The notes under the pieces were generated by a model. That model had not been told where the DNA came from and did not search any database. It saw nothing but the letters and a program-made list of their open reading frames with translations. Positions 1 to 64,000 of a DNA stretch of 64,000 bases are shown in pieces. A program made the translations under genes and the position numbers. Source of the DNA: Promicromonospora sp. MEB111 (GTDB lineage Bacteria > Actinomycetota > Actinomycetes > Actinomycetales > Cellulomonadaceae). The DNA lies in contig NZ_JARVSD010000006.1 in the NCBI RefSeq assembly GCF_030209445.1, positions 62,001 through 126,000 on the forward strand, given 5' to 3'. Each line of letters starts with the position of its first letter. Position 1 is the first letter of the stretch.

Positions 1-1
1 C

Positions 2-805
2 GGCAGAGCGACTGACGAGACGCTCATCGGGGTCTATGCAACAGTCCTGGACATCGACGAGGAGCAGGCGCTCTCCGGAGCCCTGGTCCCGGATGATCAC
101 GGACTGTGGAACGAGGGGCAGGTCCGTGTCTACCTCTCGCACTCCGCGACCGAGCGGGAGTTCGTCGCCGAGGTGTCGAACGAGCTGGCGGTCGTCGGCG
201 TCCACGGCTTCGTCGCGCACGAGACGATGCAGATCGAGCGTCCTTGGCAGGCCCAGATCGAGGTCGCGCTGCGTACCGCCGAGGCGTTCGTCGGACTTGT
301 GCACCCACGGTTCAACGAGAGCGCGTGGTGCCAGCAAGAGCTCGGCTGGGCGAACGGCAGAGGGCTGCCGTTCTTCCTGGTCAGGTTCGGCGCCAATCCG
401 GACGGATTCGCGGCGTCGACCCAATGGCCCAGCGGAGCCAAGCGCTCGGCCGGGCAGGTCGCCCACGACATCCTCGCGTGGTTGGAGCGGACGACGGACT
501 TCACCGACAGGATCGTCGAAGGCTTGATGAAGGCGCTCGAGATGGCTTCCGACTACTACTCGGCGGAGGCTGCGGCGAAGCGCGTCGTGGCACTGGGGAG
601 CCTGACGGAGACCTCGTGGGAAGCCTTGGCGCGGGCGTTCTGGGCCAACGATCAGGTCCACGGGGGAGTGCTTCCCACGCGCGTGCTTCAGCCGTTCTTT
701 CACAAGAACGGAAGGAGCTGGCCACCGCCGAAGCCGCTGCCGAAGCTCACTCCCAGGTCGGTGGACGTCAGGGCGACGGCCCTCTCGTCGGATCCGCTGT
801 TCTAG
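2..805 (+). CDS. TIR-domain protein, 5' end outside window
   Basis: The frame is open from base 2 with no ATG start inside the window, so the N-terminus lies upstream; an internal GTG at 173 would cut the domain in half. The visible 267 residues contain a TIR fold. It starts with VRVYLSHSATEREFV (first beta strand and following loop) and continues through LVHPRFNESAWCQQELGWA, where the Glu after WCQQ occupies the catalytic NADase position of TIR enzymes. About 110 further residues follow with no motif I recognise, ending in a Pro-rich tail. Bacterial TIR proteins commonly hydrolyse NAD+ or make cyclic-ADPR signals in anti-phage defence. Whether this one does depends on upstream partners that are not visible. 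TIR assignment is firm; the role is inferred. Confidence 0.8.
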   Translation, partial: GRATDETLIGVYATVLDIDEEQALSGALVPDDHGLWNEGQVRVYLSHSATEREFVAEVSNELAVVGVHGFVAHETMQIERPWQAQIEVALRTAEAFVGLVHPRFNESAWCQQELGWANGRGLPFFLVRFGANPDGFAASTQWPSGAKRSAGQVAHDILAWLERTTDFTDRIVEGLMKALEMASDYYSAEAAAKRVVALGSLTETSWEALARAFWANDQVHGGVLPTRVLQPFFHKNGRSWPPPKPLPKLTPRSVDVRATALSSDPLF

Positions 806-877
806 TTGGTTGGTTTCAAGGGGTCAGCGGTCGTAGGTGGTGAGGTTGTGGCGGATGTCGGCTCCGGTGCTGCGGTG

Positions 878-3060
878 GTCAGGTGGGGTGGGTCCAGGAG
901 AGGTCGGGGTGTCGGGACCGGGTGCGGGCTCGAGCAGGTGACCGGCTGGGTCGATTCGCCGGGCGTGGTTGGTGGGGTGGTGGGCTGGGTCGGTAGGCGA
1001 TCGTGCCGTGGGTGGGGGTGGTGTGGCAGCCGATCTGGTAGCGGCTGCGTGGGGTGTGGCCGGGTGCGGGGCCGGTCATGCCGACCGCGGGGGTCCATGC
1101 CGGGGTCGTGGTGCGGTCACGGGCTGCGGCTGGGCTCGGAGTGTGGTCGGTCTCGCTGGCTGCTGGTCCGTTTTTGGGCGCACTGGGGTTCTGGCCTAGG
1201 TCCGTGCCGCTGACTGCTGTCACGCCGCGTAGTGATCCAGCGTCACGAACCTGTGTCGTGCTGCTGGCCCTGACCGGTGTCGGTGGTGGGGGTGCGATCG
1301 AGACATAGGTGTGCCCCGTGGGTGTGATGGTCTCGACGGCGTGCCGGCCGTCGAGGTGGGTGGTTTTCTGTGACCAGCCGGGTGCCTGCTTGGCGTGGTT
1401 GCATCTGGCGCATAGGCCCTGGCCGTTGTCGAGGCTGGTCGGGCCGCCGTCGGTGTGTGGGGTGACGTGGTCCAGGTGACGGATCGGGGCGTCACACCAG
1501 GGGCTCGCGCAGATCCCCTGCTCCCTGGCCCGCAAGAGGCTCGCTAGTCCCTGGGGGTGGAACCGGGACGTTGAGGTGGTCGCTACCAACCGTCCGTGGG
1601 GGTTGACGTAGATCGAGCGCAGCCACGCGGTGTCGGTGTCGATCGCATGCGCGGCCAGGTGGCGGGCGACCGGGGCCGGGACGGTGCCGACCCCTGCGGG
1701 GGCGCCTTCGAGGACCACGCCGGGCTGGTCACCACCGGCCAACAGCGTCTGGTCGGAGACGAGAAGGTTGATGGTGACCGGCACATCACCCGCGTGCCCG
1801 GGGTCGCGGCCGGTGGTGCGTTCGATGAGGGTGTCGGCCATGATCTGCCCCACCCCGCGTTCGTCCCCGCCCGCCTTGGCCGTCTCGGCGTGGGCCTTGA
1901 GCTGGGCGTAGGCCTGCACGCCCTGCGCCATGGGCACCAGGGCGGTGAGGTAGACCATCAGATCGGGGCGGGCCGCACCGAGACCCGCCGCTCAGTGACC
2001 GCCCTCGCGTTGCGGTTGACGCAGGCGTGCACGTCCAGCCGGGCGGCGAGTTCCTTGATGCGGGCGACCAGGCGGCGGGTGCCCATCCGGGCCAGCTCGG
2101 CCAGGTGCTGAGGTCCGCAGATCTCCTCATCGATCAGGGCGCGGTGTTCCAGGGACAGGTGGGAGGTCTCGCGGACCAGGAGCGTGGCGCGCCACGGGGA
2201 CAGCACCCCGGCCTGCAGGGCGTTGAAGGTGTGGGGCATCTGCGTGACCCAGACCCGGGACGTGCTCACAAACCCGGCCCCTGCGTGCGGGCTCACCTGC
2301 AGGGCGGCACCGACCTGGTTCGGGACACCGCGTCCGCGCCGTTCGGCCCGGATGCTCTGCCGGCCCTCCTCGGCACGGGTTGCCTCGTCCAACGCGACCG
2401 TGAGCCGTGCCTGGGTCGCGGTGACCGTGTTCTTCACGGCCTCCAGCTCACCGAGCAGGTCGACCCACTCGGCCTGTACCGCACCGGAGACAAGAACACT
2501 GGGCCTGGTGTCAGTGGCTCCGGGCAGGATCATTCCTGCCAGCAGTTCCCGCACCGCCCGCACACCCGCCACGTCAACGACCCCGCCGGGCACAGACGCG
2601 GGCGCACCGGACGGCACGGTGCCACCGTGCTGCGGCGCGCCGTCGGGCAGCACCGATCGAGCAGGCTGTCCGCCTGCCGCCGTCAGCACCTCACCCGTTC
2701 GCGTCATGCCATCAACATATGGCACACCCGTTCGCATCGCTCGCCGAATCAACCCGATCTGCCAACAGCAGAATCGCCTGGTCGTCTGGGGGAAGCCCTT
2801 GGAGTTCGGCGGCCGGCGGCCCCGAACGGGCGGGCCGTCTCGTCGATCACGTCAGACGCTCGTCGCGGGGATGGAAACCTCAGGAACACCTGCACCAGCA
2901 CAGCCCGCACCAGCACCGACCAGCGCCGAGCCGGACAGTACGAGGCCGAGACGGGTGCGCGTATCACCGGTGAGGCGAGCGGTCCCCAACAGCGCTGCGA
3001 GCCACACCCCCTGCGCGGTTCGCCCCTCCGCCCCTCCGCGCCACCGCCCCACCGCCCCAC
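878..3060 (-). repeat. Large direct repeat, copy A (DUF222-HNH block)
   Basis: This ~2.2 kb block recurs in the same orientation at 42438-44325. Similarity begins at the GTCAGGTGG that carries the stop codon of the HNH gene (878) and runs through the gene and its upstream leader. It fades out in the CCACCGCCCCAC-rich stretch near 3060. Copy A has about 55 codons near the 3' end that copy B lacks. DUF222-HNH genes form multicopy families in actinobacteria; the REP13E12 repeats of mycobacteria are the known example. No terminal inverted repeats or transposase were seen. Confidence 0.8.
879..2707 (-). pseudogene. DUF222 / HNH endonuclease gene, copy A, frameshifted
   Basis: The 5' half (from ATG at 2707, or a further upstream start at 2752) encodes a DUF222 domain ending RRVSVRPAPI followed by TGA at 1960-1958. 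The 3' half continues in another frame as MVYLTALVPMAQG and carries the HNH nuclease motif (HLDHVTPH, then N, then CARCNHAK). Copy B reads straight through here (RPAPDLMVYL), so copy A lacks one base at about 1961-1963. The halves are joined by a TGATG overlap, so reinitiation could still give two polypeptides, but a disrupted gene is the simpler reading. The 3' half contains ~55 residues rich in Thr/Pro that copy B lacks. No good Shine-Dalgarno sequence was seen at 2707. Family: DUF222-HNH (REP13E12-like), function unproven. Confidence 0.8.
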
Positions 3061-3123
3061 CGCCCCACCGCCCCACCGCCGCAGCCTGACCCCTACGACC
3101 ACAGACCCCGTGGAATCAACGAT
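2708..3123. other. Intergenic region between HNH copy A and LacI gene
   Basis: About 415 bases without a convincing gene. The part next to the HNH gene (to ~2890) matches the leader of copy B closely, including CAGAATCGCCTG and GGGGGAAGCCCTTGGA. The distal part is diverged and ends in a short tandem repeat. Open frames here are composition-driven. Confidence 0.6.
3043..3082. repeat. 8-bp tandem repeat ACCGCCCC, ~5 units
   Basis: Four exact ACCGCCCC units (3043-3074) are followed by a variant ACCGCCGC. The equivalent place in copy B has a single CCACCGCCCCAC, so the array expanded only in copy A. Confidence 0.85.
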
Positions 3124-4125
3124 CTAGCGGAAACCGTCGCCCCGAGGCGCCGGGCCCGACGACTCGCGCAGCACCAGCTCCGTCGGCAGCCTGATCTGCT
3201 CGGCGTCCTGGGTCGCGCGCCCGGCGAACTGGTCGATCAGGAGCTCGACGGCCAAGCGGCCGGCGTGCGCGCCCGGGCCGCCGAGGGTGGTCAGCGACGG
3301 GTGGACGAACTCGGAGGCGAAGATGTCGTCGAAGCCGACCACGCTGACGTCGTCGGGGACCCGGATGCCGCGCTGCGTCAGCCGGCGGATGATGCCGAAC
3401 GCCAGCAGGTCGTTGTGGGCCACGATCGCCGTCGCCCCGGTGCGCAGCGCGCCGTCGGCCGCCGCGCCGCCGTTGGCGACGTTGGGGGTGTACGGGCCGA
3501 CACGGTGCGCCGTCAGGCCGTGCTCCTCCGCCCCGGCGCTCAGGGCCGCCCAGCGCACCGCGCCCATCCAGGACCCCGGCGGCCCGGCGCAGTAGGTAAA
3601 GCTCTGGTGCCCCAGCGAGGCGAGGTGCTCCAGGATCTGCTGGCAGCCCGTGCCGACGGCCAGCGTCACGCTGGTCAGCCCCGCCAGCTCGCGGTTGAGC
3701 AGCACCACACGGTGCTTCTCCGCCAGGGTGACCAGCGCGTCGTCGGCGAGCCTGCTGGCCGCCAGGACGAAGCCGTCCACGGTGGGTGACAGGTCGCGGA
3801 CCTGGTTCTCCTCGATGCGCTGCGACTCCTCGGCGTTGACGATCACGAGCGTGACGTCGGCCGCCTTGGCGCGCTGCTCCGCGCCGCGGATGAGCTCGAA
3901 GAAGTGTGGGTTGGTGATGTCCGACAGGACCATCGCGATGGTCCGGTGCCGTCCGCCCGGCAGCGCCCGGTTCTGCGGGCTGTGCTCGTAGCCCAGCTCG
4001 GCGGCCGCGGCGTGCACCCGTTGCCGGGTCGCCTCGTTGACCCGGCCGGGCTTGTTGAAGGTGCGGGAGACCGTCGACGCGGCCACGCCCGCCGCCTTCG
4101 CGACGTCGTAGATCGTGGGCTGCAC
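3124..4125 (-). CDS. LacI-family transcriptional regulator
   Basis: The protein has 333 residues from GTG at 4125 and begins QPTIYDVAKAAGVAASTVSR, a standard LacI helix-turn-helix with hinge-helix region by residue ~60. A periplasmic-binding-protein-like effector domain follows (MVLSDITNPHFFE, VVLLNRELAG, AIVAHNDLLAFG, VVGFDDI). A TTG at 4173 would add 16 residues but lies inside the putative operator, so GTG is preferred; neither has a clear Shine-Dalgarno sequence. It is transcribed divergently from the TRAP/shikimate operon starting at 4301, with paired TGGCAA/TTGCCA repeats between. It is therefore inferred to repress that operon and respond to a hydroaromatic acid. Confidence 0.9.
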   Translation of the reverse strand: MQPTIYDVAKAAGVAASTVSRTFNKPGRVNEATRQRVHAAAAELGYEHSPQNRALPGGRHRTIAMVLSDITNPHFFELIRGAEQRAKAADVTLVIVNAEESQRIEENQVRDLSPTVDGFVLAASRLADDALVTLAEKHRVVLLNRELAGLTSVTLAVGTGCQQILEHLASLGHQSFTYCAGPPGSWMGAVRWAALSAGAEEHGLTAHRVGPYTPNVANGGAAADGALRTGATAIVAHNDLLAFGIIRRLTQRGIRVPDDVSVVGFDDIFASEFVHPSLTTLGGPGAHAGRLAVELLIDQFAGRATQDAEQIRLPTELVLRESSGPAPRGDGFR

Positions 4126-4146
4126 CTGGGCATCTAGCCATATCGC

Positions 4147-4180
4147 TGGCAACTTTGGCAACTGCTTGCACAACTTGCCA
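4147..4180. promoter_or_regulatory. Putative LacI operator, TGGCAA repeats
   Basis: TGGCAA occurs at 4147-4152 and 4156-4161 and its exact complement TTGCCA at 4175-4180. This gives a 25-bp inverted repeat with a 13-bp spacer plus an extra direct half-site. It sits between the LacI gene and the TRAP operon, the usual place for an autoregulating LacI operator. Confidence 0.55.
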
Positions 4181-4210
4181 GGCAGTTTCTAGGGTCGCCG
4201 CAGCTACGAC

Positions 4211-4256
4211 GCCGCACACCGACGTGCGGCGACGACCGCGCCGCACACCGACGTGC
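4211..4256. promoter_or_regulatory. Duplicated palindrome upstream of TRAP operon
   Basis: GCCGCAC-accgac-GTGCGGC (4211-4230) is a perfect 7-bp inverted repeat. Its first 17 bases recur directly at 4240-4256, 29 bp downstream. It could be a second operator or a leader hairpin for the operon starting at 4301. Confidence 0.4.
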
Positions 4257-4300
4257 CGTGCCGGACGGAAGGGGATCGTCCCGATGTACGTGAACCACGC

Positions 4301-4888
4301 ATGAAGCAAGGCATCAACCGTCTCGTCAAGCTGCTCACCGGGGTGGAGCTGGCCATCGCGTGCCTGGCCACCGTGCTGATCTTCGTGCTCATCCTGTTCC
4401 AGGCGGCGCAGCGCTACCTGCCCGTGCCGCAGATCGTGTGGGCGGGCGAGCTGTCGCAGTTCGGGCTGATCTGGCTGACGTTCGTCGCGGCCGGCGTGCT
4501 GGTCACCCGCAACGGCCACATCGCCGTCCAGCTCATCGACAACTTCGGCGGCCCCGTCGTGGCGCGCGTGGTGCAGACCCTCGCGATGGCCCTGGTCGCC
4601 GTCATCTCCGCGGCCTTCACCTGGGCGTGCTGGGAGCTCGTGCACTCCGCGGGCTTCCTCACCTCGCCCGCGCTGGGGCTCCCGATGTCGTGGGTCTACG
4701 TGATCGCGCTCGTCGGCCTGGTGAGCGCGACCGTCCGCGCGGCCGTGAGCGCGGTGCAGATCGCCCGGTTCGGCCCCCCGCCGCCCGACCACGACGACCC
4801 GGCGCTCGCGCCGGGGCCGCTCGCCGGCGTGGCAGGGCTCGCCGGCCCGGAAGGGCTCACCGGCGCGGCAGGGGAGGCGTCGCGATGA
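4301..4888 (+). CDS. TRAP transporter small membrane subunit (DctQ-like)
   Basis: From ATG 4301 the protein has 195 residues. It shows four hydrophobic segments, the first at LAIACLATVLIFVLILF and the others across the middle. The DctQ-type signature W-A-G-E-L-S-Q-F follows the first segment, and RNGHIAV follows the second. The tail is cytoplasmic and low-complexity (Gly/Ala/Pro-rich). An in-frame GTG at 4253 would add 16 unlikely residues. Its stop overlaps the next start (ATGA). It partners the large permease DctM and binding protein DctP encoded next in a sodium-driven tripartite importer; the neighbouring enzymes suggest a shikimate/quinate-type substrate. Confidence 0.88.
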   Translation: MKQGINRLVKLLTGVELAIACLATVLIFVLILFQAAQRYLPVPQIVWAGELSQFGLIWLTFVAAGVLVTRNGHIAVQLIDNFGGPVVARVVQTLAMALVAVISAAFTWACWELVHSAGFLTSPALGLPMSWVYVIALVGLVSATVRAAVSAVQIARFGPPPPDHDDPALAPGPLAGVAGLAGPEGLTGAAGEASR

Positions 4889-6159
4889 CCTCCCTCCTGC
4901 TGCTGATCACGATCATGGTGCTGCTGACCCTCCGCGTCCCCGTCGCGTTCGCGTTCCTCGGGCCCGGCCTGGGCTACCTGCTCGTCGAGGGCCAGTCGCT
5001 CGGCCTGCCGATGCGCCTGGTCGCCGACGCCACCGGCAACTTCGTGCTGCTGGCCATCCCGCTGTTCATCCTGCTCGGCGTGGTCGCCAACCACGCGGGC
5101 ATCGCGGACCGGCTGTTCGACTTCGCGCTCGCGCTGTTCGGCCGGGTCCGCGGCGGGCTCGGCTACGTGAGCGTCGGCGTCAGCCTCGGCTTCTCCTGGA
5201 TGAGCGGCTCGGCGGTGGCGGACGCCGCCGCGCTGAGCAAGGTCGAGATCCCGCCGATGCTGCGCGCCGGCTACTCCCGGCGGTTCGGCCTCGGCGTCGT
5301 CGGCGCGTCCGCGCTCATCGCGCCGGTCATGCCGCCGAGCATCCCTGCGGTCATCTTCGCGGGGCTGGCGACCGTCTCGACCGGGGCGCTGTTCGCGGCG
5401 TCCGTGGTGCCGGCCCTCCTCATGGTGGTCGGCCTCTGCGTGGTGGTGTTCCTGCTGGTGCGCCGCCAGCCCGGCATCCGGCACGTCGGGTTCTCCTGGG
5501 CGCGCGTGGCCGAGACCGGCAAGCGGGTCGTGCTTCCCCTCGGGGCGCCGGTGGTCATCCTCGGCGGCATCCTGGGCGGCCTCTTCACGCCGACCGAGGC
5601 CGCGGCCGTCGGCGCCGCCTACATGATGGTGCTCGGCTTCGCCTACCGCAGGCTCACGGTGAGCGACCTGCCCAAGATCTTCGTCGAGACGGTGCTGACC
5701 ACGGCGGCGATCATGCTGATCGTCTCGTCCGCCGCGCTGCTCGGGTACGTGCTGGCCCTGGAACGGGTACCCCAGGCGCTGGCCCAGCTCGTGCTCGGGA
5801 TCACCGACGACGGCACCGTGTTCCTGCTGCTGGTGCTGCTCCTGATGCTGGTGCTCGGCACGGTGGGCGACGCGACGCCCATCCTGGTGCTCGTCGTGCC
5901 CATCCTCATGCCGATCGCCACCGCCCTTGGCGTCGACCCGCTCGTGCTCGGCGTCGTGATGATCATCTCGCTGATGATCGGGCTGCTCACGCCACCGGTC
6001 GGCACGGTCCTGTTCGTCCTCAGCTCGACCCAGAAGGTGCCGGTCGCCGAGGTGTTCTGGGGCACCCTCCCGTTCATGGTGCCGCTGACCCTGTGCTGCG
6101 TGCTGATCATCTTCTTCCCCGGCCTCGCCACCTGGCTGCCGGCCCAGCTCGGCCTCTGA
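4885..6159 (+). CDS. TRAP transporter large permease (DctM-like)
   Basis: This is a 424-residue, highly hydrophobic protein with 12 or more membrane segments and the DctM family length. Typical features are IPLFILLGVVANHAG in the N-terminal third, SGSAVADAAALS, APVMPPSIPAVI, LFTPTEAAAVGA at mid-protein and LLTPPVGTVLFV near the C-terminus. It starts at ATG 4885 overlapping the DctQ stop. It forms the ion-coupled translocation channel with DctQ and receives substrate from DctP. TRAP systems are commonest in proteobacteria and less typical of actinobacterial carbon uptake. No frame damage was seen. Confidence 0.93.
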   Translation: MTSLLLLITIMVLLTLRVPVAFAFLGPGLGYLLVEGQSLGLPMRLVADATGNFVLLAIPLFILLGVVANHAGIADRLFDFALALFGRVRGGLGYVSVGVSLGFSWMSGSAVADAAALSKVEIPPMLRAGYSRRFGLGVVGASALIAPVMPPSIPAVIFAGLATVSTGALFAASVVPALLMVVGLCVVVFLLVRRQPGIRHVGFSWARVAETGKRVVLPLGAPVVILGGILGGLFTPTEAAAVGAAYMMVLGFAYRRLTVSDLPKIFVETVLTTAAIMLIVSSAALLGYVLALERVPQALAQLVLGITDDGTVFLLLVLLLMLVLGTVGDATPILVLVVPILMPIATALGVDPLVLGVVMIISLMIGLLTPPVGTVLFVLSSTQKVPVAEVFWGTLPFMVPLTLCCVLIIFFPGLATWLPAQLGL

Positions 6160-6176
6160 ACCGAAAGGACTCCCTC

Positions 6177-7202
6177 ATGAACGTTCGTCGCACCACCGCC
6201 GCGAGCGCGGCCGTGGCCCTGCCCCTCGCCCTGCTGACCGCCTGCGGCGGCACCGGCAACGGGCCCGACGCCGCCGCCGGAGGCGGCCAGGTCGAGCTGA
6301 CGCTCGCCCACAGCTACACCGAGGACCAGCCGCAGCACGTCTGCGGCGCCCAGGTCATCAAGGAGGAGGCCGAGGCGGCGGACGTCGGTATCACCGTCGA
6401 GATCTACCCCAACAGCCAGCTCGGCGGCGACGCCGACCGGATCGCGTCCGTGCAGGCCAGCGACGTGGACATCGACATCCAGGGCGCCTCGGCGCTCGCC
6501 GCCGTCTACGAGCCGGCCGGTGTGGTCGACGCGGCCTACGTGTTCGACGACGCCGCCCACCTGGACCGGTTCTTCGCCGACGGCTCGGCCGACCAGCTCG
6601 AGCAGGACTTCAAGGAGGCCTCCGGCGGTGTGTCGATCCTCGGCGCCTGGTCGGCCGGGGCGCGGCAGTTCACCGCGGACCGGGCGATCCGTGAGCCCGC
6701 GGACCTCGACGGCCTGCGGATGCGGTTCCCGGGCTCGGCGCAGCACCTGCGCAACGCCCAGGCCCTCGGCGCCCAGGCGACCGAGGTCGCCTACGAGGAG
6801 CTCTACCTGGCCCTGCAGCAGGGGGTCGTGGACGGGCAGGAGAACCCGATCACCAACATCCACGCCAGCAACCTCGTCGAGGTGCAGGACTACCTGAGCC
6901 TGTCGGACCACGGGCAGAACTCGAACCTCATCGTGGCCGCGCCGTCGTACGACGCCGAGCTGGACGACGACCAGCGTGCCGCCCTGGCCGCGGCCGTCGC
7001 GGCCGCCGTCGAGCAGATGCCCGGCTGCGTCGAGGAGGCCGAGCAGGAGATCCTCGACACCTGGGAGCAGGAGGGCGCCGTCGAGATCGTCGACGACGTG
7101 GACCAGGAGGCCTTCGCGCAGCAGACCGACACCTGGTTCCGGGAGAACCTCGAGGGCGACTCGCTCGTGGTCTACGAGGCCATCCGGGGCTCCGCACGGT
7201 GA
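6177..7202 (+). CDS. TRAP transporter substrate-binding lipoprotein (DctP-like)
   Basis: The protein has 341 residues from ATG 6177, preceded by AAAGGA at 6164-6169. It has a lipoprotein signal with lipobox LLTAC and predicted lipidated Cys23, as expected for tethering in a monoderm. The body is DctP-like: LAHSYTEDQPQHV at the start, YPNSQLGGDADRI, then ADLDGLRMRFPG, and YEELYLALQQGVVDGQENP, the signature TRAP element that includes the ligand-binding region. It delivers the acid substrate to DctQM. Its stop overlaps the GTG of the shikimate dehydrogenase gene, tying import to catabolism. Confidence 0.93.
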   Translation: MNVRRTTAASAAVALPLALLTACGGTGNGPDAAAGGGQVELTLAHSYTEDQPQHVCGAQVIKEEAEAADVGITVEIYPNSQLGGDADRIASVQASDVDIDIQGASALAAVYEPAGVVDAAYVFDDAAHLDRFFADGSADQLEQDFKEASGGVSILGAWSAGARQFTADRAIREPADLDGLRMRFPGSAQHLRNAQALGAQATEVAYEELYLALQQGVVDGQENPITNIHASNLVEVQDYLSLSDHGQNSNLIVAAPSYDAELDDDQRAALAAAVAAAVEQMPGCVEEAEQEILDTWEQEGAVEIVDDVDQEAFAQQTDTWFRENLEGDSLVVYEAIRGSAR

Positions 7203-8128
7203 CGCGGCCGGCCCGCCGGTACCGGGTGGCGCTCCTGGGGAACGGCATCCGGGCGTCGCTGTCGCCCGCGCTGCACATGGAGGAGGCGCGGCACCTCGGC
7301 CTCGACTACGAGTACCGCACGGTGGACCTCATCGACCGCACCGCCGTGGACCTCGGCGCCGAGCTCGGCCGGCTGGAGGACGCCGGCTACGCCGCCACCA
7401 ACGTGACCCACCCGTACAAGCAGACCGTGCTGGACCACGTGACGGACCTCAGCCCGACCGTGCGCCGGCTCGGTTCCGCCAACCTGGTGCTGTTCGGCGC
7501 GGGCCGGCGCACCGCGCACAACACCGACTGCCCCGGGTTCCGCGGCGCCCTCGCGACGTTCCTCGCCGCCGGCGGCGCCGCGGGCACCGTGCTACCGACA
7601 GGCACCGTTCTCCGGACAGGCACCGTGCTCCAGGTCGGCGCCGGGGGAGCGGGCCTCGCCACGGTCGCGGCGCTGCTCGACCTGGGGTTCCGCACCGTCG
7701 TCGTGCACGACGCCGTCCCGGCGGCGGTCGCGACCCTGCTCGACCGGTTCGCCCCGGTGACCTCGCCCCGCCTCCTGCCCAGCGGCGGCACGCTCGACAC
7801 CTGGCTGCCGCGGGTCGACGGCGTCGTGCACGTCACCCCGGTCGGCATGGCCGAGCACCCCGGGGTCGCCTTCGAGGTCGACCGGCTCGACCCCGCGGCC
7901 TGGGTGGCCGAGGTGGTCTACCGGCCCCTGGAGACCGAGCTGCTGCGCCGCGCGCGGGCGCGCGGCCTGGCGACGCTCGACGGCGGCGGGATGGCCGTGG
8001 GCCAGGCCGTCGAGAGCCTCCGGCTGATCACCGGCCTCGAACCCGACACCGCGCGCATGCACGCCCACTTCCGTCGGCTCGTCGCCGGACCCGACACCCT
8101 CGCCGGACCCGACCCTCTGGAGGCCTGA
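7199..8128 (+). CDS. Shikimate/quinate 5-dehydrogenase family (AroE/QuiB-like)
   Basis: The protein has 309 residues from GTG 7199. It has the Ser-Leu-Ser substrate motif (S20, S22 in RASLSPALH), NVTHPYKQ with the catalytic Lys74, HNTD with Asp110, and the Rossmann glycine loop GAGGAG at 147-152. These interconvert shikimate or quinate with the 3-dehydro form using NAD(P). Its place between a TRAP importer and a dehydroshikimate dehydratase points to catabolic rather than biosynthetic use. A 6-residue unit (GTVLPT, GTVLRT, GTVLQV) is repeated just before the Rossmann strand. Whether quinate or shikimate is preferred cannot be told from sequence. Confidence 0.88.
   Translation: MTRPARRYRVALLGNGIRASLSPALHMEEARHLGLDYEYRTVDLIDRTAVDLGAELGRLEDAGYAATNVTHPYKQTVLDHVTDLSPTVRRLGSANLVLFGAGRRTAHNTDCPGFRGALATFLAAGGAAGTVLPTGTVLRTGTVLQVGAGGAGLATVAALLDLGFRTVVVHDAVPAAVATLLDRFAPVTSPRLLPSGGTLDTWLPRVDGVVHVTPVGMAEHPGVAFEVDRLDPAAWVAEVVYRPLETELLRRARARGLATLDGGGMAVGQAVESLRLITGLEPDTARMHAHFRRLVAGPDTLAGPDPLEA
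7583..7636 (+). repeat. In-frame 18-bp tandem repeat within the dehydrogenase gene
   Basis: Three diverged 18-base units each begin GGCACCGT (7583, 7601, 7619) and encode GTVLPT-GTVLRT-GTVLQV. The last is the normal first strand of the Rossmann domain, so two extra units appear to have been added. Confidence 0.75.
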
Positions 8129-8129
8129 C

Positions 8130-9968
8130 ATGCGCAAGTCCATCGCGACGGTCTGCCTCAGCGGCAGCCTGGAGGACAAGCTCCACGCCTGCGCCGACGC
8201 CGGGTTCGACGGCATCGAGATCTTCGAGCCCGACCTGGTGGTCACCGACCGCAGCCCCGAGGAGATCCGGGCGCTCGCGGACCGGCTCGGCCTGAGCCTC
8301 GACCTGTACCAGCCGTTCCGCGACTTCGAGGGCGTGCGCCCGGACCAGCTCGAGGACAACCTGCGCCGGGCCCGGGCGCGCTTCGAGACCATGCGGCGGC
8401 TCGGCGTCGACACCGTGCTGGTCTGCAGCAACGTGGCCACCGCCACCACCGGCTCCGACGAGGTGGCGGCCGAGCAGCTGCGCCGGCTGGGCGACCTCGC
8501 GGCGTCGTACGGCGTCCGGGTGGCCTACGAGGCGCTCGCCTGGGGGCGCTACGTGGACGACTACCGGCGGTCCTGGGAGATCGCGCGGCTCGCCGACCAC
8601 GAGGCGGTCGGGGTGTGCCTGGACAGCTTCCACATCCTCTCGCGCGGCCACGACCCGGCGGCGATCGAGGAGATCCCGGGGGACAAGATCTTCTTCGCCC
8701 AGCTCGCGGACGCCCCGGCGCTCACCCTGGACGTGCTCTCCTGGAGCAGGCACCACCGGCTGTTCCCCGGGGAGGGCGCCTGGGACCTCGGCCGGTTCGT
8801 CACCCATCTCGTCCGCGCGGGGTACCGGGGGCCGCTGTCGCTGGAGGTCTTCAACGACGTCTTCCGGCAGACCGACACCGGCCGGACCGCCCAGCACGCC
8901 CTGCGCTCCCTCGTCTGGCTCGAGGACCGCGCGGCCCGGCTCCTGGCCGAGGAGGGCGGCGGCGAGGTCGGGGCCGCGCTCGACCGGATCGCCGACGTGG
9001 ACGAGCCCACCGGCTACGACTACGTGGAGATCAAGGCCGAGGACACCGGCGAGGTCGAGGTGGTGCTCGACCAGCTCGGCCTGTCCTTCCGGGGCCAGCA
9101 CCGGACCAAGCCCGTGCGGCTGTGGTCGGCCGGCCAGGCGCGGATCGTTCTCAACGAGCAGCACGCCCGCGACCTGGAGCCGCACCTGGCGGGGGTCGGC
9201 CTGGGCGTGGCCGACGCGGCGGCGGCGAGCGACCGGGCCCGCGCCCTGGCCGTGCGGGCGGTGCCGCGCCGGACCCAGGCCGGGGAGCTGGACCTGGCCG
9301 GGTTCGTCGCGCCCAGCGGGCTGGAGGTGTTCCTCAACGACCGGCGCACCGAGACCCGCTCCGGCGTCGAGCCGGCGTGGGCCGCGGAGTTCGACCACGG
9401 CCGTCCCGGTCACACCCGGGAGATCGCCGGCATCGATCACGTCAACGTCTCGCACGGCTGGGACGCGCACGACGAGGCGGTGCTCTTCTACACCAGCGTG
9501 CTGGGCCTGCAGAAGCCGACGGCGACGGAGGCGGCGGGTCCCCAGGGGCTGGTCCGCAGCCAGGTCATGCGCACGGGCAGCGGTGGCGTGCGGATCTCGC
9601 TCAACGTCGCGCCGCTCGACGTCTCCCACCCCCAGCACATCGCGCTGGCCTGCACCGACATCTTCGCGGTCGCCCGCCGGGCGGAGGACCGCGGGCTGCC
9701 GCGCGTGCCCGTGCCGGACAACTACTACGACGACCTGCGGGCCCGGTTCGGGCTCGACGACGCGACGCTCGGCCGCCTGCGCGACCACCAGCTCATGTAC
9801 GACCGCTCCGCGGCGGGCGAGTTCTGGCACTTCTACACGCCGCGGGTCGGCAGCGTGTGCTTCGAGGTGCTCCAGCGGACCGGCGGGTACGACGTCTACG
9901 CGGGGGACAACACCCCGGTGCTGCTCGCGGCCCAGGACCGGCTGGACCGGGCGTCGCGACGAGGGTGA
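8130..9968 (+). CDS. quiC: 3-Dehydroshikimate dehydratase with HPPD-like C-terminal domain (QuiC-type)
   Basis: The protein has 612 residues. Residues 1-280 form an AP-endonuclease-like TIM barrel with presumed metal ligands Glu134 (VAYEALAW), Asp165 (GVCLDSFH), Gln191 (FAQLADAP) and Glu239 (LSLEVFND). This is the pattern of sugar-phosphate-isomerase-like dehydroshikimate dehydratases. Residues ~285-600 form a vicinal-oxygen-chelate domain like 4-hydroxyphenylpyruvate dioxygenase. It keeps a His-His-Glu set (IDHVNVSHG, HPQHIALAC, CFEVLQR), although this domain's activity in QuiC fusions is uncertain to me. The product would be protocatechuate. It is the last gene of the operon, one base after the dehydrogenase stop. 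No ring-cleavage genes follow in the window. Confidence 0.88.
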   Translation: MRKSIATVCLSGSLEDKLHACADAGFDGIEIFEPDLVVTDRSPEEIRALADRLGLSLDLYQPFRDFEGVRPDQLEDNLRRARARFETMRRLGVDTVLVCSNVATATTGSDEVAAEQLRRLGDLAASYGVRVAYEALAWGRYVDDYRRSWEIARLADHEAVGVCLDSFHILSRGHDPAAIEEIPGDKIFFAQLADAPALTLDVLSWSRHHRLFPGEGAWDLGRFVTHLVRAGYRGPLSLEVFNDVFRQTDTGRTAQHALRSLVWLEDRAARLLAEEGGGEVGAALDRIADVDEPTGYDYVEIKAEDTGEVEVVLDQLGLSFRGQHRTKPVRLWSAGQARIVLNEQHARDLEPHLAGVGLGVADAAAASDRARALAVRAVPRRTQAGELDLAGFVAPSGLEVFLNDRRTETRSGVEPAWAAEFDHGRPGHTREIAGIDHVNVSHGWDAHDEAVLFYTSVLGLQKPTATEAAGPQGLVRSQVMRTGSGGVRISLNVAPLDVSHPQHIALACTDIFAVARRAEDRGLPRVPVPDNYYDDLRARFGLDDATLGRLRDHQLMYDRSAAGEFWHFYTPRVGSVCFEVLQRTGGYDVYAGDNTPVLLAAQDRLDRASRRG

Positions 9969-9984
9969 TCGCCGGCCCGACCGG

Positions 9985-10326
9985 TCAGCGCCAGTCCTCG
10001 TCGGCCGACAGCACCGACGAGATGTCGTACTCCTGCTCGCGCTGGATGGGCGGGGCGTCGGTGAGCCACTGCTGGACCGCGAACCGGGCGACGACCTCGT
10101 CCCGGGTGATCCCGGTCTCGCCGAACCTGCCGTCGACCCACGGGGTCCACGACCACAGGTGGATCCGTTCGTCGCCGAGGTCCTCCATCATGAGGCGGTG
10201 GTTGTCGCTGGCCACCAGCATGGCGCCGACCAGGCGGTTGTAGTTCTCGACGGTGACGAGGTCCACCAGGCCGAGGTCGATCTGGTCGGCCGCGGTGGTG
10301 CGCAGGATTTCCTTCGCGGAAGGCAT
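9985..10326 (-). CDS. Small protein of unknown function, end of sugar-ABC operon
   Basis: The protein has 113 residues from ATG 10326 with a GGAGTG ribosome site. An upstream ATG at 10377 overlaps the permease stop (ATGA) and would add 17 Pro-rich residues. I do not recognise the family. It is soluble, acidic, without signal peptide or membrane segment. Notable stretches are LGLVDLVTVENYNRLVGAML, HLWSWTPWVDGRFGE and a C-terminus EYDISSVLSADEDWR. It is encoded downstream of the SBP and two permeases of a LacI-controlled importer, so it probably serves the same pathway, perhaps as a small subunit or binding partner. That is inference from position only. Confidence 0.7.
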   Translation of the reverse strand: MPSAKEILRTTAADQIDLGLVDLVTVENYNRLVGAMLVASDNHRLMMEDLGDERIHLWSWTPWVDGRFGETGITRDEVVARFAVQQWLTDAPPIQREQEYDISSVLSADEDWR

Positions 10327-10373
10327 GGACACTCCTTGGGCTGGTCGGGGCTCTTGAGGCGTTGACGGGCGGC

Positions 10374-11204
10374 TCATACGGCGATCCCGCGGGAGACGTA
10401 GCCGTCGATGAAGGTGCGTTGCATGGTCAGGAACAGCACGACGACGGGCAGGGCCATGATCAGCCCGGCCGCGCTGACCAGGGACCAGTCGGTGGTGAAT
10501 CCCTGCTGGAACGAGTAGAGCGACAGCGCGACGGGCTGGAAGTCGCGGTCCTGGATGAAGGTGACGGCGAGCATGAACTCGTTGTAGGCCTGCAGCCCGG
10601 ACACGAGGGCGGCGGTCAGCACCGCGGGCCGGATCATGGGCAGCACGATGCGGGCGAACACGCCCAGCTCGCCGGCGCCGTCCAGGCGGGCCGCCTCCTC
10701 GTACTCCCGGGGCATGCCGATCAGGAACGCCCGCACGAGCAGGGTGGCGAACGGGCTGTACACGGCCCAGTAGATGATGATCAGGCCGACGGGCTGGTTG
10801 TAGAGGCCCAGCGTGGACCACCAGCTCACGAGCGGTACCAGGAAGAGCTGGATCGGCAGCGACGAGGACACCAGCAGCCACAGGATCCACCCGCCCCCGC
10901 CGGGGAGGTCCAGGCGGGTCATGGCGTAGGCGGCCATGGTGGCGACGACGGCCACGCCTGCCGCGGTGGCCACCGCGATGACCAGGCTGTTCAGGAGCGC
11001 GCCCCCCATGTGGGCGCGCTCCCAGGCCACGGCGAAGTTGCTCCAGCTCCAGGACTGCGGAAGACCGAGCGGGTTGCTGTCGATCTCGCGGGCGGACTTG
11101 AGCGAGTTCGAGGCGAACACGAGCAGCGGGCCCAGCGCGTAGACACCGAGCAGCCCGAGGACGATCCAGGTGACGGGCTGCCCCCTGCGGGCGGTGCTGA
11201 CCAT
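10374..11204 (-). CDS. Carbohydrate ABC transporter permease (MalG/UgpE-like)
   Basis: The protein has 276 residues from ATG 11204, which overlaps the upstream permease stop (ATGA); ATG 11216 is an alternative. It has six hydrophobic segments. The EAA loop EEAARLDGAGELGVFARIVLPM, which docks on the ATPase, is typical of CUT1 inner-membrane subunits, as is SNSLKSAREI after the first segment. It partners the permease at 11204-12172 and the lipoprotein at 12176-13525. No ATPase gene is present, as is common for actinobacterial sugar importers that share an MsiK-type ATPase encoded elsewhere. Confidence 0.92.
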   Translation of the reverse strand: MVSTARRGQPVTWIVLGLLGVYALGPLLVFASNSLKSAREIDSNPLGLPQSWSWSNFAVAWERAHMGGALLNSLVIAVATAAGVAVVATMAAYAMTRLDLPGGGGWILWLLVSSSLPIQLFLVPLVSWWSTLGLYNQPVGLIIIYWAVYSPFATLLVRAFLIGMPREYEEAARLDGAGELGVFARIVLPMIRPAVLTAALVSGLQAYNEFMLAVTFIQDRDFQPVALSLYSFQQGFTTDWSLVSAAGLIMALPVVVLFLTMQRTFIDGYVSRGIAV

Positions 11205-12172
11205 CAGATGTCCCATCGCAGTCGTCGGCGCAGCGCGAGATAGCCGAGCACGGTCGCGGCGCTGATGGCCGAGAGCAGCATCGCGACGGCCGAGGCGTAC
11301 CCGTGGCGCTGGTTCTGGAAGGCCTCGCGGTAGAGCACCGTGCTGAGCACGTCGGTGGAGCCGGCCGGACCGCCCTGCGTCAGCACGTAGACGTAGTCGA
11401 AGACGAGGAACGACCAGATCACGGTCATCAGGCCCAGGAAGACGAGGGTCGGCCGGATCATCGGCAGCGTGATGTGCCAGAACTCGCGCACCGGCCCGGC
11501 GCCGTCGAGCCGCACGGCCTCGTAGAGGGCCGGGTCCACCGACTGCATCGAGGCCAGGAAGATCACCAGCAGGAAGCCCCACCACTGCCACGTGTTCACG
11601 AAGGCCACCGAGCCGAGGGCGAGCGATGGGTTGCCGAGGAAGTTCACGTCGGCCAGGAACGGGATGCCCAGGGTCGCCAGGGCGGCGCCGATCCCGCCGT
11701 CCGGGTCCATGATCTGGCGCCAGACGGCGGCGGAGACCACGGTGGCCAGCACGTACGGGATGAAGTACAGGACGCGGAAGAACGTCTGGTGACGGCGCAG
11801 CCGGGACAGCAGGAACGCGCCGACCAGCGCCATCGTCATCGGGACCACCAGGAAGAACAGGGTCCACACGACGTTGTGCACCAGCGCGCCGCCGACCGCG
11901 CCGGACCGGAGCATCTCGGCGTAGTTCGCCAGACCCACGAACCGGGGCGTGCTCAGCCCGTCCCAGTCGGTGAACGAGTAGTAGACGGAGGCCAGACCCG
12001 GCCCCGTGATCACGAGGAGGTTGACCACGAGCAGCGGCGCCACGAACACCCAGGCGAGCAGCCGGCGCTGCCTCCTGGCCCCCAGCGGCCGGCCCCGGGG
12101 GGCCGGCCGCGGTCCGCGACGCACCGGGGCCGCCGCCAGCGCGGTCCCGGTGGTCGCCGTCTCGGTGGTCAC
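11204..12172 (-). CDS. Carbohydrate ABC transporter permease (MalF/UgpA-like)
   Basis: The protein has 322 residues from GTG 12172. The N-terminus is basic and Ala/Arg-rich, followed by the first membrane span LLAWVFVAPLLVVNLLVI and five more. The domain opens with YYSFTDWDGLSTPRFVGLANY, characteristic of CUT1 permeases, and carries the EAA loop YEAVRLDGAGPVREFWHITLPM. It starts three bases after the binding-protein stop. It forms the membrane channel with the downstream permease. Substrate unknown; neighbouring ADP-ribosylglycohydrolase-family genes suggest a glycosylated or nucleoside-like compound. Confidence 0.92.
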   Translation of the reverse strand: MTTETATTGTALAAAPVRRGPRPAPRGRPLGARRQRRLLAWVFVAPLLVVNLLVITGPGLASVYYSFTDWDGLSTPRFVGLANYAEMLRSGAVGGALVHNVVWTLFFLVVPMTMALVGAFLLSRLRRHQTFFRVLYFIPYVLATVVSAAVWRQIMDPDGGIGAALATLGIPFLADVNFLGNPSLALGSVAFVNTWQWWGFLLVIFLASMQSVDPALYEAVRLDGAGPVREFWHITLPMIRPTLVFLGLMTVIWSFLVFDYVYVLTQGGPAGSTDVLSTVLYREAFQNQRHGYASAVAMLLSAISAATVLGYLALRRRLRWDI

Positions 12173-12175
12173 CCG

Positions 12176-13525
12176 TCAGTCCCCGGTCTGGGGGGTGAAC
12201 GGGGTCAGGGTGGCACCGGCCTCGAACTCCTCGTCGAACACGTCCTGCATCCCTGACAGGTACTCGTCCGCGGTGCTGTCACCGGTCACGACCTTGTCGA
12301 ACTCGGTGATCAGGTAGGAGTCGGTCTTGGGCGGGAAGAACGTCCAGGTCGCGTAGCCCACGTTGGTCGACTCGGGGATCTGGCTGTAGAGCTGGACCGT
12401 GCGCTCGTCGACCTCCTCGGGGAACTGGTCGGCGCTCACCGCCAGCGGCGGCGGGTTCTCGCCCGTGCGTGCCGTGTAGGACAGCGCCCGGTCGACGTCG
12501 CCGGCCACGTGGTCGATGAACGACGCCGCGGCGTCGGGGTCGGCCGAGTCGGCGCTGACCGACAGCGCGGTGCCGATCGCCAGGGGGAACACGCCGGGCT
12601 CGACCGAGTCGCTCAGCGACGGCAGCGGCGCCCAGCCCCACGTCGACGGGTCCTCGAACACCTCGGAGAGCGAGTTGAACGACCACGTGCCGCTCAGGTA
12701 CATGGCGGTGGTCCCGTTGGCCAGGCCGGTCACGTTCGCGGTGTCGTCGGTGGTGAAGTAGGACTCCGCACCGCCGGCCAGCCAGCCCTTGTCGATCCAG
12801 TCCTGGATCAGCTCGATCGCCGCGACGAACTCCGGGTCGGTGAACGAGGCCTCGCCCGTCAGCACGTCGTGGATCTTCTCGGGCCCGACCGCCGCGTTGA
12901 GGACGGCCGTCACCAGCCACTCGCTCATGCCCTGGTAGCCGGCGTTGCCGCCGCCGAGCGGCACCATGCCCGCCTCGTCCGCCTCCTGGGCGACCTTCTC
13001 GAACTCCGCCAGCGTGGTCGGCGGGGTCCAGCCGTGCTCCTCGAAGACCTCGGTGTTGTAGTACAGGACCATCGACCCGTAGCTGGCCGGGACCGACGAG
13101 ACCTTGCCGTCGACGGTGCTGAGCTCGTAGGCCCAGGGCAGGAACGTGTCCTCCCAGCCGTACTCCTGCGCGTACTCGTCCAGCGGGATCGTCCGGTCCG
13201 CGCGGGCGAAGTCGGAGGCCGACGACGGGCCGTCCGAGTACACGATGTCGGGGGCCTGGCCGGCCGAGACCGCGGTGTCGGTGAGCTGGCCGATCGTGGT
13301 CAGCTCCTTGACCTCCATGTCGACCTGCACGTCGCTGTCGGCGTTGAACGAGTCGACGAAGATCTCCTGGAACGCCTCCTCGGTGGTCGGCGCGTAGAAC
13401 GCGCCCCAGTAGGTGACCTCGCCGCCGCTGCCGCTGCTGCCGCCGCCGCTCACGCAGCCGGCCAGGGCGACCGATACCGCGGCGGCGAAGCCGACAGGGG
13501 CCAGTACGTGCTTGGTGATTCTCAA
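12176..13525 (-). CDS. Extracellular solute-binding lipoprotein (sugar type)
   Basis: The protein has 449 residues. The signal peptide ends at lipobox VALAGC with Cys24, followed by a Gly/Ser linker. The mature part has the family-1 sugar-binding architecture: VTYWGAFYAPTTEEAFQ, PDIVYSDGPSS, VLYYNTEVFEEHGWTPPTTLAEFEKVA and the hinge element GTWSFNSLSEVF. It is the first structural gene of the importer, 75 bp downstream of a co-directional LacI gene. Its length and motifs match CUT1-type receptors. Ligand cannot be predicted from these residues. Confidence 0.92.
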   Translation of the reverse strand: MRITKHVLAPVGFAAAVSVALAGCVSGGGSSGSGGEVTYWGAFYAPTTEEAFQEIFVDSFNADSDVQVDMEVKELTTIGQLTDTAVSAGQAPDIVYSDGPSSASDFARADRTIPLDEYAQEYGWEDTFLPWAYELSTVDGKVSSVPASYGSMVLYYNTEVFEEHGWTPPTTLAEFEKVAQEADEAGMVPLGGGNAGYQGMSEWLVTAVLNAAVGPEKIHDVLTGEASFTDPEFVAAIELIQDWIDKGWLAGGAESYFTTDDTANVTGLANGTTAMYLSGTWSFNSLSEVFEDPSTWGWAPLPSLSDSVEPGVFPLAIGTALSVSADSADPDAAASFIDHVAGDVDRALSYTARTGENPPPLAVSADQFPEEVDERTVQLYSQIPESTNVGYATWTFFPPKTDSYLITEFDKVVTGDSTADEYLSGMQDVFDEEFEAGATLTPFTPQTGD

Positions 13526-13600
13526 GGTTCTCGTGTCTCTCTCGCGAGGGTGGATGGAGCCAGGCGGATAGAGCAGGTGGAACGAACTGCGGAGGTGCGG

Positions 13601-14587
13601 TCAGGTCGAGTCGCGAACGACGAGGCGGTTGGACAGGCCCACGGCGCGGGTCACCTCGGTGACCTCGCCGTCGAGCCGCTCCAGCAGCAGGCGCGCGCAC
13701 GCGCGCCCGATCTCACGGGCGGGGTTCTCGATGGTCGTCAGCGGCGGGTTGACCAGGGACGCCGCGTCGATGTCGTCGTAACCGGTCAGGGCCACGTCCT
13801 CGGGCACGCGCAGCCCGCGGGCCCTGGTCACGTCGAGCACGCCGATGGCGATCAGGTCGTTGGCCGCGACGATCGCGTCGGGCCTCTCGTCGCGGTCCAG
13901 CAGCGCGGCGGCGCCGTCGCGCCCGCCCTGGCGCGTGTACCGCGTGAACACCACGTCGTCGTCCCGCAGCGGCAGGCCCGCCTCGCGCAGGGCGGCCCGG
14001 TACCCCTCCAGGCGCTGCTGGGTGGGGATCACCGACTCCTCGCCGCCGAGGAAGGCGATGCGCCGCCGTCCGCGGGCGATCAGGTGCGCGGTGACCTCGC
14101 GGGCGCCGCGGACGTCGTCGCTGTGCACGTAGTCACCGCCGCCCGGTGGCTCCTCACCCAGCGTGACGAACGGGATCCCGGCGTCGTGCAGCTCGGCGAG
14201 GCCGGCCGCGGGGATGCCGAACGGCGCGGCGACCATGGCGTCGACGCGGCGCGACAGGAGGCGGTGGATGGCGCTGGCCGACCGGTCCATGCCGCTGGCG
14301 TCGGTGACGGTCAGCAGGATGTCGCGGGGTACGAGCACGTCCTGCATGCCGGCGGCCACCAGCGGGTAGAAGGGGTTCTCCAGGGTGGGGACGATCAGGG
14401 CGATCGTGCCGGTGCGCCCGCCGCGGAGCTGGGACGCGCCGGGGTGGGCGCGGTACCCGAGGTGGGTGATCGCGGCCTCCACCCGGGCCCGGGTCGCCGC
14501 CGAGACGGGCCGGTTGCCGGAGACGACCTGCGAGACCGTCGACATGCTCACGCCCGCGACCTCGGCCACCTCGCGTATTCCGACCAT
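13601..14587 (-). CDS. LacI-family transcriptional regulator
   Basis: The protein has 328 residues from ATG 14587, preceded by GAGGAG; the GTG three bases earlier is less well spaced. The N-terminal helix-turn-helix is IREVAEVAGVSMSTVSQVVSGNRPVS. The effector domain contains IALIVPTLENPFYPLVAAGM, FVTLGEEPPGG, IAFLGGEESV, AIVAANDLIAIGV and LTGYDDIDAAS. It is co-directional with the sugar importer downstream and divergent from the ADP-ribosylglycohydrolase pair. It probably controls both through the A-rich GCAAA-repeat region at 14621-14750. Confidence 0.92.
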   Translation of the reverse strand: MVGIREVAEVAGVSMSTVSQVVSGNRPVSAATRARVEAAITHLGYRAHPGASQLRGGRTGTIALIVPTLENPFYPLVAAGMQDVLVPRDILLTVTDASGMDRSASAIHRLLSRRVDAMVAAPFGIPAAGLAELHDAGIPFVTLGEEPPGGGDYVHSDDVRGAREVTAHLIARGRRRIAFLGGEESVIPTQQRLEGYRAALREAGLPLRDDDVVFTRYTRQGGRDGAAALLDRDERPDAIVAANDLIAIGVLDVTRARGLRVPEDVALTGYDDIDAASLVNPPLTTIENPAREIGRACARLLLERLDGEVTEVTRAVGLSNRLVVRDST

Positions 14588-14620
14588 CACCCGCTCCTCG
14601 TCGACCCGTCGTTCGCCTCA

Positions 14621-14750
14621 GCATGCGCAAAAGGTTTTGGAGTAGCATCCTGCAAAGTCACCCTGTGATGCAAGACACAAGCGCAAATAGGTGCGCAAAC
14701 ACCTCGGCGCCACGCATGCTCAGCCTGCTTGCTGCATGCAAAACGTTGCG
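14621..14750. promoter_or_regulatory. Divergent control region with GCAAA repeats
   Basis: This is an A-rich island in GC-rich DNA. (G/T)GCAAA occurs at 14626, 14651, 14682, 14694 and 14737. The last is within GCATGCAAAACGTTGCG (14733-14749), whose CG-centred AACGTT core resembles LacI-family operators; a second GCATGC lies at 14621. It separates the LacI gene from the ADP-ribosylglycohydrolase genes. Confidence 0.45.
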
Positions 14751-14798
14751 TTCTGCGGCAACGAAGCCGGAGAAATGACAGCGGAGGACCGGAGGAGC

Positions 14799-15827
14799 AT
14801 GAACAACGACCGTGCGCGCGGAGCGCTGCTCGGCCTGGCGATCGGCGACGCCATGGGCGCACCGACCGAGGGCATGACCCTTCCCGATATCCGCGAGAAG
14901 TGGGGCCGGGTGCGCGGCTTCGTCGACCCCGACGCCGCCGGGACCGACGACACCGAGTACGCCGTGCTGTGCGCCCGCGGCGTGCTGCGGGCGGGCGCGG
15001 ACCTGACGTCCGACGTGGTGGCCGACACGTGGCTGGAGGCGCTGCGCGCGCAGCGCACCGGGTTCAACCGTGCGGGCTTCAGCGAGATGATCGCGATCGC
15101 CAACCTCCACGCGGGCATGACGCCGCCCGCCAGCGGGCAGCGCAACGCCGAGACGTGGAGCGACGGCGCCGCCATGCGGGTCGCCCCGATCGGCGTCTAC
15201 GCCGCCGGCGACCCCGCGCTCGCGATCCGGATGGCCCGGGCCGACGCGGAGGTCAGCCACTCGCGCGACGGTGTCTGGTGCGCCCAGGCGATCGCCGCCG
15301 GCGTGGCCGTCGCCATGGTCGAGGACGACGTCGACCCCGTGCTGGACGCCATGCTCGCCGCCATGCCCGCCGACTCCTGGTCGGCCCGCACGGCCCGCCG
15401 CGCGCTCGACATCGCGGCCGGCGCCGGCTCGCCGGAGGAGGCCGAGGAGGCCCTGTTCGAGACGATCCCGCTGCGGCACTACATGTGGGCCGACGTCGCC
15501 CCCGAGGCCGTGGCGCTGACCATCGGCCTGCTGCGGGCCAACGACGGCGCGACGAGCGTCATCGAGTCGGGTGTCAACATCGGCCGCGACTCCGACACCA
15601 TCGCGGCGATGGCCGGCGCGGTCGCCGGCGCCCTGCACGGGGCGAGCGCGTTCGACCCGGCGCACGTGGCCCAGGTGCGCTCCGTGACGGGCCAGTGCAT
15701 CGCGGCGACGGCCGGCACCGACCTGGTGGACCTGGCCGACGCCCTGGCCGAGCGTGCGGCCGCGGACCGCGCGACCACCGACGACGTCCGCGGCGACGCG
15801 GACCGTGGCAAGGAGACCCGAGCATGA
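14799..15827 (+). CDS. ADP-ribosylglycohydrolase-family protein 1
   Basis: The protein has 342 residues from ATG 14799, with GGAGG at 14783-14787; ATG 14775 is an alternative. Family hallmarks are all present: RARGALLGLAIGDAMGAPTEG at the N-terminus, GTDDTEYA (first metal-binding acid cluster), SHSRDGVWCAQAIAAGVAVAM, and IGRDSDTIAAMAGAVAGALHG, the C-terminal metal site. Characterised relatives (DraG, ARH) remove ADP-ribose from proteins or other acceptors using Mg/Mn. Here the linkage to a sugar ABC importer and LacI regulator makes a catabolic N- or O-glycoside hydrolase role plausible, which is inference. Its stop overlaps the next start. Confidence 0.88.
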   Translation: MNNDRARGALLGLAIGDAMGAPTEGMTLPDIREKWGRVRGFVDPDAAGTDDTEYAVLCARGVLRAGADLTSDVVADTWLEALRAQRTGFNRAGFSEMIAIANLHAGMTPPASGQRNAETWSDGAAMRVAPIGVYAAGDPALAIRMARADAEVSHSRDGVWCAQAIAAGVAVAMVEDDVDPVLDAMLAAMPADSWSARTARRALDIAAGAGSPEEAEEALFETIPLRHYMWADVAPEAVALTIGLLRANDGATSVIESGVNIGRDSDTIAAMAGAVAGALHGASAFDPAHVAQVRSVTGQCIAATAGTDLVDLADALAERAAADRATTDDVRGDADRGKETRA

Positions 15828-16831
15828 CCCACCGTCTCGACCGCGCCGTCGGCGCCGTGCACGGGCTGGCGCTGGGCGACGCCCTCGGGGCGCCGGCCGG
15901 CGAGCACCGGACCGTCCGCGACCCGTGGGTGCGGCAGATGCTCCGCAAGGGGGCCCTGGAGCTGGACCAGTCCCGGGTGCTGCGCCCGGTGGTGCCGTTC
16001 GTGCTGACCGCCGTGGACTCGCCGGCGCTCGTGGCGACGGACGACGCCGAGACGTTCGCGGTCGCGGCCCGGGTGCTGCTGGAGGCCCCGGGGTGGGACC
16101 AGGACGGCCTGTTCGACACCTGGCGCGCCCTGCTCGACACCCCCGGCACCTGGACCGGCGCCGCGCAGCGCTCGGCGCTGCTCAACGCGGCGGCCGGGCT
16201 GCGCCCGCCCCACACCGGGGCCGACAACCCGGCCTTCTACGACGACACGGCGCTGCCCGGGGCGCTGGCCGTGGCGATCGCCACCGGCGACCCGGCGTCC
16301 GCGGCGGGGCTGGCCCGCACCTACGCGACCATCACCCACGACGGCATCGGGGTCCACGCGGCCGCCGCGTTCGCCCGCCTCGTGGGTCATCTGCTCCAGG
16401 GCGCGCCGATCGGGGACGCGCTGGGCGCCGTCGACGAGGACCTCGCCGCCGACGACTGGCTCGCCGACGGCGTGCGCGACGCGCTGCGGATCGCCGGCGA
16501 CGCACGCTCGCCCTTCGCGGCGATCCCCGCGCTCGTGGCTCGCTTCGCCCCGCGCACCTACAGCCACCCCGGCACGGTCGCGGAGACCCTGCCGCTCGCC
16601 GTGGCGATCCTCGTCCTCGCCGAGGGCGATCACGAGGCCGCGCTGCCCCTGGCGCTGTCGGTCACCCGGCACCAGGACAGCCTGCCGGCGCTGGTCGGCG
16701 CTCTGTGCGGTGCCACGGGGAGCGCCCCGGAGGCGGCGGACCTGGACGTGCTGCAGGGCGTGACGGTCCCGGCCGTCGCCGGGCGCTCGCTCGCCGCGCT
16801 GGCGACGGCGCTCGACGAGAAGGCGGCCTAG
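15824..16831 (+). CDS. ADP-ribosylglycohydrolase-family protein 2, divergent active site
   Basis: The protein has 335 residues from ATG 15824, coupled by ATGA to the preceding paralogue. It opens with AVGAVHGLALGDALGAPAGE as in the family. The first acid cluster is changed to ATDDAETFA instead of TDDTE, the central region reads TITHDGIGVHAAAAFA, and the C-terminal site is RHQDSLPALVGALCGA instead of GRDSDTIAAMAGA. Metal-binding acids are therefore only partly kept. It could be a second enzyme with other specificity or a regulatory partner of protein 1. A GC-rich hairpin follows immediately. Family assignment is good, activity uncertain. Confidence 0.83.
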   Translation: MTHRLDRAVGAVHGLALGDALGAPAGEHRTVRDPWVRQMLRKGALELDQSRVLRPVVPFVLTAVDSPALVATDDAETFAVAARVLLEAPGWDQDGLFDTWRALLDTPGTWTGAAQRSALLNAAAGLRPPHTGADNPAFYDDTALPGALAVAIATGDPASAAGLARTYATITHDGIGVHAAAAFARLVGHLLQGAPIGDALGAVDEDLAADDWLADGVRDALRIAGDARSPFAAIPALVARFAPRTYSHPGTVAETLPLAVAILVLAEGDHEAALPLALSVTRHQDSLPALVGALCGATGSAPEAADLDVLQGVTVPAVAGRSLAALATALDEKAA

Positions 16832-16849
16832 CGCGCCCCACCGGGCGCG
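16832..16849 (+). terminator. GC-rich hairpin after the glycohydrolase pair
   Basis: CGCGCCC (16832-16838), loop CACC, GGGCGCG (16843-16849): a perfect 7-bp stem starting directly at the end of the upstream gene. No T-run follows. Confidence 0.5.
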
Positions 16850-16947
16850 GGGGCCGGCGATATCATGGCCCCCTGCCCATCGGACCCTCCTGGTACCCGC
16901 GCGCGAGCTCCGGGCGCGGGGTCGAGGGCCCGCGGAGGAAGGCTGAG

Positions 16948-18597
16948 ATGACGACGACCGACCAGCAGTTCACCGACCCGGCCCTCGACCTGCGGCTCAC
17001 CGACGCCCAGTGGGAGAAGCTCATCGCCCACGCCACGCCGCGCGACGTCGCGCGCGGGGACTACGTCTTCCGGTCCGGCGAGCGCGACTACCCGATGGTC
17101 CTGGTCGAGTCGGGCGAGATCGAGGTGGTGCGCGACGCCCTGCGCTGGGTCGGCGAGGAGGTCGTCGCCACCATGGGGCCCCGGTCGTTCGCCGGTGAGC
17201 TGGGGCTGCTCAACGGCCAGAGCGCGTTCCTCTCGGCCCGGGCGACCGTGCCGGGGCGCGTCTGGTTCCTCGCGCGCCCCGACCTGCGCCGCATCCTGGC
17301 CCAGGAGGACGAGCTCGGCGACGCCGTGCTGCACGCCCTGTGGGCCCGGCGGGAGCTGCTCCGGCGCGGCCCGGCCGCGCTGACCCTCAAGTTCGTCGGG
17401 CTGGAGGCCTCGGGGGAGTTCCTCGCGCTGCGCCGCTTCGCCGAACGCCTCGACCTGGTCCACACTGCCGTTCCCCTCGACCCGGACAGCGCCCTGACGC
17501 ACCCGCTGCACGACTACGCCGTCGACGACCTGCCCATCGCCTTCGTCCAGGGTGAGCCGATCGTGCGGGCGACGCCCGGGGTCATCGCCGAGCAGCTGGG
17601 GCTGAGCTACGAGGCCACCGACGAGGACGTCGTGGACCTCGTGGTGATCGGCGGCGGCCCCGCCGGTCTCGCGGCGTCGATCTACGCCGCGTCGGAGGGG
17701 CTGAGCACGCTGCTGCTCGAGGCGATCGCCCCCGGCGGGCAGGCCGCGTCGACCTCCCGCATCGAGAACTTCCTCGGCTTCCCCTTCGGGGTCAGCGGGG
17801 GCGCCCTCATCGGGCAGGCGACACTGCAGGCCATCAAGTTCGGGGTGCGCGTCTGCGCCCCGTGCGAGACCGCCGCGCTCGCCCCGGCCGGTGACGAGCT
17901 CGCGGTGACGCTCACCGACGGCCGGGTCATCCGGGCACGCGCCGCGATCGTCGCGTCGGGTGCGGCCTACCGACGACTGCGCCTGGAGCGCTGGGCGGAC
18001 TTCGAGGGCGCCGGCATCCACTACGCGGCCACCCCGCTGGAGCTCAAGCAGGTCACCGAGTCGCCCGTGGTGGTCGTGGGCGGGGCCAACTCCGCGGGCC
18101 AGGCCGCCCTGTACCTCGCGGCGAACGGCTGCCCGGTGCACCTCGTGGTGCGCGGCAGCGACCTGGGCGCCCGGATGTCCTCCTACCTGGTCGACCGGCT
18201 CGTCGAGGACCCGCGCATCCAGGTCCACCGCGAGTCGAACATCGTGGGGCTGGACGGCAACGGGCACCTGGAGTCCGTCGCGATCGACACCGCCGGCCAG
18301 GTCGAGGCGCGGGGCCTGTTCTGCTTCATCGGCGCCGAGCCCGCGACGTCGTGGCTCCCGGCGCTCGACCGGGACCAGGCCGGTTTCATCCGCACCGGGG
18401 CCGACGTCACGCCGGAGGCGCTGGCGCAGTGGCGGCCGCTCGGTCGCGGCCCGCTCCCGTTCGAGACCTCCGTGCCGCGGGTCTTCGCGGTCGGCGACGT
18501 ACGCCGGGGCTCGATGAAGCGCGTGGCCGCCGCGGTCGGCGAGGGATCCAGCGCGGTCGCCTCGGTGCACCAGGTGCTGGGAGCGCCCGTCGCCTGA
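16948..18597 (+). CDS. Cyclic-nucleotide-domain / thioredoxin-reductase-like FAD oxidoreductase
   Basis: The protein has 549 residues from ATG 16948 with upstream GGAGGAAGG. Residues ~15-130 form a cyclic-nucleotide-binding-like barrel (YPMVLVESGEIEVV, GPRSFAGELGLLNGQ). A linker domain follows to ~225. A TrxR-like flavoprotein starts at VVIGGGPAGLAAS (~233) and has an NAD(P) motif VVVGGANSAGQAALYLA (~375) and C-terminal VFAVGDVR. The redox pair expected in TrxR (CATC after GxxYxxL) is replaced by YAATPLE; a CAPC occurs instead in the FAD domain, not at the canonical spot. It is thus not a standard thioredoxin reductase. Relatives with this fusion exist; the reaction is not known to me. It appears monocistronic. 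Confidence 0.87.
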   Translation: MTTTDQQFTDPALDLRLTDAQWEKLIAHATPRDVARGDYVFRSGERDYPMVLVESGEIEVVRDALRWVGEEVVATMGPRSFAGELGLLNGQSAFLSARATVPGRVWFLARPDLRRILAQEDELGDAVLHALWARRELLRRGPAALTLKFVGLEASGEFLALRRFAERLDLVHTAVPLDPDSALTHPLHDYAVDDLPIAFVQGEPIVRATPGVIAEQLGLSYEATDEDVVDLVVIGGGPAGLAASIYAASEGLSTLLLEAIAPGGQAASTSRIENFLGFPFGVSGGALIGQATLQAIKFGVRVCAPCETAALAPAGDELAVTLTDGRVIRARAAIVASGAAYRRLRLERWADFEGAGIHYAATPLELKQVTESPVVVVGGANSAGQAALYLAANGCPVHLVVRGSDLGARMSSYLVDRLVEDPRIQVHRESNIVGLDGNGHLESVAIDTAGQVEARGLFCFIGAEPATSWLPALDRDQAGFIRTGADVTPEALAQWRPLGRGPLPFETSVPRVFAVGDVRRGSMKRVAAAVGEGSSAVASVHQVLGAPVA

Positions 18598-18625
18598 TCC
18601 CGACGGGGCCCTCGCACGCCCGGTC

Positions 18626-18641
18626 CATGACATGTGTCATG
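18626..18641. promoter_or_regulatory. CATGACA-TG-TGTCATG palindrome before kinase gene
   Basis: A perfect 7-bp inverted repeat with a 2-bp spacer ends 16 bp before the kinase start codon. It is probably the binding site of a response regulator or repressor, placed to block or drive transcription of a nearly leaderless message. Confidence 0.6.
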
Positions 18642-18657
18642 CCCGTAGCCTGGGCGG

Positions 18658-19872
18658 ATGAGCATCCAGCCCGAGTACGCGGCCGCGTCGGCGGGTGCCG
18701 CGGCCGCAGACGCCCGCAGTGCGGTGCGGCTCACCCGGAGCGTCTCCGCGACGTGGTGGTACATGGCCATCGCGATCGTGGTCTTCGAGCTGGTCCTCGT
18801 CGTCGTCTCGGTGGACACCCTCGTCCGGGGCGGGGTGGGCGCCCTCGAGGTCGCCGTCGTCGGGGCCGGCGGGCTGCTGTGGTGGCTGGCCACGCTGGTG
18901 CCGCTGGCCGACTACCGCCGCAGGACGGAGGCGGCGCCGCTGCTGGTCTGGCGCCGTCACGGCCCGGCGCTGCTGATCGGCCTGGCCTACGGGCTCGCGG
19001 CCGGCCTCGTCACCGACCTGTGGGTGCTGGGTGCCCTGCCCGTGATCCAGGCGGCGATGCTGCTGAACTGGCCGCCGGGCGTGCGGTTCCGCGTGGTGCT
19101 GGCCGCGACCGCCCTGCTCGTGGCCCTGTCCCTGATCGACTCCGCGCTCGTCCTCGAGGAGACCGGTGGCGCGGGCTGGGCCCGGATGGTCTTCCTGTCC
19201 GCGACGCTGCCGGCCATCACCGTCTCGTCGCTGTGGTGGTGGGACGTGCTGGTCGCGCTCGACCGCGCCCGCGCCTCGGAGGCGCGCCTCGCGGCGACGC
19301 AGGAGCGCCTGCGGGTCGCCACGGACGTGCACGACCTGCAGGGGCACCACCTCCAGGTGATCGCGCTCCAGCTCGAGCTCTCCGAGCGGCTCATGCCGCA
19401 CGATCCCGAGGCGGGCACGGAGCAGCTGCGCGCCGCGCGCGTCAGCGTGGACGCCGCCCGGCAGGGCACGCGCGACCTCGCCACCCGCTTCCGCTCCGTC
19501 CCGCTGCCCGACGAGCTCGCCAACGCCGTGGACCTGCTGCGGGCCGCGGGCACGGACGCCGCGGCGACGGTGGACCCGGACGCGTCGTCGGCCCCGGCCA
19601 CGGCCCTGGGGCCGGTGATCCGGGAGACGACGACGAACGTGCTGCGCCACGGCGGCGGGCGCCGGGCCCGGCTCAGCCTCACGCGGGCGGACGGGGTGTG
19701 GCGCTACGAGATCTCGAACGACGTGGCCGCCGTCGCCGTCGCCGAGGACACGAGCGGCGCGGGGCTGGAGGGGATCGCGCGCCGGGCGGCGGAGGCGGGC
19801 GGCCACCTCGACGTGCGGCGCGGGGACGAGACCTTCACGGTGGTCGTCACCGTGCCGCACGACGGCGGCTAG
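18658..19872 (+). CDS. DesK-like sensor histidine kinase (HisKA_3), orphan
   Basis: The protein has 404 residues from ATG 18658. Five or six hydrophobic segments fill residues ~33-195 (WYMAIAIVVFELVLVVV, LLWWLATLVPLA and others). A dimerisation helix follows with TDVHDLQGHHLQVIALQLEL, where His225 is the expected phosphoacceptor. The ATPase domain has the N-box RETTTNVLRHG and glycine-rich GAGLEGIARRAAEAGG. This is the NarL/DesK kinase class, which normally pairs with an adjacent LuxR-type response regulator. None is encoded next to it: the following gene is convergent and encodes a secreted esterase. The palindrome just upstream may bind its partner. Confidence 0.9.
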   Translation: MSIQPEYAAASAGAAAADARSAVRLTRSVSATWWYMAIAIVVFELVLVVVSVDTLVRGGVGALEVAVVGAGGLLWWLATLVPLADYRRRTEAAPLLVWRRHGPALLIGLAYGLAAGLVTDLWVLGALPVIQAAMLLNWPPGVRFRVVLAATALLVALSLIDSALVLEETGGAGWARMVFLSATLPAITVSSLWWWDVLVALDRARASEARLAATQERLRVATDVHDLQGHHLQVIALQLELSERLMPHDPEAGTEQLRAARVSVDAARQGTRDLATRFRSVPLPDELANAVDLLRAAGTDAAATVDPDASSAPATALGPVIRETTTNVLRHGGGRRARLSLTRADGVWRYEISNDVAAVAVAEDTSGAGLEGIARRAAEAGGHLDVRRGDETFTVVVTVPHDGG

Positions 19873-19874
19873 GC

Positions 19875-21146
19875 TCAGCGCCGCGTGGACGCCATCCACT
19901 CCCAGATGCTCGTGCCGTCGTGGCGCGGGTCGTTCCGGGCCACGTAGATCCACGACCAGTGCCCGGGGTAGGTGTTCCCGTCCCACGTGACCGAGTCGTA
20001 CAGGCTCATGATCGAGCCGTCGATCCGCTCGTGGGCGTAGACGGTGTTCGCCCGGGCGTCCAGCGTGGTGTCGTCGGCCGAGGCCACGAGCCACGTCGGC
20101 GTGGTCGTCGCGGCGAGCTCGGCGTCGGAGATGAAGTAGGCGCCCGAGCCGTCCCGGGGGCCGATGCCGCAGCAGATCGGCGACGAGGTGGCGAACACGT
20201 CCGCGTACTCGGCGACCATCTTCAGCGACATGTACCCGCCGTTCGAACAGCCGACCACGTGGACCCGGCTCGCATCGATCCGGTACGCCGCGGCGACCTC
20301 CTCGATCGCCTCCAGGACGAGCGGCGCGAAGCCGTCGCCATCCTGCATCCAGGCCGACGTCGCCTGCGGGGCGAGCACGTAGGCGCCGCCGAAGAGGTCC
20401 TGGGCCTCCGGCGTGGCGAAACCGAGGGCGCCCCGGTTGGCTCGCAGCTGCGTCTCGTTGTCGTAGTAGTGGTACTGGTCGTTGATCAGGCCGCCCTCGC
20501 CGCCGCCGTGCAGCCACACGACGAGTGCCGTGCGGTCCCGACCGCGCCGGCGCGACGGGGAGAACAGCCGGTAGTTCAGGCCCGAGGCGGTCGCGTGGTA
20601 GCTGAACGCGTCGACCTCGGGGTCGGACAGCCGGTCCTGGCGGAACGAGTCCAGCACGACAGCGCCGCCCCCGCCCCGAGCGCGCAACGGCTCGACCTGC
20701 GTGACGGCGTGGTCGAGGTCCAGCACCACGTTGCGGCCGAAGGCGCCCAGGTACTGCAGCGTGCTGCCGCCGTCGACCCCCCACCCGTGCTCCAGCTCCA
20801 GGAGGATCTCGCCGCGGCGCGTCCAGCCCGCGGCGGTGACCGCCCGGTCCTGCTCGTAGGCGACCTGCCCGGTGAGCGGGTTGGTGGCGGTGACGTGCAC
20901 GGTGAACGTCGACCCGGTCAGCGACGACCGCTCCACACGGCTCAGCCTGTGGGAGGACACGACGAGCGAGGTCACCTGCTCACCGCCGTCGAGCACCTCG
21001 GCGACGGGCGTCACCACGGCGTCCGTGCGCCCGCGCCCCGTGGAGACCGGGGCGCTCGCGGCCGCGGCGGGTGCGCCCAGCAGGGCCGAGGCGCCGACGG
21101 CGGCGCCGGAGACGAGCACGGTGCGGCGGGAGATCGGGGTGCTCAT
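19875..21146 (-). CDS. Secreted alpha/beta-hydrolase (esterase/peptidase-like), Tat signal
   Basis: The protein has 423 residues from ATG 21146 with AAAGGAG at good spacing. The N-terminus SRRTVLVSGAAVGASALLG looks like a twin-arginine signal, ending near APAAAASA. The region up to ~190 is a beta-rich N-terminal domain. The hydrolase core has WLHGGGEGG (oxyanion), HVVGCSNGGYMS (nucleophile Ser), ASADDTTLD (Asp) and YPGHWSW (His), completing a Ser-Asp-His triad. It resembles secreted PHB-depolymerase/feruloyl-esterase-like or prolyl-oligopeptidase-like enzymes, so exact substrate is uncertain. It is single-gene and convergent with the orphan kinase (2 bp apart). Confidence 0.83.
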   Translation of the reverse strand: MSTPISRRTVLVSGAAVGASALLGAPAAAASAPVSTGRGRTDAVVTPVAEVLDGGEQVTSLVVSSHRLSRVERSSLTGSTFTVHVTATNPLTGQVAYEQDRAVTAAGWTRRGEILLELEHGWGVDGGSTLQYLGAFGRNVVLDLDHAVTQVEPLRARGGGGAVVLDSFRQDRLSDPEVDAFSYHATASGLNYRLFSPSRRRGRDRTALVVWLHGGGEGGLINDQYHYYDNETQLRANRGALGFATPEAQDLFGGAYVLAPQATSAWMQDGDGFAPLVLEAIEEVAAAYRIDASRVHVVGCSNGGYMSLKMVAEYADVFATSSPICCGIGPRDGSGAYFISDAELAATTTPTWLVASADDTTLDARANTVYAHERIDGSIMSLYDSVTWDGNTYPGHWSWIYVARNDPRHDGTSIWEWMASTRR

Positions 21147-21279
21147 GGCGGAACTCCTTTGTTCGGGGCCAAGGAGCCGGCAGTCGCCGTGGAGCACACC
21201 ACCGGCCACCCCGGAGGGTAGTTACCGGTGTCGACGCACGTCAACGAGTCGCCGCCGAGGCAGCCCGTGACCGGTGCGG

Positions 21280-22089
21280 TCAGGACTTGGTGCGGTAGAT
21301 GTGCATCGCGATCGGGCCCAGCACCGCCGTGAGCGCGGCGGACGCGATCAGCACCCAGAGGATCTCGGAGGTGTCCGCGCTGCCCGCCATGAGGCCGCGC
21401 ACCGCGGTGACCAGGTGGCTGACGGGGTTGACCTCGACGAACGCGCGCAGGCCGGACGGCATGGTGGCGGGGTCCACGAAGACGTTGGAGGCGAACGTGA
21501 GCGGCATGAGCACCAGCATCGAGATGCCCATCACGGCGTTGGGCGAGCGCACCAGCAGCCCGAGGATGATGAAGGTCCAGCTCAGCGCGAACGCGAACAC
21601 CAGCAGGAGCAGCACCCCGAGCACCACGCCCAGGAACCCGCCGTCGGGCCGGAAGCCGAGCACCAGGCCCAGCGCGATCGTGATGACCGAGGCGATCGTG
21701 TAGCGCACGGTGTCGCCCAGCAGGGCGCCGACGACGGGCGACGGCCGCCAGATGGGCAGGGAACGGAACCGGTCGAACACGCCCTTGGAGATGTCGTTGT
21801 TGAGGGTGTAGCCGGTGTAGATCGTCACGAACAGGATGGTCTGCACCAGGATGCCGGGCAGCAGGAACTGGACGTACGCCTGCGTGGAGCCGGCCAGCGC
21901 CCCGCCGAACAGGTACGTGAACATCAGCGTGAAGATGATGGGGGAGACCAGCACGTCGAAGAGCTGCTCGGGCACGTGCTTGATCTTCAGCAGCGCGCGC
22001 CAGCCGAACGTCAGCGTGGTCCCGAGCGCGGACGGCCGGCTGGGGCGTTCGGTGAGGGCGACGGCGTCGCGCAGGGTCGTCGTGGTCAT
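21280..22089 (-). CDS. ABC-2 type exporter permease (DrrB-like)
   Basis: The protein has 269 residues from ATG 22089, overlapping the ATPase stop. About six membrane segments are visible, with the ABC-2 features FDVLVSPIIFTLMFTYLFG, the coupling region NNDISKGVFDRFRSLPIWR, and LTFASNVFVDPATMPSGLRAFVE followed by NPVSHLVTAVRGLM. These match the DrrB/NodJ class that exports antibiotics, lipids or polysaccharides. It forms an exporter with the ATPase at 22086-23108. No biosynthetic cluster is adjacent, so the substrate is unknown; self-resistance or general drug efflux is the usual assumption. Confidence 0.9.
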   Translation of the reverse strand: MTTTTLRDAVALTERPSRPSALGTTLTFGWRALLKIKHVPEQLFDVLVSPIIFTLMFTYLFGGALAGSTQAYVQFLLPGILVQTILFVTIYTGYTLNNDISKGVFDRFRSLPIWRPSPVVGALLGDTVRYTIASVITIALGLVLGFRPDGGFLGVVLGVLLLLVFAFALSWTFIILGLLVRSPNAVMGISMLVLMPLTFASNVFVDPATMPSGLRAFVEVNPVSHLVTAVRGLMAGSADTSEILWVLIASAALTAVLGPIAMHIYRTKS

Positions 22090-23108
22090 CGCGGCACCTC
22101 GGTGGTCTCCCGGGCGCCGGCGTCCCGTTCGGCGGCCGCGTCCTCGTCGGGCAGGGGCTGGCCGGTCAGGGCGAGGAACACCTCGTCGAGGCTCGGCTGG
22201 CCGAGCGTGAACTCGGGCACGCTGATCCCGGCCTCGGCCAGCGCCGGCAGCAGCCGGGGTACGGCGTCGGCGCCGTCGTCCGGCACGCGCGCGGCGATCG
22301 TGTGCGGGTCGGAGCCGAAGGTGACCTCGGTGCGCAGGACCCGCTCGGTGATCTCGGCGGCCCGGGCACGTTCGGACACCTCGGCCACCCGCAGGTGCAC
22401 GGCGCCCTCGCCGACCGACCGCTTGAGGTCGCTCGCGGTGCCCTCGGCGACGGTGCGCCCGTGGTCGACGACGGCGATGCGGTCCGCGAGCTGGTCCGCC
22501 TCGTCGAGGTACTGGGTGGTGAGCAGCACGGTGGCGCCGTCGTCCACGAGCACCCGCACGATGTCCCACACCTGGTTGCGGCTGCGCGGGTCCAGGCCGG
22601 TGGTCGGCTCGTCCAGGAACAGCACGCGCGGGGCGAGCACGAGCGAGGCGGCGAGGTCGATGCGGCGGTGCATGCCGCCGGAGTAGGTCTTGACCTGCCG
22701 GGACCCGGCGTCGTCCAGGTCGAACGCCTCCAGCAGGCCCTGGACGCGCCGCCGGGCGGCGGCGGGGGCGAAGCCGTAGAGCCGGGCGAGCATCAGCAGG
22801 TTCTCGGTGCCGGTCAGGTCCTCGTCCACGGAGGCGTACTGCCCGGTCAGCCCGACGGCGGAGCGCACGGCGTCGGCGTCCCGCACCACGTCGTGGCCCA
22901 GCACGGTCGCGGTGCCGGCGTCGGGCCGCAGCAGGGTGGCGAGCATCCGGACCACGGTGGTCTTGCCCGCGCCGTTGGGGCCCAGCAGGCCGAAGACGCT
23001 GCCCTCGGCGATCGAGAGGTCGATCCCGTCGACGGCCTTGGTGACGGACCTGCGGCTGGTGAAGTGCTTGACGAGGCCTCGTGCCTCGACGGCGAGCGAG
23101 TCGGTCAT
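22086..23108 (-). CDS. ABC exporter ATP-binding protein (DrrA-like)
   Basis: The protein has 340 residues from ATG 23108 with GAGGGG upstream. Walker A is GPNGAGKTT (43-51), the signature is YSGGMHRR (the family's SGGM variant), Walker B is VLFLDEPTTGLD and the switch His lies in LLTTQYLDEADQL. The ~100-residue C-terminal extension with TLGQPSLDEVFLALTG is diagnostic of DrrA-type daunorubicin-resistance ATPases. It is translationally coupled to the permease. The 91 bp upstream, before the convergently ordered GntR gene end, holds its promoter or is read through from the GntR gene. Confidence 0.92.
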   Translation of the reverse strand: MTDSLAVEARGLVKHFTSRRSVTKAVDGIDLSIAEGSVFGLLGPNGAGKTTVVRMLATLLRPDAGTATVLGHDVVRDADAVRSAVGLTGQYASVDEDLTGTENLLMLARLYGFAPAAARRRVQGLLEAFDLDDAGSRQVKTYSGGMHRRIDLAASLVLAPRVLFLDEPTTGLDPRSRNQVWDIVRVLVDDGATVLLTTQYLDEADQLADRIAVVDHGRTVAEGTASDLKRSVGEGAVHLRVAEVSERARAAEITERVLRTEVTFGSDPHTIAARVPDDGADAVPRLLPALAEAGISVPEFTLGQPSLDEVFLALTGQPLPDEDAAAERDAGARETTEVPR

Positions 23109-23199
23109 ACGATCCCCTCCTCGTTGCCACTGTCGCACCGCGCGGCCCGACTCTCAATCCGGTTCGGCGGTCCCCGAACGAGCGCCGGCCGGACGGGCC

Positions 23200-23862
23200 T
23201 CACCCGTCGCGCAGCAGGATGCCCAGCGACGGCGCCCGCCCCTTCTCGATGTGCGCGAACGCGATCGACTCGGCGAGCCGGTCGTTGCCGGACGCGATGA
23301 CCTCCAGCAGCTCGTCGTGCTCGTGCGACTGCCCGGCGGGGTCCCGCTCCGCGGTGAGGTAGAACAGCCACGTCATGCGGCCCAGCACGCCGCGCATGAT
23401 CGAGGCGAGCAGCTCGTTGCCGGCCAGCTCCACGACCCGTTCGTGGTAGGTCGTGTGCGCCTCGGCGATCTCCAGGCGGTCGCCGCTCGCCACGGCGGCG
23501 TGCGCGAGGTCGAGGGACGCGGTGAGCGAGGCCGTGCTCGCGCCCTCACGCACCGCGGTGGCCGCCTGGCGGGCGGCCAGCGACTCGATCGAGAGGCGCA
23601 CGTCGAACAGCTCGTTGACGGCGCGCCCCGTCCAGGTCGTGACGCGGGCGCTGCGCCGCGGCGCCGTCGTCAGGAAGCCCTCGTTCTCCAGGTGCGGGAT
23701 CGCCGCGCGGATGGGGATGCGCGACACGTCGAGCTCGTCGGCGAGGCGGGCCTCCTTGAGCGCCGACCCCTGCGGGTAGTCGCCCAGGATGATGCCGCGG
23801 CGCAGGGTCTGGTACATCTGCGCCGACAGCGGCTCGCCGAGTCCGGGCTGCGGTTCGGTCAT
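23200..23862 (-). CDS. GntR-family regulator, FadR/FCD subfamily
   Basis: The protein has 220 residues. The winged helix is at ~10-75 (LRRGIILGDYPQGSALKEARLADELDVSRIPIRAAI, then LENEGFLTTAPRRSARVT). An all-helical FCD effector domain follows, with ELFDVRLSIESLAARQAA and metal-site-type residues (Asp in LFDVR, His in TTYHERVVELAGN, His in EHDELLEVI). It lies downstream of the ornithine cyclodeaminase gene on the same strand. FCD regulators bind GTATAC-centred palindromes; a perfect one sits before the divergent Dpp-type operon, making this its likely repressor. Confidence 0.9.
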   Translation of the reverse strand: MTEPQPGLGEPLSAQMYQTLRRGIILGDYPQGSALKEARLADELDVSRIPIRAAIPHLENEGFLTTAPRRSARVTTWTGRAVNELFDVRLSIESLAARQAATAVREGASTASLTASLDLAHAAVASGDRLEIAEAHTTYHERVVELAGNELLASIMRGVLGRMTWLFYLTAERDPAGQSHEHDELLEVIASGNDRLAESIAFAHIEKGRAPSLGILLRDG

Positions 23863-23922
23863 GGGGGCGGCTCCTCAGGGACTGCGGGGTAAGGACTGCG
23901 GGGTGGACGGGCTGCCGTGCCG

Positions 23923-23938
23923 GCCGGGCGTGCCCGGC
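23923..23938 (-). terminator. Hairpin between cyclodeaminase and GntR genes
   Basis: GCCGGGC-GT-GCCCGGC (23923-23938) lies directly after the cyclodeaminase stop on the transcribed strand. Without a T-run it may attenuate or process rather than terminate. Confidence 0.35.
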
Positions 23939-24940
23939 TCATGCCCGCGTGCGCACCATCGTCCCAGCCTCCGCGTCCGCCGCCCGACGCAGCACGTGGT
24001 CGGCGGCGGCGAGGTCCTGCAGCCCGAGCCCGACGGAGTTGAACACCGTGAGGTCGGCCGCCTCCGTGCGTCCCGGGGCGTGGCCGACCAGCACCTCGCC
24101 GAGCTCCACGAGGTCGGCCTCCCGCAGCGCGCCCGCCACGATCGCGTTGCGGACGTTGCCCGAGTCGGCGAGCGCCACGGCCCGCGCGTCGACGACGGTG
24201 ACGGCGGCGCGGGCGAAGACCTCGGGCGGCACCTCCGAGAACTCGGGCCGGGGCGGCGAGCCGACGGCGTTGACGTGCGTGCCGGGGGAGAGCCAGTCCG
24301 CCCGCAGGATCGGGGTCTCGGCCGGGGTGAGAGTGCAGACGACGTCGGCCCCGTCGACGGCGGCGCGCGCGTCGGCGGTCGGGACCGCGGGCAGGCCTGC
24401 CGCCTTGAGGGAGTCGGCGAGCTCGCCGCCCCGGACCCCCGAGCGGGACCACACGCGCACCTCGTCGAGGTCGAGCACGTGGGCGAGCGCCAGTGCGTGC
24501 TCGCGGGCGAGCGCGCCCGCCCCGAGCAGGGCGACGGTGCGCGCGCCGGGACGGGCCAGCGCGCGGGAGGCGAGCGCGGTCACGGCGGCGGTGCGCAGCC
24601 GGGTGACGGCGCGCCCGTCGAGGAGGCCGACGCACTCGCCCGTCTCGGCCGAGTAGACCGAGATGGTGGAGCGCTGCGCGGGCAGTCCCGCGGCCCGGTC
24701 GCGGGGTCGGTCGGCGAGCACCTTCACCGCGAACAGCCCGAGCTCCGGGGCGAACGAGGTCATGGGGACGACCGCCGGCCCGTCCGCGGTGCGGTCGCCC
24801 GGTGCCCGGAAGGCGTGGGGGGCGGGCTGGGCCGCCAGCCCGGCCGCGAGCCAGCGGTGCGCCTGGTCGAGCGAGGCGAGGAGCCCTGCCGGCTCCACCA
24901 GTCCTTCCACTTGCTCCGACGTGAGCACGCGTGTGGTCAT
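23939..24940 (-). CDS. Ornithine cyclodeaminase / mu-crystallin family protein
   Basis: The protein has 333 residues from ATG 24940, with a near-perfect AGGAGG ribosome site. The family signatures are LGLFAVKVLADRP (catalytic-Lys region), GECVGLLDGRAVTRLRTAAVTALASRALAR, the Rossmann loop VALLGAGALAREHALAL and THVNAVGSPPRPEFSEV. Members deaminate ornithine to proline or act as alanine/ketimine dehydrogenases or N-alkyl amino-acid reductases, so the exact reaction is open. Divergence from a peptide-type importer with amidohydrolase and racemase genes suggests it processes an amino acid released by that pathway. An operator-like GTAT half-palindrome lies just upstream. Confidence 0.85.
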   Translation of the reverse strand: MTTRVLTSEQVEGLVEPAGLLASLDQAHRWLAAGLAAQPAPHAFRAPGDRTADGPAVVPMTSFAPELGLFAVKVLADRPRDRAAGLPAQRSTISVYSAETGECVGLLDGRAVTRLRTAAVTALASRALARPGARTVALLGAGALAREHALALAHVLDLDEVRVWSRSGVRGGELADSLKAAGLPAVPTADARAAVDGADVVCTLTPAETPILRADWLSPGTHVNAVGSPPRPEFSEVPPEVFARAAVTVVDARAVALADSGNVRNAIVAGALREADLVELGEVLVGHAPGRTEAADLTVFNSVGLGLQDLAAADHVLRRAADAEAGTMVRTRA

Positions 24941-24958
24941 GCGACCTCCTGAACTCGT

Positions 24959-24973
24959 TTCTGTATCCCAGAT
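24959..24973. promoter_or_regulatory. Imperfect GntR operator near cyclodeaminase start
   Basis: TTCTGTATCCCAGAT closely matches ATCTGTATACAGAT at 25169 apart from one extra base in the centre. It lies 18 bp upstream of the cyclodeaminase start codon, as expected for a repressor controlling both divergent units. Confidence 0.5.
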
Positions 24974-25168
24974 GGCCGGACCCCCGGTCGATCGTGCTCT
25001 GCGCAGACCCGTTTCGCGCGCATCCGCAGTCACTGTTCCACGCGCCGAGGGGCCGGAAACTCTCGCATAATTCCAGGGATTCTCCGGGGTCACAAGCCCC
25101 TCGGGCCCACTTCGGAGGTTTCACTCACCCGAAACCGACCGATACGCAGATGAAACAAATCCAGCCCA

Positions 25169-25182
25169 ATCTGTATACAGAT
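25169..25182. promoter_or_regulatory. Perfect GTATAC palindrome, putative GntR operator
   Basis: ATCTGTATACAGAT is a perfect 14-bp palindrome in the 276-bp divergent region, 34 bp before the first Dpp-type gene. GTATAC-centred palindromes are typical operators of FCD-type GntR proteins, and one is encoded at 23200-23862. Confidence 0.7.
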
Positions 25183-25216
25183 CACTTCGAACAACCTCGA
25201 AGGGGGTGAGTGCTCC

Positions 25217-26137
25217 ATGGCGAGATTTCTCGTCACCCGAACGCTGCAGGCGCTCGCGACGATCTTCGTGGTCGTCACCGTGGCCTTCCTGCTCGGCCGC
25301 CTGAGCGGCAGCCCCGCGGCGCTGCTGCTGACCGAGAACGCGACCCGGGAGCAGATCGACGAGCTCAACACGCGGCTCGGCTTCGACCAGCCGCTGCCGG
25401 TGCAGTACGTCGAGTACCTGCGCGGCATCCTCGGTGGCGACTTCGGCGACTCGTACCGGCAGGCCGGCGTCTCGTCGATGGACCTCGTGCTGGAGCGGCT
25501 GCCCGCGTCGCTCAGCCTGGGCGCGATCGGCCTCGCCCTAGGGCTCGTGCTGGCGTTCGCCGCGACCATCACCACGCACCTCGCGCGCAGCCGCACGCTG
25601 CGCACCACGTTCCTCGGCCTCGGCTCGGCACGGCAGGCCATCCCCGACTTCTTCTTCGGGCTGCTGCTCGTGCTCGTGTTCTCGGTGACGCTGGGCTGGC
25701 TGCCCTCGCTCGGCAACCGGGACCCGCTCGCGATCGTCATGCCGGCGCTGACCATCGCCACCGCGCAGTTCGTGGTCTACACCCGGCTGCTCGACAACTC
25801 GCTGTCGGAGCAGGGGCGGCTCGACTACGCGCGGACCGCGGTGGCCCGCGGCGAGAACCGGTTCCGCGTGGTGGTGGGCGAGCTGCTGCCCAACGCGTCC
25901 CTGCCGGTGCTCACGATCGCCGCCATCAACCTCGGCTCGTTCCTCGGCGGGCTGGTGATCGTCGAGAACGTGTTCGCCTGGCCGGGCATGGGCCAGCTCA
26001 TGCTCAGCGCCGTCTACTCGCGCGACTTCCCGGTCGTGCAGTCCGGGCTGATCGTGGTCGCCGCCCTGTTCATCCTGTCCAACCTGCTGGTCGACGCCGC
26101 GAGCGCGCTCATCGACCCGAGAGTGAGGCGCGCCTGA
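25217..26137 (+). CDS. Peptide/nickel-type ABC transporter permease (DppB-like)
   Basis: The protein has 306 residues from ATG 25217, preceded by AAGGGGG. The N-terminus ARFLVTRTLQALATIFVVVTVAFLLGRLSG is the standard DppB opening. It is followed by ENATREQIDELNTRLGFDQPLPVQY and the extracellular GDFGDSYRQ region, then the EAA loop (DYARTAVARGENRF) and VIVENVFAWPGMGQL. About six membrane spans. It is the first gene of an operon with DppC, DppD, DppF, a binding protein, an amidohydrolase and a racemase, probably under the GntR regulator through the palindrome 34 bp upstream. Confidence 0.93.
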   Translation: MARFLVTRTLQALATIFVVVTVAFLLGRLSGSPAALLLTENATREQIDELNTRLGFDQPLPVQYVEYLRGILGGDFGDSYRQAGVSSMDLVLERLPASLSLGAIGLALGLVLAFAATITTHLARSRTLRTTFLGLGSARQAIPDFFFGLLLVLVFSVTLGWLPSLGNRDPLAIVMPALTIATAQFVVYTRLLDNSLSEQGRLDYARTAVARGENRFRVVVGELLPNASLPVLTIAAINLGSFLGGLVIVENVFAWPGMGQLMLSAVYSRDFPVVQSGLIVVAALFILSNLLVDAASALIDPRVRRA

Positions 26138-27018
26138 TGACCGACACCGACCTGGTCAGGAAGCCGCCGGCGGCGCGCGTCGTCGCCGCGGCCGCCGGCC
26201 TCACCCCGCTGGAGCGGACGGGTGTCGCGCTCGTGACCGCCGTCGTGCTCTTCTGCGTGGTCACCCCGTTCCTGCCGCTCTACGCGCCGTACGCGCAGGA
26301 CCTGTCGCGCGCGTTCGTGCCGCCGCTGACCGACGCCGCCCACCCGCTCGGCACCGACATGCTCGGCCGCGACCTGGCGAGCCGCCTGGCCCTCGGCGGG
26401 CTCGTCTCGCTCGGCATCGTGCTGCTGGTGGTGGTCGTCAACGCGATCATCGGCATGGTCGTCGGCCTGCTCGCCGGCTACCACGGCGGCCGCCTCGACA
26501 ACGTGCTCATGGGCTGGGCCGACGTGCAGCTCGCGATGCCCGTGATCCTCGTGCTCATCGCGCTGTCGGCGGCCGTGGGCCCGAGCGTGTGGCTCATGGT
26601 CGTCACGCTCGCGGCCACCTACTGGGTGGGCTACGCCCGCGTCGCGCGCGGCACGGCCATGACCCTGCGCGACCGCGACTTCGTGCTCGTCCCGCGCATC
26701 CAGGGCGCCTCCGCCACCTGGACCATCAGCCGGCACATCGCCCCGGGCGTCGCCGTGCAGATGCTCATCCTCGCCTCCAGCGACATCGGGGCGGTGCTGC
26801 TGCTCACGAGCTCGTTCGACTACCTCGGCCTCGGGGTGCAGCCGCCCGTGCCGAGCTGGGGCCTGCTCATCAGCGAGGGCCAGAAGTACATCCGGCAGGC
26901 GCCGTACCTCTCGGTGGTGCCCGGCATCGCGATCTTCCTGGTCGTGATCGGCACCAACCTGATCAGCCAGCGATTCACGGCCGAGCGCGACCTGCGCTCG
27001 GCACGGCGACGGAAGTGA
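26137..27018 (+). CDS. Peptide/nickel-type ABC transporter permease (DppC-like)
   Basis: The protein has 293 residues from ATG 26137, which shares its A with the DppB stop (TGATG). It shows the DppC hallmark HPLGTDMLGRDLASRLALGG, six spans, and the EAA-type loop YARVARGTAMTLRDRDFVLVPRIQGAS followed by RHIAPG. It pairs with DppB to form the channel. It carries a ~25-residue Ala-rich cytoplasmic N-terminus before the first span, within the normal range of the family. Confidence 0.93.
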   Translation: MTDTDLVRKPPAARVVAAAAGLTPLERTGVALVTAVVLFCVVTPFLPLYAPYAQDLSRAFVPPLTDAAHPLGTDMLGRDLASRLALGGLVSLGIVLLVVVVNAIIGMVVGLLAGYHGGRLDNVLMGWADVQLAMPVILVLIALSAAVGPSVWLMVVTLAATYWVGYARVARGTAMTLRDRDFVLVPRIQGASATWTISRHIAPGVAVQMLILASSDIGAVLLLTSSFDYLGLGVQPPVPSWGLLISEGQKYIRQAPYLSVVPGIAIFLVVIGTNLISQRFTAERDLRSARRRK

Positions 27019-27025
27019 GGACCAC

Positions 27026-28038
27026 ATGACCACGCCAGTGCTGCTGCGCGTCGACGACCTGTCGGTCGGCTACCGCGACGCCGACGGCGCCGAGGTGCGC
27101 CTCGTCGACGGCGTCGGCTTCACCGTGCACGAGGGGCGGGTGCTCTGCCTGGTCGGCGAGTCCGGCTCGGGCAAGAGCCTGACGATGGCCGCCGTGCTCG
27201 GCCTGCTGCCCGAGGGGCTCGAGGTGCTTTCCGGTACCGTGCGGTTCCGCGGCCAGGACCTGCTCACCCTGCCCGAGCGCGAGCTGCGGGCGCTGCGCGG
27301 CAACGAGCTCGCGATGGTCTTCCAGGACCCGATGACGGCGCTCAACCCCGTCAAGCGGGTCGGCGCGCAGATCGCCCGCGCCGTCCGCGCCCACCACCCG
27401 CGCACGCCGCGTGCCCAGGTGCTGGCCCGCGTCGAGGAGCTGCTCACCGAGGTGGGCGTGCCCGACCCCGCCGAGCGCGCCCGGAGCTACCCGCACCAGT
27501 GGTCCGGCGGCATGCGCCAGCGCGCGGTGATCGCGATGGCCATGGCGAACCGGCCCGCGCTGCTGATCGCCGACGAGCCCACCACGGCGCTCGACGTGAC
27601 CATCCAGGCGCAGATCATGGACGTGCTCGCCGACGCGCGGGCGACGTCGGGCGCCGCGATGGTGCTCATCACGCACGACCTGGGCCTCGTGGCGCAGGTC
27701 GCCGACGAGATCTGCATCATGTACGCCGGCCGGATCGTCGAGCGCGGCACGGTGTGGACCGTCTTCGACGAGGCGCGGCACCCGTACACCGCCGGGCTGC
27801 TCGGCAGCCTGCTGTCGGCCGAGCGGGCCGGGTCGCGCGCGTACGCCATCCCCGGGTCGCCGCCCGCGCCGACCCGCCGCCCACCGGGGTGCGCGTTCGC
27901 GACCCGCTGCGAGCTCCCGGCGCGGTCCGAGCTGTGCGGCACCACGCGCCCCGAGCTGCGGCCGGCGGCGGACGTCACGCACGAGTCCGCGTGCCACCAC
28001 GCCGACCGCACGCTCGAGTTCGCCCGGGCGGTGACCGC

Positions 28039-28042
<4 letters not shown>
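27026..28042 (+). CDS. Peptide-type ABC transporter ATPase (DppD-like)
   Basis: The protein has 338 residues from ATG 27026. Walker A is GESGSGKSL (44-52), the Q-loop is [13 protein letters not shown], the signature is WSGGMRQR, Walker B is [12 protein letters not shown] and the switch His is in [11 protein letters not shown]. The C-terminal oligopeptide-ABC extension has three Cys ([15 protein letters not shown]) and a later Cys in ESACHH, matching the conserved Cys cluster of DppD/OppD. It heterodimerises with the DppF ATPase, whose start overlaps its stop by ATGA. Confidence 0.93.
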
Positions 28043-28842
<800 letters not shown>

Positions 28843-28854
28843 CACCCGCTCCCA

Positions 28855-28885
28855 CCCGAGCAGCACCCACTCCCGAGCAGCACCC
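28855..28885 (+). repeat. 14-bp direct repeat before the binding-protein gene
   Basis: CCCGAGCAGCACCC occurs at 28855-28868 and 28872-28885 in the short gap before the solute-binding protein, which starts after AAGGA. It probably arose by slippage; no function is evident. Confidence 0.6.
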
Positions 28886-28904
28886 GAACCGTAAGGAACT
28901 GAGC

Positions 28905-30425
28905 ATGCTCCGACACCTCACCCGACCTGCCGCGGCCGGCGTCGCCCTCGTGGCCGCCCTCGCCCTCGGCGGCTGCTCCGCCGCCAGCGGCACCACCGCC
29001 GTCTCGCACGACCTCACGGTCGGCGCCGTCACCGAGCCCGAGCGGCAGCCCGACCCGCTCGTGGAGGGCTCGCTGGCCGGCTTCAACTATTACTACAACC
29101 TCTACGACCAGCTCACCACGCTCAACGCCGACGGCGAGATCGAGCCGTCCGTGGCGACCGGATGGACCCCGAACGACGACTTCACGGAGTGGACCTTCAC
29201 GCTGCGGGACGACGTCACCTTCCACAACGGCGAACCCCTCACGGCCTCGGACGTCGCGTTCAGCTACAACCAGGTGCTGGCCACGCCCGACTCCGACATC
29301 CGCGGCTACATGGGGATGCTCGAGTCGGCGGAGGCCACGGACGACACGACCGTCGTGTTCACGCTCAGCTCCCCGTTCTCGCCGTGGCCGTCGATCACCA
29401 CCGCGGTGTCGATCGTGCCCGAGGACGTCTACACCGAGCTCGGCCCGGAGGGCTTCGTCGAGGCGCCGGTGGGCTCCGGGCCGTTCACGTACGTGAGCTG
29501 GACGCGCGGCGTCGAGTACGTGCTGGAGGGCAACGACGACTACTGGGGCGGCGCCCCGGAGGTGGACACGCTCACCTTCCAGACCGTCGCCGACGAGGAG
29601 GCGCGCCTCAACGGCGTCATCGCGGGCAGCCTGGACGTCGCGCTCATCTCGCCCAACCAGGTCTCCGCGGTCGACGGCTCGGGGGCCGAGATCGCGTCGC
29701 GGGAGTCGAACGGCGTGATCTTCCTCGGCACCAACTCCACGAAGGGCGCGCTCGAGGACCCGCTCGTGCGCCGGGCGATCCAGCTCGCGATCGACAAGGA
29801 GGAGCTCGTGGCGCAGGCGCTCGGCGGCCGTGCCGTCGCGAACGACCAGCCCGTCGCGCCCAACGTCACCGGCCACGCGGCGGACGCCGAGGCGCCCGGC
29901 TTCGACCCCGAGGCCGCCGAGGAGCTGCTCGCGCAGTCCTCGTACGACGGCGAGGCGATCCCCTTCGAGTACGCGACCGACGGCCGCATCCCGCTCAGCT
30001 CCGAGGTGGCGCAGGCGATCGCCGGCTACCTCGACGCCGTCGGCATCAAGGTCGAGCTCATCGGGATGGACCAGGCGAGCCTCTCGAACAAGATCTACGG
30101 CACCGTGAACATGGAGGGCCTGTTCCTCAACACGTGGGCGCCCACCACGATGGACGCCGACATGCCCGCCACCAACTTCTTCGCCGGCGGTCAGAACGAC
30201 TACGCCAGGTCGCCGGAGGCCACCGAGCTGGTCGAGCGGCAGCGCACGGTCGACGGCGCCGAGCGGGAGGCCGTGTTCGCCGAGCTCTCCCAGGTCAACT
30301 GGGACAACGCCTACCTGATCCCGCTCTACACCCCGATGGCCGACTACGCGGTGAGCCCCGACATCACCTGGGAGCCCCGCGTGGACGGCGAGTACGTGCT
30401 CAAGGACGTCACCTTCGCCGAGTAG
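28905..30425 (+). CDS. ABC substrate-binding lipoprotein, family 5 (peptide/nickel/other)
   Basis: The protein has 506 residues. The lipoprotein signal ends LALGGC with Cys24. The mature domain has family-5 landmarks: [20 protein letters not shown], the phrase [53 protein letters not shown] and [14 protein letters not shown]. It binds the imported compound outside the membrane. Family 5 receptors take peptides but also amino-acid derivatives, glutathione or heterocycles; the downstream amidohydrolase and racemase suggest an amide or cyclic amide. A strong hairpin follows the gene. Confidence 0.93.
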
Positions 30426-30428
30426 CCG

Positions 30429-30470
30429 GACGACGGTGGGTGCCGGGACCGTCCGGCGCCCACCGCCGTC
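30429..30470 (+). terminator. Long hairpin after binding-protein gene (intra-operon)
   Basis: Left arm 30429-30446, 6-base loop, right arm 30453-30470; 16 of 18 positions pair. With no T-run and co-directional genes following, it may cap the receptor mRNA or partly terminate, raising receptor over enzyme expression. Confidence 0.6.
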
Positions 30471-30505
30471 CGCCCCCACCCTCGTCCGCCCCCTGGAGGA
30501 ACCCC

Positions 30506-31714
30506 ATGCCCCGCACCGTCATCCGTTCCGTCCGCCCGTGGGGCGGCGCCCCCGCCGACGTCGTGCTCGACGACGGCCTCGTGAGCGAGGTCGTCCCGGC
30601 GGGCACGGCCGCCGTCGGCGCGGCCGAGATCGCGGGCGACGACGGCATCCTCGTACCCTCGTTCTCCGACGTGCACGTGCACCTCGACTCCACGCGCCTC
30701 GGCCTGCCCTTCCGCCCGCTGAGCGCGGGACCCACCCGGTGGGACCGGATCATGAACGACCGCGCGCACTGGCGGACGGCCGAGGCCCCCGTGGCCGACC
30801 GGGCCACCGAGACGCTGCGCCGCATGATCGCCCTGGGCGCCACCCGCGTGCGCTCGCACGCCCAGGTCGACGCCGACTCGAAGCTGGAGAAGTTCGAGGG
30901 CGTGCTCGCCGCGCGCGAGGCCCACTCCGCGTCGGCGTCGGTCGAGATCGTCGTGTTCCCACAGGTCGGCATCCACCTCGAACCGGGCGTACCCGAGCTC
31001 ATGGACGAGGCGCTGCGCGCCGGCGGCGACCTCGTGGGCGGCATCGACCCCTGCGAGATCGACCGCGACCCGCGGCGCCACCTCGACACGGTGTTCGAGC
31101 TCGCCGAACGCCATCAGAAGGGCGTGGACATCCACCTGCACGAGCCGGGGGAGCTCGGCCTCTTCTCGATGAGCCTGGTCACCGAGCGCGTACGCGCGCT
31201 CGGCATGCAGGGCCGTGTGACCGTCTCGCACGCCTTCGCGCTGGGCTCCGGGCTCGCGGGCGTCGAACGGACGGTCGACGAGCTCGCCGAGCTGGACGTC
31301 GCCGTCACCACGATCGCCCCCGGCGGGCGCCTCGAGCTGCCGCTGGAACGCATGGTCACCGCGGGCGTGCGCGTGGGCCTCGGCATGGACGGCCAGCGCG
31401 ACTACTGGTCCCCGTGGGGCAACGCCGACATGCTGGAGCGCGCCTGGCTGCTCGCCCACTCGCAGGGCTGGTCGCGCGACGACCTCATCGAGCTCGGCCT
31501 CGCCGTCGCCACCTGGGGCGGGGCGTCCGTCATCGACGGGCGGACGCCGCGGCTCACCGGCGTCGGCCACCACCCCGGGATCACCGTCGGCGACCCGGCG
31601 GAGCTGGTGATCCTGCGCGGCGAGACGCCGACGTCGGCGGTCATGGACCGGCTCCCCGGGCGCACGGTGATCCACGCCGGCCGCGTCGTGGCCGCCGACG
31701 GCGAGCTCGTATGA
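30506..31714 (+). CDS. Amidohydrolase, cytosine-deaminase-like
   Basis: The protein has 402 residues from ATG 30506 with GGAGGA upstream. Metal-dependent amidohydrolase motifs follow in order: SDVHVHLDST (His57, His59), then VDIHLHEPGE, VSHAFALGSG and the Asp in GLGMDGQRDYWSPWGNADMLERA, which is the arrangement of the cytosine deaminase/isocytosine-type branch. The C-terminus returns to the beta sandwich (GDPAELVILRGETPTSAVMDRLPGR). It would hydrolyse a ring or amide C-N bond of an imported heterocycle or acyl amine. Its stop overlaps the racemase start. Confidence 0.87.
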   Translation: MPRTVIRSVRPWGGAPADVVLDDGLVSEVVPAGTAAVGAAEIAGDDGILVPSFSDVHVHLDSTRLGLPFRPLSAGPTRWDRIMNDRAHWRTAEAPVADRATETLRRMIALGATRVRSHAQVDADSKLEKFEGVLAAREAHSASASVEIVVFPQVGIHLEPGVPELMDEALRAGGDLVGGIDPCEIDRDPRRHLDTVFELAERHQKGVDIHLHEPGELGLFSMSLVTERVRALGMQGRVTVSHAFALGSGLAGVERTVDELAELDVAVTTIAPGGRLELPLERMVTAGVRVGLGMDGQRDYWSPWGNADMLERAWLLAHSQGWSRDDLIELGLAVATWGGASVIDGRTPRLTGVGHHPGITVGDPAELVILRGETPTSAVMDRLPGRTVIHAGRVVAADGELV

Positions 31715-32433
31715 CCACGCTCCTGGTCGTGAACTGCAACACCACGCGCGCCATGACCGAGGCGATCGCGGCGGTCGCCGCGGGCGCGGCGTCGCCCGGC
31801 ACCACCGTCGTGGGCCTGACCCCGTCCTGGGGTCCCGCCTCCGCCGAGGGCTACTTCGAGAGCTACGCGACGGCGCTCGCGGTGCTCGACGCCGTGCTCG
31901 CCCACAGGGACCCGTACGATGCCGTGATCATGGCCGGCTACGGCGAGCACGGCCGGGAGGGCCTGCGGCAGGCGATCGACGTGCCGGTCGTCGACATCAC
32001 CGAGGCGTCGGCCTTCCTCGCCTGCCTCGTCGCCCACCGGTTCGGCGTGGTGACGACGGTCGCCACCGCGGTGCCCGGCATCGAGGACTCGCTGCGCACC
32101 GCCGGAGTCCTCGGGCGGTGCGCAGGCGTGGCCGCGGCCGACGTCGCCGTGCTCGACATCGGCGACGTCGCCGAGACGGCGCGGGCCCTGGAGTCCGCGG
32201 GCGCCCGGCTCGTCGCGGCGGGCGCCGACGCCCTGGTGCTCGGCTGCGCCGGCTTCGCCGGGCTCGACGTCGAGCTGGAACGGCGTCTCGGCGTGCCCGT
32301 GCTGGACAGCGTGACCAGCGCGGTGCGGCTCGCGGAGTCGCTCGTCGCGCTCGGCAAGACGACGAGCACGGCGGGTCCGTACCGCCGGCCCGACCCGGCG
32401 AAGGCGTGGGTGGGGCGGCGACCCGGAGCCTGA
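31711..32433 (+). CDS. Asp/Glu/hydantoin racemase-family protein, one Cys missing
   Basis: The protein has 240 residues from ATG 31711 (ATGA overlap). It begins LLVVNCNTTRAMTEAI as in hydantoin/allantoin racemases, with LGCAGFAGLDVELERRLGVPVLD holding the second catalytic Cys. The first Cys position, normally in an ACF-type motif, reads VIMAGYGEHGREGLRQA, so a one-Cys enzyme is implied. A two-Cys racemisation is therefore unlikely unless another acid acts. It may be an isomerase or lyase relative. Coupling to the amidohydrolase suggests consecutive steps on one substrate. Confidence 0.83.
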   Translation: MTTLLVVNCNTTRAMTEAIAAVAAGAASPGTTVVGLTPSWGPASAEGYFESYATALAVLDAVLAHRDPYDAVIMAGYGEHGREGLRQAIDVPVVDITEASAFLACLVAHRFGVVTTVATAVPGIEDSLRTAGVLGRCAGVAAADVAVLDIGDVAETARALESAGARLVAAGADALVLGCAGFAGLDVELERRLGVPVLDSVTSAVRLAESLVALGKTTSTAGPYRRPDPAKAWVGRRPGA

Positions 32434-32437
32434 CCAC

Positions 32438-32449
32438 CGGGTGAACCCG
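32438..32449 (+). terminator. Short hairpin at end of importer/amidohydrolase operon
   Basis: CGGGT-GA-ACCCG starts a few bases after the racemase stop. The stem is only 5 bp, so this is a weak candidate for the operon end. Confidence 0.25.
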
Positions 32450-32519
32450 TCCCGAACACCCCCGCCGGTCGCCCGGCGCGGCTACGGTGGGGCCCTCGAC
32501 CACGTGACAGGAGGGCATC

Positions 32520-33476
32520 GTGCGGGCCGTCATCCAGGACCGGTACGGCAGCGCCGACGTGGTGGAGGTCGGTGACCTCCCCGACCCCGTCCCGGCGGAC
32601 GACGAGGTGCTGGTCCGGGTCCGCGCTGTCTCGCTAAACGGGTCGGACCGCGAGAACCTCGTGGGCCGGCCGGCGTACGCCCGGGTGGGCGGGCTGCGCC
32701 GGCCGCGCAACCCGGTGCCCGGGTCGGACGTGGCCGGGACCGTCGTCGCGGTGGGACGGTCGGTGACCGGACATGCCCCGGGGGACGACGTGTTCGGTGA
32801 GCTGGCGGGTTACCGGGGCGGGCTCGCGGAGTACGTCGCGACGTCGCCGCGGCTGCTCGCCCGCAAGCCGGCCGCCCTCTCGTTCGTCGAGGCCGCGGCG
32901 ATCCCGCAGGCGGGGTGCATCGCGCTGCGGGCCACCCGGGGTCTGCACCCGGGTGACCGGCTGCTGGTCAACGGGGCGGGCGGCGCGGGCGGCGCGCTCG
33001 TGATCGGCCTGGCCAAGCATCTCGGTGCCCGGGTCACGGCCGTGGACCGGAGCGACAAGGCCGGCCACCTGCTCCGGCTCGGTGCCGACGACACCATCGC
33101 GTTCGAGCGCTGCGACTGGGCCGACCAGCGTGACCGGTACGACCGGGTGGTGGACCTGGTGGCCTCCCGCTCGCCGTACCGGGTGCACCGTGCGCTGCGG
33201 ACCGGCGGCGCCTACCTCATGGTCGGCGGCCGCACGCGCGTGCTGCTGGCGACGTTCGCCGCCGGTCCCGTGCTCAAGGGATCCACCGGCAAGCAGGTGG
33301 GCGTGCTGATGGTGCCCCAGTCGCGCGCGGACCTGGAGGAGGTCACCGCCCTGGTGACCGACGGCGCCGTCGTGCCCGTGATCGACGAGGTCTGCCCGCT
33401 GGAGGAGGCGCCCGCCGCGTTCGCTCGGCTGGCGGCGGGGGACAACCTGGGCAAGATCGTGGTCGAGGTGCCCTGA
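32520..33476 (+). CDS. Zinc-independent MDR alcohol dehydrogenase / quinone oxidoreductase-like
   Basis: The protein has 318 residues from GTG 32520, preceded by AGGAGGG. The N-terminal GroES-like fold (RYGSADVVEVGDLPDPVPADDEVLVRV, PGSDVAGTVVAVGRSV) lacks the structural-Zn Cys cluster, and the catalytic-Zn ligands are absent. The Rossmann part has LLVNGAGGAGGALVIGLAKHLGARVTAV. This is the pattern of NADPH quinone reductase-like MDR enzymes. It stands alone, with a convergent gene nine bases beyond its stop. Substrate unknown. Confidence 0.87.
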   Translation: MRAVIQDRYGSADVVEVGDLPDPVPADDEVLVRVRAVSLNGSDRENLVGRPAYARVGGLRRPRNPVPGSDVAGTVVAVGRSVTGHAPGDDVFGELAGYRGGLAEYVATSPRLLARKPAALSFVEAAAIPQAGCIALRATRGLHPGDRLLVNGAGGAGGALVIGLAKHLGARVTAVDRSDKAGHLLRLGADDTIAFERCDWADQRDRYDRVVDLVASRSPYRVHRALRTGGAYLMVGGRTRVLLATFAAGPVLKGSTGKQVGVLMVPQSRADLEEVTALVTDGAVVPVIDEVCPLEEAPAAFARLAAGDNLGKIVVEVP

Positions 33477-33485
33477 CCGCCGGTC

Positions 33486-33956
33486 CTACAGCAGGTCGGC
33501 TTCCGAGAGGTCCTCGACTCCGGACGGGACCGTGCCCTCGAACAGCACGCCGATCCCGTACGGGTCAGCCATGGCGAGGTCGGACTCGGCGAACCGCAGC
33601 AGCCAGGTCCCGTCCGCCCAGACCACGGCCGCCGGCTCGGCGAACGGCGGCCCCGCGGCGTCCAGCATCCCGAGCTCGGCGCCGCTCAGCCCGAACCCCG
33701 GTTCCCGGAGCCGGTGCCGCAGGTAGTCGGCGCCGACGTCGGCGAGCTCGCCGAACCGGGCCAGGACGACCGCGGCCAGGTCCGACGCCCGCTGGTCCGG
33801 CGCCGCGGCCGGCTCCATGACGACGCTCACGGGCGGGAGGTCGTCGGCGGGTCCCGCGGTCGCCGTCCAGCAGGCGAGCGTCCCGGGCGACTCGACGCGC
33901 GCGAACGTCGTCCCCGAGATCTCCAGCCGGTCGGGCAGGTCAGCCGCCCGGCTCAC
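33486..33956 (-). CDS. Uncharacterised protein coupled to PhzF-like gene
   Basis: The protein has 156 residues from GTG 33956, overlapping the PhzF stop by GTGA. I do not recognise the family. It is acidic and soluble, with no signal. A beta-rich N-terminal part (LEISGTTFARVESPGTLACWTAT) is followed by a C-terminal section with AVVWADGTWLLRFAESDLAMADPYGIGVLFEG. Translational coupling suggests a function with the PhzF-like enzyme or stoichiometric co-expression, but nothing in the residues shows which. Confidence 0.7.
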   Translation of the reverse strand: MSRAADLPDRLEISGTTFARVESPGTLACWTATAGPADDLPPVSVVMEPAAAPDQRASDLAAVVLARFGELADVGADYLRHRLREPGFGLSGAELGMLDAAGPPFAEPAAVVWADGTWLLRFAESDLAMADPYGIGVLFEGTVPSGVEDLSEADLL

Positions 33957-34870
33957 AGGTGCAGCGTCCCCTCGGCGACGACGATCCCGGAGCCGCTGAT
34001 CGTCACCAGCGGCCCGTCGACGCCGAGCGTGATGAGGCTGGGACGACCGAGCTTGCGCCCCTGCTCGACGACGATCCGCGCAGGGTCGGGCGCGAGCGCG
34101 TCCCGGACCAGGACGGCGGCCAGGGGACCGGCGGCGGTGCCCGTCGCCGGGTCCTCGGCGATCCCCACGGTCGGGTTGAAGAACCGGGTGTAGGCGCTGA
34201 CACCGGTCGCGGCGTCGGGGGCCGTGGCGACAGGGGCCGCTGGGTCGTCGAGACGCACCGTGTAGAGGTAGCAGCCCTCGGCGCCGGCGTCGGCCAGCAG
34301 CGCGCGCAGCCCGGCCGTGTCCGGCTCGGCGGAGTCGACCGCCGCGGCGTTCCGCAGGGGCACGAGCAGGTGCTCCGCGCCGGTGGAGACCACCTCGGCG
34401 ACCCGGTCGGCGTCGAGGTCCTCGGCAGCCAGGCCCAGGACGGCGGCTAGCGCGGCCCGGTCCTCGACGCGGCCCAGGAACCGCGGGGCGGACTGCTCCA
34501 TCGAGACCTCGACGGCCGACGGGGGCCGCCCGGACACCCGCACGTTCAGCAGGTCGTCGCCGATCTGCTGCACGAACGTGTCCCGGTCCGGGTCCAGCCG
34601 GCCGGACAGCGCCAGCCAGATCCAGGCGCCCATCGCGTTGTGCCCCGCGCCGAAGACCTCGACGCCACCGGGGGTGAACGAGCGCAGCCGGTGGTCCGCG
34701 CCGGGGCGGTCGGGCCGCACCAGGAACGTCGTCTCCGACTGGTTGAGCTCCCGCGCGACGGCGCCCATCGTGTGCTCCGGGAGGGCGTCCGCGTCGGGGA
34801 CGAGGGCGAGGGGGTTGCCGGTCAGCGGCGTGGCCGCGAACACGTCCACCCAGTAGAACGGGACGTCCAC
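33953..34870 (-). CDS. PhzF-family isomerase/epimerase
   Basis: The protein has 305 residues from GTG 34870, chosen because AAAGGAG lies seven bases upstream; a start at 34909 would add a basic 13-residue extension without a ribosome site. PhzF landmarks are VDVFAATPLTGNPLAL, LNQSETTFLV with the catalytic Glu, FGAGHNAMGAWIW and IAEDPATGTAAGPLAAVL. The two halves are pseudo-symmetric DapF-like folds. Characterised members isomerise dihydro-hydroxyanthranilate, but most actinobacterial PhzF-like proteins sit outside phenazine clusters, as here, and their substrates are unknown. Confidence 0.9.
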   Translation of the reverse strand: MDVPFYWVDVFAATPLTGNPLALVPDADALPEHTMGAVARELNQSETTFLVRPDRPGADHRLRSFTPGGVEVFGAGHNAMGAWIWLALSGRLDPDRDTFVQQIGDDLLNVRVSGRPPSAVEVSMEQSAPRFLGRVEDRAALAAVLGLAAEDLDADRVAEVVSTGAEHLLVPLRNAAAVDSAEPDTAGLRALLADAGAEGCYLYTVRLDDPAAPVATAPDAATGVSAYTRFFNPTVGIAEDPATGTAAGPLAAVLVRDALAPDPARIVVEQGRKLGRPSLITLGVDGPLVTISGSGIVVAEGTLHL

Positions 34871-34932
34871 GAAGGGGCTCCTTTGTCGGCGACGACGGTC
34901 GGTCGCCACATGCTAGGACGTGTGCGGGACCC

Positions 34933-34948
34933 CGTGACACAGGTCACG
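34933..34948. promoter_or_regulatory. CRP-like site CGTGA-N6-TCACG in stem-loop
   Basis: CGTGACACAGGTCACG fits the CRP/GlxR-type pattern TGTGA-N6-TCACA with symmetric end changes. It is part of a longer imperfect inverted repeat (34926-34954). It lies between the divergent PhzF and membrane-protein genes. Confidence 0.5.
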
Positions 34949-35075
34949 GGTCCCGGGTGAGGGACCAATGCCGGGGCCGGCGGGACCTTCGGCTCCTGTC
35001 CGCCGGTCCCGGCCGGCGGAGACTGGTACCAGGAGTGCGGCACGGGCTCGGCTCGGCACGGACCCGGCGGAGGTG

Positions 35076-35570
35076 ATGACCGTGCAGGACGCGATGCTCG
35101 TGATCATCCTGTGGGTGACCTGCGGGATCGCGACGGTCGTTGCGGGCCTGCTGGCCTACCGGAGCTCGGTGGCGCGGTACGTGGGGCGGGGCGCCGTGGG
35201 CGTCCTGTTCCTCCTGGGCGGCGCGGTCGTGCACCTGGTCAACCTCGTCACCGGGGTCGACTACGGCGACTTCGCCGACCCGTCGTTCTTCGGCTGGGTG
35301 ACCGACACGTGGCACGAGGTCGTGGAACCGAACCAGGTCCTGTTCATCGGCATGCTGGCGGCGTTCGAGGCAGTGGTGGGGGTGCTGGCGATGTGCGGCG
35401 GCCGCCTGACCCGGTTCGCCTACCGGTGCGTGATCGTCTTCTACCTCGCCCTGTGGCTCTTCGGGTGGATGGAGCTGGCGTGGGTGCTGCTCATGCTCCC
35501 GCCGATGTTCCTGCTGCTGCGTGCCGAACGGTGGGCGGCGGTCGCCGGCGAGACCGCCCGGACCGGCTGA
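35076..35570 (+). CDS. Small integral membrane protein, unknown
   Basis: The protein has 164 residues from ATG 35076; GTG 35082 is two codons later and better spaced from GGAGG, so the true start may be there. About four or five hydrophobic segments are visible: AMLVIILWVTCGIATVVAGLL, GRGAVGVLFLLGGAVVHLVNL, NQVLFIGMLAAFEAVVGVLA, YRCVIVFYLALWLFGW and AWVLLMLPPMFLLL. A short outward loop contains DYGDFADPSFFGWVTDTWHEVV. I recognise no family motif. Divergent from the PhzF-like gene, with a CRP-like site between. Confidence 0.75.
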   Translation: MTVQDAMLVIILWVTCGIATVVAGLLAYRSSVARYVGRGAVGVLFLLGGAVVHLVNLVTGVDYGDFADPSFFGWVTDTWHEVVEPNQVLFIGMLAAFEAVVGVLAMCGGRLTRFAYRCVIVFYLALWLFGWMELAWVLLMLPPMFLLLRAERWAAVAGETARTG

Positions 35571-35598
35571 GCGCCGGGGCTCGGCCGGCCCGGGTGCC

Positions 35599-36582
35599 CT
35601 AGCTCGTGCGGGCCACCGCGATGTTGGTGCTCGAGCGCTGCCCGGCCTCGTAGAACATGTACAGCCGGCCGCCCTCCTCGGCGAAGCTCGGGGCGGCGGC
35701 CCGCGTGGCGACCGGCTCGGTGTACAGCACGCCCAGGTGGTTCTCCCGGTCGAAGCTGGTGCCGACGTCGGCGACGTGGATGCTGCCGGAACCGCCGTGA
35801 TAGACCACGTGACCGCCCCCGTTGCGCGACCAGTAGTGGGCGCCGGAGAGCTGGCCGCCCTCGCCCGCGGCCGGCGAGATCAGCGGCTGGGGCTTGAACT
35901 GCCAGCCCGAGGTGAGCCGGTTGGACCAGCCGATGAAGATCTTGCGGGTCCCGGCCTGCATGCCCATGAACAGCATGATCTGGGTGTCGGACTTCGTGGG
36001 GTGCGGGAACACCCGCGCGTAGGACGTCTCGGTGACGTTCGAGGGCATCATCGCGGTGGTCAGGACCGTGCCCTCGTAGGTGAAGCTCCGCCCGTCGGCC
36101 GACGACGCGACTCGGGTGGTGGTGTTCTCCCCGTGGAAGTACAGGTACATCCGGCCGTCCGCGGCGTTCCAGACCGCGTGCGGGCTGGAGACGTGGCTGA
36201 CGGAGTAGTGGGGCGACCAGGTGCGGGAGATGATCGGGTTGCCCGGGTACTCCCGCCACGGGCCGTTCAGGGAGTCGGCGTAGGCCAGGCAGATCCCGCC
36301 GGGCGCGTCGTGCGGCGCGTAGTACATGTACCAGTTGCCCAGGGGGTTCTGGACCGTGCCGGCGACGTTGCGGATCGACGGGAAGATGAGCTCGTTGGTC
36401 GGGTTGTAGGCCAGGGCCGACTTGTCCAGGGCGGCGCCGACCCGGTTGAACGTGGGGAAGCCGGGCACGGCGGCGGCCGCGCGGGGTGGCGAGGCGACGC
36501 CGAGGGCGGCGGCCGAGCCGAGCACCGCCGAGCCCAGGATCAGGCTGCGCCGGTCCAGCAGCAGCTTGCGGTCCGATTCCAT
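35599..36582 (-). CDS. Secreted beta-propeller protein (GH43-like), Tat-type signal
   Basis: The protein has 327 residues from ATG 36582, preceded by GGAG. The N-terminus has DRRSLILGSAVLGSAAALGVA, a plausible twin-arginine signal ending in an Ala run. The body has repeated propeller strands with W/Y-rich motifs: NWYMYYAPHDAPGGICLAYADSL, GPWREYPGNPII, SPHAVWNAADGRMYLYFHGE and RLYMFYEAGQRSST. This resembles five-bladed glycosidases (GH43/GH117/GH130-like), though I cannot place the catalytic acids with confidence. Probably a secreted carbohydrate-active or carbohydrate-binding protein. Divergent from the phosphodiesterase-like gene at 36803. Confidence 0.75.
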   Translation of the reverse strand: MESDRKLLLDRRSLILGSAVLGSAAALGVASPPRAAAAVPGFPTFNRVGAALDKSALAYNPTNELIFPSIRNVAGTVQNPLGNWYMYYAPHDAPGGICLAYADSLNGPWREYPGNPIISRTWSPHYSVSHVSSPHAVWNAADGRMYLYFHGENTTTRVASSADGRSFTYEGTVLTTAMMPSNVTETSYARVFPHPTKSDTQIMLFMGMQAGTRKIFIGWSNRLTSGWQFKPQPLISPAAGEGGQLSGAHYWSRNGGGHVVYHGGSGSIHVADVGTSFDRENHLGVLYTEPVATRAAAPSFAEEGGRLYMFYEAGQRSSTNIAVARTS

Positions 36583-36802
36583 GGTGACTCCGCTCAGGCC
36601 CGGCGGTCGCCGCGCTCCGGTGCGCGGCGGCGCGGATGCCGCCCGGGCCGTTCGGGGTCGAATCTCTTGCGTGCGCGGTCCGGGGGTCAAGGTGATGATG
36701 CGACCTATCAACCCCGGGCGCGTTCACCTCCTGGCCATGGTCCGGCCACGCGTGCCTCGTAGCGTCGCGTCCGCACCGATTTCCGAACCGGGGAGAACAC
36801 TG

Positions 36803-38194
36803 ATGTCATCCGCACCCGTACGCCTTCGACGGCTGCTCGCGACCGTCGCCGCCGGCACGACGGCCGCCGCGACGATCGCCGCGCTGGCCACCGCACCCGT
36901 GGCCGCCGCGGCCGAGCCCAAGCCCGAGGTGGACGGCGTGAGCGAGCTCAACGTGCTCGCGTTCAACGTGTGGCACGGCGGCACGCAGATCGACGACGGC
37001 GCGCGGGAGATCGCCGACATCCTGACGGAGACCGACGCCGACGTGACGTTCCTGCCCGAGCAGGGCGACGCGCCCGCGCAGGTGGCCGCGCTGCTCGGCT
37101 ATGACCACGTGACCGCGACCGACACCGGCATCGTGTCGCGCTACCCGATCCTGGAGACCAGCACGGTCGACCGCTGGTGGACCAAGGCCGTGCTCGACGT
37201 GAACGGCACCGAGGTGGTGGCCTACGGCGGCCACCTGGAGTACCGCTGGTACGCCACGTACCTGCCGCGCGGCTACGGCGGCGCGGTACAGGGCGACTGG
37301 CCCGACGGCTGGGACACGTGGGACAAGCTGCCGGGCGGCCCCGTCACCGACGTGGACGCGGTCCTGGAGGCCAACCGGCAGTCCGGCCGCCCGGCCACGG
37401 CAGCCGCACTCGTCGCCGACGTCCAGGCCGAGCGTGCCGCGGGCCGCATCGCCGTGGTCGGCGGCGACTTCAACGAGCCGTCGGTGCAGGACTGGACGGA
37501 GGAGACCGCGGACCTGCAGGACCACAACGGCCTGGTGATCCCGTGGCAGTCCACGAAGATGCTGCTCGACGGCGGGCTGGTCGACGCGTTCCGCGAGGTC
37601 TACCCCGACCCGGTCGCGAACCCCGGCGTCACCTGGCCGTCCGACAACCCGCTCTTCCCGACGTCGGAGCTCACCTGGGCGCCCGAGGCCGACGAGCGCG
37701 ACCGGATCGACTACGTGTTCGTCACGCCCGACGAGCGGGTCACGATCGACGACGCGGCCGTGGTGGGGCCGCAGTCGACGATCGTGCGGAACGAGCGGGT
37801 CGAGGACGACAGCGCCGACGAGATCCGCACGCCGGACGCCGTCTGGCCGTCCGACCACAAGGCCGTGCTGGCCTCGTTCAGCGTGTGCGACGACGCCTGC
37901 GCCCCGGCCGTCCCCGCCTGGGACGCGTCGGCGGTCTACACCGCGGGTGACGAGATCTCGTACGAGGGCTCCACGTGGCGGGCGGCGTGGTGGACGCGCG
38001 GCCAGGAGCCGGGTGCGCCGTACGGGCCGTGGGAGCAGATCGCCGAGCAGGACGGCGCGGCGCGGTGGACGCCGTCGCGCATCTTCGAGGCCGGGTCCGT
38101 GGCCGTGCACGAGGGCCGCACCTACGTGGCGCAGTGGTGGACGCGCAACGAGAAGCCCGGCACGCCGTGGGGACCGTGGCGGGCGCAGGCCTAG
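36803..38194 (+). CDS. Secreted endonuclease/exonuclease/phosphatase-family enzyme with two CBM5/12 modules
   Basis: The protein has 463 residues from ATG 36803. The signal peptide ends near APVAAAAE. EEP-fold motifs follow: LNVLAFNVWHGG, the metal Glu in FLPEQGD, GGDFNEPS and WPSDHKAVL. At ~370 and ~418 come two ~43-residue modules with the chitin-binding CBM5/12 pattern: WDASAVYTAGDEISYEGSTWRAAWWTRGQEPG then WTPSRIFEAGSVAVHEGRTYVAQWWTRNEKPG, each ending GPW. EEP enzymes cleave nucleic acids, sphingomyelin or phosphoesters; attachment of chitin-binding modules is uncommon and suggests action at a polysaccharide surface. Confidence 0.86.
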   Translation: MSSAPVRLRRLLATVAAGTTAAATIAALATAPVAAAAEPKPEVDGVSELNVLAFNVWHGGTQIDDGAREIADILTETDADVTFLPEQGDAPAQVAALLGYDHVTATDTGIVSRYPILETSTVDRWWTKAVLDVNGTEVVAYGGHLEYRWYATYLPRGYGGAVQGDWPDGWDTWDKLPGGPVTDVDAVLEANRQSGRPATAAALVADVQAERAAGRIAVVGGDFNEPSVQDWTEETADLQDHNGLVIPWQSTKMLLDGGLVDAFREVYPDPVANPGVTWPSDNPLFPTSELTWAPEADERDRIDYVFVTPDERVTIDDAAVVGPQSTIVRNERVEDDSADEIRTPDAVWPSDHKAVLASFSVCDDACAPAVPAWDASAVYTAGDEISYEGSTWRAAWWTRGQEPGAPYGPWEQIAEQDGAARWTPSRIFEAGSVAVHEGRTYVAQWWTRNEKPGTPWGPWRAQA

Positions 38195-38196
38195 CC

Positions 38197-38340
38197 TCAC
38201 CCAGGACTCGACCGCTCGACGAGCGCCGCCACCGACACGCGCGACGCGAGCCCCGGCCAGGCGACCACCACCACGGCGACGTCGTCGAACCTGGGCTGGG
38301 CGGCCTCGCGGACGCGGGAGTCTTGCAGGGGCGTAACAAC
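38197..38340 (-). other. Possible gene remnant
   Basis: The reverse strand reads open through REAAQPRFDDVAVVVVAWPG and ends ALVERSSPG, with no start in context. The DDVAVVVV string is faintly like the C-terminal strand of PP2C/SpoIIE phosphatases. It may be coincidental coding in GC-rich DNA. The rest of 38195-38373 is the promoter area of the two-component genes. Confidence 0.2.
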
Positions 38341-38373
38341 TCGGCCGGTGCGCTCGCGGTTACGCTGCCGGGC

Positions 38374-39072
38374 ATGGGAGCACGCGTCGAGGTCATGGTC
38401 GTCGAGGACGACGAGACCGTCCTGGCCGTGGTCTCCGACTACCTGGGCGGCCGCGGGTACGCCGTCACGGCGCTGCGCGACGGGCTCGTGGCCCGCGACG
38501 CACTGCGCACGGCGCGCCCGGACGTGCTGGTCCTGGACCGGATGCTGCCCGGCGTCAGCGGCGACGAGCTGTGCCGCCAGGTCCGCGCGGCCGCGCCGCG
38601 CACGCCGATCATCATGCTCACCGCCCTGGACGCCGTGGAGCAGCGGATCGACGGGCTGGAGCACGGCGCCGACGACTACGTGGTCAAGCCGTTCGCGCTG
38701 CGGGAGCTCCAGCTCCGGATCGACGCCCTGGTCCGGCGCAGCCGCGGGCTGCACGTCGCGCCGTCGCCGTTCACACTGGGGCCGTTCCGCGTCGACCCCG
38801 CGCACCGGCGCATCTGGGCGGCCGACGCCGAGATGACGCTCACGTCCCGGGAGTACGAGCTGTTCCTGTTCCTGCTGCAGAACCCGGACCGCACCCTGAC
38901 GCGGGACGACCTCCTGCGCGAGGTGTGGGGCTGGAGCTTCGGCGAGGCGTCCACCGTGACCGTGCACGTGCGGCGGCTGCGCGAGAAGATCGAGCCCGAG
39001 CCGCGGTTCCCGCGCTACCTGCTCACCGAGTGGGGGCGCGGCTACCGCTTCACCGTCGGGGCCGCCGCATGA
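38374..39072 (+). CDS. OmpR/PhoB-family response regulator
   Basis: The protein has 232 residues from ATG 38374. The receiver has acidic residues VVEDDE (11-14), phosphoacceptor Asp55 in VLVLDRMLPG, Thr83 and Lys105 in VVKPFALREL. The winged-helix output has LTSREYELFLFLLQNPDRTLTRDDLLREVWGWSF and VTVHVRRLREKIEPEP, then LLTEWGRGYRF. It is translationally coupled (ATGA) to its kinase. The signal and regulon are not evident from neighbours. Confidence 0.95.
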   Translation: MGARVEVMVVEDDETVLAVVSDYLGGRGYAVTALRDGLVARDALRTARPDVLVLDRMLPGVSGDELCRQVRAAAPRTPIIMLTALDAVEQRIDGLEHGADDYVVKPFALRELQLRIDALVRRSRGLHVAPSPFTLGPFRVDPAHRRIWAADAEMTLTSREYELFLFLLQNPDRTLTRDDLLREVWGWSFGEASTVTVHVRRLREKIEPEPRFPRYLLTEWGRGYRFTVGAAA

Positions 39073-40226
39073 TGCTCACCCCGGTCGACCTGCTGCTCAT
39101 CCTCGCAACCGCCGCGGTGTGCACGGCGGCGATCACGCTGCTCGCGCTCCTGGTCCTGCGCCGCCGCCGGCAGCGCTCGGTCACCGCCCCGTTCGTGGTC
39201 CTGGTGGTCGCGGCGATCGCGTCCATCGTCTGCTCGACCCTCGTGATCGCGGCCCTGATGTACCTTTCGCTGCACGACCTGCAGGTGCTCCTGTGGGTGG
39301 TCGGGCTGTCCGCGGTGCTGAGCCTCACCACGATCCTGCTCACCGCCCGCGCCGTGAGCCGGTCGTTCACCCACCTGGGGGACGCGGTCGAGCGCGTGGG
39401 CCGCGGCGCCGTCGTCAGCCCCGAGGCCTACGCGGCCAGGGAGCTCGCCGACCTCTCCACGCAGCTCGCCGTCGCCTCGGAGCGGCTCGCCGCGGCCCGC
39501 GCCGAGATCGAGCAGCTCGATGCGGCACGCCGCCAGTTCTTCGCCTGGATCTCGCACGACCTGCGCACCCCGCTGACCGGGGTCAGCGCCCTTGCCGAGG
39601 CACTGGACGACGGCGCCGTCGCGGACCCGGCCGACTACGTCCGGCGCATCCGGGTGCAGGTCGCCACGATGAACCGGCTGGTCGACGACCTGTTCGAGCT
39701 GTCGCAGATCCAGAGCGGCGCGCTGCGGCTCCGCCGGGAGGACGTCGCGCTGCTGGACGTGGTGTCCGACGCCGTGGCGGACGTGCACCAGCTCGCCGTC
39801 GCGAAGCAGATCGGCATCGAGCACGCGGGCGTCGCCGGCCGGACGGTGCGCGCCGACCCGCACGAGCTGACCCGGGTGGTGGTGAACCTGCTGACCAACA
39901 GCATCCGCCACGCCCCGGCCGGGTCCGAGGTCCTGGTCTCCGCGGAACAGCGCGGCGACCGGCTGGTGCTCTCCGTGCTCGACCAGGGCAGCGGCGTCGA
40001 CGGCGAGGACCTCACGCGCATGTTCGAGATCGGCTGGCGGGCCAGCGCCGCCCGGACACCCGACGCGGGGGTCCCTTCCGGATCGCCCGCCGCTGGGTCG
40101 CCCGGCGCGGGGCTCGGGCTGGCCATCGTCCGAGGCATCGTCGAGGCGCACGGCGGGGACGTGCGGGCCGCGCACGTGCCGCAGGGTTTCCGGCTCGACG
40201 TCACGCTGCCCGCCTCGGCGACCTGA
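39069..40226 (+). CDS. Two-component sensor histidine kinase (EnvZ/OmpR class)
   Basis: The protein has 385 residues from ATG 39069. Membrane segments at ~8-30, ~40-65 and ~70-93 leave only short external loops, so it senses within or near the membrane. A HAMP-like linker follows, then a HisKA helix with FAWISHDLRTPLTG (His163), the N-box VVVNLLTNSIRHAP, DQGSGVDGEDL and GAGLGLAIVRGIVEAHGG. A Pro/Gly/Ser-rich insert lies before the last motif. It phosphorylates the regulator encoded just upstream. Confidence 0.94.
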   Translation: MMLTPVDLLLILATAAVCTAAITLLALLVLRRRRQRSVTAPFVVLVVAAIASIVCSTLVIAALMYLSLHDLQVLLWVVGLSAVLSLTTILLTARAVSRSFTHLGDAVERVGRGAVVSPEAYAARELADLSTQLAVASERLAAARAEIEQLDAARRQFFAWISHDLRTPLTGVSALAEALDDGAVADPADYVRRIRVQVATMNRLVDDLFELSQIQSGALRLRREDVALLDVVSDAVADVHQLAVAKQIGIEHAGVAGRTVRADPHELTRVVVNLLTNSIRHAPAGSEVLVSAEQRGDRLVLSVLDQGSGVDGEDLTRMFEIGWRASAARTPDAGVPSGSPAAGSPGAGLGLAIVRGIVEAHGGDVRAAHVPQGFRLDVTLPASAT

Positions 40227-40295
40227 GCGGCCCCGCGACGGCGTCCGGCGTGGGCGGTTCGGCGCGCCTCGAATCGATCTGATAGAACGTGCGCC

Positions 40296-41225
40296 ATGAC
40301 CTCTCCGCAGATCGGTGTCGTGCTCCCGCGTGACCTGCCCGCCGCCCAGGTGCTCCCGTACGCGCGCACCGCGGAGCGGCTCGGCTTCGACGAGCTCTGG
40401 GTCGTGGAGGACCTGGGCTTCCGTGGCGGGCTGGTGCAGGCCGCCGCCGTGCTGGGCGCGACCGAAGGCATCCGCGTCGGCATCGGGATCCTGCCCGCCG
40501 CGGTGCGCAACCCCGCCTTCGCAGCGATGGAGATCGCCACGCTGGAGCAGCTCCACCCCGGCCGCACCGACGTCGGCGTCGGGCACGGCATGCCGGGCTG
40601 GATGCGGCAGGCGGGCGCCTGGCCCGCGCGGCCCCTCACCTACCTCGCGGAGTACGTGACCACGCTCCGGACCCTGCTCGGCGGTGGGGAAGCCGGCGAC
40701 CTGCGGCTCGACCCCTCGGCGGTGCCCGACGCCGTGCCGCCCCTGCTGCTCGGCGTGCGCGGCCCGCGGTCCCTGGCGGCGTCCGGCAGGGTGGCCGACG
40801 GCACCGTGCTCGCCGAGCCCGTCGGCCCCGAGTACGCCGCGGCCGCCCTCGACGCGATCGCCCCGCGGGGCGGGCACCGGCTGGTGGCCTACAACATCGG
40901 CGCCGTCGACGACGACGCGGCGGCCGCGCTGCGGACCGCCCGGCCCGGCCTCGAGTGGATCGGCGAGCCCGACTGGGCGCCGCACGTCGCGCCGCTCCCG
41001 TTCGCCGAGGAGTTCGCGGCGCTGCGCGCCTCGTCCGCCTCCCGCGCGGAGTTCGTCGAGCGCCTGCCCGACGAGTGGGTCGCCCGCCTCGCGCTGGCGG
41101 GCACGCCCGCCCAGGTGCGGGAGCGAATCGACGAGCTCGGCCGCGCAGGCGTCACGTCCAGCGTCTTCATCCCCGTCGGGCCCGAGCCGCTGGAGGCGCT
41201 CGACGCGCTGGCCCGGGTGCTGTGA
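40296..41225 (+). CDS. LLM-class (F420-type) flavin-dependent oxidoreductase
   Basis: The protein has 309 residues from ATG 40296. It is a luciferase-like TIM barrel with PYARTAERLGFDELWVVEDLGFRGG, GIRVGIGILPAAVRNP, ATLEQLHPGRTDVGVGHG, the inner strand LLLGVRGPRSLAASGRVADGTVLAEP and C-terminal AGTPAQVRERIDELGRAGV. This is the pattern of F420-dependent reductases common in actinobacteria. Its stop overlaps the GTG of the MFS gene (GTGA), so the two are probably co-expressed. Substrate unknown. Confidence 0.9.
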   Translation: MTSPQIGVVLPRDLPAAQVLPYARTAERLGFDELWVVEDLGFRGGLVQAAAVLGATEGIRVGIGILPAAVRNPAFAAMEIATLEQLHPGRTDVGVGHGMPGWMRQAGAWPARPLTYLAEYVTTLRTLLGGGEAGDLRLDPSAVPDAVPPLLLGVRGPRSLAASGRVADGTVLAEPVGPEYAAAALDAIAPRGGHRLVAYNIGAVDDDAAAALRTARPGLEWIGEPDWAPHVAPLPFAEEFAALRASSASRAEFVERLPDEWVARLALAGTPAQVRERIDELGRAGVTSSVFIPVGPEPLEALDALARVL

Positions 41226-42451
41226 GCGCGCACCTGACGCCGTCGGCGCAGCGCCGGCGGGCCGCCCTGTTCGTGTCCTTCTTCATGACCGGCGTGTCCA
41301 TGGCCACGTGGGTGTCCCGCACGCCCGCCATACGTGACGCGACCGGTGCGAGCACGGCGGAGATGGGGCTGATCATCGCCGGGCTGTCGGCGGGCTCGAT
41401 GGTGGGTATCGCCGTGGCCGGCACCCTGGTGGCCCGGCGCGGCGCCCGGTTCGTCGTGCTGTGGGGCATGGTCGCGATCGTGCTCGGCGTCGCCGTGGTG
41501 GCGCTCGGCACCGCGGCCGGGCAGGGCTGGCTCGTGGCCACGGGCCTGGCGTCGTTCGGGTACGGCATGGGCTCGGGCGAGATCGGGCAGAACGTCGAGG
41601 GCGTCGACGTCGAGCGGGCGCTCCGGCGCACCGTGGTGCCCAGCCTGCACGGCAGCTACAGCTTCGGCATCTGCGTGGGCGGGCTCGTGGGCCTGGGCGC
41701 GAACCTGGTGCACGTCCCGGTGGCGGCCCACCTGCTGGCGGTCGCCGCGCTGACGGCGGTCGCCTCGGTCGTGCTCGTGGCCAACCTCGCGCCCGCCGTC
41801 GGCCGCGAGGACGCCGACGCGGGGCAGCGGCGCCGTCCGCTCGGCGAGACCGTTGGCGCGTTCCTCGCGGTGTGGCGCGAGCGGCGCACCCTGGCCATCG
41901 GCGTGATCGTGCTGGGCATGGCCCTGGCCGAGGGGTCGGCGAACGACTGGCTGCCGCTGATCATGGTCGACGGGTTCGACCTGTCGGCCGCGACGGCGTC
42001 GCTGATCTACGCGTTCTTCGGCCTGTCCATGGCGATCGGGCGGTTCGGCGGCGGGTACTTCCTGGACCGGTTCGGCCGCACGCCGGTGATGGTGGTCAGC
42101 GCGCTGCTCGCGATCGTCGGCATCGGCCTGGTGTCGTTCGCGCCGTCCGCCTGGCCGGCCGCGGTCGGCGTGCTGCTCTGGGGGATCGGCGCCTCACTGG
42201 GTTTCCCGGTCGCCCTTTCGGCGGCCGGAGACGACCCGCTGAACGCCGCACGCCGCGTGAGCGCCGTCGCCACGGCGGGCTACACCGCGTTCCTGGTGGG
42301 GCCGCCCCTGCTCGGGTTCGTCGGCGAGCACCTGACCCTGAGGCTCGCGATCCTGCTGGTCATGGTGCTGGTCGCGGTCTCGGCCTGCTTTGCCCGCGCG
42401 GTCACCCCGCCGGCGGGTGCGGCGCGCCCGTCCTCGCGTCAGGTGGAGTGA
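41222..42451 (+). CDS. MFS transporter
   Basis: The protein has 409 residues from GTG 41222, with 12 predicted membrane spans. It has the N-half loop GTLVARRGARFVVLWG and the C-half loop GGGYFLDRFGRTPVMVVSA, both MFS motif-A-like. The first span reads ALFVSFFMTGVSMATWVSRTPAIRDATG, as in fucose-permease-like/YbjJ-type proteins. Its last codons (RQVE, stop at 42449-42451) lie within the repeat block B and overlap the 3' end of the HNH gene by 13 bp, so the native C-terminus may have been replaced by the repeat. Confidence 0.9.
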   Translation: MSAHLTPSAQRRRAALFVSFFMTGVSMATWVSRTPAIRDATGASTAEMGLIIAGLSAGSMVGIAVAGTLVARRGARFVVLWGMVAIVLGVAVVALGTAAGQGWLVATGLASFGYGMGSGEIGQNVEGVDVERALRRTVVPSLHGSYSFGICVGGLVGLGANLVHVPVAAHLLAVAALTAVASVVLVANLAPAVGREDADAGQRRRPLGETVGAFLAVWRERRTLAIGVIVLGMALAEGSANDWLPLIMVDGFDLSAATASLIYAFFGLSMAIGRFGGGYFLDRFGRTPVMVVSALLAIVGIGLVSFAPSAWPAAVGVLLWGIGASLGFPVALSAAGDDPLNAARRVSAVATAGYTAFLVGPPLLGFVGEHLTLRLAILLVMVLVAVSACFARAVTPPAGAARPSSRQVE

Positions 42452-44325
42452 GTCCAGGAGAGGTCGGGTCGACGTGATCGGGCGCGGGCTCGACCAGGTG
42501 GCCCGTGGGCCGGGCGTGGCTGCGGACGTGGTGGGCTGGGTCGGTAGGCGATCGCGCTGTGGGTGGGCGTGGTGTGGCAGCCGATCTGGTAGCGGCTGCG
42601 TGGGGTGTAGCCGGGTGCGGGGCCGGTCATGCCGACGGCGGGGGTCCAAACCGGGGTCGGGGGTGGGGGCGCGACCGAGACATAGGTGTGCCCCGTCGGA
42701 GTGACCGTCTCGACGGCGTGCCGCCCGTGGATCTGGGTGGTCTTCTGTGACCAGCCCGGTGCCTGCTTCGCGTGGTTGCACCGGGCGCACAGACCTTGAC
42801 CGTTGTCGAGGCTGGTCGGGCCGCCCTCGGCGTGCGGGGTCACGTGATCCAGGTGACGCACGGGGGCGTCGCACCAGGTGGTGGCACAGATCCCCTGCTC
42901 CCGGGCCCGCAACAGGCTCGCTAGTCCCTGGGGGTGGAACCGGGACGTCGACGTGGTCGCTACCAACCGTCCGTGGGGGTTGACGTAGATCGAGCGCAGC
43001 CACGCGGTGTCGGTGTCGATCGCATGTGCCGCCAGGTTCCGGGCGACCGGGGCCGGGACGGTGCCGACCCCTGCGGGGGTGCCTTCAAGGACCACAGCGG
43101 GCTCGTCGCCACGGGCGAGAAGGGTCTGGTCGGAGACGAGCAGGTTGATCGTGACCGGCACATCCTCGGCATGGCCGGGCTCGCGTCCGGTGGTGCGCGA
43201 GGGTGTCGGCCATGATCTGCCCCACCCCACGCTCGTCCCCCGTGGCCTTGGTGGTCTGGGCGTGAGTCTTGAGCTGGGCGTAGGCCTGGACACCCTGGGC
43301 CATCGGGACCAAGGCGGTCAGGTAGACCATCAGGTCCGGTGCCGGGCGGATGGACACCCGTCGTTCGGTCACCGCGCGCGCGTTGCGCTTCACGCACGCG
43401 TGCACGTCCAGCCGGGCGGCGAGTTCCTTGATGCGGGCGACCAGGCGGCGGGTGCCCATCCTCGCCAGCTCCGCCAGATGTGCCGGGCCGCAGATCTCCT
43501 CGTCGATCAGGGCACGGTGTTCCACCGTCAGGTGGGAGGTCTCCCGCACCAGGAGCGTGGCCCGCCACTGGGACAACACCCCCGAGCGCAGCGCGTTGAA
43601 CGTGTGGGGCATCTGCGTGACCCACACCCGGGACGTGCTCACGAACCCAGCCCCTGCATGCGGGCTCACCCGCAACGCAGCACCGACCTGGTTCGGCACC
43701 CCGCGACCCTGCCGCTCGGCGCGAATGGACTGCCGGGCCTCCTCGGCACGCGTGGCCTCGTCCAGGACGACCGCCAGCCGTGCTTGGGTCGCGGTGATCG
43801 CGTTCTTGACCGCCTCCAGCTCACCGAGCAGGTCGACGCATTCGGCCTGCACGGCCCGCGCATCCACGACCGAGTCAACAGCACCAGACCTGGTGTCAGT
43901 GGCTCCGGGCAGGATCATGCCTGCCAGTAGTTCCCGCACCGCCCGCACGCCCGCCACGTCAACGACCCCGCCGGGCACGGGCGCACCGGACGCCCTGTCG
44001 CCATCGGGCAGCACAGGGCGAACAGGCTGTCCGCCCGCCGCCGTCAGTACCTCACCCGTTCGCGTCATGCCATCAACATATGGCACACCCGTTCGCACCG
44101 CTCGTCGAACCAACCCGATCTGCCGACAGCAGAATCGCCTGCTCGTCTGGGGGAAGCCCTTGGAACTCGGCGGCCGGCGGCCCGAACGGACGGTCGTCTC
44201 GTCGATCACGCCAGACGCTCGTCGCGGGGACGGAAACCTCAGGGACACCCGTGCGGGCCACAGCACAGGACCGCGCAGCACAGGACCGCGCGGTTCGCCC
44301 GACTGCCCACCGCCCCACGACGCCG
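42438..44325 (-). repeat. Large direct repeat, copy B (DUF222-HNH block)
   Basis: This is the counterpart of 878-3060, same orientation, ~39 kb away. Similarity starts at GTCAGGTGG, includes both domains and the leader (CAGAATCGCCTG, GGGGGAAGCCCTTGGA), and ends near CCACCGCCCCAC at ~44310-44322. It lacks the 55-codon segment and the expanded octamer array of copy A. Confidence 0.8.
42439..44068 (-). pseudogene. DUF222 / HNH endonuclease gene, copy B, frameshifted
   Basis: From ATG 44068 (TRTGEVLTAAGG) the DUF222 part reads through the site broken in copy A (RPAPDLMVYLTALVP). It loses frame after GQIMADTL at about 43200. There copy A has GTGCGTTCGATGAGGG on the plus strand and copy B GTGCGCGAGGG, a net 5-base loss. 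The remaining HNH part continues in another frame (REPGHAEDVPVTINLL) with an intact nuclease motif HLDHVTPHAEGG...CARCNHAK and ends at 42439. No overlap-restart signal is evident at the break. Together copies A and B contain one complete intact gene sequence. Confidence 0.8.
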
Positions 44326-44428
44326 GGCGATCGGGATCCCGGGGCGGCTGGCATCTCTGGAGTCCTGCTACTTCCGTCCCGGCCCGCCCCGCCTCGTCAG
44401 GTCTCACCCGAGCCCTACGGTGGGGCCC
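44069..44428. other. Intergenic region upstream of HNH copy B
   Basis: 360 bases without a gene. About 250 belong to the repeat leader, with a duplicated CAGCACAGGACCGCGC stretch near 44262-44292. The rest is a unique A/T-poor region before the VOC gene. Confidence 0.55.
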
Positions 44429-44812
44429 ATGGCGAGACTTCACGACGTGGTGTTCGACTGCCGCCACCCCGCATCCCTGGCCCGGTTCTGGGCGGTCGTC
44501 CTGGACGGCTACGCCGTCGCCCCGTACGACGACGAGGAGCTCGACCGGCTGCGCACCCTCGGCGTCCACGACCCGGAGGACGACCCGTCCGTGCTGGTCG
44601 AGGGGCCTGCCGGCGCTCCGCGGCTGTTCTTCAACCGGGTACCCGAGCCCAAGACCGTGAAGAACCGCGTGCACCTCGACGTCCGCGCCCCCGACCGGGA
44701 CGCCGAGGTGGCGCGCCTGGTCGCGGCGGGCGCGTCCCAGGTCGGCCGGCACGAGAACTGGGTGGTCCTGGCCGATCCCGAGGGCAACGAGTTCTGCGTC
44801 CTCCCCGAGTAG
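44429..44812 (+). CDS. VOC-superfamily (glyoxalase-like) protein
   Basis: The protein has 127 residues from ATG 44429; GTG 44420 is an alternative. It has the glyoxalase-like pattern with ARLHDVVFDCRHPASLARFW at the N-terminus, PRLFFNRVPEPKTVKNRVHLDVRAPDRDAEVARLVAAGA in the middle and WVVLADPEGNEFCVLPE at the end, giving one beta-alpha-beta-beta-beta pair. Candidate metal-type ligands are His, His and Glu. This Glyoxalase_6-like subgroup is usually annotated without a reaction. Single gene, convergent with the ROK operon. Confidence 0.85.
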   Translation: MARLHDVVFDCRHPASLARFWAVVLDGYAVAPYDDEELDRLRTLGVHDPEDDPSVLVEGPAGAPRLFFNRVPEPKTVKNRVHLDVRAPDRDAEVARLVAAGASQVGRHENWVVLADPEGNEFCVLPE

Positions 44813-44825
44813 CGGCCCCGCCCGC

Positions 44826-46007
44826 CTAGGCGGCAGTGGGCAGCAGCGCGTCCCGGAACGCCGCGACCGCCGCGCCGCACGCCCAGTCGATGAACGTGTG
44901 CCGCCGCACCACCAGGCGGCAGTTGGCCGCCGCGCCGAACGCGTGCGCCGCGAACTCCTCGCGGATCCGGCGCTCGTACAGGTCGTACTCCATGACGCCC
45001 TCGCCCGCGATGACCACCACCTCCGGGTCCACCAGGTTGGCGGTGACCGCGAGGGCCGCGCCGATGGCGGTGCCCGCGCGGTCGAACGCGTCGACGGCGG
45101 TCCGGTCGCCCGCGTGCGCGAGGGAAACGGCGTCCGCGAGCGTGAGCGTGGGGTCACCGTGGCCGGCGCGCACGGCGTCGCGGATGGCGCCCGAGGAGGC
45201 CACCGCCTCCACGCAGCCGCGGCGGCCGCACACGCACACGGCGTCGGGGGAGGCCAGGGGCAGGTGGCCGATCTCGCCGACCACGCCGTGCGCCCCGACC
45301 ACGACGTCGCTGTTGACGTAGATGCCGCAGCCGATGCCCGCGCCGATCGTGACGATGGCGAAGCTCTCCGCCTCCACGCCGAGCCCGAACCACTGCTCGG
45401 ACCGGGCGAGCGCGCGCACGTCGTTCTCGACGACGACCGGCAGTCCGACCTCCCGCGCGACCGCCGCACCCAGGGGCACGTTGGCCCACCCCAGCAGCGG
45501 GGAGTGGCGCACCACGCCGGAGCCCGTGTCGATGTCGCCCGACGCCGACACGCCGAGGCCGACGAGACGGTCGGCGCTGTCGCCGAGCTTGTCGATCAGC
45601 CGCCGCGCGCAGCGGACGATCTCGCGCGTGACCGTCTCGGGGTCGTGCCGCTCGAGCGCGCGCCGGGTGGAGGTGAGCACCTCGTTGCCGATGCTCACCG
45701 CGACGGCCACGATCTCGTCGGCGTTGACCTTGACGCCGATGGCCAGCATGGAGCGGGGCACCACGCTCAGCGGGTAGACGGGCCGCCCCGGGGACGAGCT
45801 CTCGGCGTGCTCGCCGACGGTCACGAACCCGTCGCGGATCAGCGGGCTGACCGTCTTGGTCACCTTTGCCTGGGACAGGCCGGTCAGCCGGCCGATCTCG
45901 ATCCGGCTCACCGGGCCGTGCGTGATGATGCGCGTGAAGATCTCCGCCGACGTCGTCGTGCGCAGCTTGGGGCGGCGCGGCGGCGTCGGGGGCGGCGTGG
46001 CACTCAT
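44826..46007 (-). CDS. ROK-family transcriptional regulator
   Basis: The protein has 393 residues from ATG 46007 with GAGG upstream. The N-terminal winged helix is at ~20-75 (SAEIFTRIITHGPVSRIEIGRLTGLSQAKVTKTVSPLIRDGFV). The ROK sugar-kinase-like domain follows, with VVVENDVRALARSE, IGAGIGCGIYVN, GEIGHLPL and the zinc site VCVCGRRGCVEAVAS. The kinase Asp is present in GENDVR-like context, so sugar binding is likely. It is the last gene of the operon from 52868 and is presumably its repressor, responding to a released sugar. A long perfect hairpin precedes it. Confidence 0.93.
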   Translation of the reverse strand: MSATPPPTPPRRPKLRTTTSAEIFTRIITHGPVSRIEIGRLTGLSQAKVTKTVSPLIRDGFVTVGEHAESSSPGRPVYPLSVVPRSMLAIGVKVNADEIVAVAVSIGNEVLTSTRRALERHDPETVTREIVRCARRLIDKLGDSADRLVGLGVSASGDIDTGSGVVRHSPLLGWANVPLGAAVAREVGLPVVVENDVRALARSEQWFGLGVEAESFAIVTIGAGIGCGIYVNSDVVVGAHGVVGEIGHLPLASPDAVCVCGRRGCVEAVASSGAIRDAVRAGHGDPTLTLADAVSLAHAGDRTAVDAFDRAGTAIGAALAVTANLVDPEVVVIAGEGVMEYDLYERRIREEFAAHAFGAAANCRLVVRRHTFIDWACGAAVAAFRDALLPTAA

Positions 46008-46023
46008 GGGAAACCTCGTCCTC

Positions 46024-46060
46024 GGCCTGGGCGCGGCGCACGAGGCGCCGCGCCCAGGCC
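46024..46060 (-). terminator. Perfect 16-bp hairpin between binding-protein and ROK genes
   Basis: Arms 46024-46039 and 46045-46060 are exact complements around the 5-base loop ACGAG. In the transcript it lies eight bases after the SBP stop and 17 before the ROK start. No U-run follows, so partial termination or 3'-end protection of the receptor message is likely. Confidence 0.7.
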
Positions 46061-46068
46061 GGCCGTCA

Positions 46069-47427
46069 CTACTTGGAAAGAATCTCCTGGGCCTTGTCCG
46101 CGGCCTCCTGCCACACGTCGTCGTCACGCTGGTGGCTGTAGTACGCCTCGAACAGCGGCTGCAGCTCCGACTTGAGCTCCGCGCCGTTGCGGTAGGCCAG
46201 CGACGGCTCGAGCTCATCGTTCTTCGCGTAGTTGACGAACACGCTCAGGTCGACGCCCTTGTCGAGCTGGTCCGCGGCGAGCGCGTCCATGGCCGACGGG
46301 ATGGACGGGAAGAACGAGCCCGACGTCAGCGCGGCGCTCTCCTGGCACTCGGCCGTGCCCATGAACGAGATCCAGTCCCAGGCCGCCTGCTTGACCTTGC
46401 TGCCCGACCAGAGCATGTTGCCGTTGGAGTTGCTCATCACCACGCGGGTCTCGCCGTCCGGGCCGAGCACGTTGGGCGCGATGCCGACCGACATGTCGGG
46501 CAGCTTGGCGAACGTCGTGGCCGACCACGAGCCGCCGGAGATCATCGCGACCGAGCCCGAGCCGAGCTGCTCGGTGTCACCGACGGTGAACTGGCCGAAC
46601 TCCGGGGCGAGGCCGCGGTCGGACAGGCCGCGCAGGTAGTCCATGGTCTCGGTGAACGCCGGGTCGTCGAAGGCGAAGGACGTCGGCCAGGCCGCCGGCT
46701 CGCGCATCGTCCAGTCCGACGAGGCGGCGAACTGGTACCAGGTGGTCTGCCCGAGGTAGTCGGCCGTGCCGAGCGCCCCGATGCCGTAGACCGCGACCTT
46801 GTCCTTGTCGAAGCCCTTCTCGTCGCCGCGCCTGCCGTTCTCGTCGACGGTGAGGCGGGCGACGACCTCGTCGAAGGTGCCACCGTCCTCCGGGTTCCAG
46901 GTCATGTTCTGGACGTCGTCCTCGGAGAGGCCCGCGTCCTTGAGCATGTCCTTGTTGTAGTAGAACGCCGACCCGGCCCAGTCGAGCGGCAGGGCGTACT
47001 GCTTGTCGTCCGTGTACGTGAAGGCGGGGACGCCCACGTTGAACACGCCCAGGTCGTAGTCCGACTCGGCGATGTAGTCGTCGAGCGGCTCGAGCTGGCC
47101 CTGCTTCGCGTACGAGTCGAGGAACTCCACGCTGTTCTGGAACGCGTCGGGGGCGTTGCCGGCGACGAAGCCCGCCGTCAGCTTGGTGAAGTAGTCGTCC
47201 ACCGCGTACTGGGTGATGTTGACCGTGATGTCGGGGTACTTCTCCTGGAACGCGGGCAGGCAGGTCTTGTAGGACTCCGCCTGCTTCTCGTCCCAGGTCC
47301 ACCAGTTGACGGTGCCCGCGTGGGCGCCCTCCTCGGCCGCTCCGCCGGCGGAGCCGCCCGCGCAGGCGGCCAGCGAGACGGTGACAGCGGCTGCAGCGAC
47401 GATGCTCAGCATGTGCTTCGGTTTCAT
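46069..47427 (-). CDS. Extracellular sugar-binding lipoprotein
   Basis: The protein has 452 residues from ATG 47427. The lipoprotein signal ends SLAAC with Cys22, then a Gly/Ala linker. The mature domain is of the family-1 sugar-binding class: GTVNWWTWDEKQAESYKTCLPAFQEKYPDITV, NAPDAFQNSVEFLDSYAKQGQLEPLDDYIAE, LPLDWAGSAFYYNKDMLKDAGL and MISGGSWSATTFAKLPDMSVG. It serves the permeases at 50874-52868. Its position after two catabolic genes is unusual; a strong hairpin follows. Confidence 0.92.
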   Translation of the reverse strand: MKPKHMLSIVAAAAVTVSLAACAGGSAGGAAEEGAHAGTVNWWTWDEKQAESYKTCLPAFQEKYPDITVNITQYAVDDYFTKLTAGFVAGNAPDAFQNSVEFLDSYAKQGQLEPLDDYIAESDYDLGVFNVGVPAFTYTDDKQYALPLDWAGSAFYYNKDMLKDAGLSEDDVQNMTWNPEDGGTFDEVVARLTVDENGRRGDEKGFDKDKVAVYGIGALGTADYLGQTTWYQFAASSDWTMREPAAWPTSFAFDDPAFTETMDYLRGLSDRGLAPEFGQFTVGDTEQLGSGSVAMISGGSWSATTFAKLPDMSVGIAPNVLGPDGETRVVMSNSNGNMLWSGSKVKQAAWDWISFMGTAECQESAALTSGSFFPSIPSAMDALAADQLDKGVDLSVFVNYAKNDELEPSLAYRNGAELKSELQPLFEAYYSHQRDDDVWQEAADKAQEILSK

Positions 47428-47440
47428 GATTCCTCTTCGA

Positions 47441-48433
47441 TCAAGGGACCGGGTGGGTTCGGTTCGGGTTGGTAGGGCCGGCGGTCGTCCCGAGCAGGCG
47501 GCCGAGCACGTCGAGCGCGCCCTGCCGGTCGAGGCTGCCGCCGGCGTCATGGCCGTTGGACGGCCAGACGGTGATGTCGTGCTGCGCCGCGTACTCGTTG
47601 TGCGCGGCGAACACGGTTTCCGGGGGAGTGATGTCGTCGTCGAGCCCGCAGGAGAACCAGGCGGGCGTGCGCGCGAGGCGCGCGAAGTTGACCACGTCCA
47701 CGTAGCGGAGCGTGGCCAGGGCGCGCTCGCGGCGCGCCCGGTCCCGGGCCAGCAGGTCGGCGAGCTCCCGGTAGGGCCCGTGCGCGCTCAGGGTGAGCGC
47801 ACCCGGGAGGTCCGCGAGGAACGGCGCCTGGGCGAGCACGGCCGACACGTCGTCGGCGAGGTACCCGGCGGCCAGCGCGATCCCGGCGCCCTGGCTGTTG
47901 CCGAGCACCGCCACGCGGCCGGGGTCGACGCCCGGCAGCAGCCGGACGGCGTCCACGGCGCGGGCCGCGTCGGTGAGCACGCGCCGGTAGTAGTAGCCGG
48001 CCGGGTCCGCGAGGCCGCGCGTGATGTACCCGGTGCTGTCGCCCCACGGGCCGTCCGGCGTGGAGCCGTCGCCCTGGCCGCGGGTGTCCATGACCAGGTG
48101 GGCGTAGCCCGCCGCGGCCCAGGTCAGGTCGTCGATCGCGTGCCCGCGGCCCGCGCCGTACCCGGTGAAGTGGACCACCGCGGGCAGCAGGCCGTCGCGG
48201 TGCCGCGGCAGCCGGAGCCACGCGCGCACCGGCTCGCCGCCGAACCCGGGAAAGGTCACGTCGAGCACGTCGATCGCGCCGAGCAGGGTCTCCACCGGGA
48301 CGGCGGACGGCGGCGCGTCGTACCGCCGGGCCTCGGCGAGGGTGTCGCGCCAGAACCCGGCGAAGTCGTCCGGCAGCTCCTGCGTCGAGCGGTAGGCGCG
48401 CAGGGCGGGCTCGCGGGGGTCCGGGATGGTCAT
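47441..48433 (-). CDS. Acetyl-xylan esterase / cephalosporin-C deacetylase family (CE7)
   Basis: The protein has 330 residues from ATG 48433 (ATGA overlap with GH95). No signal peptide, so cytoplasmic. The CE7 features are the N-terminal DFAGFWRDTLAEARRYDAP, PAVVHFTGYGAGRG (oxyanion), MDTRGQGDGS (the RGQ motif), VLGNSQGAGIALAAGYL (nucleophile Ser), GLDDDITPPETVFAAHN (Asp) and SNGHDAGG (His). CE7 enzymes remove acetyl groups from short xylo- or other oligosaccharides. It would deacetylate imported oligosaccharides before the glycosidases act. Confidence 0.9.
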   Translation of the reverse strand: MTIPDPREPALRAYRSTQELPDDFAGFWRDTLAEARRYDAPPSAVPVETLLGAIDVLDVTFPGFGGEPVRAWLRLPRHRDGLLPAVVHFTGYGAGRGHAIDDLTWAAAGYAHLVMDTRGQGDGSTPDGPWGDSTGYITRGLADPAGYYYRRVLTDAARAVDAVRLLPGVDPGRVAVLGNSQGAGIALAAGYLADDVSAVLAQAPFLADLPGALTLSAHGPYRELADLLARDRARRERALATLRYVDVVNFARLARTPAWFSCGLDDDITPPETVFAAHNEYAAQHDITVWPSNGHDAGGSLDRQGALDVLGRLLGTTAGPTNPNRTHPVP

Positions 48434-50877
48434 GAGGTCTCCCCGAACAGGCTGTCGGCGGCGACGGGCGAGCCCACGGGCACCGTCCGGGACCGCCCGG
48501 CGAAGCTCACGGTCACGTCGCGCGGGCCGGCGCCCACGACGTCGTGCAGACGCAGCGCGACCGGGCGGCCGCCCCGCCAGTCGAGGTCCACCGCGATGCC
48601 CCCGCGGGTGCGCACACCGGTGATCCGGCCGTCGGGCCAGGCCGCCGGAAGGGCGGGCAGCAGCCGGACCGGGCTGTCGGGCGTGCCCTCGCCGGTGCCG
48701 ACCAGCATCTCGGCGATGGCCGCGGCCAGGCCGAAGTTGCCGTCGATCTGGAACGGCGGGTGCGTCGAGAACAGGTTCGGCAGCAGCCCGCCCCACTCCG
48801 AGCCGTCCGGCGGCGCGTCGAGGTCGGGGTCCCCGGGGTAGGGGGTGGTCGCCTCGCGCAGCAGGTCGCGCGCGACGTCGCCGTCGCCCAGTCGTGCCCG
48901 CATCGCGATCTTCCACGACCAGGACCAGCCCATGGCCCCCGGCCCGCGGGCGTCGAGGGTGCGGCGGGCGGCGTCGGCCAGCTCCGGGGTGCGCTCCACG
49001 TCGACGGCATGCAGCGGGTGCAGCCCGATCAGGAGTGACAGGTGGCGGTGGTGCGGTTCGAGCGAGGCCGAGTCGTCGCCCCATTCGTACAGGGTGCCGT
49101 CGTCGGCCACGCGCAGCGGCGCGATGCGGGGCAGCGCGGCGCGGATCTCGTCGAGCAGCGTCGCGTCCGCGGCGTCCGCCACGCCCACGGCCTCCGCGGC
49201 CGCGAGCGTGCGTTCGAGCGTCGCCCGGATCAGGCTGAGGTCCATCGCGGACGACGTGGAGACGGCGCCGGACGTGCCGTCGGCGCGCAGGAAGAAGTTC
49301 TCGGGCGACGTCGACGGCGAGGTGCCGAGCGTGCCGTCCGGGCCGGCCACCAGCCAGTCGAGCGCGAAGGCACTCGCGCCGAGCAGCAGCGGGAGCACCC
49401 GCCCCGCGAGCTCGTCGCGGTCGCGTCCGTACTCCCAGCGCTGCCACAGGTGGTCCGCGAGCCACAGGCCGCCCATCGGCCAGAACGCCCACGACGTCGG
49501 GCTGTGCCCGGCGCCGACGGGCAGCGCGTACCCCCACGGGTCGGTGTTGTGGTGCGCCACCCAGCCGCGGGCGCCGTAGAGCTCGCCGGCCACCGCACGG
49601 CCCTCGCCGGCGACGCGCTCGATCAGGTCGAGCAGCGGCTCGTGCAGCTCGCCCAGGCCGGTGCGCTCGGCGAGCCAGTAGTTCATCTGGGTGTTGATGT
49701 TGATCGTGTAGTTGGACGACCACGGCGGCCGCATCGACGCGTTCCAGATGCCCTGCAGGTTGGCCGGCGGCGAGCCGGGCCGCGACGACGAGACGAGCAG
49801 GTAGCGGCCGTACGCGTAGATCACGCGCGCCAGGGCGCGGTCGTCCGCGTCGGCCAGGAGGGCGTCGACGTCGACGGGCTCGTCGCCGGCGGGGACGCCC
49901 AGCTCCAGGCCCGACCGGCCGAGCAGCTCGCGCGCGGCGGCCTCGTGCCGGGCGCGCAGCGCTCCGGCGCCGGACGCCGCGACGTCCTGCGCGTGCCGGG
50001 TGGCGCGCGCGACGAGCTCGTCGCGCGGCGCCTGCGGCTCGTGCCGCCACCAGCGGCGCGCGTTCGTCTCGGTCGTGACCGCGAGCAGGACGCGGCGCGC
50101 CCCGGTGATCACGACCTCGTGCGTCCCGGGCACCACGGTCGCCGCGCCGTCGGTGCGCACCGCCACGGCGACGGCGGCGGCCGGGTCGAACCCGGATCCG
50201 CCGACGGCCTCCGGCCCGCCCTCGCGCCAGACGTGCGCGACGGCGTCGGGCTCGTGCTTCGGCGCGCCGTCGACCGGCGTCTCCACCAGCAGGGACAGGT
50301 GCGCGAGGCCGCCGTCGGACACCCCGGCGTCCGAGCCCGCGACCCGCAGCGGCGACCGCAGCCGCACCACCGCGGAGACGGGAGAGTCGGCGACGAGCTC
50401 GACCACGAGCGCGCCGTCGGCCGCGGAGACCCAGGTGGCGCGGCGCACGGGCACGCCGTCCAGCAGGAAGGTCTCGTCGACCACCGCGGACGACAGGTCG
50501 AGCACCCGCTCGTACCCGGTCGTGTCGATCCGGCCGAGGTCCAGGTCGAGGTCGCCGAGCGGCAGGAACTCCTGGCTCCACGGGCCCTCGAAGGTGCGCA
50601 GCAGGCGTTCTGTCTCGTCGTCGTCGTGCCGGGCGACGGCGTCCCGTACCTGGGCGAGGCGCTCGGGACCCGCGCCGCCGGCGACGACGGCGTCGAGCGC
50701 GCGCCGCGGGCCGTCGGGGGTGCCCGACCACAGCGAAGCGTCGTTGAGCCCGATGCGCCCGCGGGCGTCGCCCAGCACCATGCCGCCGATCTCTCCGTTG
50801 CCCACGGGCGTCGCCTCGCCCCAGCGCGCGGCGCGCGCGGTCCAGCGCAGGCGGACCGGGCGCGGTGCGGTACTCAC
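48430..50877 (-). CDS. Glycoside hydrolase family 95 (alpha-L-fucosidase/galactosidase type)
   Basis: The protein has 815 residues from GTG 50877. It opens LRWTARAARWGEATPVGNGEIGGMVLGD as in GH95 and contains NLQGIWN, then PPWSSNYTININTQMNYWLAE (the Asn pair that activates catalytic water), STSPENFF (acid Glu) and HPPFQIDGNFGLAAAIAEM (Asp), so the catalytic set is complete. No signal peptide is seen. GH95 members hydrolyse alpha-1,2-L-fucosides or alpha-L-galactosides as in xyloglucan side chains. It is flanked by an esterase and importer, fitting intracellular trimming of a decorated plant oligosaccharide. Confidence 0.93.
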   Translation of the reverse strand: MSTAPRPVRLRWTARAARWGEATPVGNGEIGGMVLGDARGRIGLNDASLWSGTPDGPRRALDAVVAGGAGPERLAQVRDAVARHDDDETERLLRTFEGPWSQEFLPLGDLDLDLGRIDTTGYERVLDLSSAVVDETFLLDGVPVRRATWVSAADGALVVELVADSPVSAVVRLRSPLRVAGSDAGVSDGGLAHLSLLVETPVDGAPKHEPDAVAHVWREGGPEAVGGSGFDPAAAVAVAVRTDGAATVVPGTHEVVITGARRVLLAVTTETNARRWWRHEPQAPRDELVARATRHAQDVAASGAGALRARHEAAARELLGRSGLELGVPAGDEPVDVDALLADADDRALARVIYAYGRYLLVSSSRPGSPPANLQGIWNASMRPPWSSNYTININTQMNYWLAERTGLGELHEPLLDLIERVAGEGRAVAGELYGARGWVAHHNTDPWGYALPVGAGHSPTSWAFWPMGGLWLADHLWQRWEYGRDRDELAGRVLPLLLGASAFALDWLVAGPDGTLGTSPSTSPENFFLRADGTSGAVSTSSAMDLSLIRATLERTLAAAEAVGVADAADATLLDEIRAALPRIAPLRVADDGTLYEWGDDSASLEPHHRHLSLLIGLHPLHAVDVERTPELADAARRTLDARGPGAMGWSWSWKIAMRARLGDGDVARDLLREATTPYPGDPDLDAPPDGSEWGGLLPNLFSTHPPFQIDGNFGLAAAIAEMLVGTGEGTPDSPVRLLPALPAAWPDGRITGVRTRGGIAVDLDWRGGRPVALRLHDVVGAGPRDVTVSFAGRSRTVPVGSPVAADSLFGETS

Positions 50878-51863
50878 TTGAGCCCCGAGAAGCCGATGGA
50901 GTCCACGATCCGGCGGCCGAACGCGAGGAACAGCACCAGCATGGGCAGCGCCGCGACCAGCGTGGCGGCCATCAGGCCCGCCCAGTCCGGCGCGGCCTGC
51001 GGCGACGACTGCTTGAACACGGCCAGGGCGAGCGTGAGCGGGCGCACGCTGTCGTCGCTGGTGACCAGGAGCGGCCAGAAGTAGTCGTTCCAGGCGCCGA
51101 TGAAGCCCAGGATGGACAGCGTGGTCACGGGGCCCGACGTCATCGGCAGCGTGATCTGGAACAGCACGCGCAGCCGGCTCGCGCCGTCGATCAGCGCGGC
51201 CTCCTCGATCTCACGGCTGAGGCCGAGCATGAACTGGCGCAGGAAGAAGATGTTGAACGCCGAGAACAGCGCTCCCGGCAGGATCAGCCCGCCGAACGTG
51301 TTGAGCAGGCCCAGGTCCTTGATCAGCACGAAGTTCGGCAGGAGCGTCAGGATGCCGGGCACCATGAGCGCCGTGAGCAGGATCGAGAACACGAGGTCCC
51401 GGCCGGGCCACTCGAGGCGGGCGAACGCGTAGGCGGCGATCAGCGAGAAGAACACGACCAGGCCGGTCGAGAGCGTCGCGAAGATCAGCGAGTTCAGCGC
51501 GAAGTGCAGGATGTTGATGCTGGCGCCCGAGCCGCCCTCCGCGAGCGACTCCGCCGACGTCGCGATGCCGAGCACCCGGCGGAACGCGCCGAGCGTGAAG
51601 TCGACCGGCAGCAGCGACGACGGGTGGGTGATCAGGGCGTAGTTGTTCGAGAACGACGTGCGCAGGATCCAGTAGAACGGGAAGAGCGTCACGAGCACGA
51701 CGCCGCCGAGGTAGGTCCAGGCGACGGCGCGCCCCAGGCTGGGGCGACGCCGGGCGGGCGATGGCCGGGTGCCGGCACGGCTGGTCGGACGGGCGGCGGG
51801 CCGGACGGTGTCGGCGGCAGGAGGTGCGGATGCGGAAGCGGCTGCGGATGCGGATGCGGACAT
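50874..51863 (-). CDS. Carbohydrate ABC transporter permease (MalG-like)
   Basis: The protein has 329 residues from ATG 51863, with GAGGA eight bases upstream; GTG 51878 is less well placed. The N-terminus is an unusual ~50-residue Ala/Ser/Pro/Arg-rich tail (SASASAAASASAPPAAD) before the first span AVAWTYLGGVVLVTLFPFYWIL. Six spans, the EAA loop IEEAALIDGASRLRVLFQITLPM and WNDYFWPLLV are typical of CUT1. Its stop overlaps the GH95 start. Confidence 0.92.
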   Translation of the reverse strand: MSASASAAASASAPPAADTVRPAARPTSRAGTRPSPARRRPSLGRAVAWTYLGGVVLVTLFPFYWILRTSFSNNYALITHPSSLLPVDFTLGAFRRVLGIATSAESLAEGGSGASINILHFALNSLIFATLSTGLVVFFSLIAAYAFARLEWPGRDLVFSILLTALMVPGILTLLPNFVLIKDLGLLNTFGGLILPGALFSAFNIFFLRQFMLGLSREIEEAALIDGASRLRVLFQITLPMTSGPVTTLSILGFIGAWNDYFWPLLVTSDDSVRPLTLALAVFKQSSPQAAPDWAGLMAATLVAALPMLVLFLAFGRRIVDSIGFSGLK

Positions 51864-51908
51864 GCGGGGGTTCCTCACTGGTTCGGGGCGGCGCGGACGG
51901 GCGACGGG

Positions 51909-52868
51909 TCAGTCGGTGTCGGACTCGTCGGCGCGCAGCAGGCGCATCTGCAGGAAGGTGATGGCGATGAGCATCGCGAACAGCGCGAGCGACATCGTGG
52001 CGGCGTAGCCGAACTCGAACTGGCCGAACGCCTTGTCGTAGATGTAGAGCTGCAGCACGTTCGACGCGCGGGCCGGGCCGCCCTGGGTGGTCACGGCCAC
52101 GAGGTCGAAGACCTGGAACGAGCCGATCACCGTCAGCACCAGCACCATCGCCAGCACGGGCCGCAGCAGGGGCAGCGTGAGGCGCCGGAACATCTGCATC
52201 TCGTTCGCGCCGTCGATCCGCCCCGCCTCGTAGATGGTCGGCGGGATGGTCTGGAGGCCGGCGAACACGATGATCGCGTTGTACCCCATGCCCTTCCAGA
52301 CGCTGATCAGCGCGATCGTGGGGATGGCCCACCTGCTGGAGCCCAGGAAGAAGACCGGGTCGAACCCGAGCTGGCGGATGGCGATGTTCACGATGCCGAG
52401 CTGCGCGTCGAGCATCCAGGACCACGTGGTCGCGGCGACGACGCCGGAGATGAGGAACGGCAGGATGATGACGCCGCGCAGGGCCGTGGAGGCCGTGAGC
52501 CGGTGCAGCACCACGGCCGTCGTGACCGACAGGGTCATGCCGATCACGACCGACAGGAGCACGAAGTAGGCCGTCACGCCGAGCGAGTGCCAGAAGACCT
52601 CGTCGGCCACGAGCCGCTTCAGGTTGTCCAGGCCGGTCCACTCCGGTGGGGTGAGCACCCGGAAGTCGGTGAAGCTCAGGTAGATCCCGCGCAGCGTCGG
52701 GTAGGCCGCGAAGACGAGGAAGCCGATGACGGCCGGTGCGATGAGGACCCAGGCCAGCCGCGCGTCCCCGCGATGGGCGGGTGAGCCGGCGCGGCGTACC
52801 GGCCCGGTCTTGCGTACGCGTCCGGTCGCGGTCCGTCCGCGCGCCGGGGTCGTGGTGGAGATCGCCAT
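51909..52868 (-). CDS. Carbohydrate ABC transporter permease (MalF-like), first gene of operon
   Basis: The protein has 319 residues from ATG 52868 (ATG 52877 possible). A basic N-terminus is followed by LAWVLIAPAVIGFLVFAAYPTLRGIYLSFTDF, the CUT1 opening, then five more spans and the EAA loop YEAGRIDGANEMQMFRRLTLPLLRP. It leads the operon permease-permease-GH95-CE7-SBP-ROK, transcribed from the TTGACA/TACGCT promoter at 52927-52957. No ATPase gene is present, as in the other sugar importer here. Confidence 0.92.
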   Translation of the reverse strand: MAISTTTPARGRTATGRVRKTGPVRRAGSPAHRGDARLAWVLIAPAVIGFLVFAAYPTLRGIYLSFTDFRVLTPPEWTGLDNLKRLVADEVFWHSLGVTAYFVLLSVVIGMTLSVTTAVVLHRLTASTALRGVIILPFLISGVVAATTWSWMLDAQLGIVNIAIRQLGFDPVFFLGSSRWAIPTIALISVWKGMGYNAIIVFAGLQTIPPTIYEAGRIDGANEMQMFRRLTLPLLRPVLAMVLVLTVIGSFQVFDLVAVTTQGGPARASNVLQLYIYDKAFGQFEFGYAATMSLALFAMLIAITFLQMRLLRADESDTD

Positions 52869-52926
52869 CGGCCTCATCCCTCGTCGTCGAAGTGCAGGAG
52901 GTGTCGGCACCTCGCTTGCTGCCGAG

Positions 52927-52957
52927 AGCGTAGGGCGACTAAGTTTCCGCTGTCAAG
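52927..52957 (-). promoter_or_regulatory. Promoter/operator block shared with 57832-57862
   Basis: On the minus strand TTGACA (52956-52951) is followed, after 18 bases, by TACGCT (52932-52927). CTTGACAGCGGAAA (52957-52944) is identical at 57832-57845, with the same 18-base spacing to AACGCT. This is probably a -35/-10 pair overlapped by a regulator site, and it lies in the gap before the divergent GH36 gene. Confidence 0.65.
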
Positions 52958-52980
52958 AAAGTCGATTCGGGGTGGTGAAG

Positions 52981-55164
52981 ATGTCTGCTGGTGATGAATA
53001 CGCGGTGCTGAGCGCGGCCGGGGTGTCGCTCGTGCTCGACCTCGCGGGCGAGATGCCCCGGGTGCTGCACTGGGGCGAGGACCTCGGCGACGTCGGCCCC
53101 GACGGCGTCGCCGCGCTGCGGGAGTCCGGGCTGACGGCGCGGGTCGCCAACTCCCCGGAGGCGCCGCGCGCGCTCACGCTCCTGCCCGTGGAGCGGGACA
53201 CCTGGTCCGGTCTGCCGGGCCTCGAGGGCCACCGCGCCGGGACGGCGACCACGCCGCGCCCGGAGCTGGTGGGGGCGCGCGTCGAGGTGCCGGCCGACGG
53301 CGTCGGCGGCACGGTGCGCCTGGACCTGCGCGAGCCGGTCGCGGACCTCGCGCTGGCGGCCGAGGTGGAGCTGGAGGCAACGGGCGTCCTGCGGGTGCGG
53401 TGGACGGTGACCGCGGGCGGTCAGAGTGCGGATGCCTACGACCTCGCGCACGTCGTGGCGCTGCTGCCCCTCCCGGCGCGCGCCACGGAGGTGCTCGACT
53501 TCAGCGGGCGCTGGAGCCGGGAGCGGCAGCCGCAGCGGCTGCCGCTGGTGGACGGCACGCACCTGCGCGAGGTGCGCCGGGGCAAGCCGGGGCTCGACTC
53601 GCCCTACCTGGTCGCCGTCGGCACGCCGGGCTTCGCCCACCGCACGGGCGAGGTCTGGGCGGCCCACGTGGCCTGGAGCGGCGACCAGCGCTGGATCGTG
53701 CAGCGCCTGCCCGAGGGCGCGGGCGCGCACGCGGCCGTGCTCGGCGGCGGCGAGCTGCTGCGCCCCGGCGAGGTGCGGCTGGGCCCGGGGGAGAGCTACG
53801 CGGCGCCGGACGTGCTGTTCGCGTGGTCGGACGCCGGGCTGGACGGCCTCGCCGACCGGTTCCACCGCCGTACCCGCGCCCGCCGTCCGCGCCGGGCGCC
53901 GCAGCCCCTGGTGCTCAACACGTGGGAGGCCGTCTACTTCGACCACGACCTGGGCCGGCTCGGCGAGCTCGTGGACCGGGCGGCCCGCGTGGGCGTGGAG
54001 CGGATCGTGCTCGACGACGGCTGGTTCCGCGGCCGGCGGGACGACACGGCGGGTCTCGGCGACTGGCAGATCGAGGCGGACGTCTGGCCCGACGGGCTCG
54101 ACCCCTTCGTGGCGCGGGTGCGCGAGGCGGGGATGGAGTTCGGGCTGTGGTTCGAGCCCGAGATGGTCAACCTCGACTCCGACCTGGCGCGCCTGCACCC
54201 CGAGTGGCTGCTGGCGCCGTCGGCGGGGGTGGGCTCCAGCTTCCGCAACCAGTACGTGCTCGACGTCGCGCACCCCGACGCGTACGCGTACCTGCTGGAG
54301 TCGATCTCGAAGCTGGTGGAGCGCTACGAGATCGCCTACATCAAGTGGGACCACAACCGGGAGCTGCACGAGGCGGTGGTGCGCGGCGGCGCCGCCGGGG
54401 ACCGGCCGGGCGTGCGGCGGCAGACGCTGGCGCTCTACGCCCTGCTGGACGAGCTGCACGACAGGCACCCGGGGCTGGAGATCGAGAGCTGCGCGTCGGG
54501 TGGCGGGCGCATCGACCTCGGCATCCTGGAGCGCACCGAGCGGGTGTGGACCTCGGACTGCAACGACCCCGTGGAGCGCCAGCAGATCCAGCTCTGGAGC
54601 GAGCTGCTGCTGCCGCCGGAGCTGCTGGGCTCGCACGTGGGCGCGGAGCGGGCGCACACCACGAACCGCGTCACCGACCTGTCCTTCCGGCTGGTGACGG
54701 CGGCGTTCGCCGCGCCCGGGATCGAGTGGGACATCACCGGCTGCACCGAGGACGAGATGGAGCGGCTGACGTCCTGGGCCGCGTTCGTCACGTCGCGGCG
54801 GGACCTGCTGCACGGGGGAGTGCGCGTGCACGCGGACCTCGCCGACGAGCAGACGCTGCTGCACGGCACCGTGTCCGAGGACCGTGCGCGGGCACTGTTC
54901 GCGTGGGTGCGGCTGGCGAGCTCGGCCGGGCCGCAGACGGCGCGGGTGCCGTTCCCGGGCCTCGACCGCGACCGGGTCTACGTGGTGCGCGTGCCGGACG
55001 CGTTCGGCACGGCCGCCGTGCACGGCCAGGAGCCCGCCTGGATCGCGCGGGCCCGCGGCGCGGAGGGCTTCCGGGCGTCCGGCGCGATCCTCGCCGGCGC
55101 GGGCCTGACGCTGCCGGTGCTCCAGCCGGCGTCGGGCATGGTGCTGGAGCTCACAGCAGAGTGA
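52981..55164 (+). CDS. Glycoside hydrolase family 36 (alpha-galactosidase)
   Basis: The protein has 727 residues from ATG 52981. The N-terminal beta-supersandwich (LSLVLDLAGEMPRVLHWGEDL-type opening) is followed by a TIM barrel with NTWEAVYFDHDLGRLGELVDRAARVGVERIVLDDGWF, GLWFEPEMVNLDSDLARLHPEWLL, nucleophile Asp457 in YIKWDHNRE, CASGGGRIDLGILERTERVWTSDCNDP with acid/base Asp526, and a C-terminal sandwich. No signal peptide, so cytoplasmic. It removes alpha-galactosyl groups from imported oligosaccharides. Divergent from the importer operon; control by the shared block is likely. Confidence 0.94.
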   Translation: MSAGDEYAVLSAAGVSLVLDLAGEMPRVLHWGEDLGDVGPDGVAALRESGLTARVANSPEAPRALTLLPVERDTWSGLPGLEGHRAGTATTPRPELVGARVEVPADGVGGTVRLDLREPVADLALAAEVELEATGVLRVRWTVTAGGQSADAYDLAHVVALLPLPARATEVLDFSGRWSRERQPQRLPLVDGTHLREVRRGKPGLDSPYLVAVGTPGFAHRTGEVWAAHVAWSGDQRWIVQRLPEGAGAHAAVLGGGELLRPGEVRLGPGESYAAPDVLFAWSDAGLDGLADRFHRRTRARRPRRAPQPLVLNTWEAVYFDHDLGRLGELVDRAARVGVERIVLDDGWFRGRRDDTAGLGDWQIEADVWPDGLDPFVARVREAGMEFGLWFEPEMVNLDSDLARLHPEWLLAPSAGVGSSFRNQYVLDVAHPDAYAYLLESISKLVERYEIAYIKWDHNRELHEAVVRGGAAGDRPGVRRQTLALYALLDELHDRHPGLEIESCASGGGRIDLGILERTERVWTSDCNDPVERQQIQLWSELLLPPELLGSHVGAERAHTTNRVTDLSFRLVTAAFAAPGIEWDITGCTEDEMERLTSWAAFVTSRRDLLHGGVRVHADLADEQTLLHGTVSEDRARALFAWVRLASSAGPQTARVPFPGLDRDRVYVVRVPDAFGTAAVHGQEPAWIARARGAEGFRASGAILAGAGLTLPVLQPASGMVLELTAE

Positions 55165-55168
55165 ACGG

Positions 55169-55207
55169 GTCAGACGCTCAGGCCCTCGGGGGACCTGAGC
55201 GTCTGAC
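55169..55207. terminator. Perfect 14-bp bidirectional terminator hairpin
   Basis: GTCAGACGCTCAGG (55169-55182), an 11-base loop, CCTGAGCGTCTGAC (55194-55207). It lies between the convergent GH36 and GH27 genes and can serve both. Confidence 0.85.
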
Positions 55208-55219
55208 ACGTCGGGGGTG

Positions 55220-57673
55220 TCAGCGCGAGAAGCGGAAGCCGTCGCTCCGGATCGGCGCGTCCGAGCCGTTCACCACCACGATGCGGTGGCTGCCGCGCTT
55301 GAGGCCGGAGACGGAGTACAGCTCCTGCTGCGTGCGGCGGGCCGCGGAGCTCGTGTCCACGGTCTGCTTGAGCACCCCGTCCACGTAGACGTGCACGGGA
55401 CCCTGGTCGGGCGCCGTCGGCGCGATCCACGTCACCCCGGTTCCCGTGAACGTGAGGTCGGTCCAGGCCTCGCCACCGGCGGTGTGCACGTCGTCGGCGG
55501 CGTCGCCGCGGAACGCGAACGCCAGCGCGGTGTCGCCCGCGGGCAGGGCCGTGAGGAACCCGGCCGACAGCACGACCGCCTGGCCGTCGGCGGTCCAGTC
55601 CGTGCCCCGCTCCAGGACGGTGTCGCCGTGCCGGATCGCGGTGAGCTCACCCGGGTCGCGGGCCAGCTCGACGCGGGTCGCCTCGGCCTGCTCGTCGGGC
55701 ACCACGATCGCGTTCGGCGTCACCAGGTTCTCCTGCTCCACGTCGATCCGGTCCAGGAGCATGAACCGCCCGGACTTCTTCTCCACGCGCAGCGTGTGCT
55801 CGCCGTCCGCGAGGTCCGACGTCGTCCACACCGCCTGCTGGCTCTCGCGCGGCGTCCCGGCCGGCAGTGACGCGTCGACCGTCTCGACGAGCTCGCCGTC
55901 GAGGTAGACCGCCACCTCGCCCTGCGACTCGTCGCGCTCGGTCACGTACGTCACGCCGGTGCCGCGGAAGGTCAGCTCGAAGGCGTCGCCGTCCTTCTCG
56001 GTCCAGTGCACGTCGTCCTCGTGGTCGCCCAGCCCGCGGCCGGTGCTGTGGCTCCAGCTCCCGGAGTAGGAGATCTCGGCGGCGTCGTCGTTGAGCTGCT
56101 CGACGCGGGCGTCGGTGTCGCCCGGCGCGGGCGCCTCGTCGCCGTCCGCCACGACCGAGACCGCGAGGTCCTGCGACGTCGCCGCGACCTCCTGGTTGCC
56201 GTTGCGCTGCCAGTCGCCGCCGTAGCCCACCTGGAGCACGTCGTCGTTCACCGTCGACGCCGCGCGACCGGCGGGCGTGACCCGCAGCAGCCGCACGCCG
56301 TGCGGCGGCACGTCGGTGGCCGTGAAGCCGTCGGTGAACGAGCCGAGGTTCTTGCGTGCCCACACGTCACGCACCTTGTGGCCGCCGTCGGCGAGCCCGA
56401 GGTCCGTCCAGTCGGCCGTGATGTCGGCGTCGGTCGAGCCGAGGTTGAAGAGCCCGACCACGTACGAGCCGTCGTCCTGCAGCGAGTACCAGACCTGCCG
56501 CTTGCCCGCCGTCGAGACGGGGTGCGCCGGGATCGCGGCCTGGTTGATCGCGATGACCTCCTCGTTGGTCAGCAGGCTCAGGCCGAACGTGTCGAGCTGC
56601 GTGAGGTCGTTCCCGGTGTACATCGGGGCCGCGGAGATGGCCCACAGGCTGGTCGCGGTGCGGCGCTCGTCCTGCGTCAGGCCGTCCATGCGGCCGTTGC
56701 CGACGTTGAGCGAGTCGAGGTCGCCGAACCCGCCCGGACCGGTGTGCCGCCACCACTGCTCCGCCTTGGGGAACAGGCGCGCGATGTTGGGCCACGTGGT
56801 CAGGGCCTCGTTCTCGCAGTAGCACTCGACGTCCCAGTCGACCCGCCAGCCGTCGGCCTTCTCCTTCCAGTAGTCCGCGTAGGCCGGGTCGAGCGCCCAG
56901 GACAGCTCGAACCAGATGCCGCGGCCGTGCAGCGCGTCGGACCAGGCCGCGACGTCGCGGCGGGCGTCGAGCGACAGGTCGGAGATGCCGGAGCCGGGGG
57001 TCACGCTGTCGAACTTGACGAAGTCGACGCCCCAGTCGTCCAGCAGGGCGCCGATGGAGTCGATGTACTTGGTCGTGCAGGGGTCGTCGAAGTCGAGCGC
57101 CCAGCCGATGCCCCAGTAGTCGGCGCGGGTCAGCGGCTGCTTGACGATGTCACCGGTGCTGCAGCCCGGCGCGTTCCAGACCGGCAGGTCGGCCTCGTAC
57201 ACCTCGGGCCCGATGCCCGGGATGAAGTACAGCCCGAACTTCTGGCCGTTGTCGTGCACGTGGTCGATCACGGCCTGGAGGCCGTCCGGGTACAGCGACG
57301 TGCTGGGGGTGGGGCGGCCGTACTCGTCGACGCCGTCGTTCCAGCCCGCGTCCACGTTGATGCGGTCGTAGCCGTAGCGCTGCAGCTTGGTGTGCATGGC
57401 GTCCGACTGGGCGATGAGCTGGTCGGCGTCGATCCAGCGGCCGTCGCCGCTGTAGACCTGCATGCTGAAGCTGCTCCAGCCCATGTACGGCGCCGTGGCG
57501 AGGTCGCCGGGCTCGACGCGGGGCACGGGCGCCGGGGGCGTGGGTGCGGGGTCGGCGGCGGCCTCGGCCGAGGGGGCCGTGGCGACCGCGGGAGCGGCGG
57601 AGCCGGCGGCCACGAGGCCGACGAGGGCGAGTCCGCACAGCGCCTGCCGTAGCAGGCGTCGGGGGCTTGTCAT
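55220..57673 (-). CDS. Secreted GH27 enzyme with C-terminal carbohydrate-binding modules
   Basis: The protein has 817 residues from ATG 57673. The signal peptide has a long Ala-rich tail to ~40. The GH27 barrel is at ~60-440: YMGWSSFSMQ, YGYDRINVDAGWNDG, FVKFDSVTPGSG (nucleophile Asp222), WRVDWDVECYCE (acid/base likely Asp279) and NVGNGRMDGLTQDERRTATSLWAISAAPMYTGNDL, then a beta domain. The C-terminal half has an X2-like Ig module (NAIVVPDEQAEATRVEL) and two similar lectin-like modules with GTGVTYVTERDESQGEVAVYLDG and GTGVTWIAPTAPDQGPVHVYVDG. Probably an alpha-galactosidase or beta-L-arabinopyranosidase acting outside the cell. Terminated by the shared hairpin. Confidence 0.9.
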   Translation of the reverse strand: MTSPRRLLRQALCGLALVGLVAAGSAAPAVATAPSAEAAADPAPTPPAPVPRVEPGDLATAPYMGWSSFSMQVYSGDGRWIDADQLIAQSDAMHTKLQRYGYDRINVDAGWNDGVDEYGRPTPSTSLYPDGLQAVIDHVHDNGQKFGLYFIPGIGPEVYEADLPVWNAPGCSTGDIVKQPLTRADYWGIGWALDFDDPCTTKYIDSIGALLDDWGVDFVKFDSVTPGSGISDLSLDARRDVAAWSDALHGRGIWFELSWALDPAYADYWKEKADGWRVDWDVECYCENEALTTWPNIARLFPKAEQWWRHTGPGGFGDLDSLNVGNGRMDGLTQDERRTATSLWAISAAPMYTGNDLTQLDTFGLSLLTNEEVIAINQAAIPAHPVSTAGKRQVWYSLQDDGSYVVGLFNLGSTDADITADWTDLGLADGGHKVRDVWARKNLGSFTDGFTATDVPPHGVRLLRVTPAGRAASTVNDDVLQVGYGGDWQRNGNQEVAATSQDLAVSVVADGDEAPAPGDTDARVEQLNDDAAEISYSGSWSHSTGRGLGDHEDDVHWTEKDGDAFELTFRGTGVTYVTERDESQGEVAVYLDGELVETVDASLPAGTPRESQQAVWTTSDLADGEHTLRVEKKSGRFMLLDRIDVEQENLVTPNAIVVPDEQAEATRVELARDPGELTAIRHGDTVLERGTDWTADGQAVVLSAGFLTALPAGDTALAFAFRGDAADDVHTAGGEAWTDLTFTGTGVTWIAPTAPDQGPVHVYVDGVLKQTVDTSSAARRTQQELYSVSGLKRGSHRIVVVNGSDAPIRSDGFRFSR

Positions 57674-57772
57674 GGGTGCTGCTCTCCATCCTTGACGAGG
57701 ATGCGCGTTGGCGACGTGCGGAACGGCACTGTTCCAGGCGCTGGACGCAGCCCGGCGGGCGATACGTCCTTT

Positions 57773-57787
57773 TTTGACGCGATCAAA
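57773..57787. promoter_or_regulatory. TTTGA-CGCGA-TCAAA inverted repeat
   Basis: A T/A-rich symmetric element within the GH27/GH2 divergent region, directly after a run of T on the plus strand. It may be a repressor site for the GH27 gene, whose start lies 100 bp away on the other strand. Confidence 0.4.
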
Positions 57788-57831
57788 TAACCACAGCCCG
57801 GACCCTCCGCGCAAGGGCCGGGCGGGACTTG

Positions 57832-57862
57832 CTTGACAGCGGAAAGAAATTCCTGGAACGCT
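57832..57862 (+). promoter_or_regulatory. Promoter/operator block shared with 52927-52957
   Basis: CTTGACAGCGGAAA (57832-57845) holds a consensus -35 TTGACA; 18 bases later AACGCT (57857-57862) is in the -10 position. The first 14 bases are identical to the block before the importer operon, so the two transcription units are likely co-regulated. It lies 40 bp before the GH2 start. Confidence 0.65.
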
Positions 57863-57902
57863 CGTCCCGCTCTGCCCGATCCGAGAATCCCTGGTGGCCC
57901 CC

Positions 57903-60398
57903 ATGCTCACGCGCACCGCCGCGCCCGGTCCCTGGACCCTGCACCTCGACACCGCCGGACCCGACGCGGACCCCGCGGTCCTCGCCGGTCTGCCCGTCCC
58001 GGCCACGGTCCCCGGCACCGTCCACACCGACCTGCTGGCCGCCGGGCTCATCGAGGACCCGTACCTCGACCGCAACGAGCTGCTGACGCCGTGGATCGGC
58101 CGCTCGCGCTGGCGCTACGAGACGACGCTGCCGGCGGCCTCGCTGCCCGTCGCGCCGGGCGCGGAGCGCACCGACCTCGTGCTCGACGGCCTCGACACGC
58201 TCGCCACGGTGTACGTCGACGGCGCGGAGCGCCTGCGCACCCGCAACATGTTCCGCTCCTACCGCGTCGCCCTCGATCCGGCCGACGACGCCGGTGCGGC
58301 CGAGGTCGCGGTGGTGTTCGACGCGCCCTGGGGTCCCTTCGACGAGCTCGACGAGGACACGCGGCGCGCGTTCGACTCGCCGTCGGCGCACATCCGCAAG
58401 ATGGCCTGCAACTTCGGCTGGGACTGGGGTCCCACGCTGGTCACCGCCGGCATCTGGCGCCCCGTGCGCATCGAGTCGTGGTCGGTCGCGCGGCTCGCCG
58501 AGACGCGGGTCGAGGTGCGCGCCGAGCGCGCCGGGGCCGGCTGGCGCGGCGTCGTCGAGGTGGGCGTGGAGCTCGAACGGACCGCGACGGCGCACGACGT
58601 CGCCCTGGTCGTGCGGGTGGCGGGCGCCGAGCGGAGCGTCGTGGTGCCCGCCGCGGAGACCTCGGCGCGGCTCGTGGTCGAGGTCCCGGTGGCGGACGCC
58701 GACCTGTGGTGGCCGCGCGGCGCCGGCGCGCAGCCGCTCCACGACCTGGAGGTCGAGCTGCTCGACCGCGTCACGGGTGAGGCGCTCGACCGCGACGACC
58801 GGCGGGTCGGCTTCCGCTCCGTCGAGGTGCGCCGGGACCGGGATGCCGACGGCGAGTCGTTCGCGTTCGTGGTCAACGGGCGCCCGGTCGCCGCGCTCGG
58901 CTTCAACTGGATCCCCGACGACTGCTTCCCGCACCGCGTGACGCACGACGACGTCGCCGCCCGGCTCCGCGACGCGGCCGAGGCGAACGCGAACATCCTG
59001 CGCGTGTGGGGTGGCGGCCTCTACGAGTCGGACGACTTCTACGCGCAGTGCGACGAGCTCGGGTTCCTGGTCTGGCAGGACTTCGCCTTCGCGTGCGCGC
59101 CGTACCCGGAGCACGAGTGGATGCTGGAAGAGGTCGAGGCGGAGGCGCGCGAGAACATCGTCCGCCTGATGTCGCACCCCTCGCTGGTGATCTGGAACGG
59201 CAACAACGAGAACTGGCTCGGCTGGGACGACTGGGGCTGGAAGGAGCGCCTCGGCGACCGGCCCTGGGGCGAGCGGTACTACCTGGACGTGCTGCCGCGG
59301 GTGGTCGCCGACGTCAGCCCGCACGCCTTCTACTGGCCCGGCAGCCCGTACTCGGGCACCCCGGAGGTGTACTCGAACGACCGCTCCCGCGGCGTGGTGC
59401 ACCTGTGGGACGGCTGGAACGAGCAGGGCTACCAGGTCTTCCTTCAGGACCGGGTGCGGTTCGTCTCCGAGTTCGGCTGGCAGGGCCCGCCCGCCTGGCG
59501 CACGCTGACGGACGCCGTGCACGACGACCCCCTGCTGCCGGACTCGGCCGGCGTGCTGCACCACCAGAAGGCGGTCGACGGCTCCCTCAAGCTGTCGCGC
59601 GGCCTGGCGCCGTACTTCGACGAGCCCACAGGGATGGCCGACTGGCACTGGGCGATGCAGCTCAACCAGGCGCGCGCCCTGACCTTCGCGATCGAGCACT
59701 TCCGTTCGCTGCGCCCGCTGAACATGGGCTCGATCGTGTGGCAGCTCAACGACTGCTGGCCGGTCGCGTCGTGGGCGGTGGTCGACTCCGCCGGGCGGCG
59801 CCGGCCCGCCTGGTTCGCGGTGCGCGCCGCGTTCGCGCCGCGGCTCGCGACGATCCAGCCGCGCGACGGCGGCCTCGCGCTCGTCCTGGTCAACGACGGC
59901 GTCGAGGCATGGGCGGGGTCGGCGACGGTTCGCCGCGTCGGCCTGGACGGCCGCGTGCTCGCCGAGCAGCCGGTCACGTTCGAGGTCGGATCGGTGGCGG
60001 GCACGACCCTGCCCCTCGACCCGGCACTGGGCACCCCGGGCGACGCCGCCGCCGAGCTCCTGGTGGCCGACGTCGACGGCGCGGCCCGCGCCTGGCGGTA
60101 CTTCACCGTGGACCGCGACCTCGCCTACCCGCGTCCGCGGCTCGACGTCAAGGCGGTGCCGCTCGACGGCGGCGACGTCGAGGTCACGGTCACCACGGAC
60201 ACGTTCGTGCGGGACCTGACGCTGCACGCCGACCGGCTCGACGCCGGGGCCGCGGTGGGCGACGCGCTCGTCACGCTGCTGCCCGGGGAGTCGGCGACCT
60301 TCCGGATCGCGGGAGCCGACCCGGCGCTTGCCGGGACTCTGGCGGACACGGTCCAGGGCGGGGAGGTGCTGCGGCACGCGGGCGACCTGGTCGCCTGA
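57903..60398 (+). CDS. Glycoside hydrolase family 2 (beta-mannosidase)
   Basis: The protein has 831 residues from ATG 57903; GTG 57894 is an alternative. It has no signal peptide. The N-terminal sugar-binding domain (VPGTVHTDLLAAGLIEDPYLDRNELLTPWIGRSRWRYET) is typical of beta-mannosidases, followed by HIRKMACNFGWDWGPTLVTAGIWRPV. The TIM barrel has WNGNNENW (acid/base Glu436) and VSEFGWQG (nucleophile Glu523), then GSIVWQLNDCWPVASWAVVD. It would cleave terminal beta-mannosyl residues in the cytoplasm. With GH36/GH27 nearby, galactomannan or galactoglucomannan is a reasonable substrate. Confidence 0.93.
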   Translation: MLTRTAAPGPWTLHLDTAGPDADPAVLAGLPVPATVPGTVHTDLLAAGLIEDPYLDRNELLTPWIGRSRWRYETTLPAASLPVAPGAERTDLVLDGLDTLATVYVDGAERLRTRNMFRSYRVALDPADDAGAAEVAVVFDAPWGPFDELDEDTRRAFDSPSAHIRKMACNFGWDWGPTLVTAGIWRPVRIESWSVARLAETRVEVRAERAGAGWRGVVEVGVELERTATAHDVALVVRVAGAERSVVVPAAETSARLVVEVPVADADLWWPRGAGAQPLHDLEVELLDRVTGEALDRDDRRVGFRSVEVRRDRDADGESFAFVVNGRPVAALGFNWIPDDCFPHRVTHDDVAARLRDAAEANANILRVWGGGLYESDDFYAQCDELGFLVWQDFAFACAPYPEHEWMLEEVEAEARENIVRLMSHPSLVIWNGNNENWLGWDDWGWKERLGDRPWGERYYLDVLPRVVADVSPHAFYWPGSPYSGTPEVYSNDRSRGVVHLWDGWNEQGYQVFLQDRVRFVSEFGWQGPPAWRTLTDAVHDDPLLPDSAGVLHHQKAVDGSLKLSRGLAPYFDEPTGMADWHWAMQLNQARALTFAIEHFRSLRPLNMGSIVWQLNDCWPVASWAVVDSAGRRRPAWFAVRAAFAPRLATIQPRDGGLALVLVNDGVEAWAGSATVRRVGLDGRVLAEQPVTFEVGSVAGTTLPLDPALGTPGDAAAELLVADVDGAARAWRYFTVDRDLAYPRPRLDVKAVPLDGGDVEVTVTTDTFVRDLTLHADRLDAGAAVGDALVTLLPGESATFRIAGADPALAGTLADTVQGGEVLRHAGDLVA

Positions 60399-60406
60399 CC
60401 TCGCAC

Positions 60407-60424
60407 GTTCGGGAGCCGCCGAAC
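60407..60424 (+). terminator. Hairpin after beta-mannosidase gene
   Basis: GTTCGG (60407-60412), loop GAGCCG, CCGAAC (60419-60424), followed by TTCT. A 6-bp stem 9 bases after the stop. Confidence 0.5.
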
Positions 60425-60487
60425 TTCTCATCTGTGCAATTGCGCTGGTCAGCAGCGTGATTGACCTTGTGGCCGTCGTCGTCGGGG

Positions 60488-60530
60488 GCGCAGATTTGCG
60501 CTCATTACCCCACGGCGGGGCAAAGCCCCG
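60488..60530 (+). promoter_or_regulatory. Two hairpins in leader of protease gene
   Basis: GCGCA-GATT-TGCGC (60488-60501) and CGGGGC-AAA-GCCCCG (60516-60530) precede the protease start. The latter continues CGGCCACGAACC. The string GCAAAGCC..CCGGCC superficially resembles the core of c-di-GMP-I riboswitches, but the 5' half of that aptamer is not recognisable. Confidence 0.3.
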
Positions 60531-60551
60531 GCCACGAACCATGGAGTGAAC

Positions 60552-63500
60552 GTGCCCCCAGCTCATCCCCATCCGCGCAGGGCGGTGGCGGCGACCCTGT
60601 CGGTCGCCACCGTCCTCACCACGGCCCTGTGGGCCGTGCCGTCGGCGGGGGCCGCACCCGCCGCCGACCCGACGCCGCCCGCCAGCCGGGACGAGGCGGC
60701 CGAGAAGGTCACCGACGAGGTGGCGAAGACGCTCGCCGAGGAGGTGCGCGCCGACTTCTGGGTACAGCTCGCCGACCGGCCGGACCTGGAGCCCGCCAAG
60801 GACATCGCCGACTGGGGCGCGCGCGGGCAGTACGTGTACGACGCCCTGGTCGAGAACGCCGAGGAGTCGCAGTCCGGCGTCATCGCCCAGCTCGAGGCCG
60901 CGGGTGTCGACTACCAGACGTTCTGGATCAGCAACGCGATCCACGTCCAGGACGGCACCGAGGCCCTCGCCGAACGTGTCGCCGCCAGCAGCGACGTCGC
61001 CCTCGTGCACGAGGAGATCGCGATGGAGCTGGTGGACCCGCCGACCGAGTCGGCGGACCCGACCGGACGCACGGCGGCCGGCGAGCGGGCCACGCAGGCC
61101 GCCGAGGCCGCGGAGGGCTCCGTCACCTGGGGCGTCGACGCCATGAACGCCGACGACGTCTGGGACCTCGGCTTCACCGGTGAGGGCATCACCGTGGCCG
61201 GGTTCGACACGGGCGTGGACCTGGAGCATCCCGCGCTGCGGGCCACGTACCGCGGCACGCAGCCCGACGGCTCGGTCGAGAACGACTACAACTGGTTCGA
61301 CCGTCCCGGCCTGTGCGGCGGCTCGCCGTGCGACCCGATCATCAACCAGGTGGGCGGCCACGGCACCCACACGATGGGCACGATGGTGGGCGACGACGGC
61401 GCGGACCACCAGATCGGCGTCGCGCCGGGCGCCCGGTGGATCGCGACCAACTGCGTGGACCGGTGCGCCAACTCGATGGAGCGTGCCGACTACCTGCGCA
61501 GCGCGCAGTGGCTCCTGGCGCCCACCCGTGCCGACGGCAGCGACCCCGACCCCGCGATGCGTCCGCACGTGGTGAACAACTCCTGGGGCATCCCGCAGTC
61601 GCAGGAGGAGACCCTCCCGTTCGCCGACTGGATGGCCGACGAGACCGAGGCGTGGGAGGCAGCCGGGATCTTCGGCGTCTGGGCCGCGGGCAACGAGGGC
61701 GAGCTGGGCTGCCAGTCCGGCCGGCTCCCCGCGCGCTACCCGCACACCTACTCGGTGGGCGCGTACGACGCCGCGGGCGACATCGCGTACTTCTCGTCAC
61801 GCGGGCCGGGCACCGACGGCAAGATCAACCCGAACATCGCGGCGCCCGGCGTCGACGTGCTCTCGTCGCTCCCCGGCGGCGGCTACGGCGCGGGCTCCGG
61901 CACGTCGATGGCGGCCCCGCACGTGGCCGGCGTCGTGGCGCTGCTGTGGAGCGCCGTGCCCAGCCTGGTCGGTGACATCGAGAGCACCAAGACCCTGCTG
62001 GACGGCACCGCGCACGACACCGAGGACCTGACCTGCGGTGGCACCGCAGAGGACAACAACGTCTGGGGCGAGGGCAGGATCGACGCCCTCGCGCTCGTGC
62101 AGGAGGCCCTCGCGTCCGGCGGCGCCGGCACCCTGGCCGGTACGGTGACCGACACCGACGGCGAGCCCGTCGCGGGCGCCACCGTCGCCGCCGAGGGCCG
62201 CCACTCGCCTCGCACCGTCACGGGCCGCGACGGCACCTACTCGATGAGCGTGATCGCGGGCGACTACGAGGTCACCACCAGCGCGTTCGGCTACCTGTCC
62301 GCCTCCGGGGAGGCGACGGTCGCCGTCGACGAGACGAGCACGCTCGACGCGACGCTCACCGCCGCGCCGCGGCACGACGTGACCGGCACCGTGGTGGACC
62401 CGGACGGCGCGCCCGTCCCGAACGCCGACGTGACCGTGGACGACACCCCGCTGGACCCGGTCCGGACGGGCGCCGACGGGACCTTCACCGTCCCGGCCGT
62501 CCCCGAGGGCGACTACACGCTCGACGTGCGCCCGAACGCCTGCCTGTCGCCCGCGACCACGGCGCTCGCGGTGGACGGCGCCGAGTCCCTCACCGTCACG
62601 GTCGACCGCGTGGTCGACCTCGGCGGGTACACCTGCGCGGTGTCCGAGGGCGAGTACCGCCGGGGCACCGACCGGGTCGAGATCACGGACGGCGTGTGGG
62701 TCGACGTGGCCCTGCCGTTCCCGATCGCCTTCTACAACGGCACGCACGAGACCCTCAACATCGGCCAGCGCGGCGTCATCACGACCAGCGCCTCGGACAC
62801 GGCGGGGCCGGGCAGCGGCGGGGCGGCGATCTTCCCGTTCTGGATCAGCCGGCCGCTGACGATCGACGAGCAGGGCGGCGTCTACACGGGCACGACCACC
62901 GTCGACGGCCAGGACGCGTTCGTGGTCGAGTACCGGAACGTCCAGGCCGAGGCCGTCGACAACGTCACCACGGCCCGGATCAGCTTCTCGGTCACGATCA
63001 CGCGCTCCGGCACGGTGATCATCGCCTACGGCGACGGCGTGGGGGAGAACGGTCCGCTCAGCGCGGGCTCGACCGCCACCACCGGCATCCAGGGCTGGGC
63101 GGGCGTGGACGGCATCCGGTTCTCGCAGGACGCCCCCGTGCTGCGCGACGGGATGGTCGTCACCTACGACCTGCCCGACTTCGGCTACCTGGACGCCACC
63201 GTCGTCGACGAGAACGACGGGCTGCCGGTCGAGGGCGCAGACGTCGACTTCGTCCGGGACGGTCGCCTCGTGGAGAGCGTCGTGACGAACGGGACCGGGC
63301 TGGTGCACCGCCAGCTCCCGACCGGCGACTACACGATGACGGTCTCCGCGCCGGACTACGGCATGCGGTCCTACGAGTTCTCGCTCGACGAGCTGTACGA
63401 CGCGGCCGAGGTCGACGCGCGCCTCGCCACCGGCATCGCCGACCTGGCCGCCGACGGCCTGGACACGGTGCTCGGCACCGACCAGCACGGCAAGGGTTCG

Positions 63501-64000
63501 CTGACGCTGACCAACACCGGCTCGGCCCCGGTCACGTTCGACCTGGCCGAGGTGGGCCGCCACCCCGAGCTGGACGCGACCGGCGCGACCACGAGCACCC
63601 TGACGGGCACCGCGAGCAGCATCGACCTGGCCGCCTGGGAGGCCGGCGCCTCGGGGCGGCACACGGCGTCGAACGCGGACGGCGGCGCCGGGAAGGAGGG
63701 CGGGACGGGCGACACGGCCGCCGACACGCTCGCCACGGACACGCTCGCCGGCGGCGACGTGATCACCCGGTTCAAGCCCGCCGGGAACGGTGAGGGCGAG
63801 CCGTCCGGCCTCGGCTACGACGGCGACGTGTGGGTCCACGACTACGACGCGAGGACCAACACGGCCTTCACCGTCACGGGCAAGAAGGCCGGCAAGACGT
63901 TCGCGGCCGACTGGAACGCGGACTACCGAGCCTTCGACATGGCCTTCGACACGCTGACCGGCGACATGTGCCAGATGGAGGACAGCCCGGCCAGCTACAT
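60552..64000 (+). CDS. Secreted subtilisin-like serine protease with regulatory-like repeats, 3' truncated by window
   Basis: At least 1149 residues from GTG 60552 (GGAG five bases upstream; GTG 60546 possible); the frame is still open at the window end. A signal peptide ends near SAGAAPA. An inhibitor-like propeptide is at ~50-165. The S8 domain has Asp219 (VAGFDTGVDLEHP), His270 (GGHGTHTMGTMVG) and Ser452 (GSGTSMAAPHVAG), with NNSWG and AAGNEGELG between. Then come carboxypeptidase-regulatory-like beta modules (LAGTVTDTDGEPVAGATVAAEG, VTGTVVDPDGAPVPNADVTVD, LDATVVDENDGLPVEGADVDF) and a further beta-rich region. It resembles large secreted bacillopeptidase-type proteases of actinobacteria. 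Intact as far as seen. Confidence 0.92.
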   Translation, partial: MPPAHPHPRRAVAATLSVATVLTTALWAVPSAGAAPAADPTPPASRDEAAEKVTDEVAKTLAEEVRADFWVQLADRPDLEPAKDIADWGARGQYVYDALVENAEESQSGVIAQLEAAGVDYQTFWISNAIHVQDGTEALAERVAASSDVALVHEEIAMELVDPPTESADPTGRTAAGERATQAAEAAEGSVTWGVDAMNADDVWDLGFTGEGITVAGFDTGVDLEHPALRATYRGTQPDGSVENDYNWFDRPGLCGGSPCDPIINQVGGHGTHTMGTMVGDDGADHQIGVAPGARWIATNCVDRCANSMERADYLRSAQWLLAPTRADGSDPDPAMRPHVVNNSWGIPQSQEETLPFADWMADETEAWEAAGIFGVWAAGNEGELGCQSGRLPARYPHTYSVGAYDAAGDIAYFSSRGPGTDGKINPNIAAPGVDVLSSLPGGGYGAGSGTSMAAPHVAGVVALLWSAVPSLVGDIESTKTLLDGTAHDTEDLTCGGTAEDNNVWGEGRIDALALVQEALASGGAGTLAGTVTDTDGEPVAGATVAAEGRHSPRTVTGRDGTYSMSVIAGDYEVTTSAFGYLSASGEATVAVDETSTLDATLTAAPRHDVTGTVVDPDGAPVPNADVTVDDTPLDPVRTGADGTFTVPAVPEGDYTLDVRPNACLSPATTALAVDGAESLTVTVDRVVDLGGYTCAVSEGEYRRGTDRVEITDGVWVDVALPFPIAFYNGTHETLNIGQRGVITTSASDTAGPGSGGAAIFPFWISRPLTIDEQGGVYTGTTTVDGQDAFVVEYRNVQAEAVDNVTTARISFSVTITRSGTVIIAYGDGVGENGPLSAGSTATTGIQGWAGVDGIRFSQDAPVLRDGMVVTYDLPDFGYLDATVVDENDGLPVEGADVDFVRDGRLVESVVTNGTGLVHRQLPTGDYTMTVSAPDYGMRSYEFSLDELYDAAEVDARLATGIADLAADGLDTVLGTDQHGKGSLTLTNTGSAPVTFDLAEVGRHPELDATGATTSTLTGTASSIDLAAWEAGASGRHTASNADGGAGKEGGTGDTAADTLATDTLAGGDVITRFKPAGNGEGEPSGLGYDGDVWVHDYDARTNTAFTVTGKKAGKTFAADWNADYRAFDMAFDTLTGDMCQMEDSPASY

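What the first reader, a model, noticed from the sequence alone, without database searches (positions are those of the whole stretch)
879..44068. Two DUF222-HNH genes broken at different, complementary places
Copy A (879-2707) lost one base near 1961, in the DUF222 part, where copy B reads RPAPDLMVYL intact. Copy B (42439-44068) lost a net five bases near 43200, where copy A reads through. Between them one complete reading frame exists, so gene conversion or crossing over between the copies could rebuild an active nuclease gene. This gives a switch-like potential, or simply two independent decays.
Basis: partly seen in the sequence, partly recalled or inferred. Interest (0 to 1): 0.72.

Follow-up and report, generated by a model that had tools for sequence, protein, structure and literature searches.

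The report
Broken copies in a gene-converting family
The two damaged genes are not a matched pair but two members of a family of about ten related DNA-cutting-enzyme genes in a soil bacterium, several of them undamaged, whose copies appear to overwrite one another and so stay alike within each genome.

Summary
Copy A (879-2707) and copy B (42439-44068) are DUF222-HNH genes, each broken by one private frameshift at a different place. The "complementary pair" comes from seeing only two copies. The host, a Promicromonospora, has eight complete copies plus four contig-end pieces; five of the eight complete copies are open. B's position holds an open copy in three relatives.

Following the exchange idea gave a stronger result: concerted evolution. 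Six of eight complete copies sit where another Promicromonospora also has a copy, with orthologous flanks on both sides. Yet a 28-copy tree groups copies by genome, and all seven position-clade tests (six positions) were rejected (p at most 6.2e-4). A shares a recent conversion-like tract with open copy C35 (window 879-1109). A-B exchange is not significant.

Homologs in other genera often carry SOS boxes (17 of 28, against 30 of 443 control tiles). M. tuberculosis REP13E12 is the known parallel. A alone is bounded by an inverted repeat with CTAG ends. An A/B switch is not supported.

The parts
879..2707 (-). Copy A, DUF222-HNH gene, broken by a one-base frameshift at about 1967
   Evidence: Frames; lesion private, 27 of 27 other copies have a letter there
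1386..1493 (-). HNH motif of copy A
   Evidence: Pfam HNH, 30.5 bits, cut-off 21.4
879..1109 (-). Conversion-like tract shared by A and the open copy C35
   Evidence: 94 concordant variable sites in a row, p 0.0005 with 2000 permutations; 227 of 229 bases identical at unit positions 1601-1829
2708..3127 (-). 5' leader of copy A with the left-end motif (3092-3119) shared with C33, C35 and C9e
2714..2735 (-). Conserved promoter-like block of A: degenerate SOS-like box (2720-2735) and TATGTT (2714-2719), 6 bases before the ATG
   Evidence: Same block in ten of ten own copies with a known 5' end; 3 of 12 mismatches to the SOS consensus
802..837 (+). Right arm of the imperfect inverted repeat around copy A, with CTAG at 802-805
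   Evidence: 36 nt, 81% complementary to 3092-3127; longer arms score 49 against a shuffle maximum of 32
3092..3127 (-). Left arm of the same inverted repeat, with CTAG at 3124-3127
42439..44068 (-). Copy B, DUF222-HNH gene, broken by a five-base loss at about 43199
   Evidence: Frames; lesion private, 27 of 27 other copies have letters there
42763..42855 (-). HNH motif of copy B
   Evidence: Pfam HNH, 30.9 bits, cut-off 21.4
44069..44249 (-). 5' leader of copy B homologous to A's leader; SOS-like box 44081-44096 and TATGTT 44075-44080
   Evidence: A-B match reaches 44249; block
41228..42451 (+). MFS transporter gene convergent with B; it anchors the position of B in other species
   Evidence: Pfam MFS_1; orthologs followed by a DUF222-HNH gene in G009, G010 and G004
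44420..44812 (+). Glyoxalase-like gene on the other side of B
   Evidence: Pfam Glyoxalase_6; same neighbour in G010, 92% identical
3124..4173 (-). LacI-type regulator gene beside A; no DUF222-HNH gene beside its orthologs in 5 of 5 relatives
   Evidence: Pfam LacI

Best explanation
A and B are two decaying members of a dispersed DUF222-HNH gene family of about ten copies. Most complete copies sit at conserved chromosomal positions, but homologous exchange between positions (gene conversion, presumably RecA-dependent) keeps the copies within a genome more alike than copies at the same position in sister species. Open members are under purifying selection. Each lesion is a private accident; an open paralog could in principle overwrite it, so no A-B partnership is needed. 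Shown here: the lesions, the family, the shared positions, the clustering by genome, the A-C35 tract. Inferred: that conversion is the process, that it is ongoing, and that SOS control and the HNH nuclease contribute to it.
For: Five of eight complete copies open. Both-flank positional partners for 6 of 8 complete copies. Clustering by genome and rejection of all 7 position-clade tests, which cover six positions; the same on third positions and on both halves. B-locus profile: ortholog identity drops and paralog identity is higher inside the unit. A-C35 and C31-C15 tracts survive correction on both site sets. dN/dS 0.19-0.31 in ten of ten pairs of open copies. Distant member C32b does not show the effect.
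Against: No isolates or reads, so no exchange was seen in progress. G000 copies form two groups, not one. The A-B pair has no significant tract. Two of eight complete copies (A, C33) lack a both-flank partner, and the tree alone cannot tell conversion from repeated replacement of whole copies. The control is weak for C34, whose relatives elsewhere (54-55%) are barely closer than own paralogs (50-51%).
Confidence: 0.8

Rival explanations
1. A and B are a recombination switch: exchange between the two broken copies turns one nuclease gene on or off.
For: The lesions are at different places and the copies are 87% identical.
Against: Five open copies exist already; no significant A-B tract; open copies at B's position in three relatives.
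Confidence: 0.03
2. Simple independent decay: A and B are dying copies and exchange plays no part in their fate.
For: Both lesions are private; C31 is broken too, by its own lesion.
Against: A carries a near-identical 3' tract with C35, so A has exchanged DNA fairly recently.
Confidence: 0.45
3. The lesions are base-calling or assembly errors and both genes are in fact open.
For: One lesion is a single base at a run of C; contig ends fall inside four other copies, so this repeat troubled the assembly. No reads are available.
Against: B's loss is five bases, not a typical homopolymer slip; 5 of 8 copies in the same assembly read cleanly.
Confidence: 0.15
4. The units are mobile and enter the same places again and again in each species, which would also make copies cluster by genome.
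For: A has inverted-repeat ends, CTAG outside, and no copy beside the LacI orthologs in 5 of 5 relatives. The left-end motif is found at C33, C35 and C9e as well.
Against: DNA just beyond the stop codon differs between copies, so I see no common target. Orientation and junction at B are nearly the same in G009 and G004. No right-hand arm at the other nine own copies with a known right flank (best of these C32, 5 mismatches, p 0.03).
Confidence: 0.1
5. Programmed frameshifting makes full-length protein from the two-frame genes.
For: Each broken copy has two long frames.
Against: The lesions differ in place and size and are private; the other copies in the alignment have letters at these sites and five own copies read through in one frame.
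Confidence: 0.01

Closest known systems
REP13E12 (13E12 repeat) family of Mycobacterium tuberculosis
   Same: Multi-copy HNH/DUF222 genes (PMC10589994, passage); a strong gene-conversion network (87 events; preprint PMC13061034, passages); several members in the LexA regulon (PMC5005354, passage).
   Different: Here the signature is between species: copies at shared positions cluster by genome. The SOS-like box of A and B is degenerate. A link to prophage attachment sites was not tested.
Insertion sequences
   Same: A has a 36-nt imperfect inverted repeat at its ends and CTAG outside and no copy beside the LacI orthologs of 5 relatives.
   Different: I found no transposase gene within the unit; the other nine own copies with a known right flank show no right arm; six of eight complete copies keep positions shared between species.
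Homing endonucleases with HNH domains (general knowledge)
   Same: An HNH nuclease gene whose family is spread by recombination would look similar.
   Different: No intron, intein or occupied-against-empty allele pair was shown here; cutting activity was not tested.

Membership tests
DUF222-HNH (13E12-type) family | DUF222 domain | tested here: met
   Six-frame search of the genome: B's 5' half 30.6 bits and copies C33, C35, C32, C11 over the cut-off of 24.4. A's 5' half only 19.9 bits, and hmmscan did not list B's 5' half.
DUF222-HNH (13E12-type) family | C-terminal HNH motif | tested here: met
   A 30.5 bits, B 30.9 bits, cut-off 21.4.
DUF222-HNH (13E12-type) family | Several dispersed copies in one genome | tested here: met
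   Eight complete copies and four contig-end pieces.
REP13E12 | Interlocus gene conversion | tested here: met
   by inference from clustering and tracts.
REP13E12 | SOS (LexA) control | tested here: inconclusive
   A and B: 3 of 12 mismatches. Homologs of other genera: 17 of 28 with a box. No expression data.
REP13E12 | Prophage attachment site within the repeat | not tested
   Mentioned for M. tuberculosis in PMC13061034 (passage).
Insertion sequence | Terminal inverted repeats | tested here: inconclusive
   Present at A; none of 27 other tested copies rises above its shuffle maximum.
Insertion sequence | Transposase gene | tested here: inconclusive
   The only gene recognised in the A and B units is DUF222-HNH; the short leader frames were not searched.
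Insertion sequence | Empty site in a close relative | tested here: inconclusive
   The LacI side of A lacks a copy in 5 of 5 relatives, but the other flank is not next to it there.

The most novel reading that the evidence does not exclude
The DUF222-HNH unit is a self-preserving selfish gene. When DNA damage induces it, its nuclease cuts or nicks at its relatives, recombination copies one member over another, and broken members such as A and B form a pool that open members can overwrite. Now and then a unit jumps: A, bounded by inverted repeats and CTAG, would be such a new insertion.
Probability: 0.15. Interest if true: 0.8.

Novelty: new member of a known kind. Interest (0 to 1): 0.5.

Why it matters
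DUF222-HNH genes are many in actinobacteria and their role is unknown. Evidence that they evolve in concert at conserved positions in a soil genus, while open copies stay under purifying selection, makes the features reported for M. tuberculosis (SOS control, gene conversion) testable in a soil organism. It also warns that "complementary" pseudogenes seen in one window may be ordinary members of a larger family.

Tried and rejected
Rejected: A/B as the only source of an open frame; programmed frameshift; a single initiating site, since third-position identity within genomes shows no consistent peak along the gene. Led nowhere: defence-family search (two of three proteins without a hit, the third with one weak hit, E 0.0054); NCBIfam (no relevant hit for three proteins); solved relatives by sequence (0 hits at E up to 1, one protein). 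The model of homolog L072 (mean pLDDT 70.9, pTM 0.58) had no PDB match with E under 1; several weak hits are ParB/Noc DNA-binding chains, probability at most 0.44, a lead only. A and C33 sit at synteny junctions that I could not reconstruct.

Rows dropped before counts; of 39 loci from other genera 28 were counted (the others had no long frame with the HNH pattern or too little DNA upstream); of 34 Promicromonospora loci 25 were counted, 7 with a box against 18 of 423 tiles. Control tiles there are mostly coding DNA, the tested stretch partly not; 28 of 35 aligned rows used (rows with 1000 or fewer core letters dropped); three of 23 relative rows had no DNA upstream and were skipped; of 23 relative rows 19 hold both parts in one frame; G004_C181 is broken, G004_C3 and G011_C13 lie at contig ends, and G004_C189 lacks the 5' part for a reason I did not settle.

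Full report
Observation. Both genes are broken as described. A reads from ATG 2707 to a premature stop at 1958, and its HNH half is open in another frame (1991-879). B reads from ATG 44068 past 43200 to a stop at 43085, and its HNH half is open from 43317 to 42439. Pfam finds HNH in both 3' halves (30.5 and 30.9 bits, cut-off 21.4). DUF222 is weak in A's 5' half (19.9 bits, cut-off 24.4); B's 5' half passes the cut-off in the six-frame genome search (30.6 bits), though hmmscan listed nothing for it. In a 28-copy alignment each lesion is private: 27 of 27 other copies have letters there. A and B agree at 1412 of 1617 aligned bases.

Host and family. The best named matches are Promicromonospora (P. 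sukumoe, 80%). The genome (6.2 Mb, 35 contigs) has eight complete copies (A, B, C33, C35, C32, C11, C31, C15) and four contig-end pieces. Five of the eight complete copies have one open frame (C33, C35, C32, C11, C15); A, B and C31 are broken. So "between them one complete frame" is true but not special. Of the 20 copies of relatives in the tree, one (G004_C181, with a 77-base insert) is broken by the same inspection.

Positions. The MFS gene convergent with B has close orthologs in G010, G004 and G009 (88-91% protein identity), and in all three a DUF222-HNH gene follows it in the same orientation, with open frames of 794, 649 and 710 codons. In G009 and G004 the end junction is nearly the same as here; G010 has about 0.9 kb of extra DNA there. 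G006, with a 73-75% similar MFS gene, has no copy in the 10 kb fetched. Flank comparison gives partners with both flanks for B, C35, C32, C11, C31 and C15: 6 of 8 complete copies. C33 shares its 3' flank with copy-bearing loci (G010_C12, G004_C189), while its 5' flank lies elsewhere in G010. A has no positional partner.

Concerted evolution. Each of the eight complete G000 copies is closest to other G000 copies, not to its positional partner. Along the B locus most flanking bins match orthologs at 87-96%, with some lower bins (75-81%) and a poorly aligned stretch beyond the unit's 5' side; inside the unit ortholog identity is mostly 74-89%, while paralogs A, C33 and C35 reach 79-94%. In the 28-copy tree all 8 G010 copies, all 4 G004, all 3 G005 and both G009 copies group by genome (G009 with modest support, 87/77), and the G000 copies form two groups of four (100/99 and 90/91). 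All seven position-clade tests, covering six positions, were rejected, p from 6.2e-4 to 1.9e-66. Third positions, 5' half and 3' half need 7, 8 and 7 changes of genome label (least possible 7) and 13 of position label (least possible 6). As a control within the family, the distant member C32b has relatives of 61-86% identity, in one or two segments, in seven genomes (G004, G006, G007, G008, G009, G010, G012) and 47-55% in the other five, against 49-51% for its own paralogs. For the distant member C34 the contrast is small: 54-55% for the best relatives, 50-51% for own paralogs.

Tracts. A permutation test on 586 variable sites among the eight copies gives p 0.0005, the floor of 2000 permutations, for A-C35, C33-C31, C33-C15 and C31-C15. 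On 338 third positions A-C35 (0.0005) and C31-C15 (0.001) survive correction for 28 pairs. A and C35 agree at 227 of 229 bases at the 3' end; their other bins mostly lie between 75 and 95%. A-B gives 0.011 and 0.0395, which does not survive. No consistent peak runs along the gene.

Selection and promoter. All ten pairs among the five open G000 copies have dN/dS 0.19-0.31. Just upstream of the ATG, ten of ten G000 copies with a known 5' end share the block GCGAAC-N4-GTGYCATA[TG]GTTGATG[GA]CATGA; relatives keep it with changes. In homologs from other genera an SOS box with at most 2 mismatches stands near the gene start in 17 of 28, against 30 of 443 control tiles, in many cases followed directly by a TA-rich -10-like stretch and an ATG. 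Within Promicromonospora the figures are 7 of 25 against 18 of 423. Of four distant own members, C34 and C3 have a box with 1 mismatch, C32b with 2, and C33b no better than 3. In A and B the site has 3 mismatches of 12; 154 of 127,970 window positions on both strands do as well. SOS control of A and B is therefore an inference from kinship. The consensus was typed from general knowledge; passages of PMC9380542 on S. venezuelae LexA sites show similar sequences.

Copy A as an insertion. Arms 802-837 and 3092-3127 are 81% complementary over 36 nt. The longer comparison scores 49 against a maximum of 32 in 300 shuffles; none of 27 other tested copies rises above its own shuffle maximum. CTAG stands at both outer ends; the one at 3124-3127 holds the TAG stop of the LacI gene. 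The left-end motif lies at only four places in the genome at up to 3 mismatches, all at units (A twice, C33, C9e), against 0 for the control; C35 has a variant; one place in G004 with 3 mismatches is the only other match in 13 genomes. LacI orthologs in 5 of 5 relatives have no copy beside them. A may be a newer insertion or an end-to-end rearrangement; one copy cannot decide.

Known work. REP13E12, described as HNH/DUF222 (PMC10589994, passage), is one of the strongest gene-conversion networks of M. tuberculosis (87 events; preprint PMC13061034, passages), and several 13E12 genes are in its LexA regulon (PMC5005354, passage); a mismatch-repair role has been suggested (PMC4181829, passage). 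My searches listed no title on concerted evolution of DUF222-HNH genes outside mycobacteria; only listings were seen apart from the papers named, lists were capped, and the library lacks most subscription journals. I therefore file this as a new member of a known kind, with a between-species signature.

Noticed in passing
window 802-3127: Imperfect inverted repeat with CTAG at both outer ends around copy A; the left-end motif is also at C33, C35 and C9e.
   Followed up: partly
window 173-802, + strand: Reading frame with a weak TIR_2 match (E 5.7e-6, 27.2 bits, just under the cut-off of 28) directly beside copy A.
   Followed up: no
L113 (G000 C33) with L206 and L214; L232 with L204 and L209: C33 joins flanks that lie apart in G010; and the position of the G010_C10b and G009_2 copies seems to have no copy in G000 (about C33:120645-121559).
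   Followed up: partly
L119 end, L120 start, L121 start, L122 end: Four contig ends fall inside copies of this family; in other Promicromonospora records several matches also lie at contig ends.
   Followed up: no
model of homolog L072: Weak structural resemblance to ParB/Spo0J/Noc DNA-binding chains (E over 1, probability at most 0.44).
   Followed up: no
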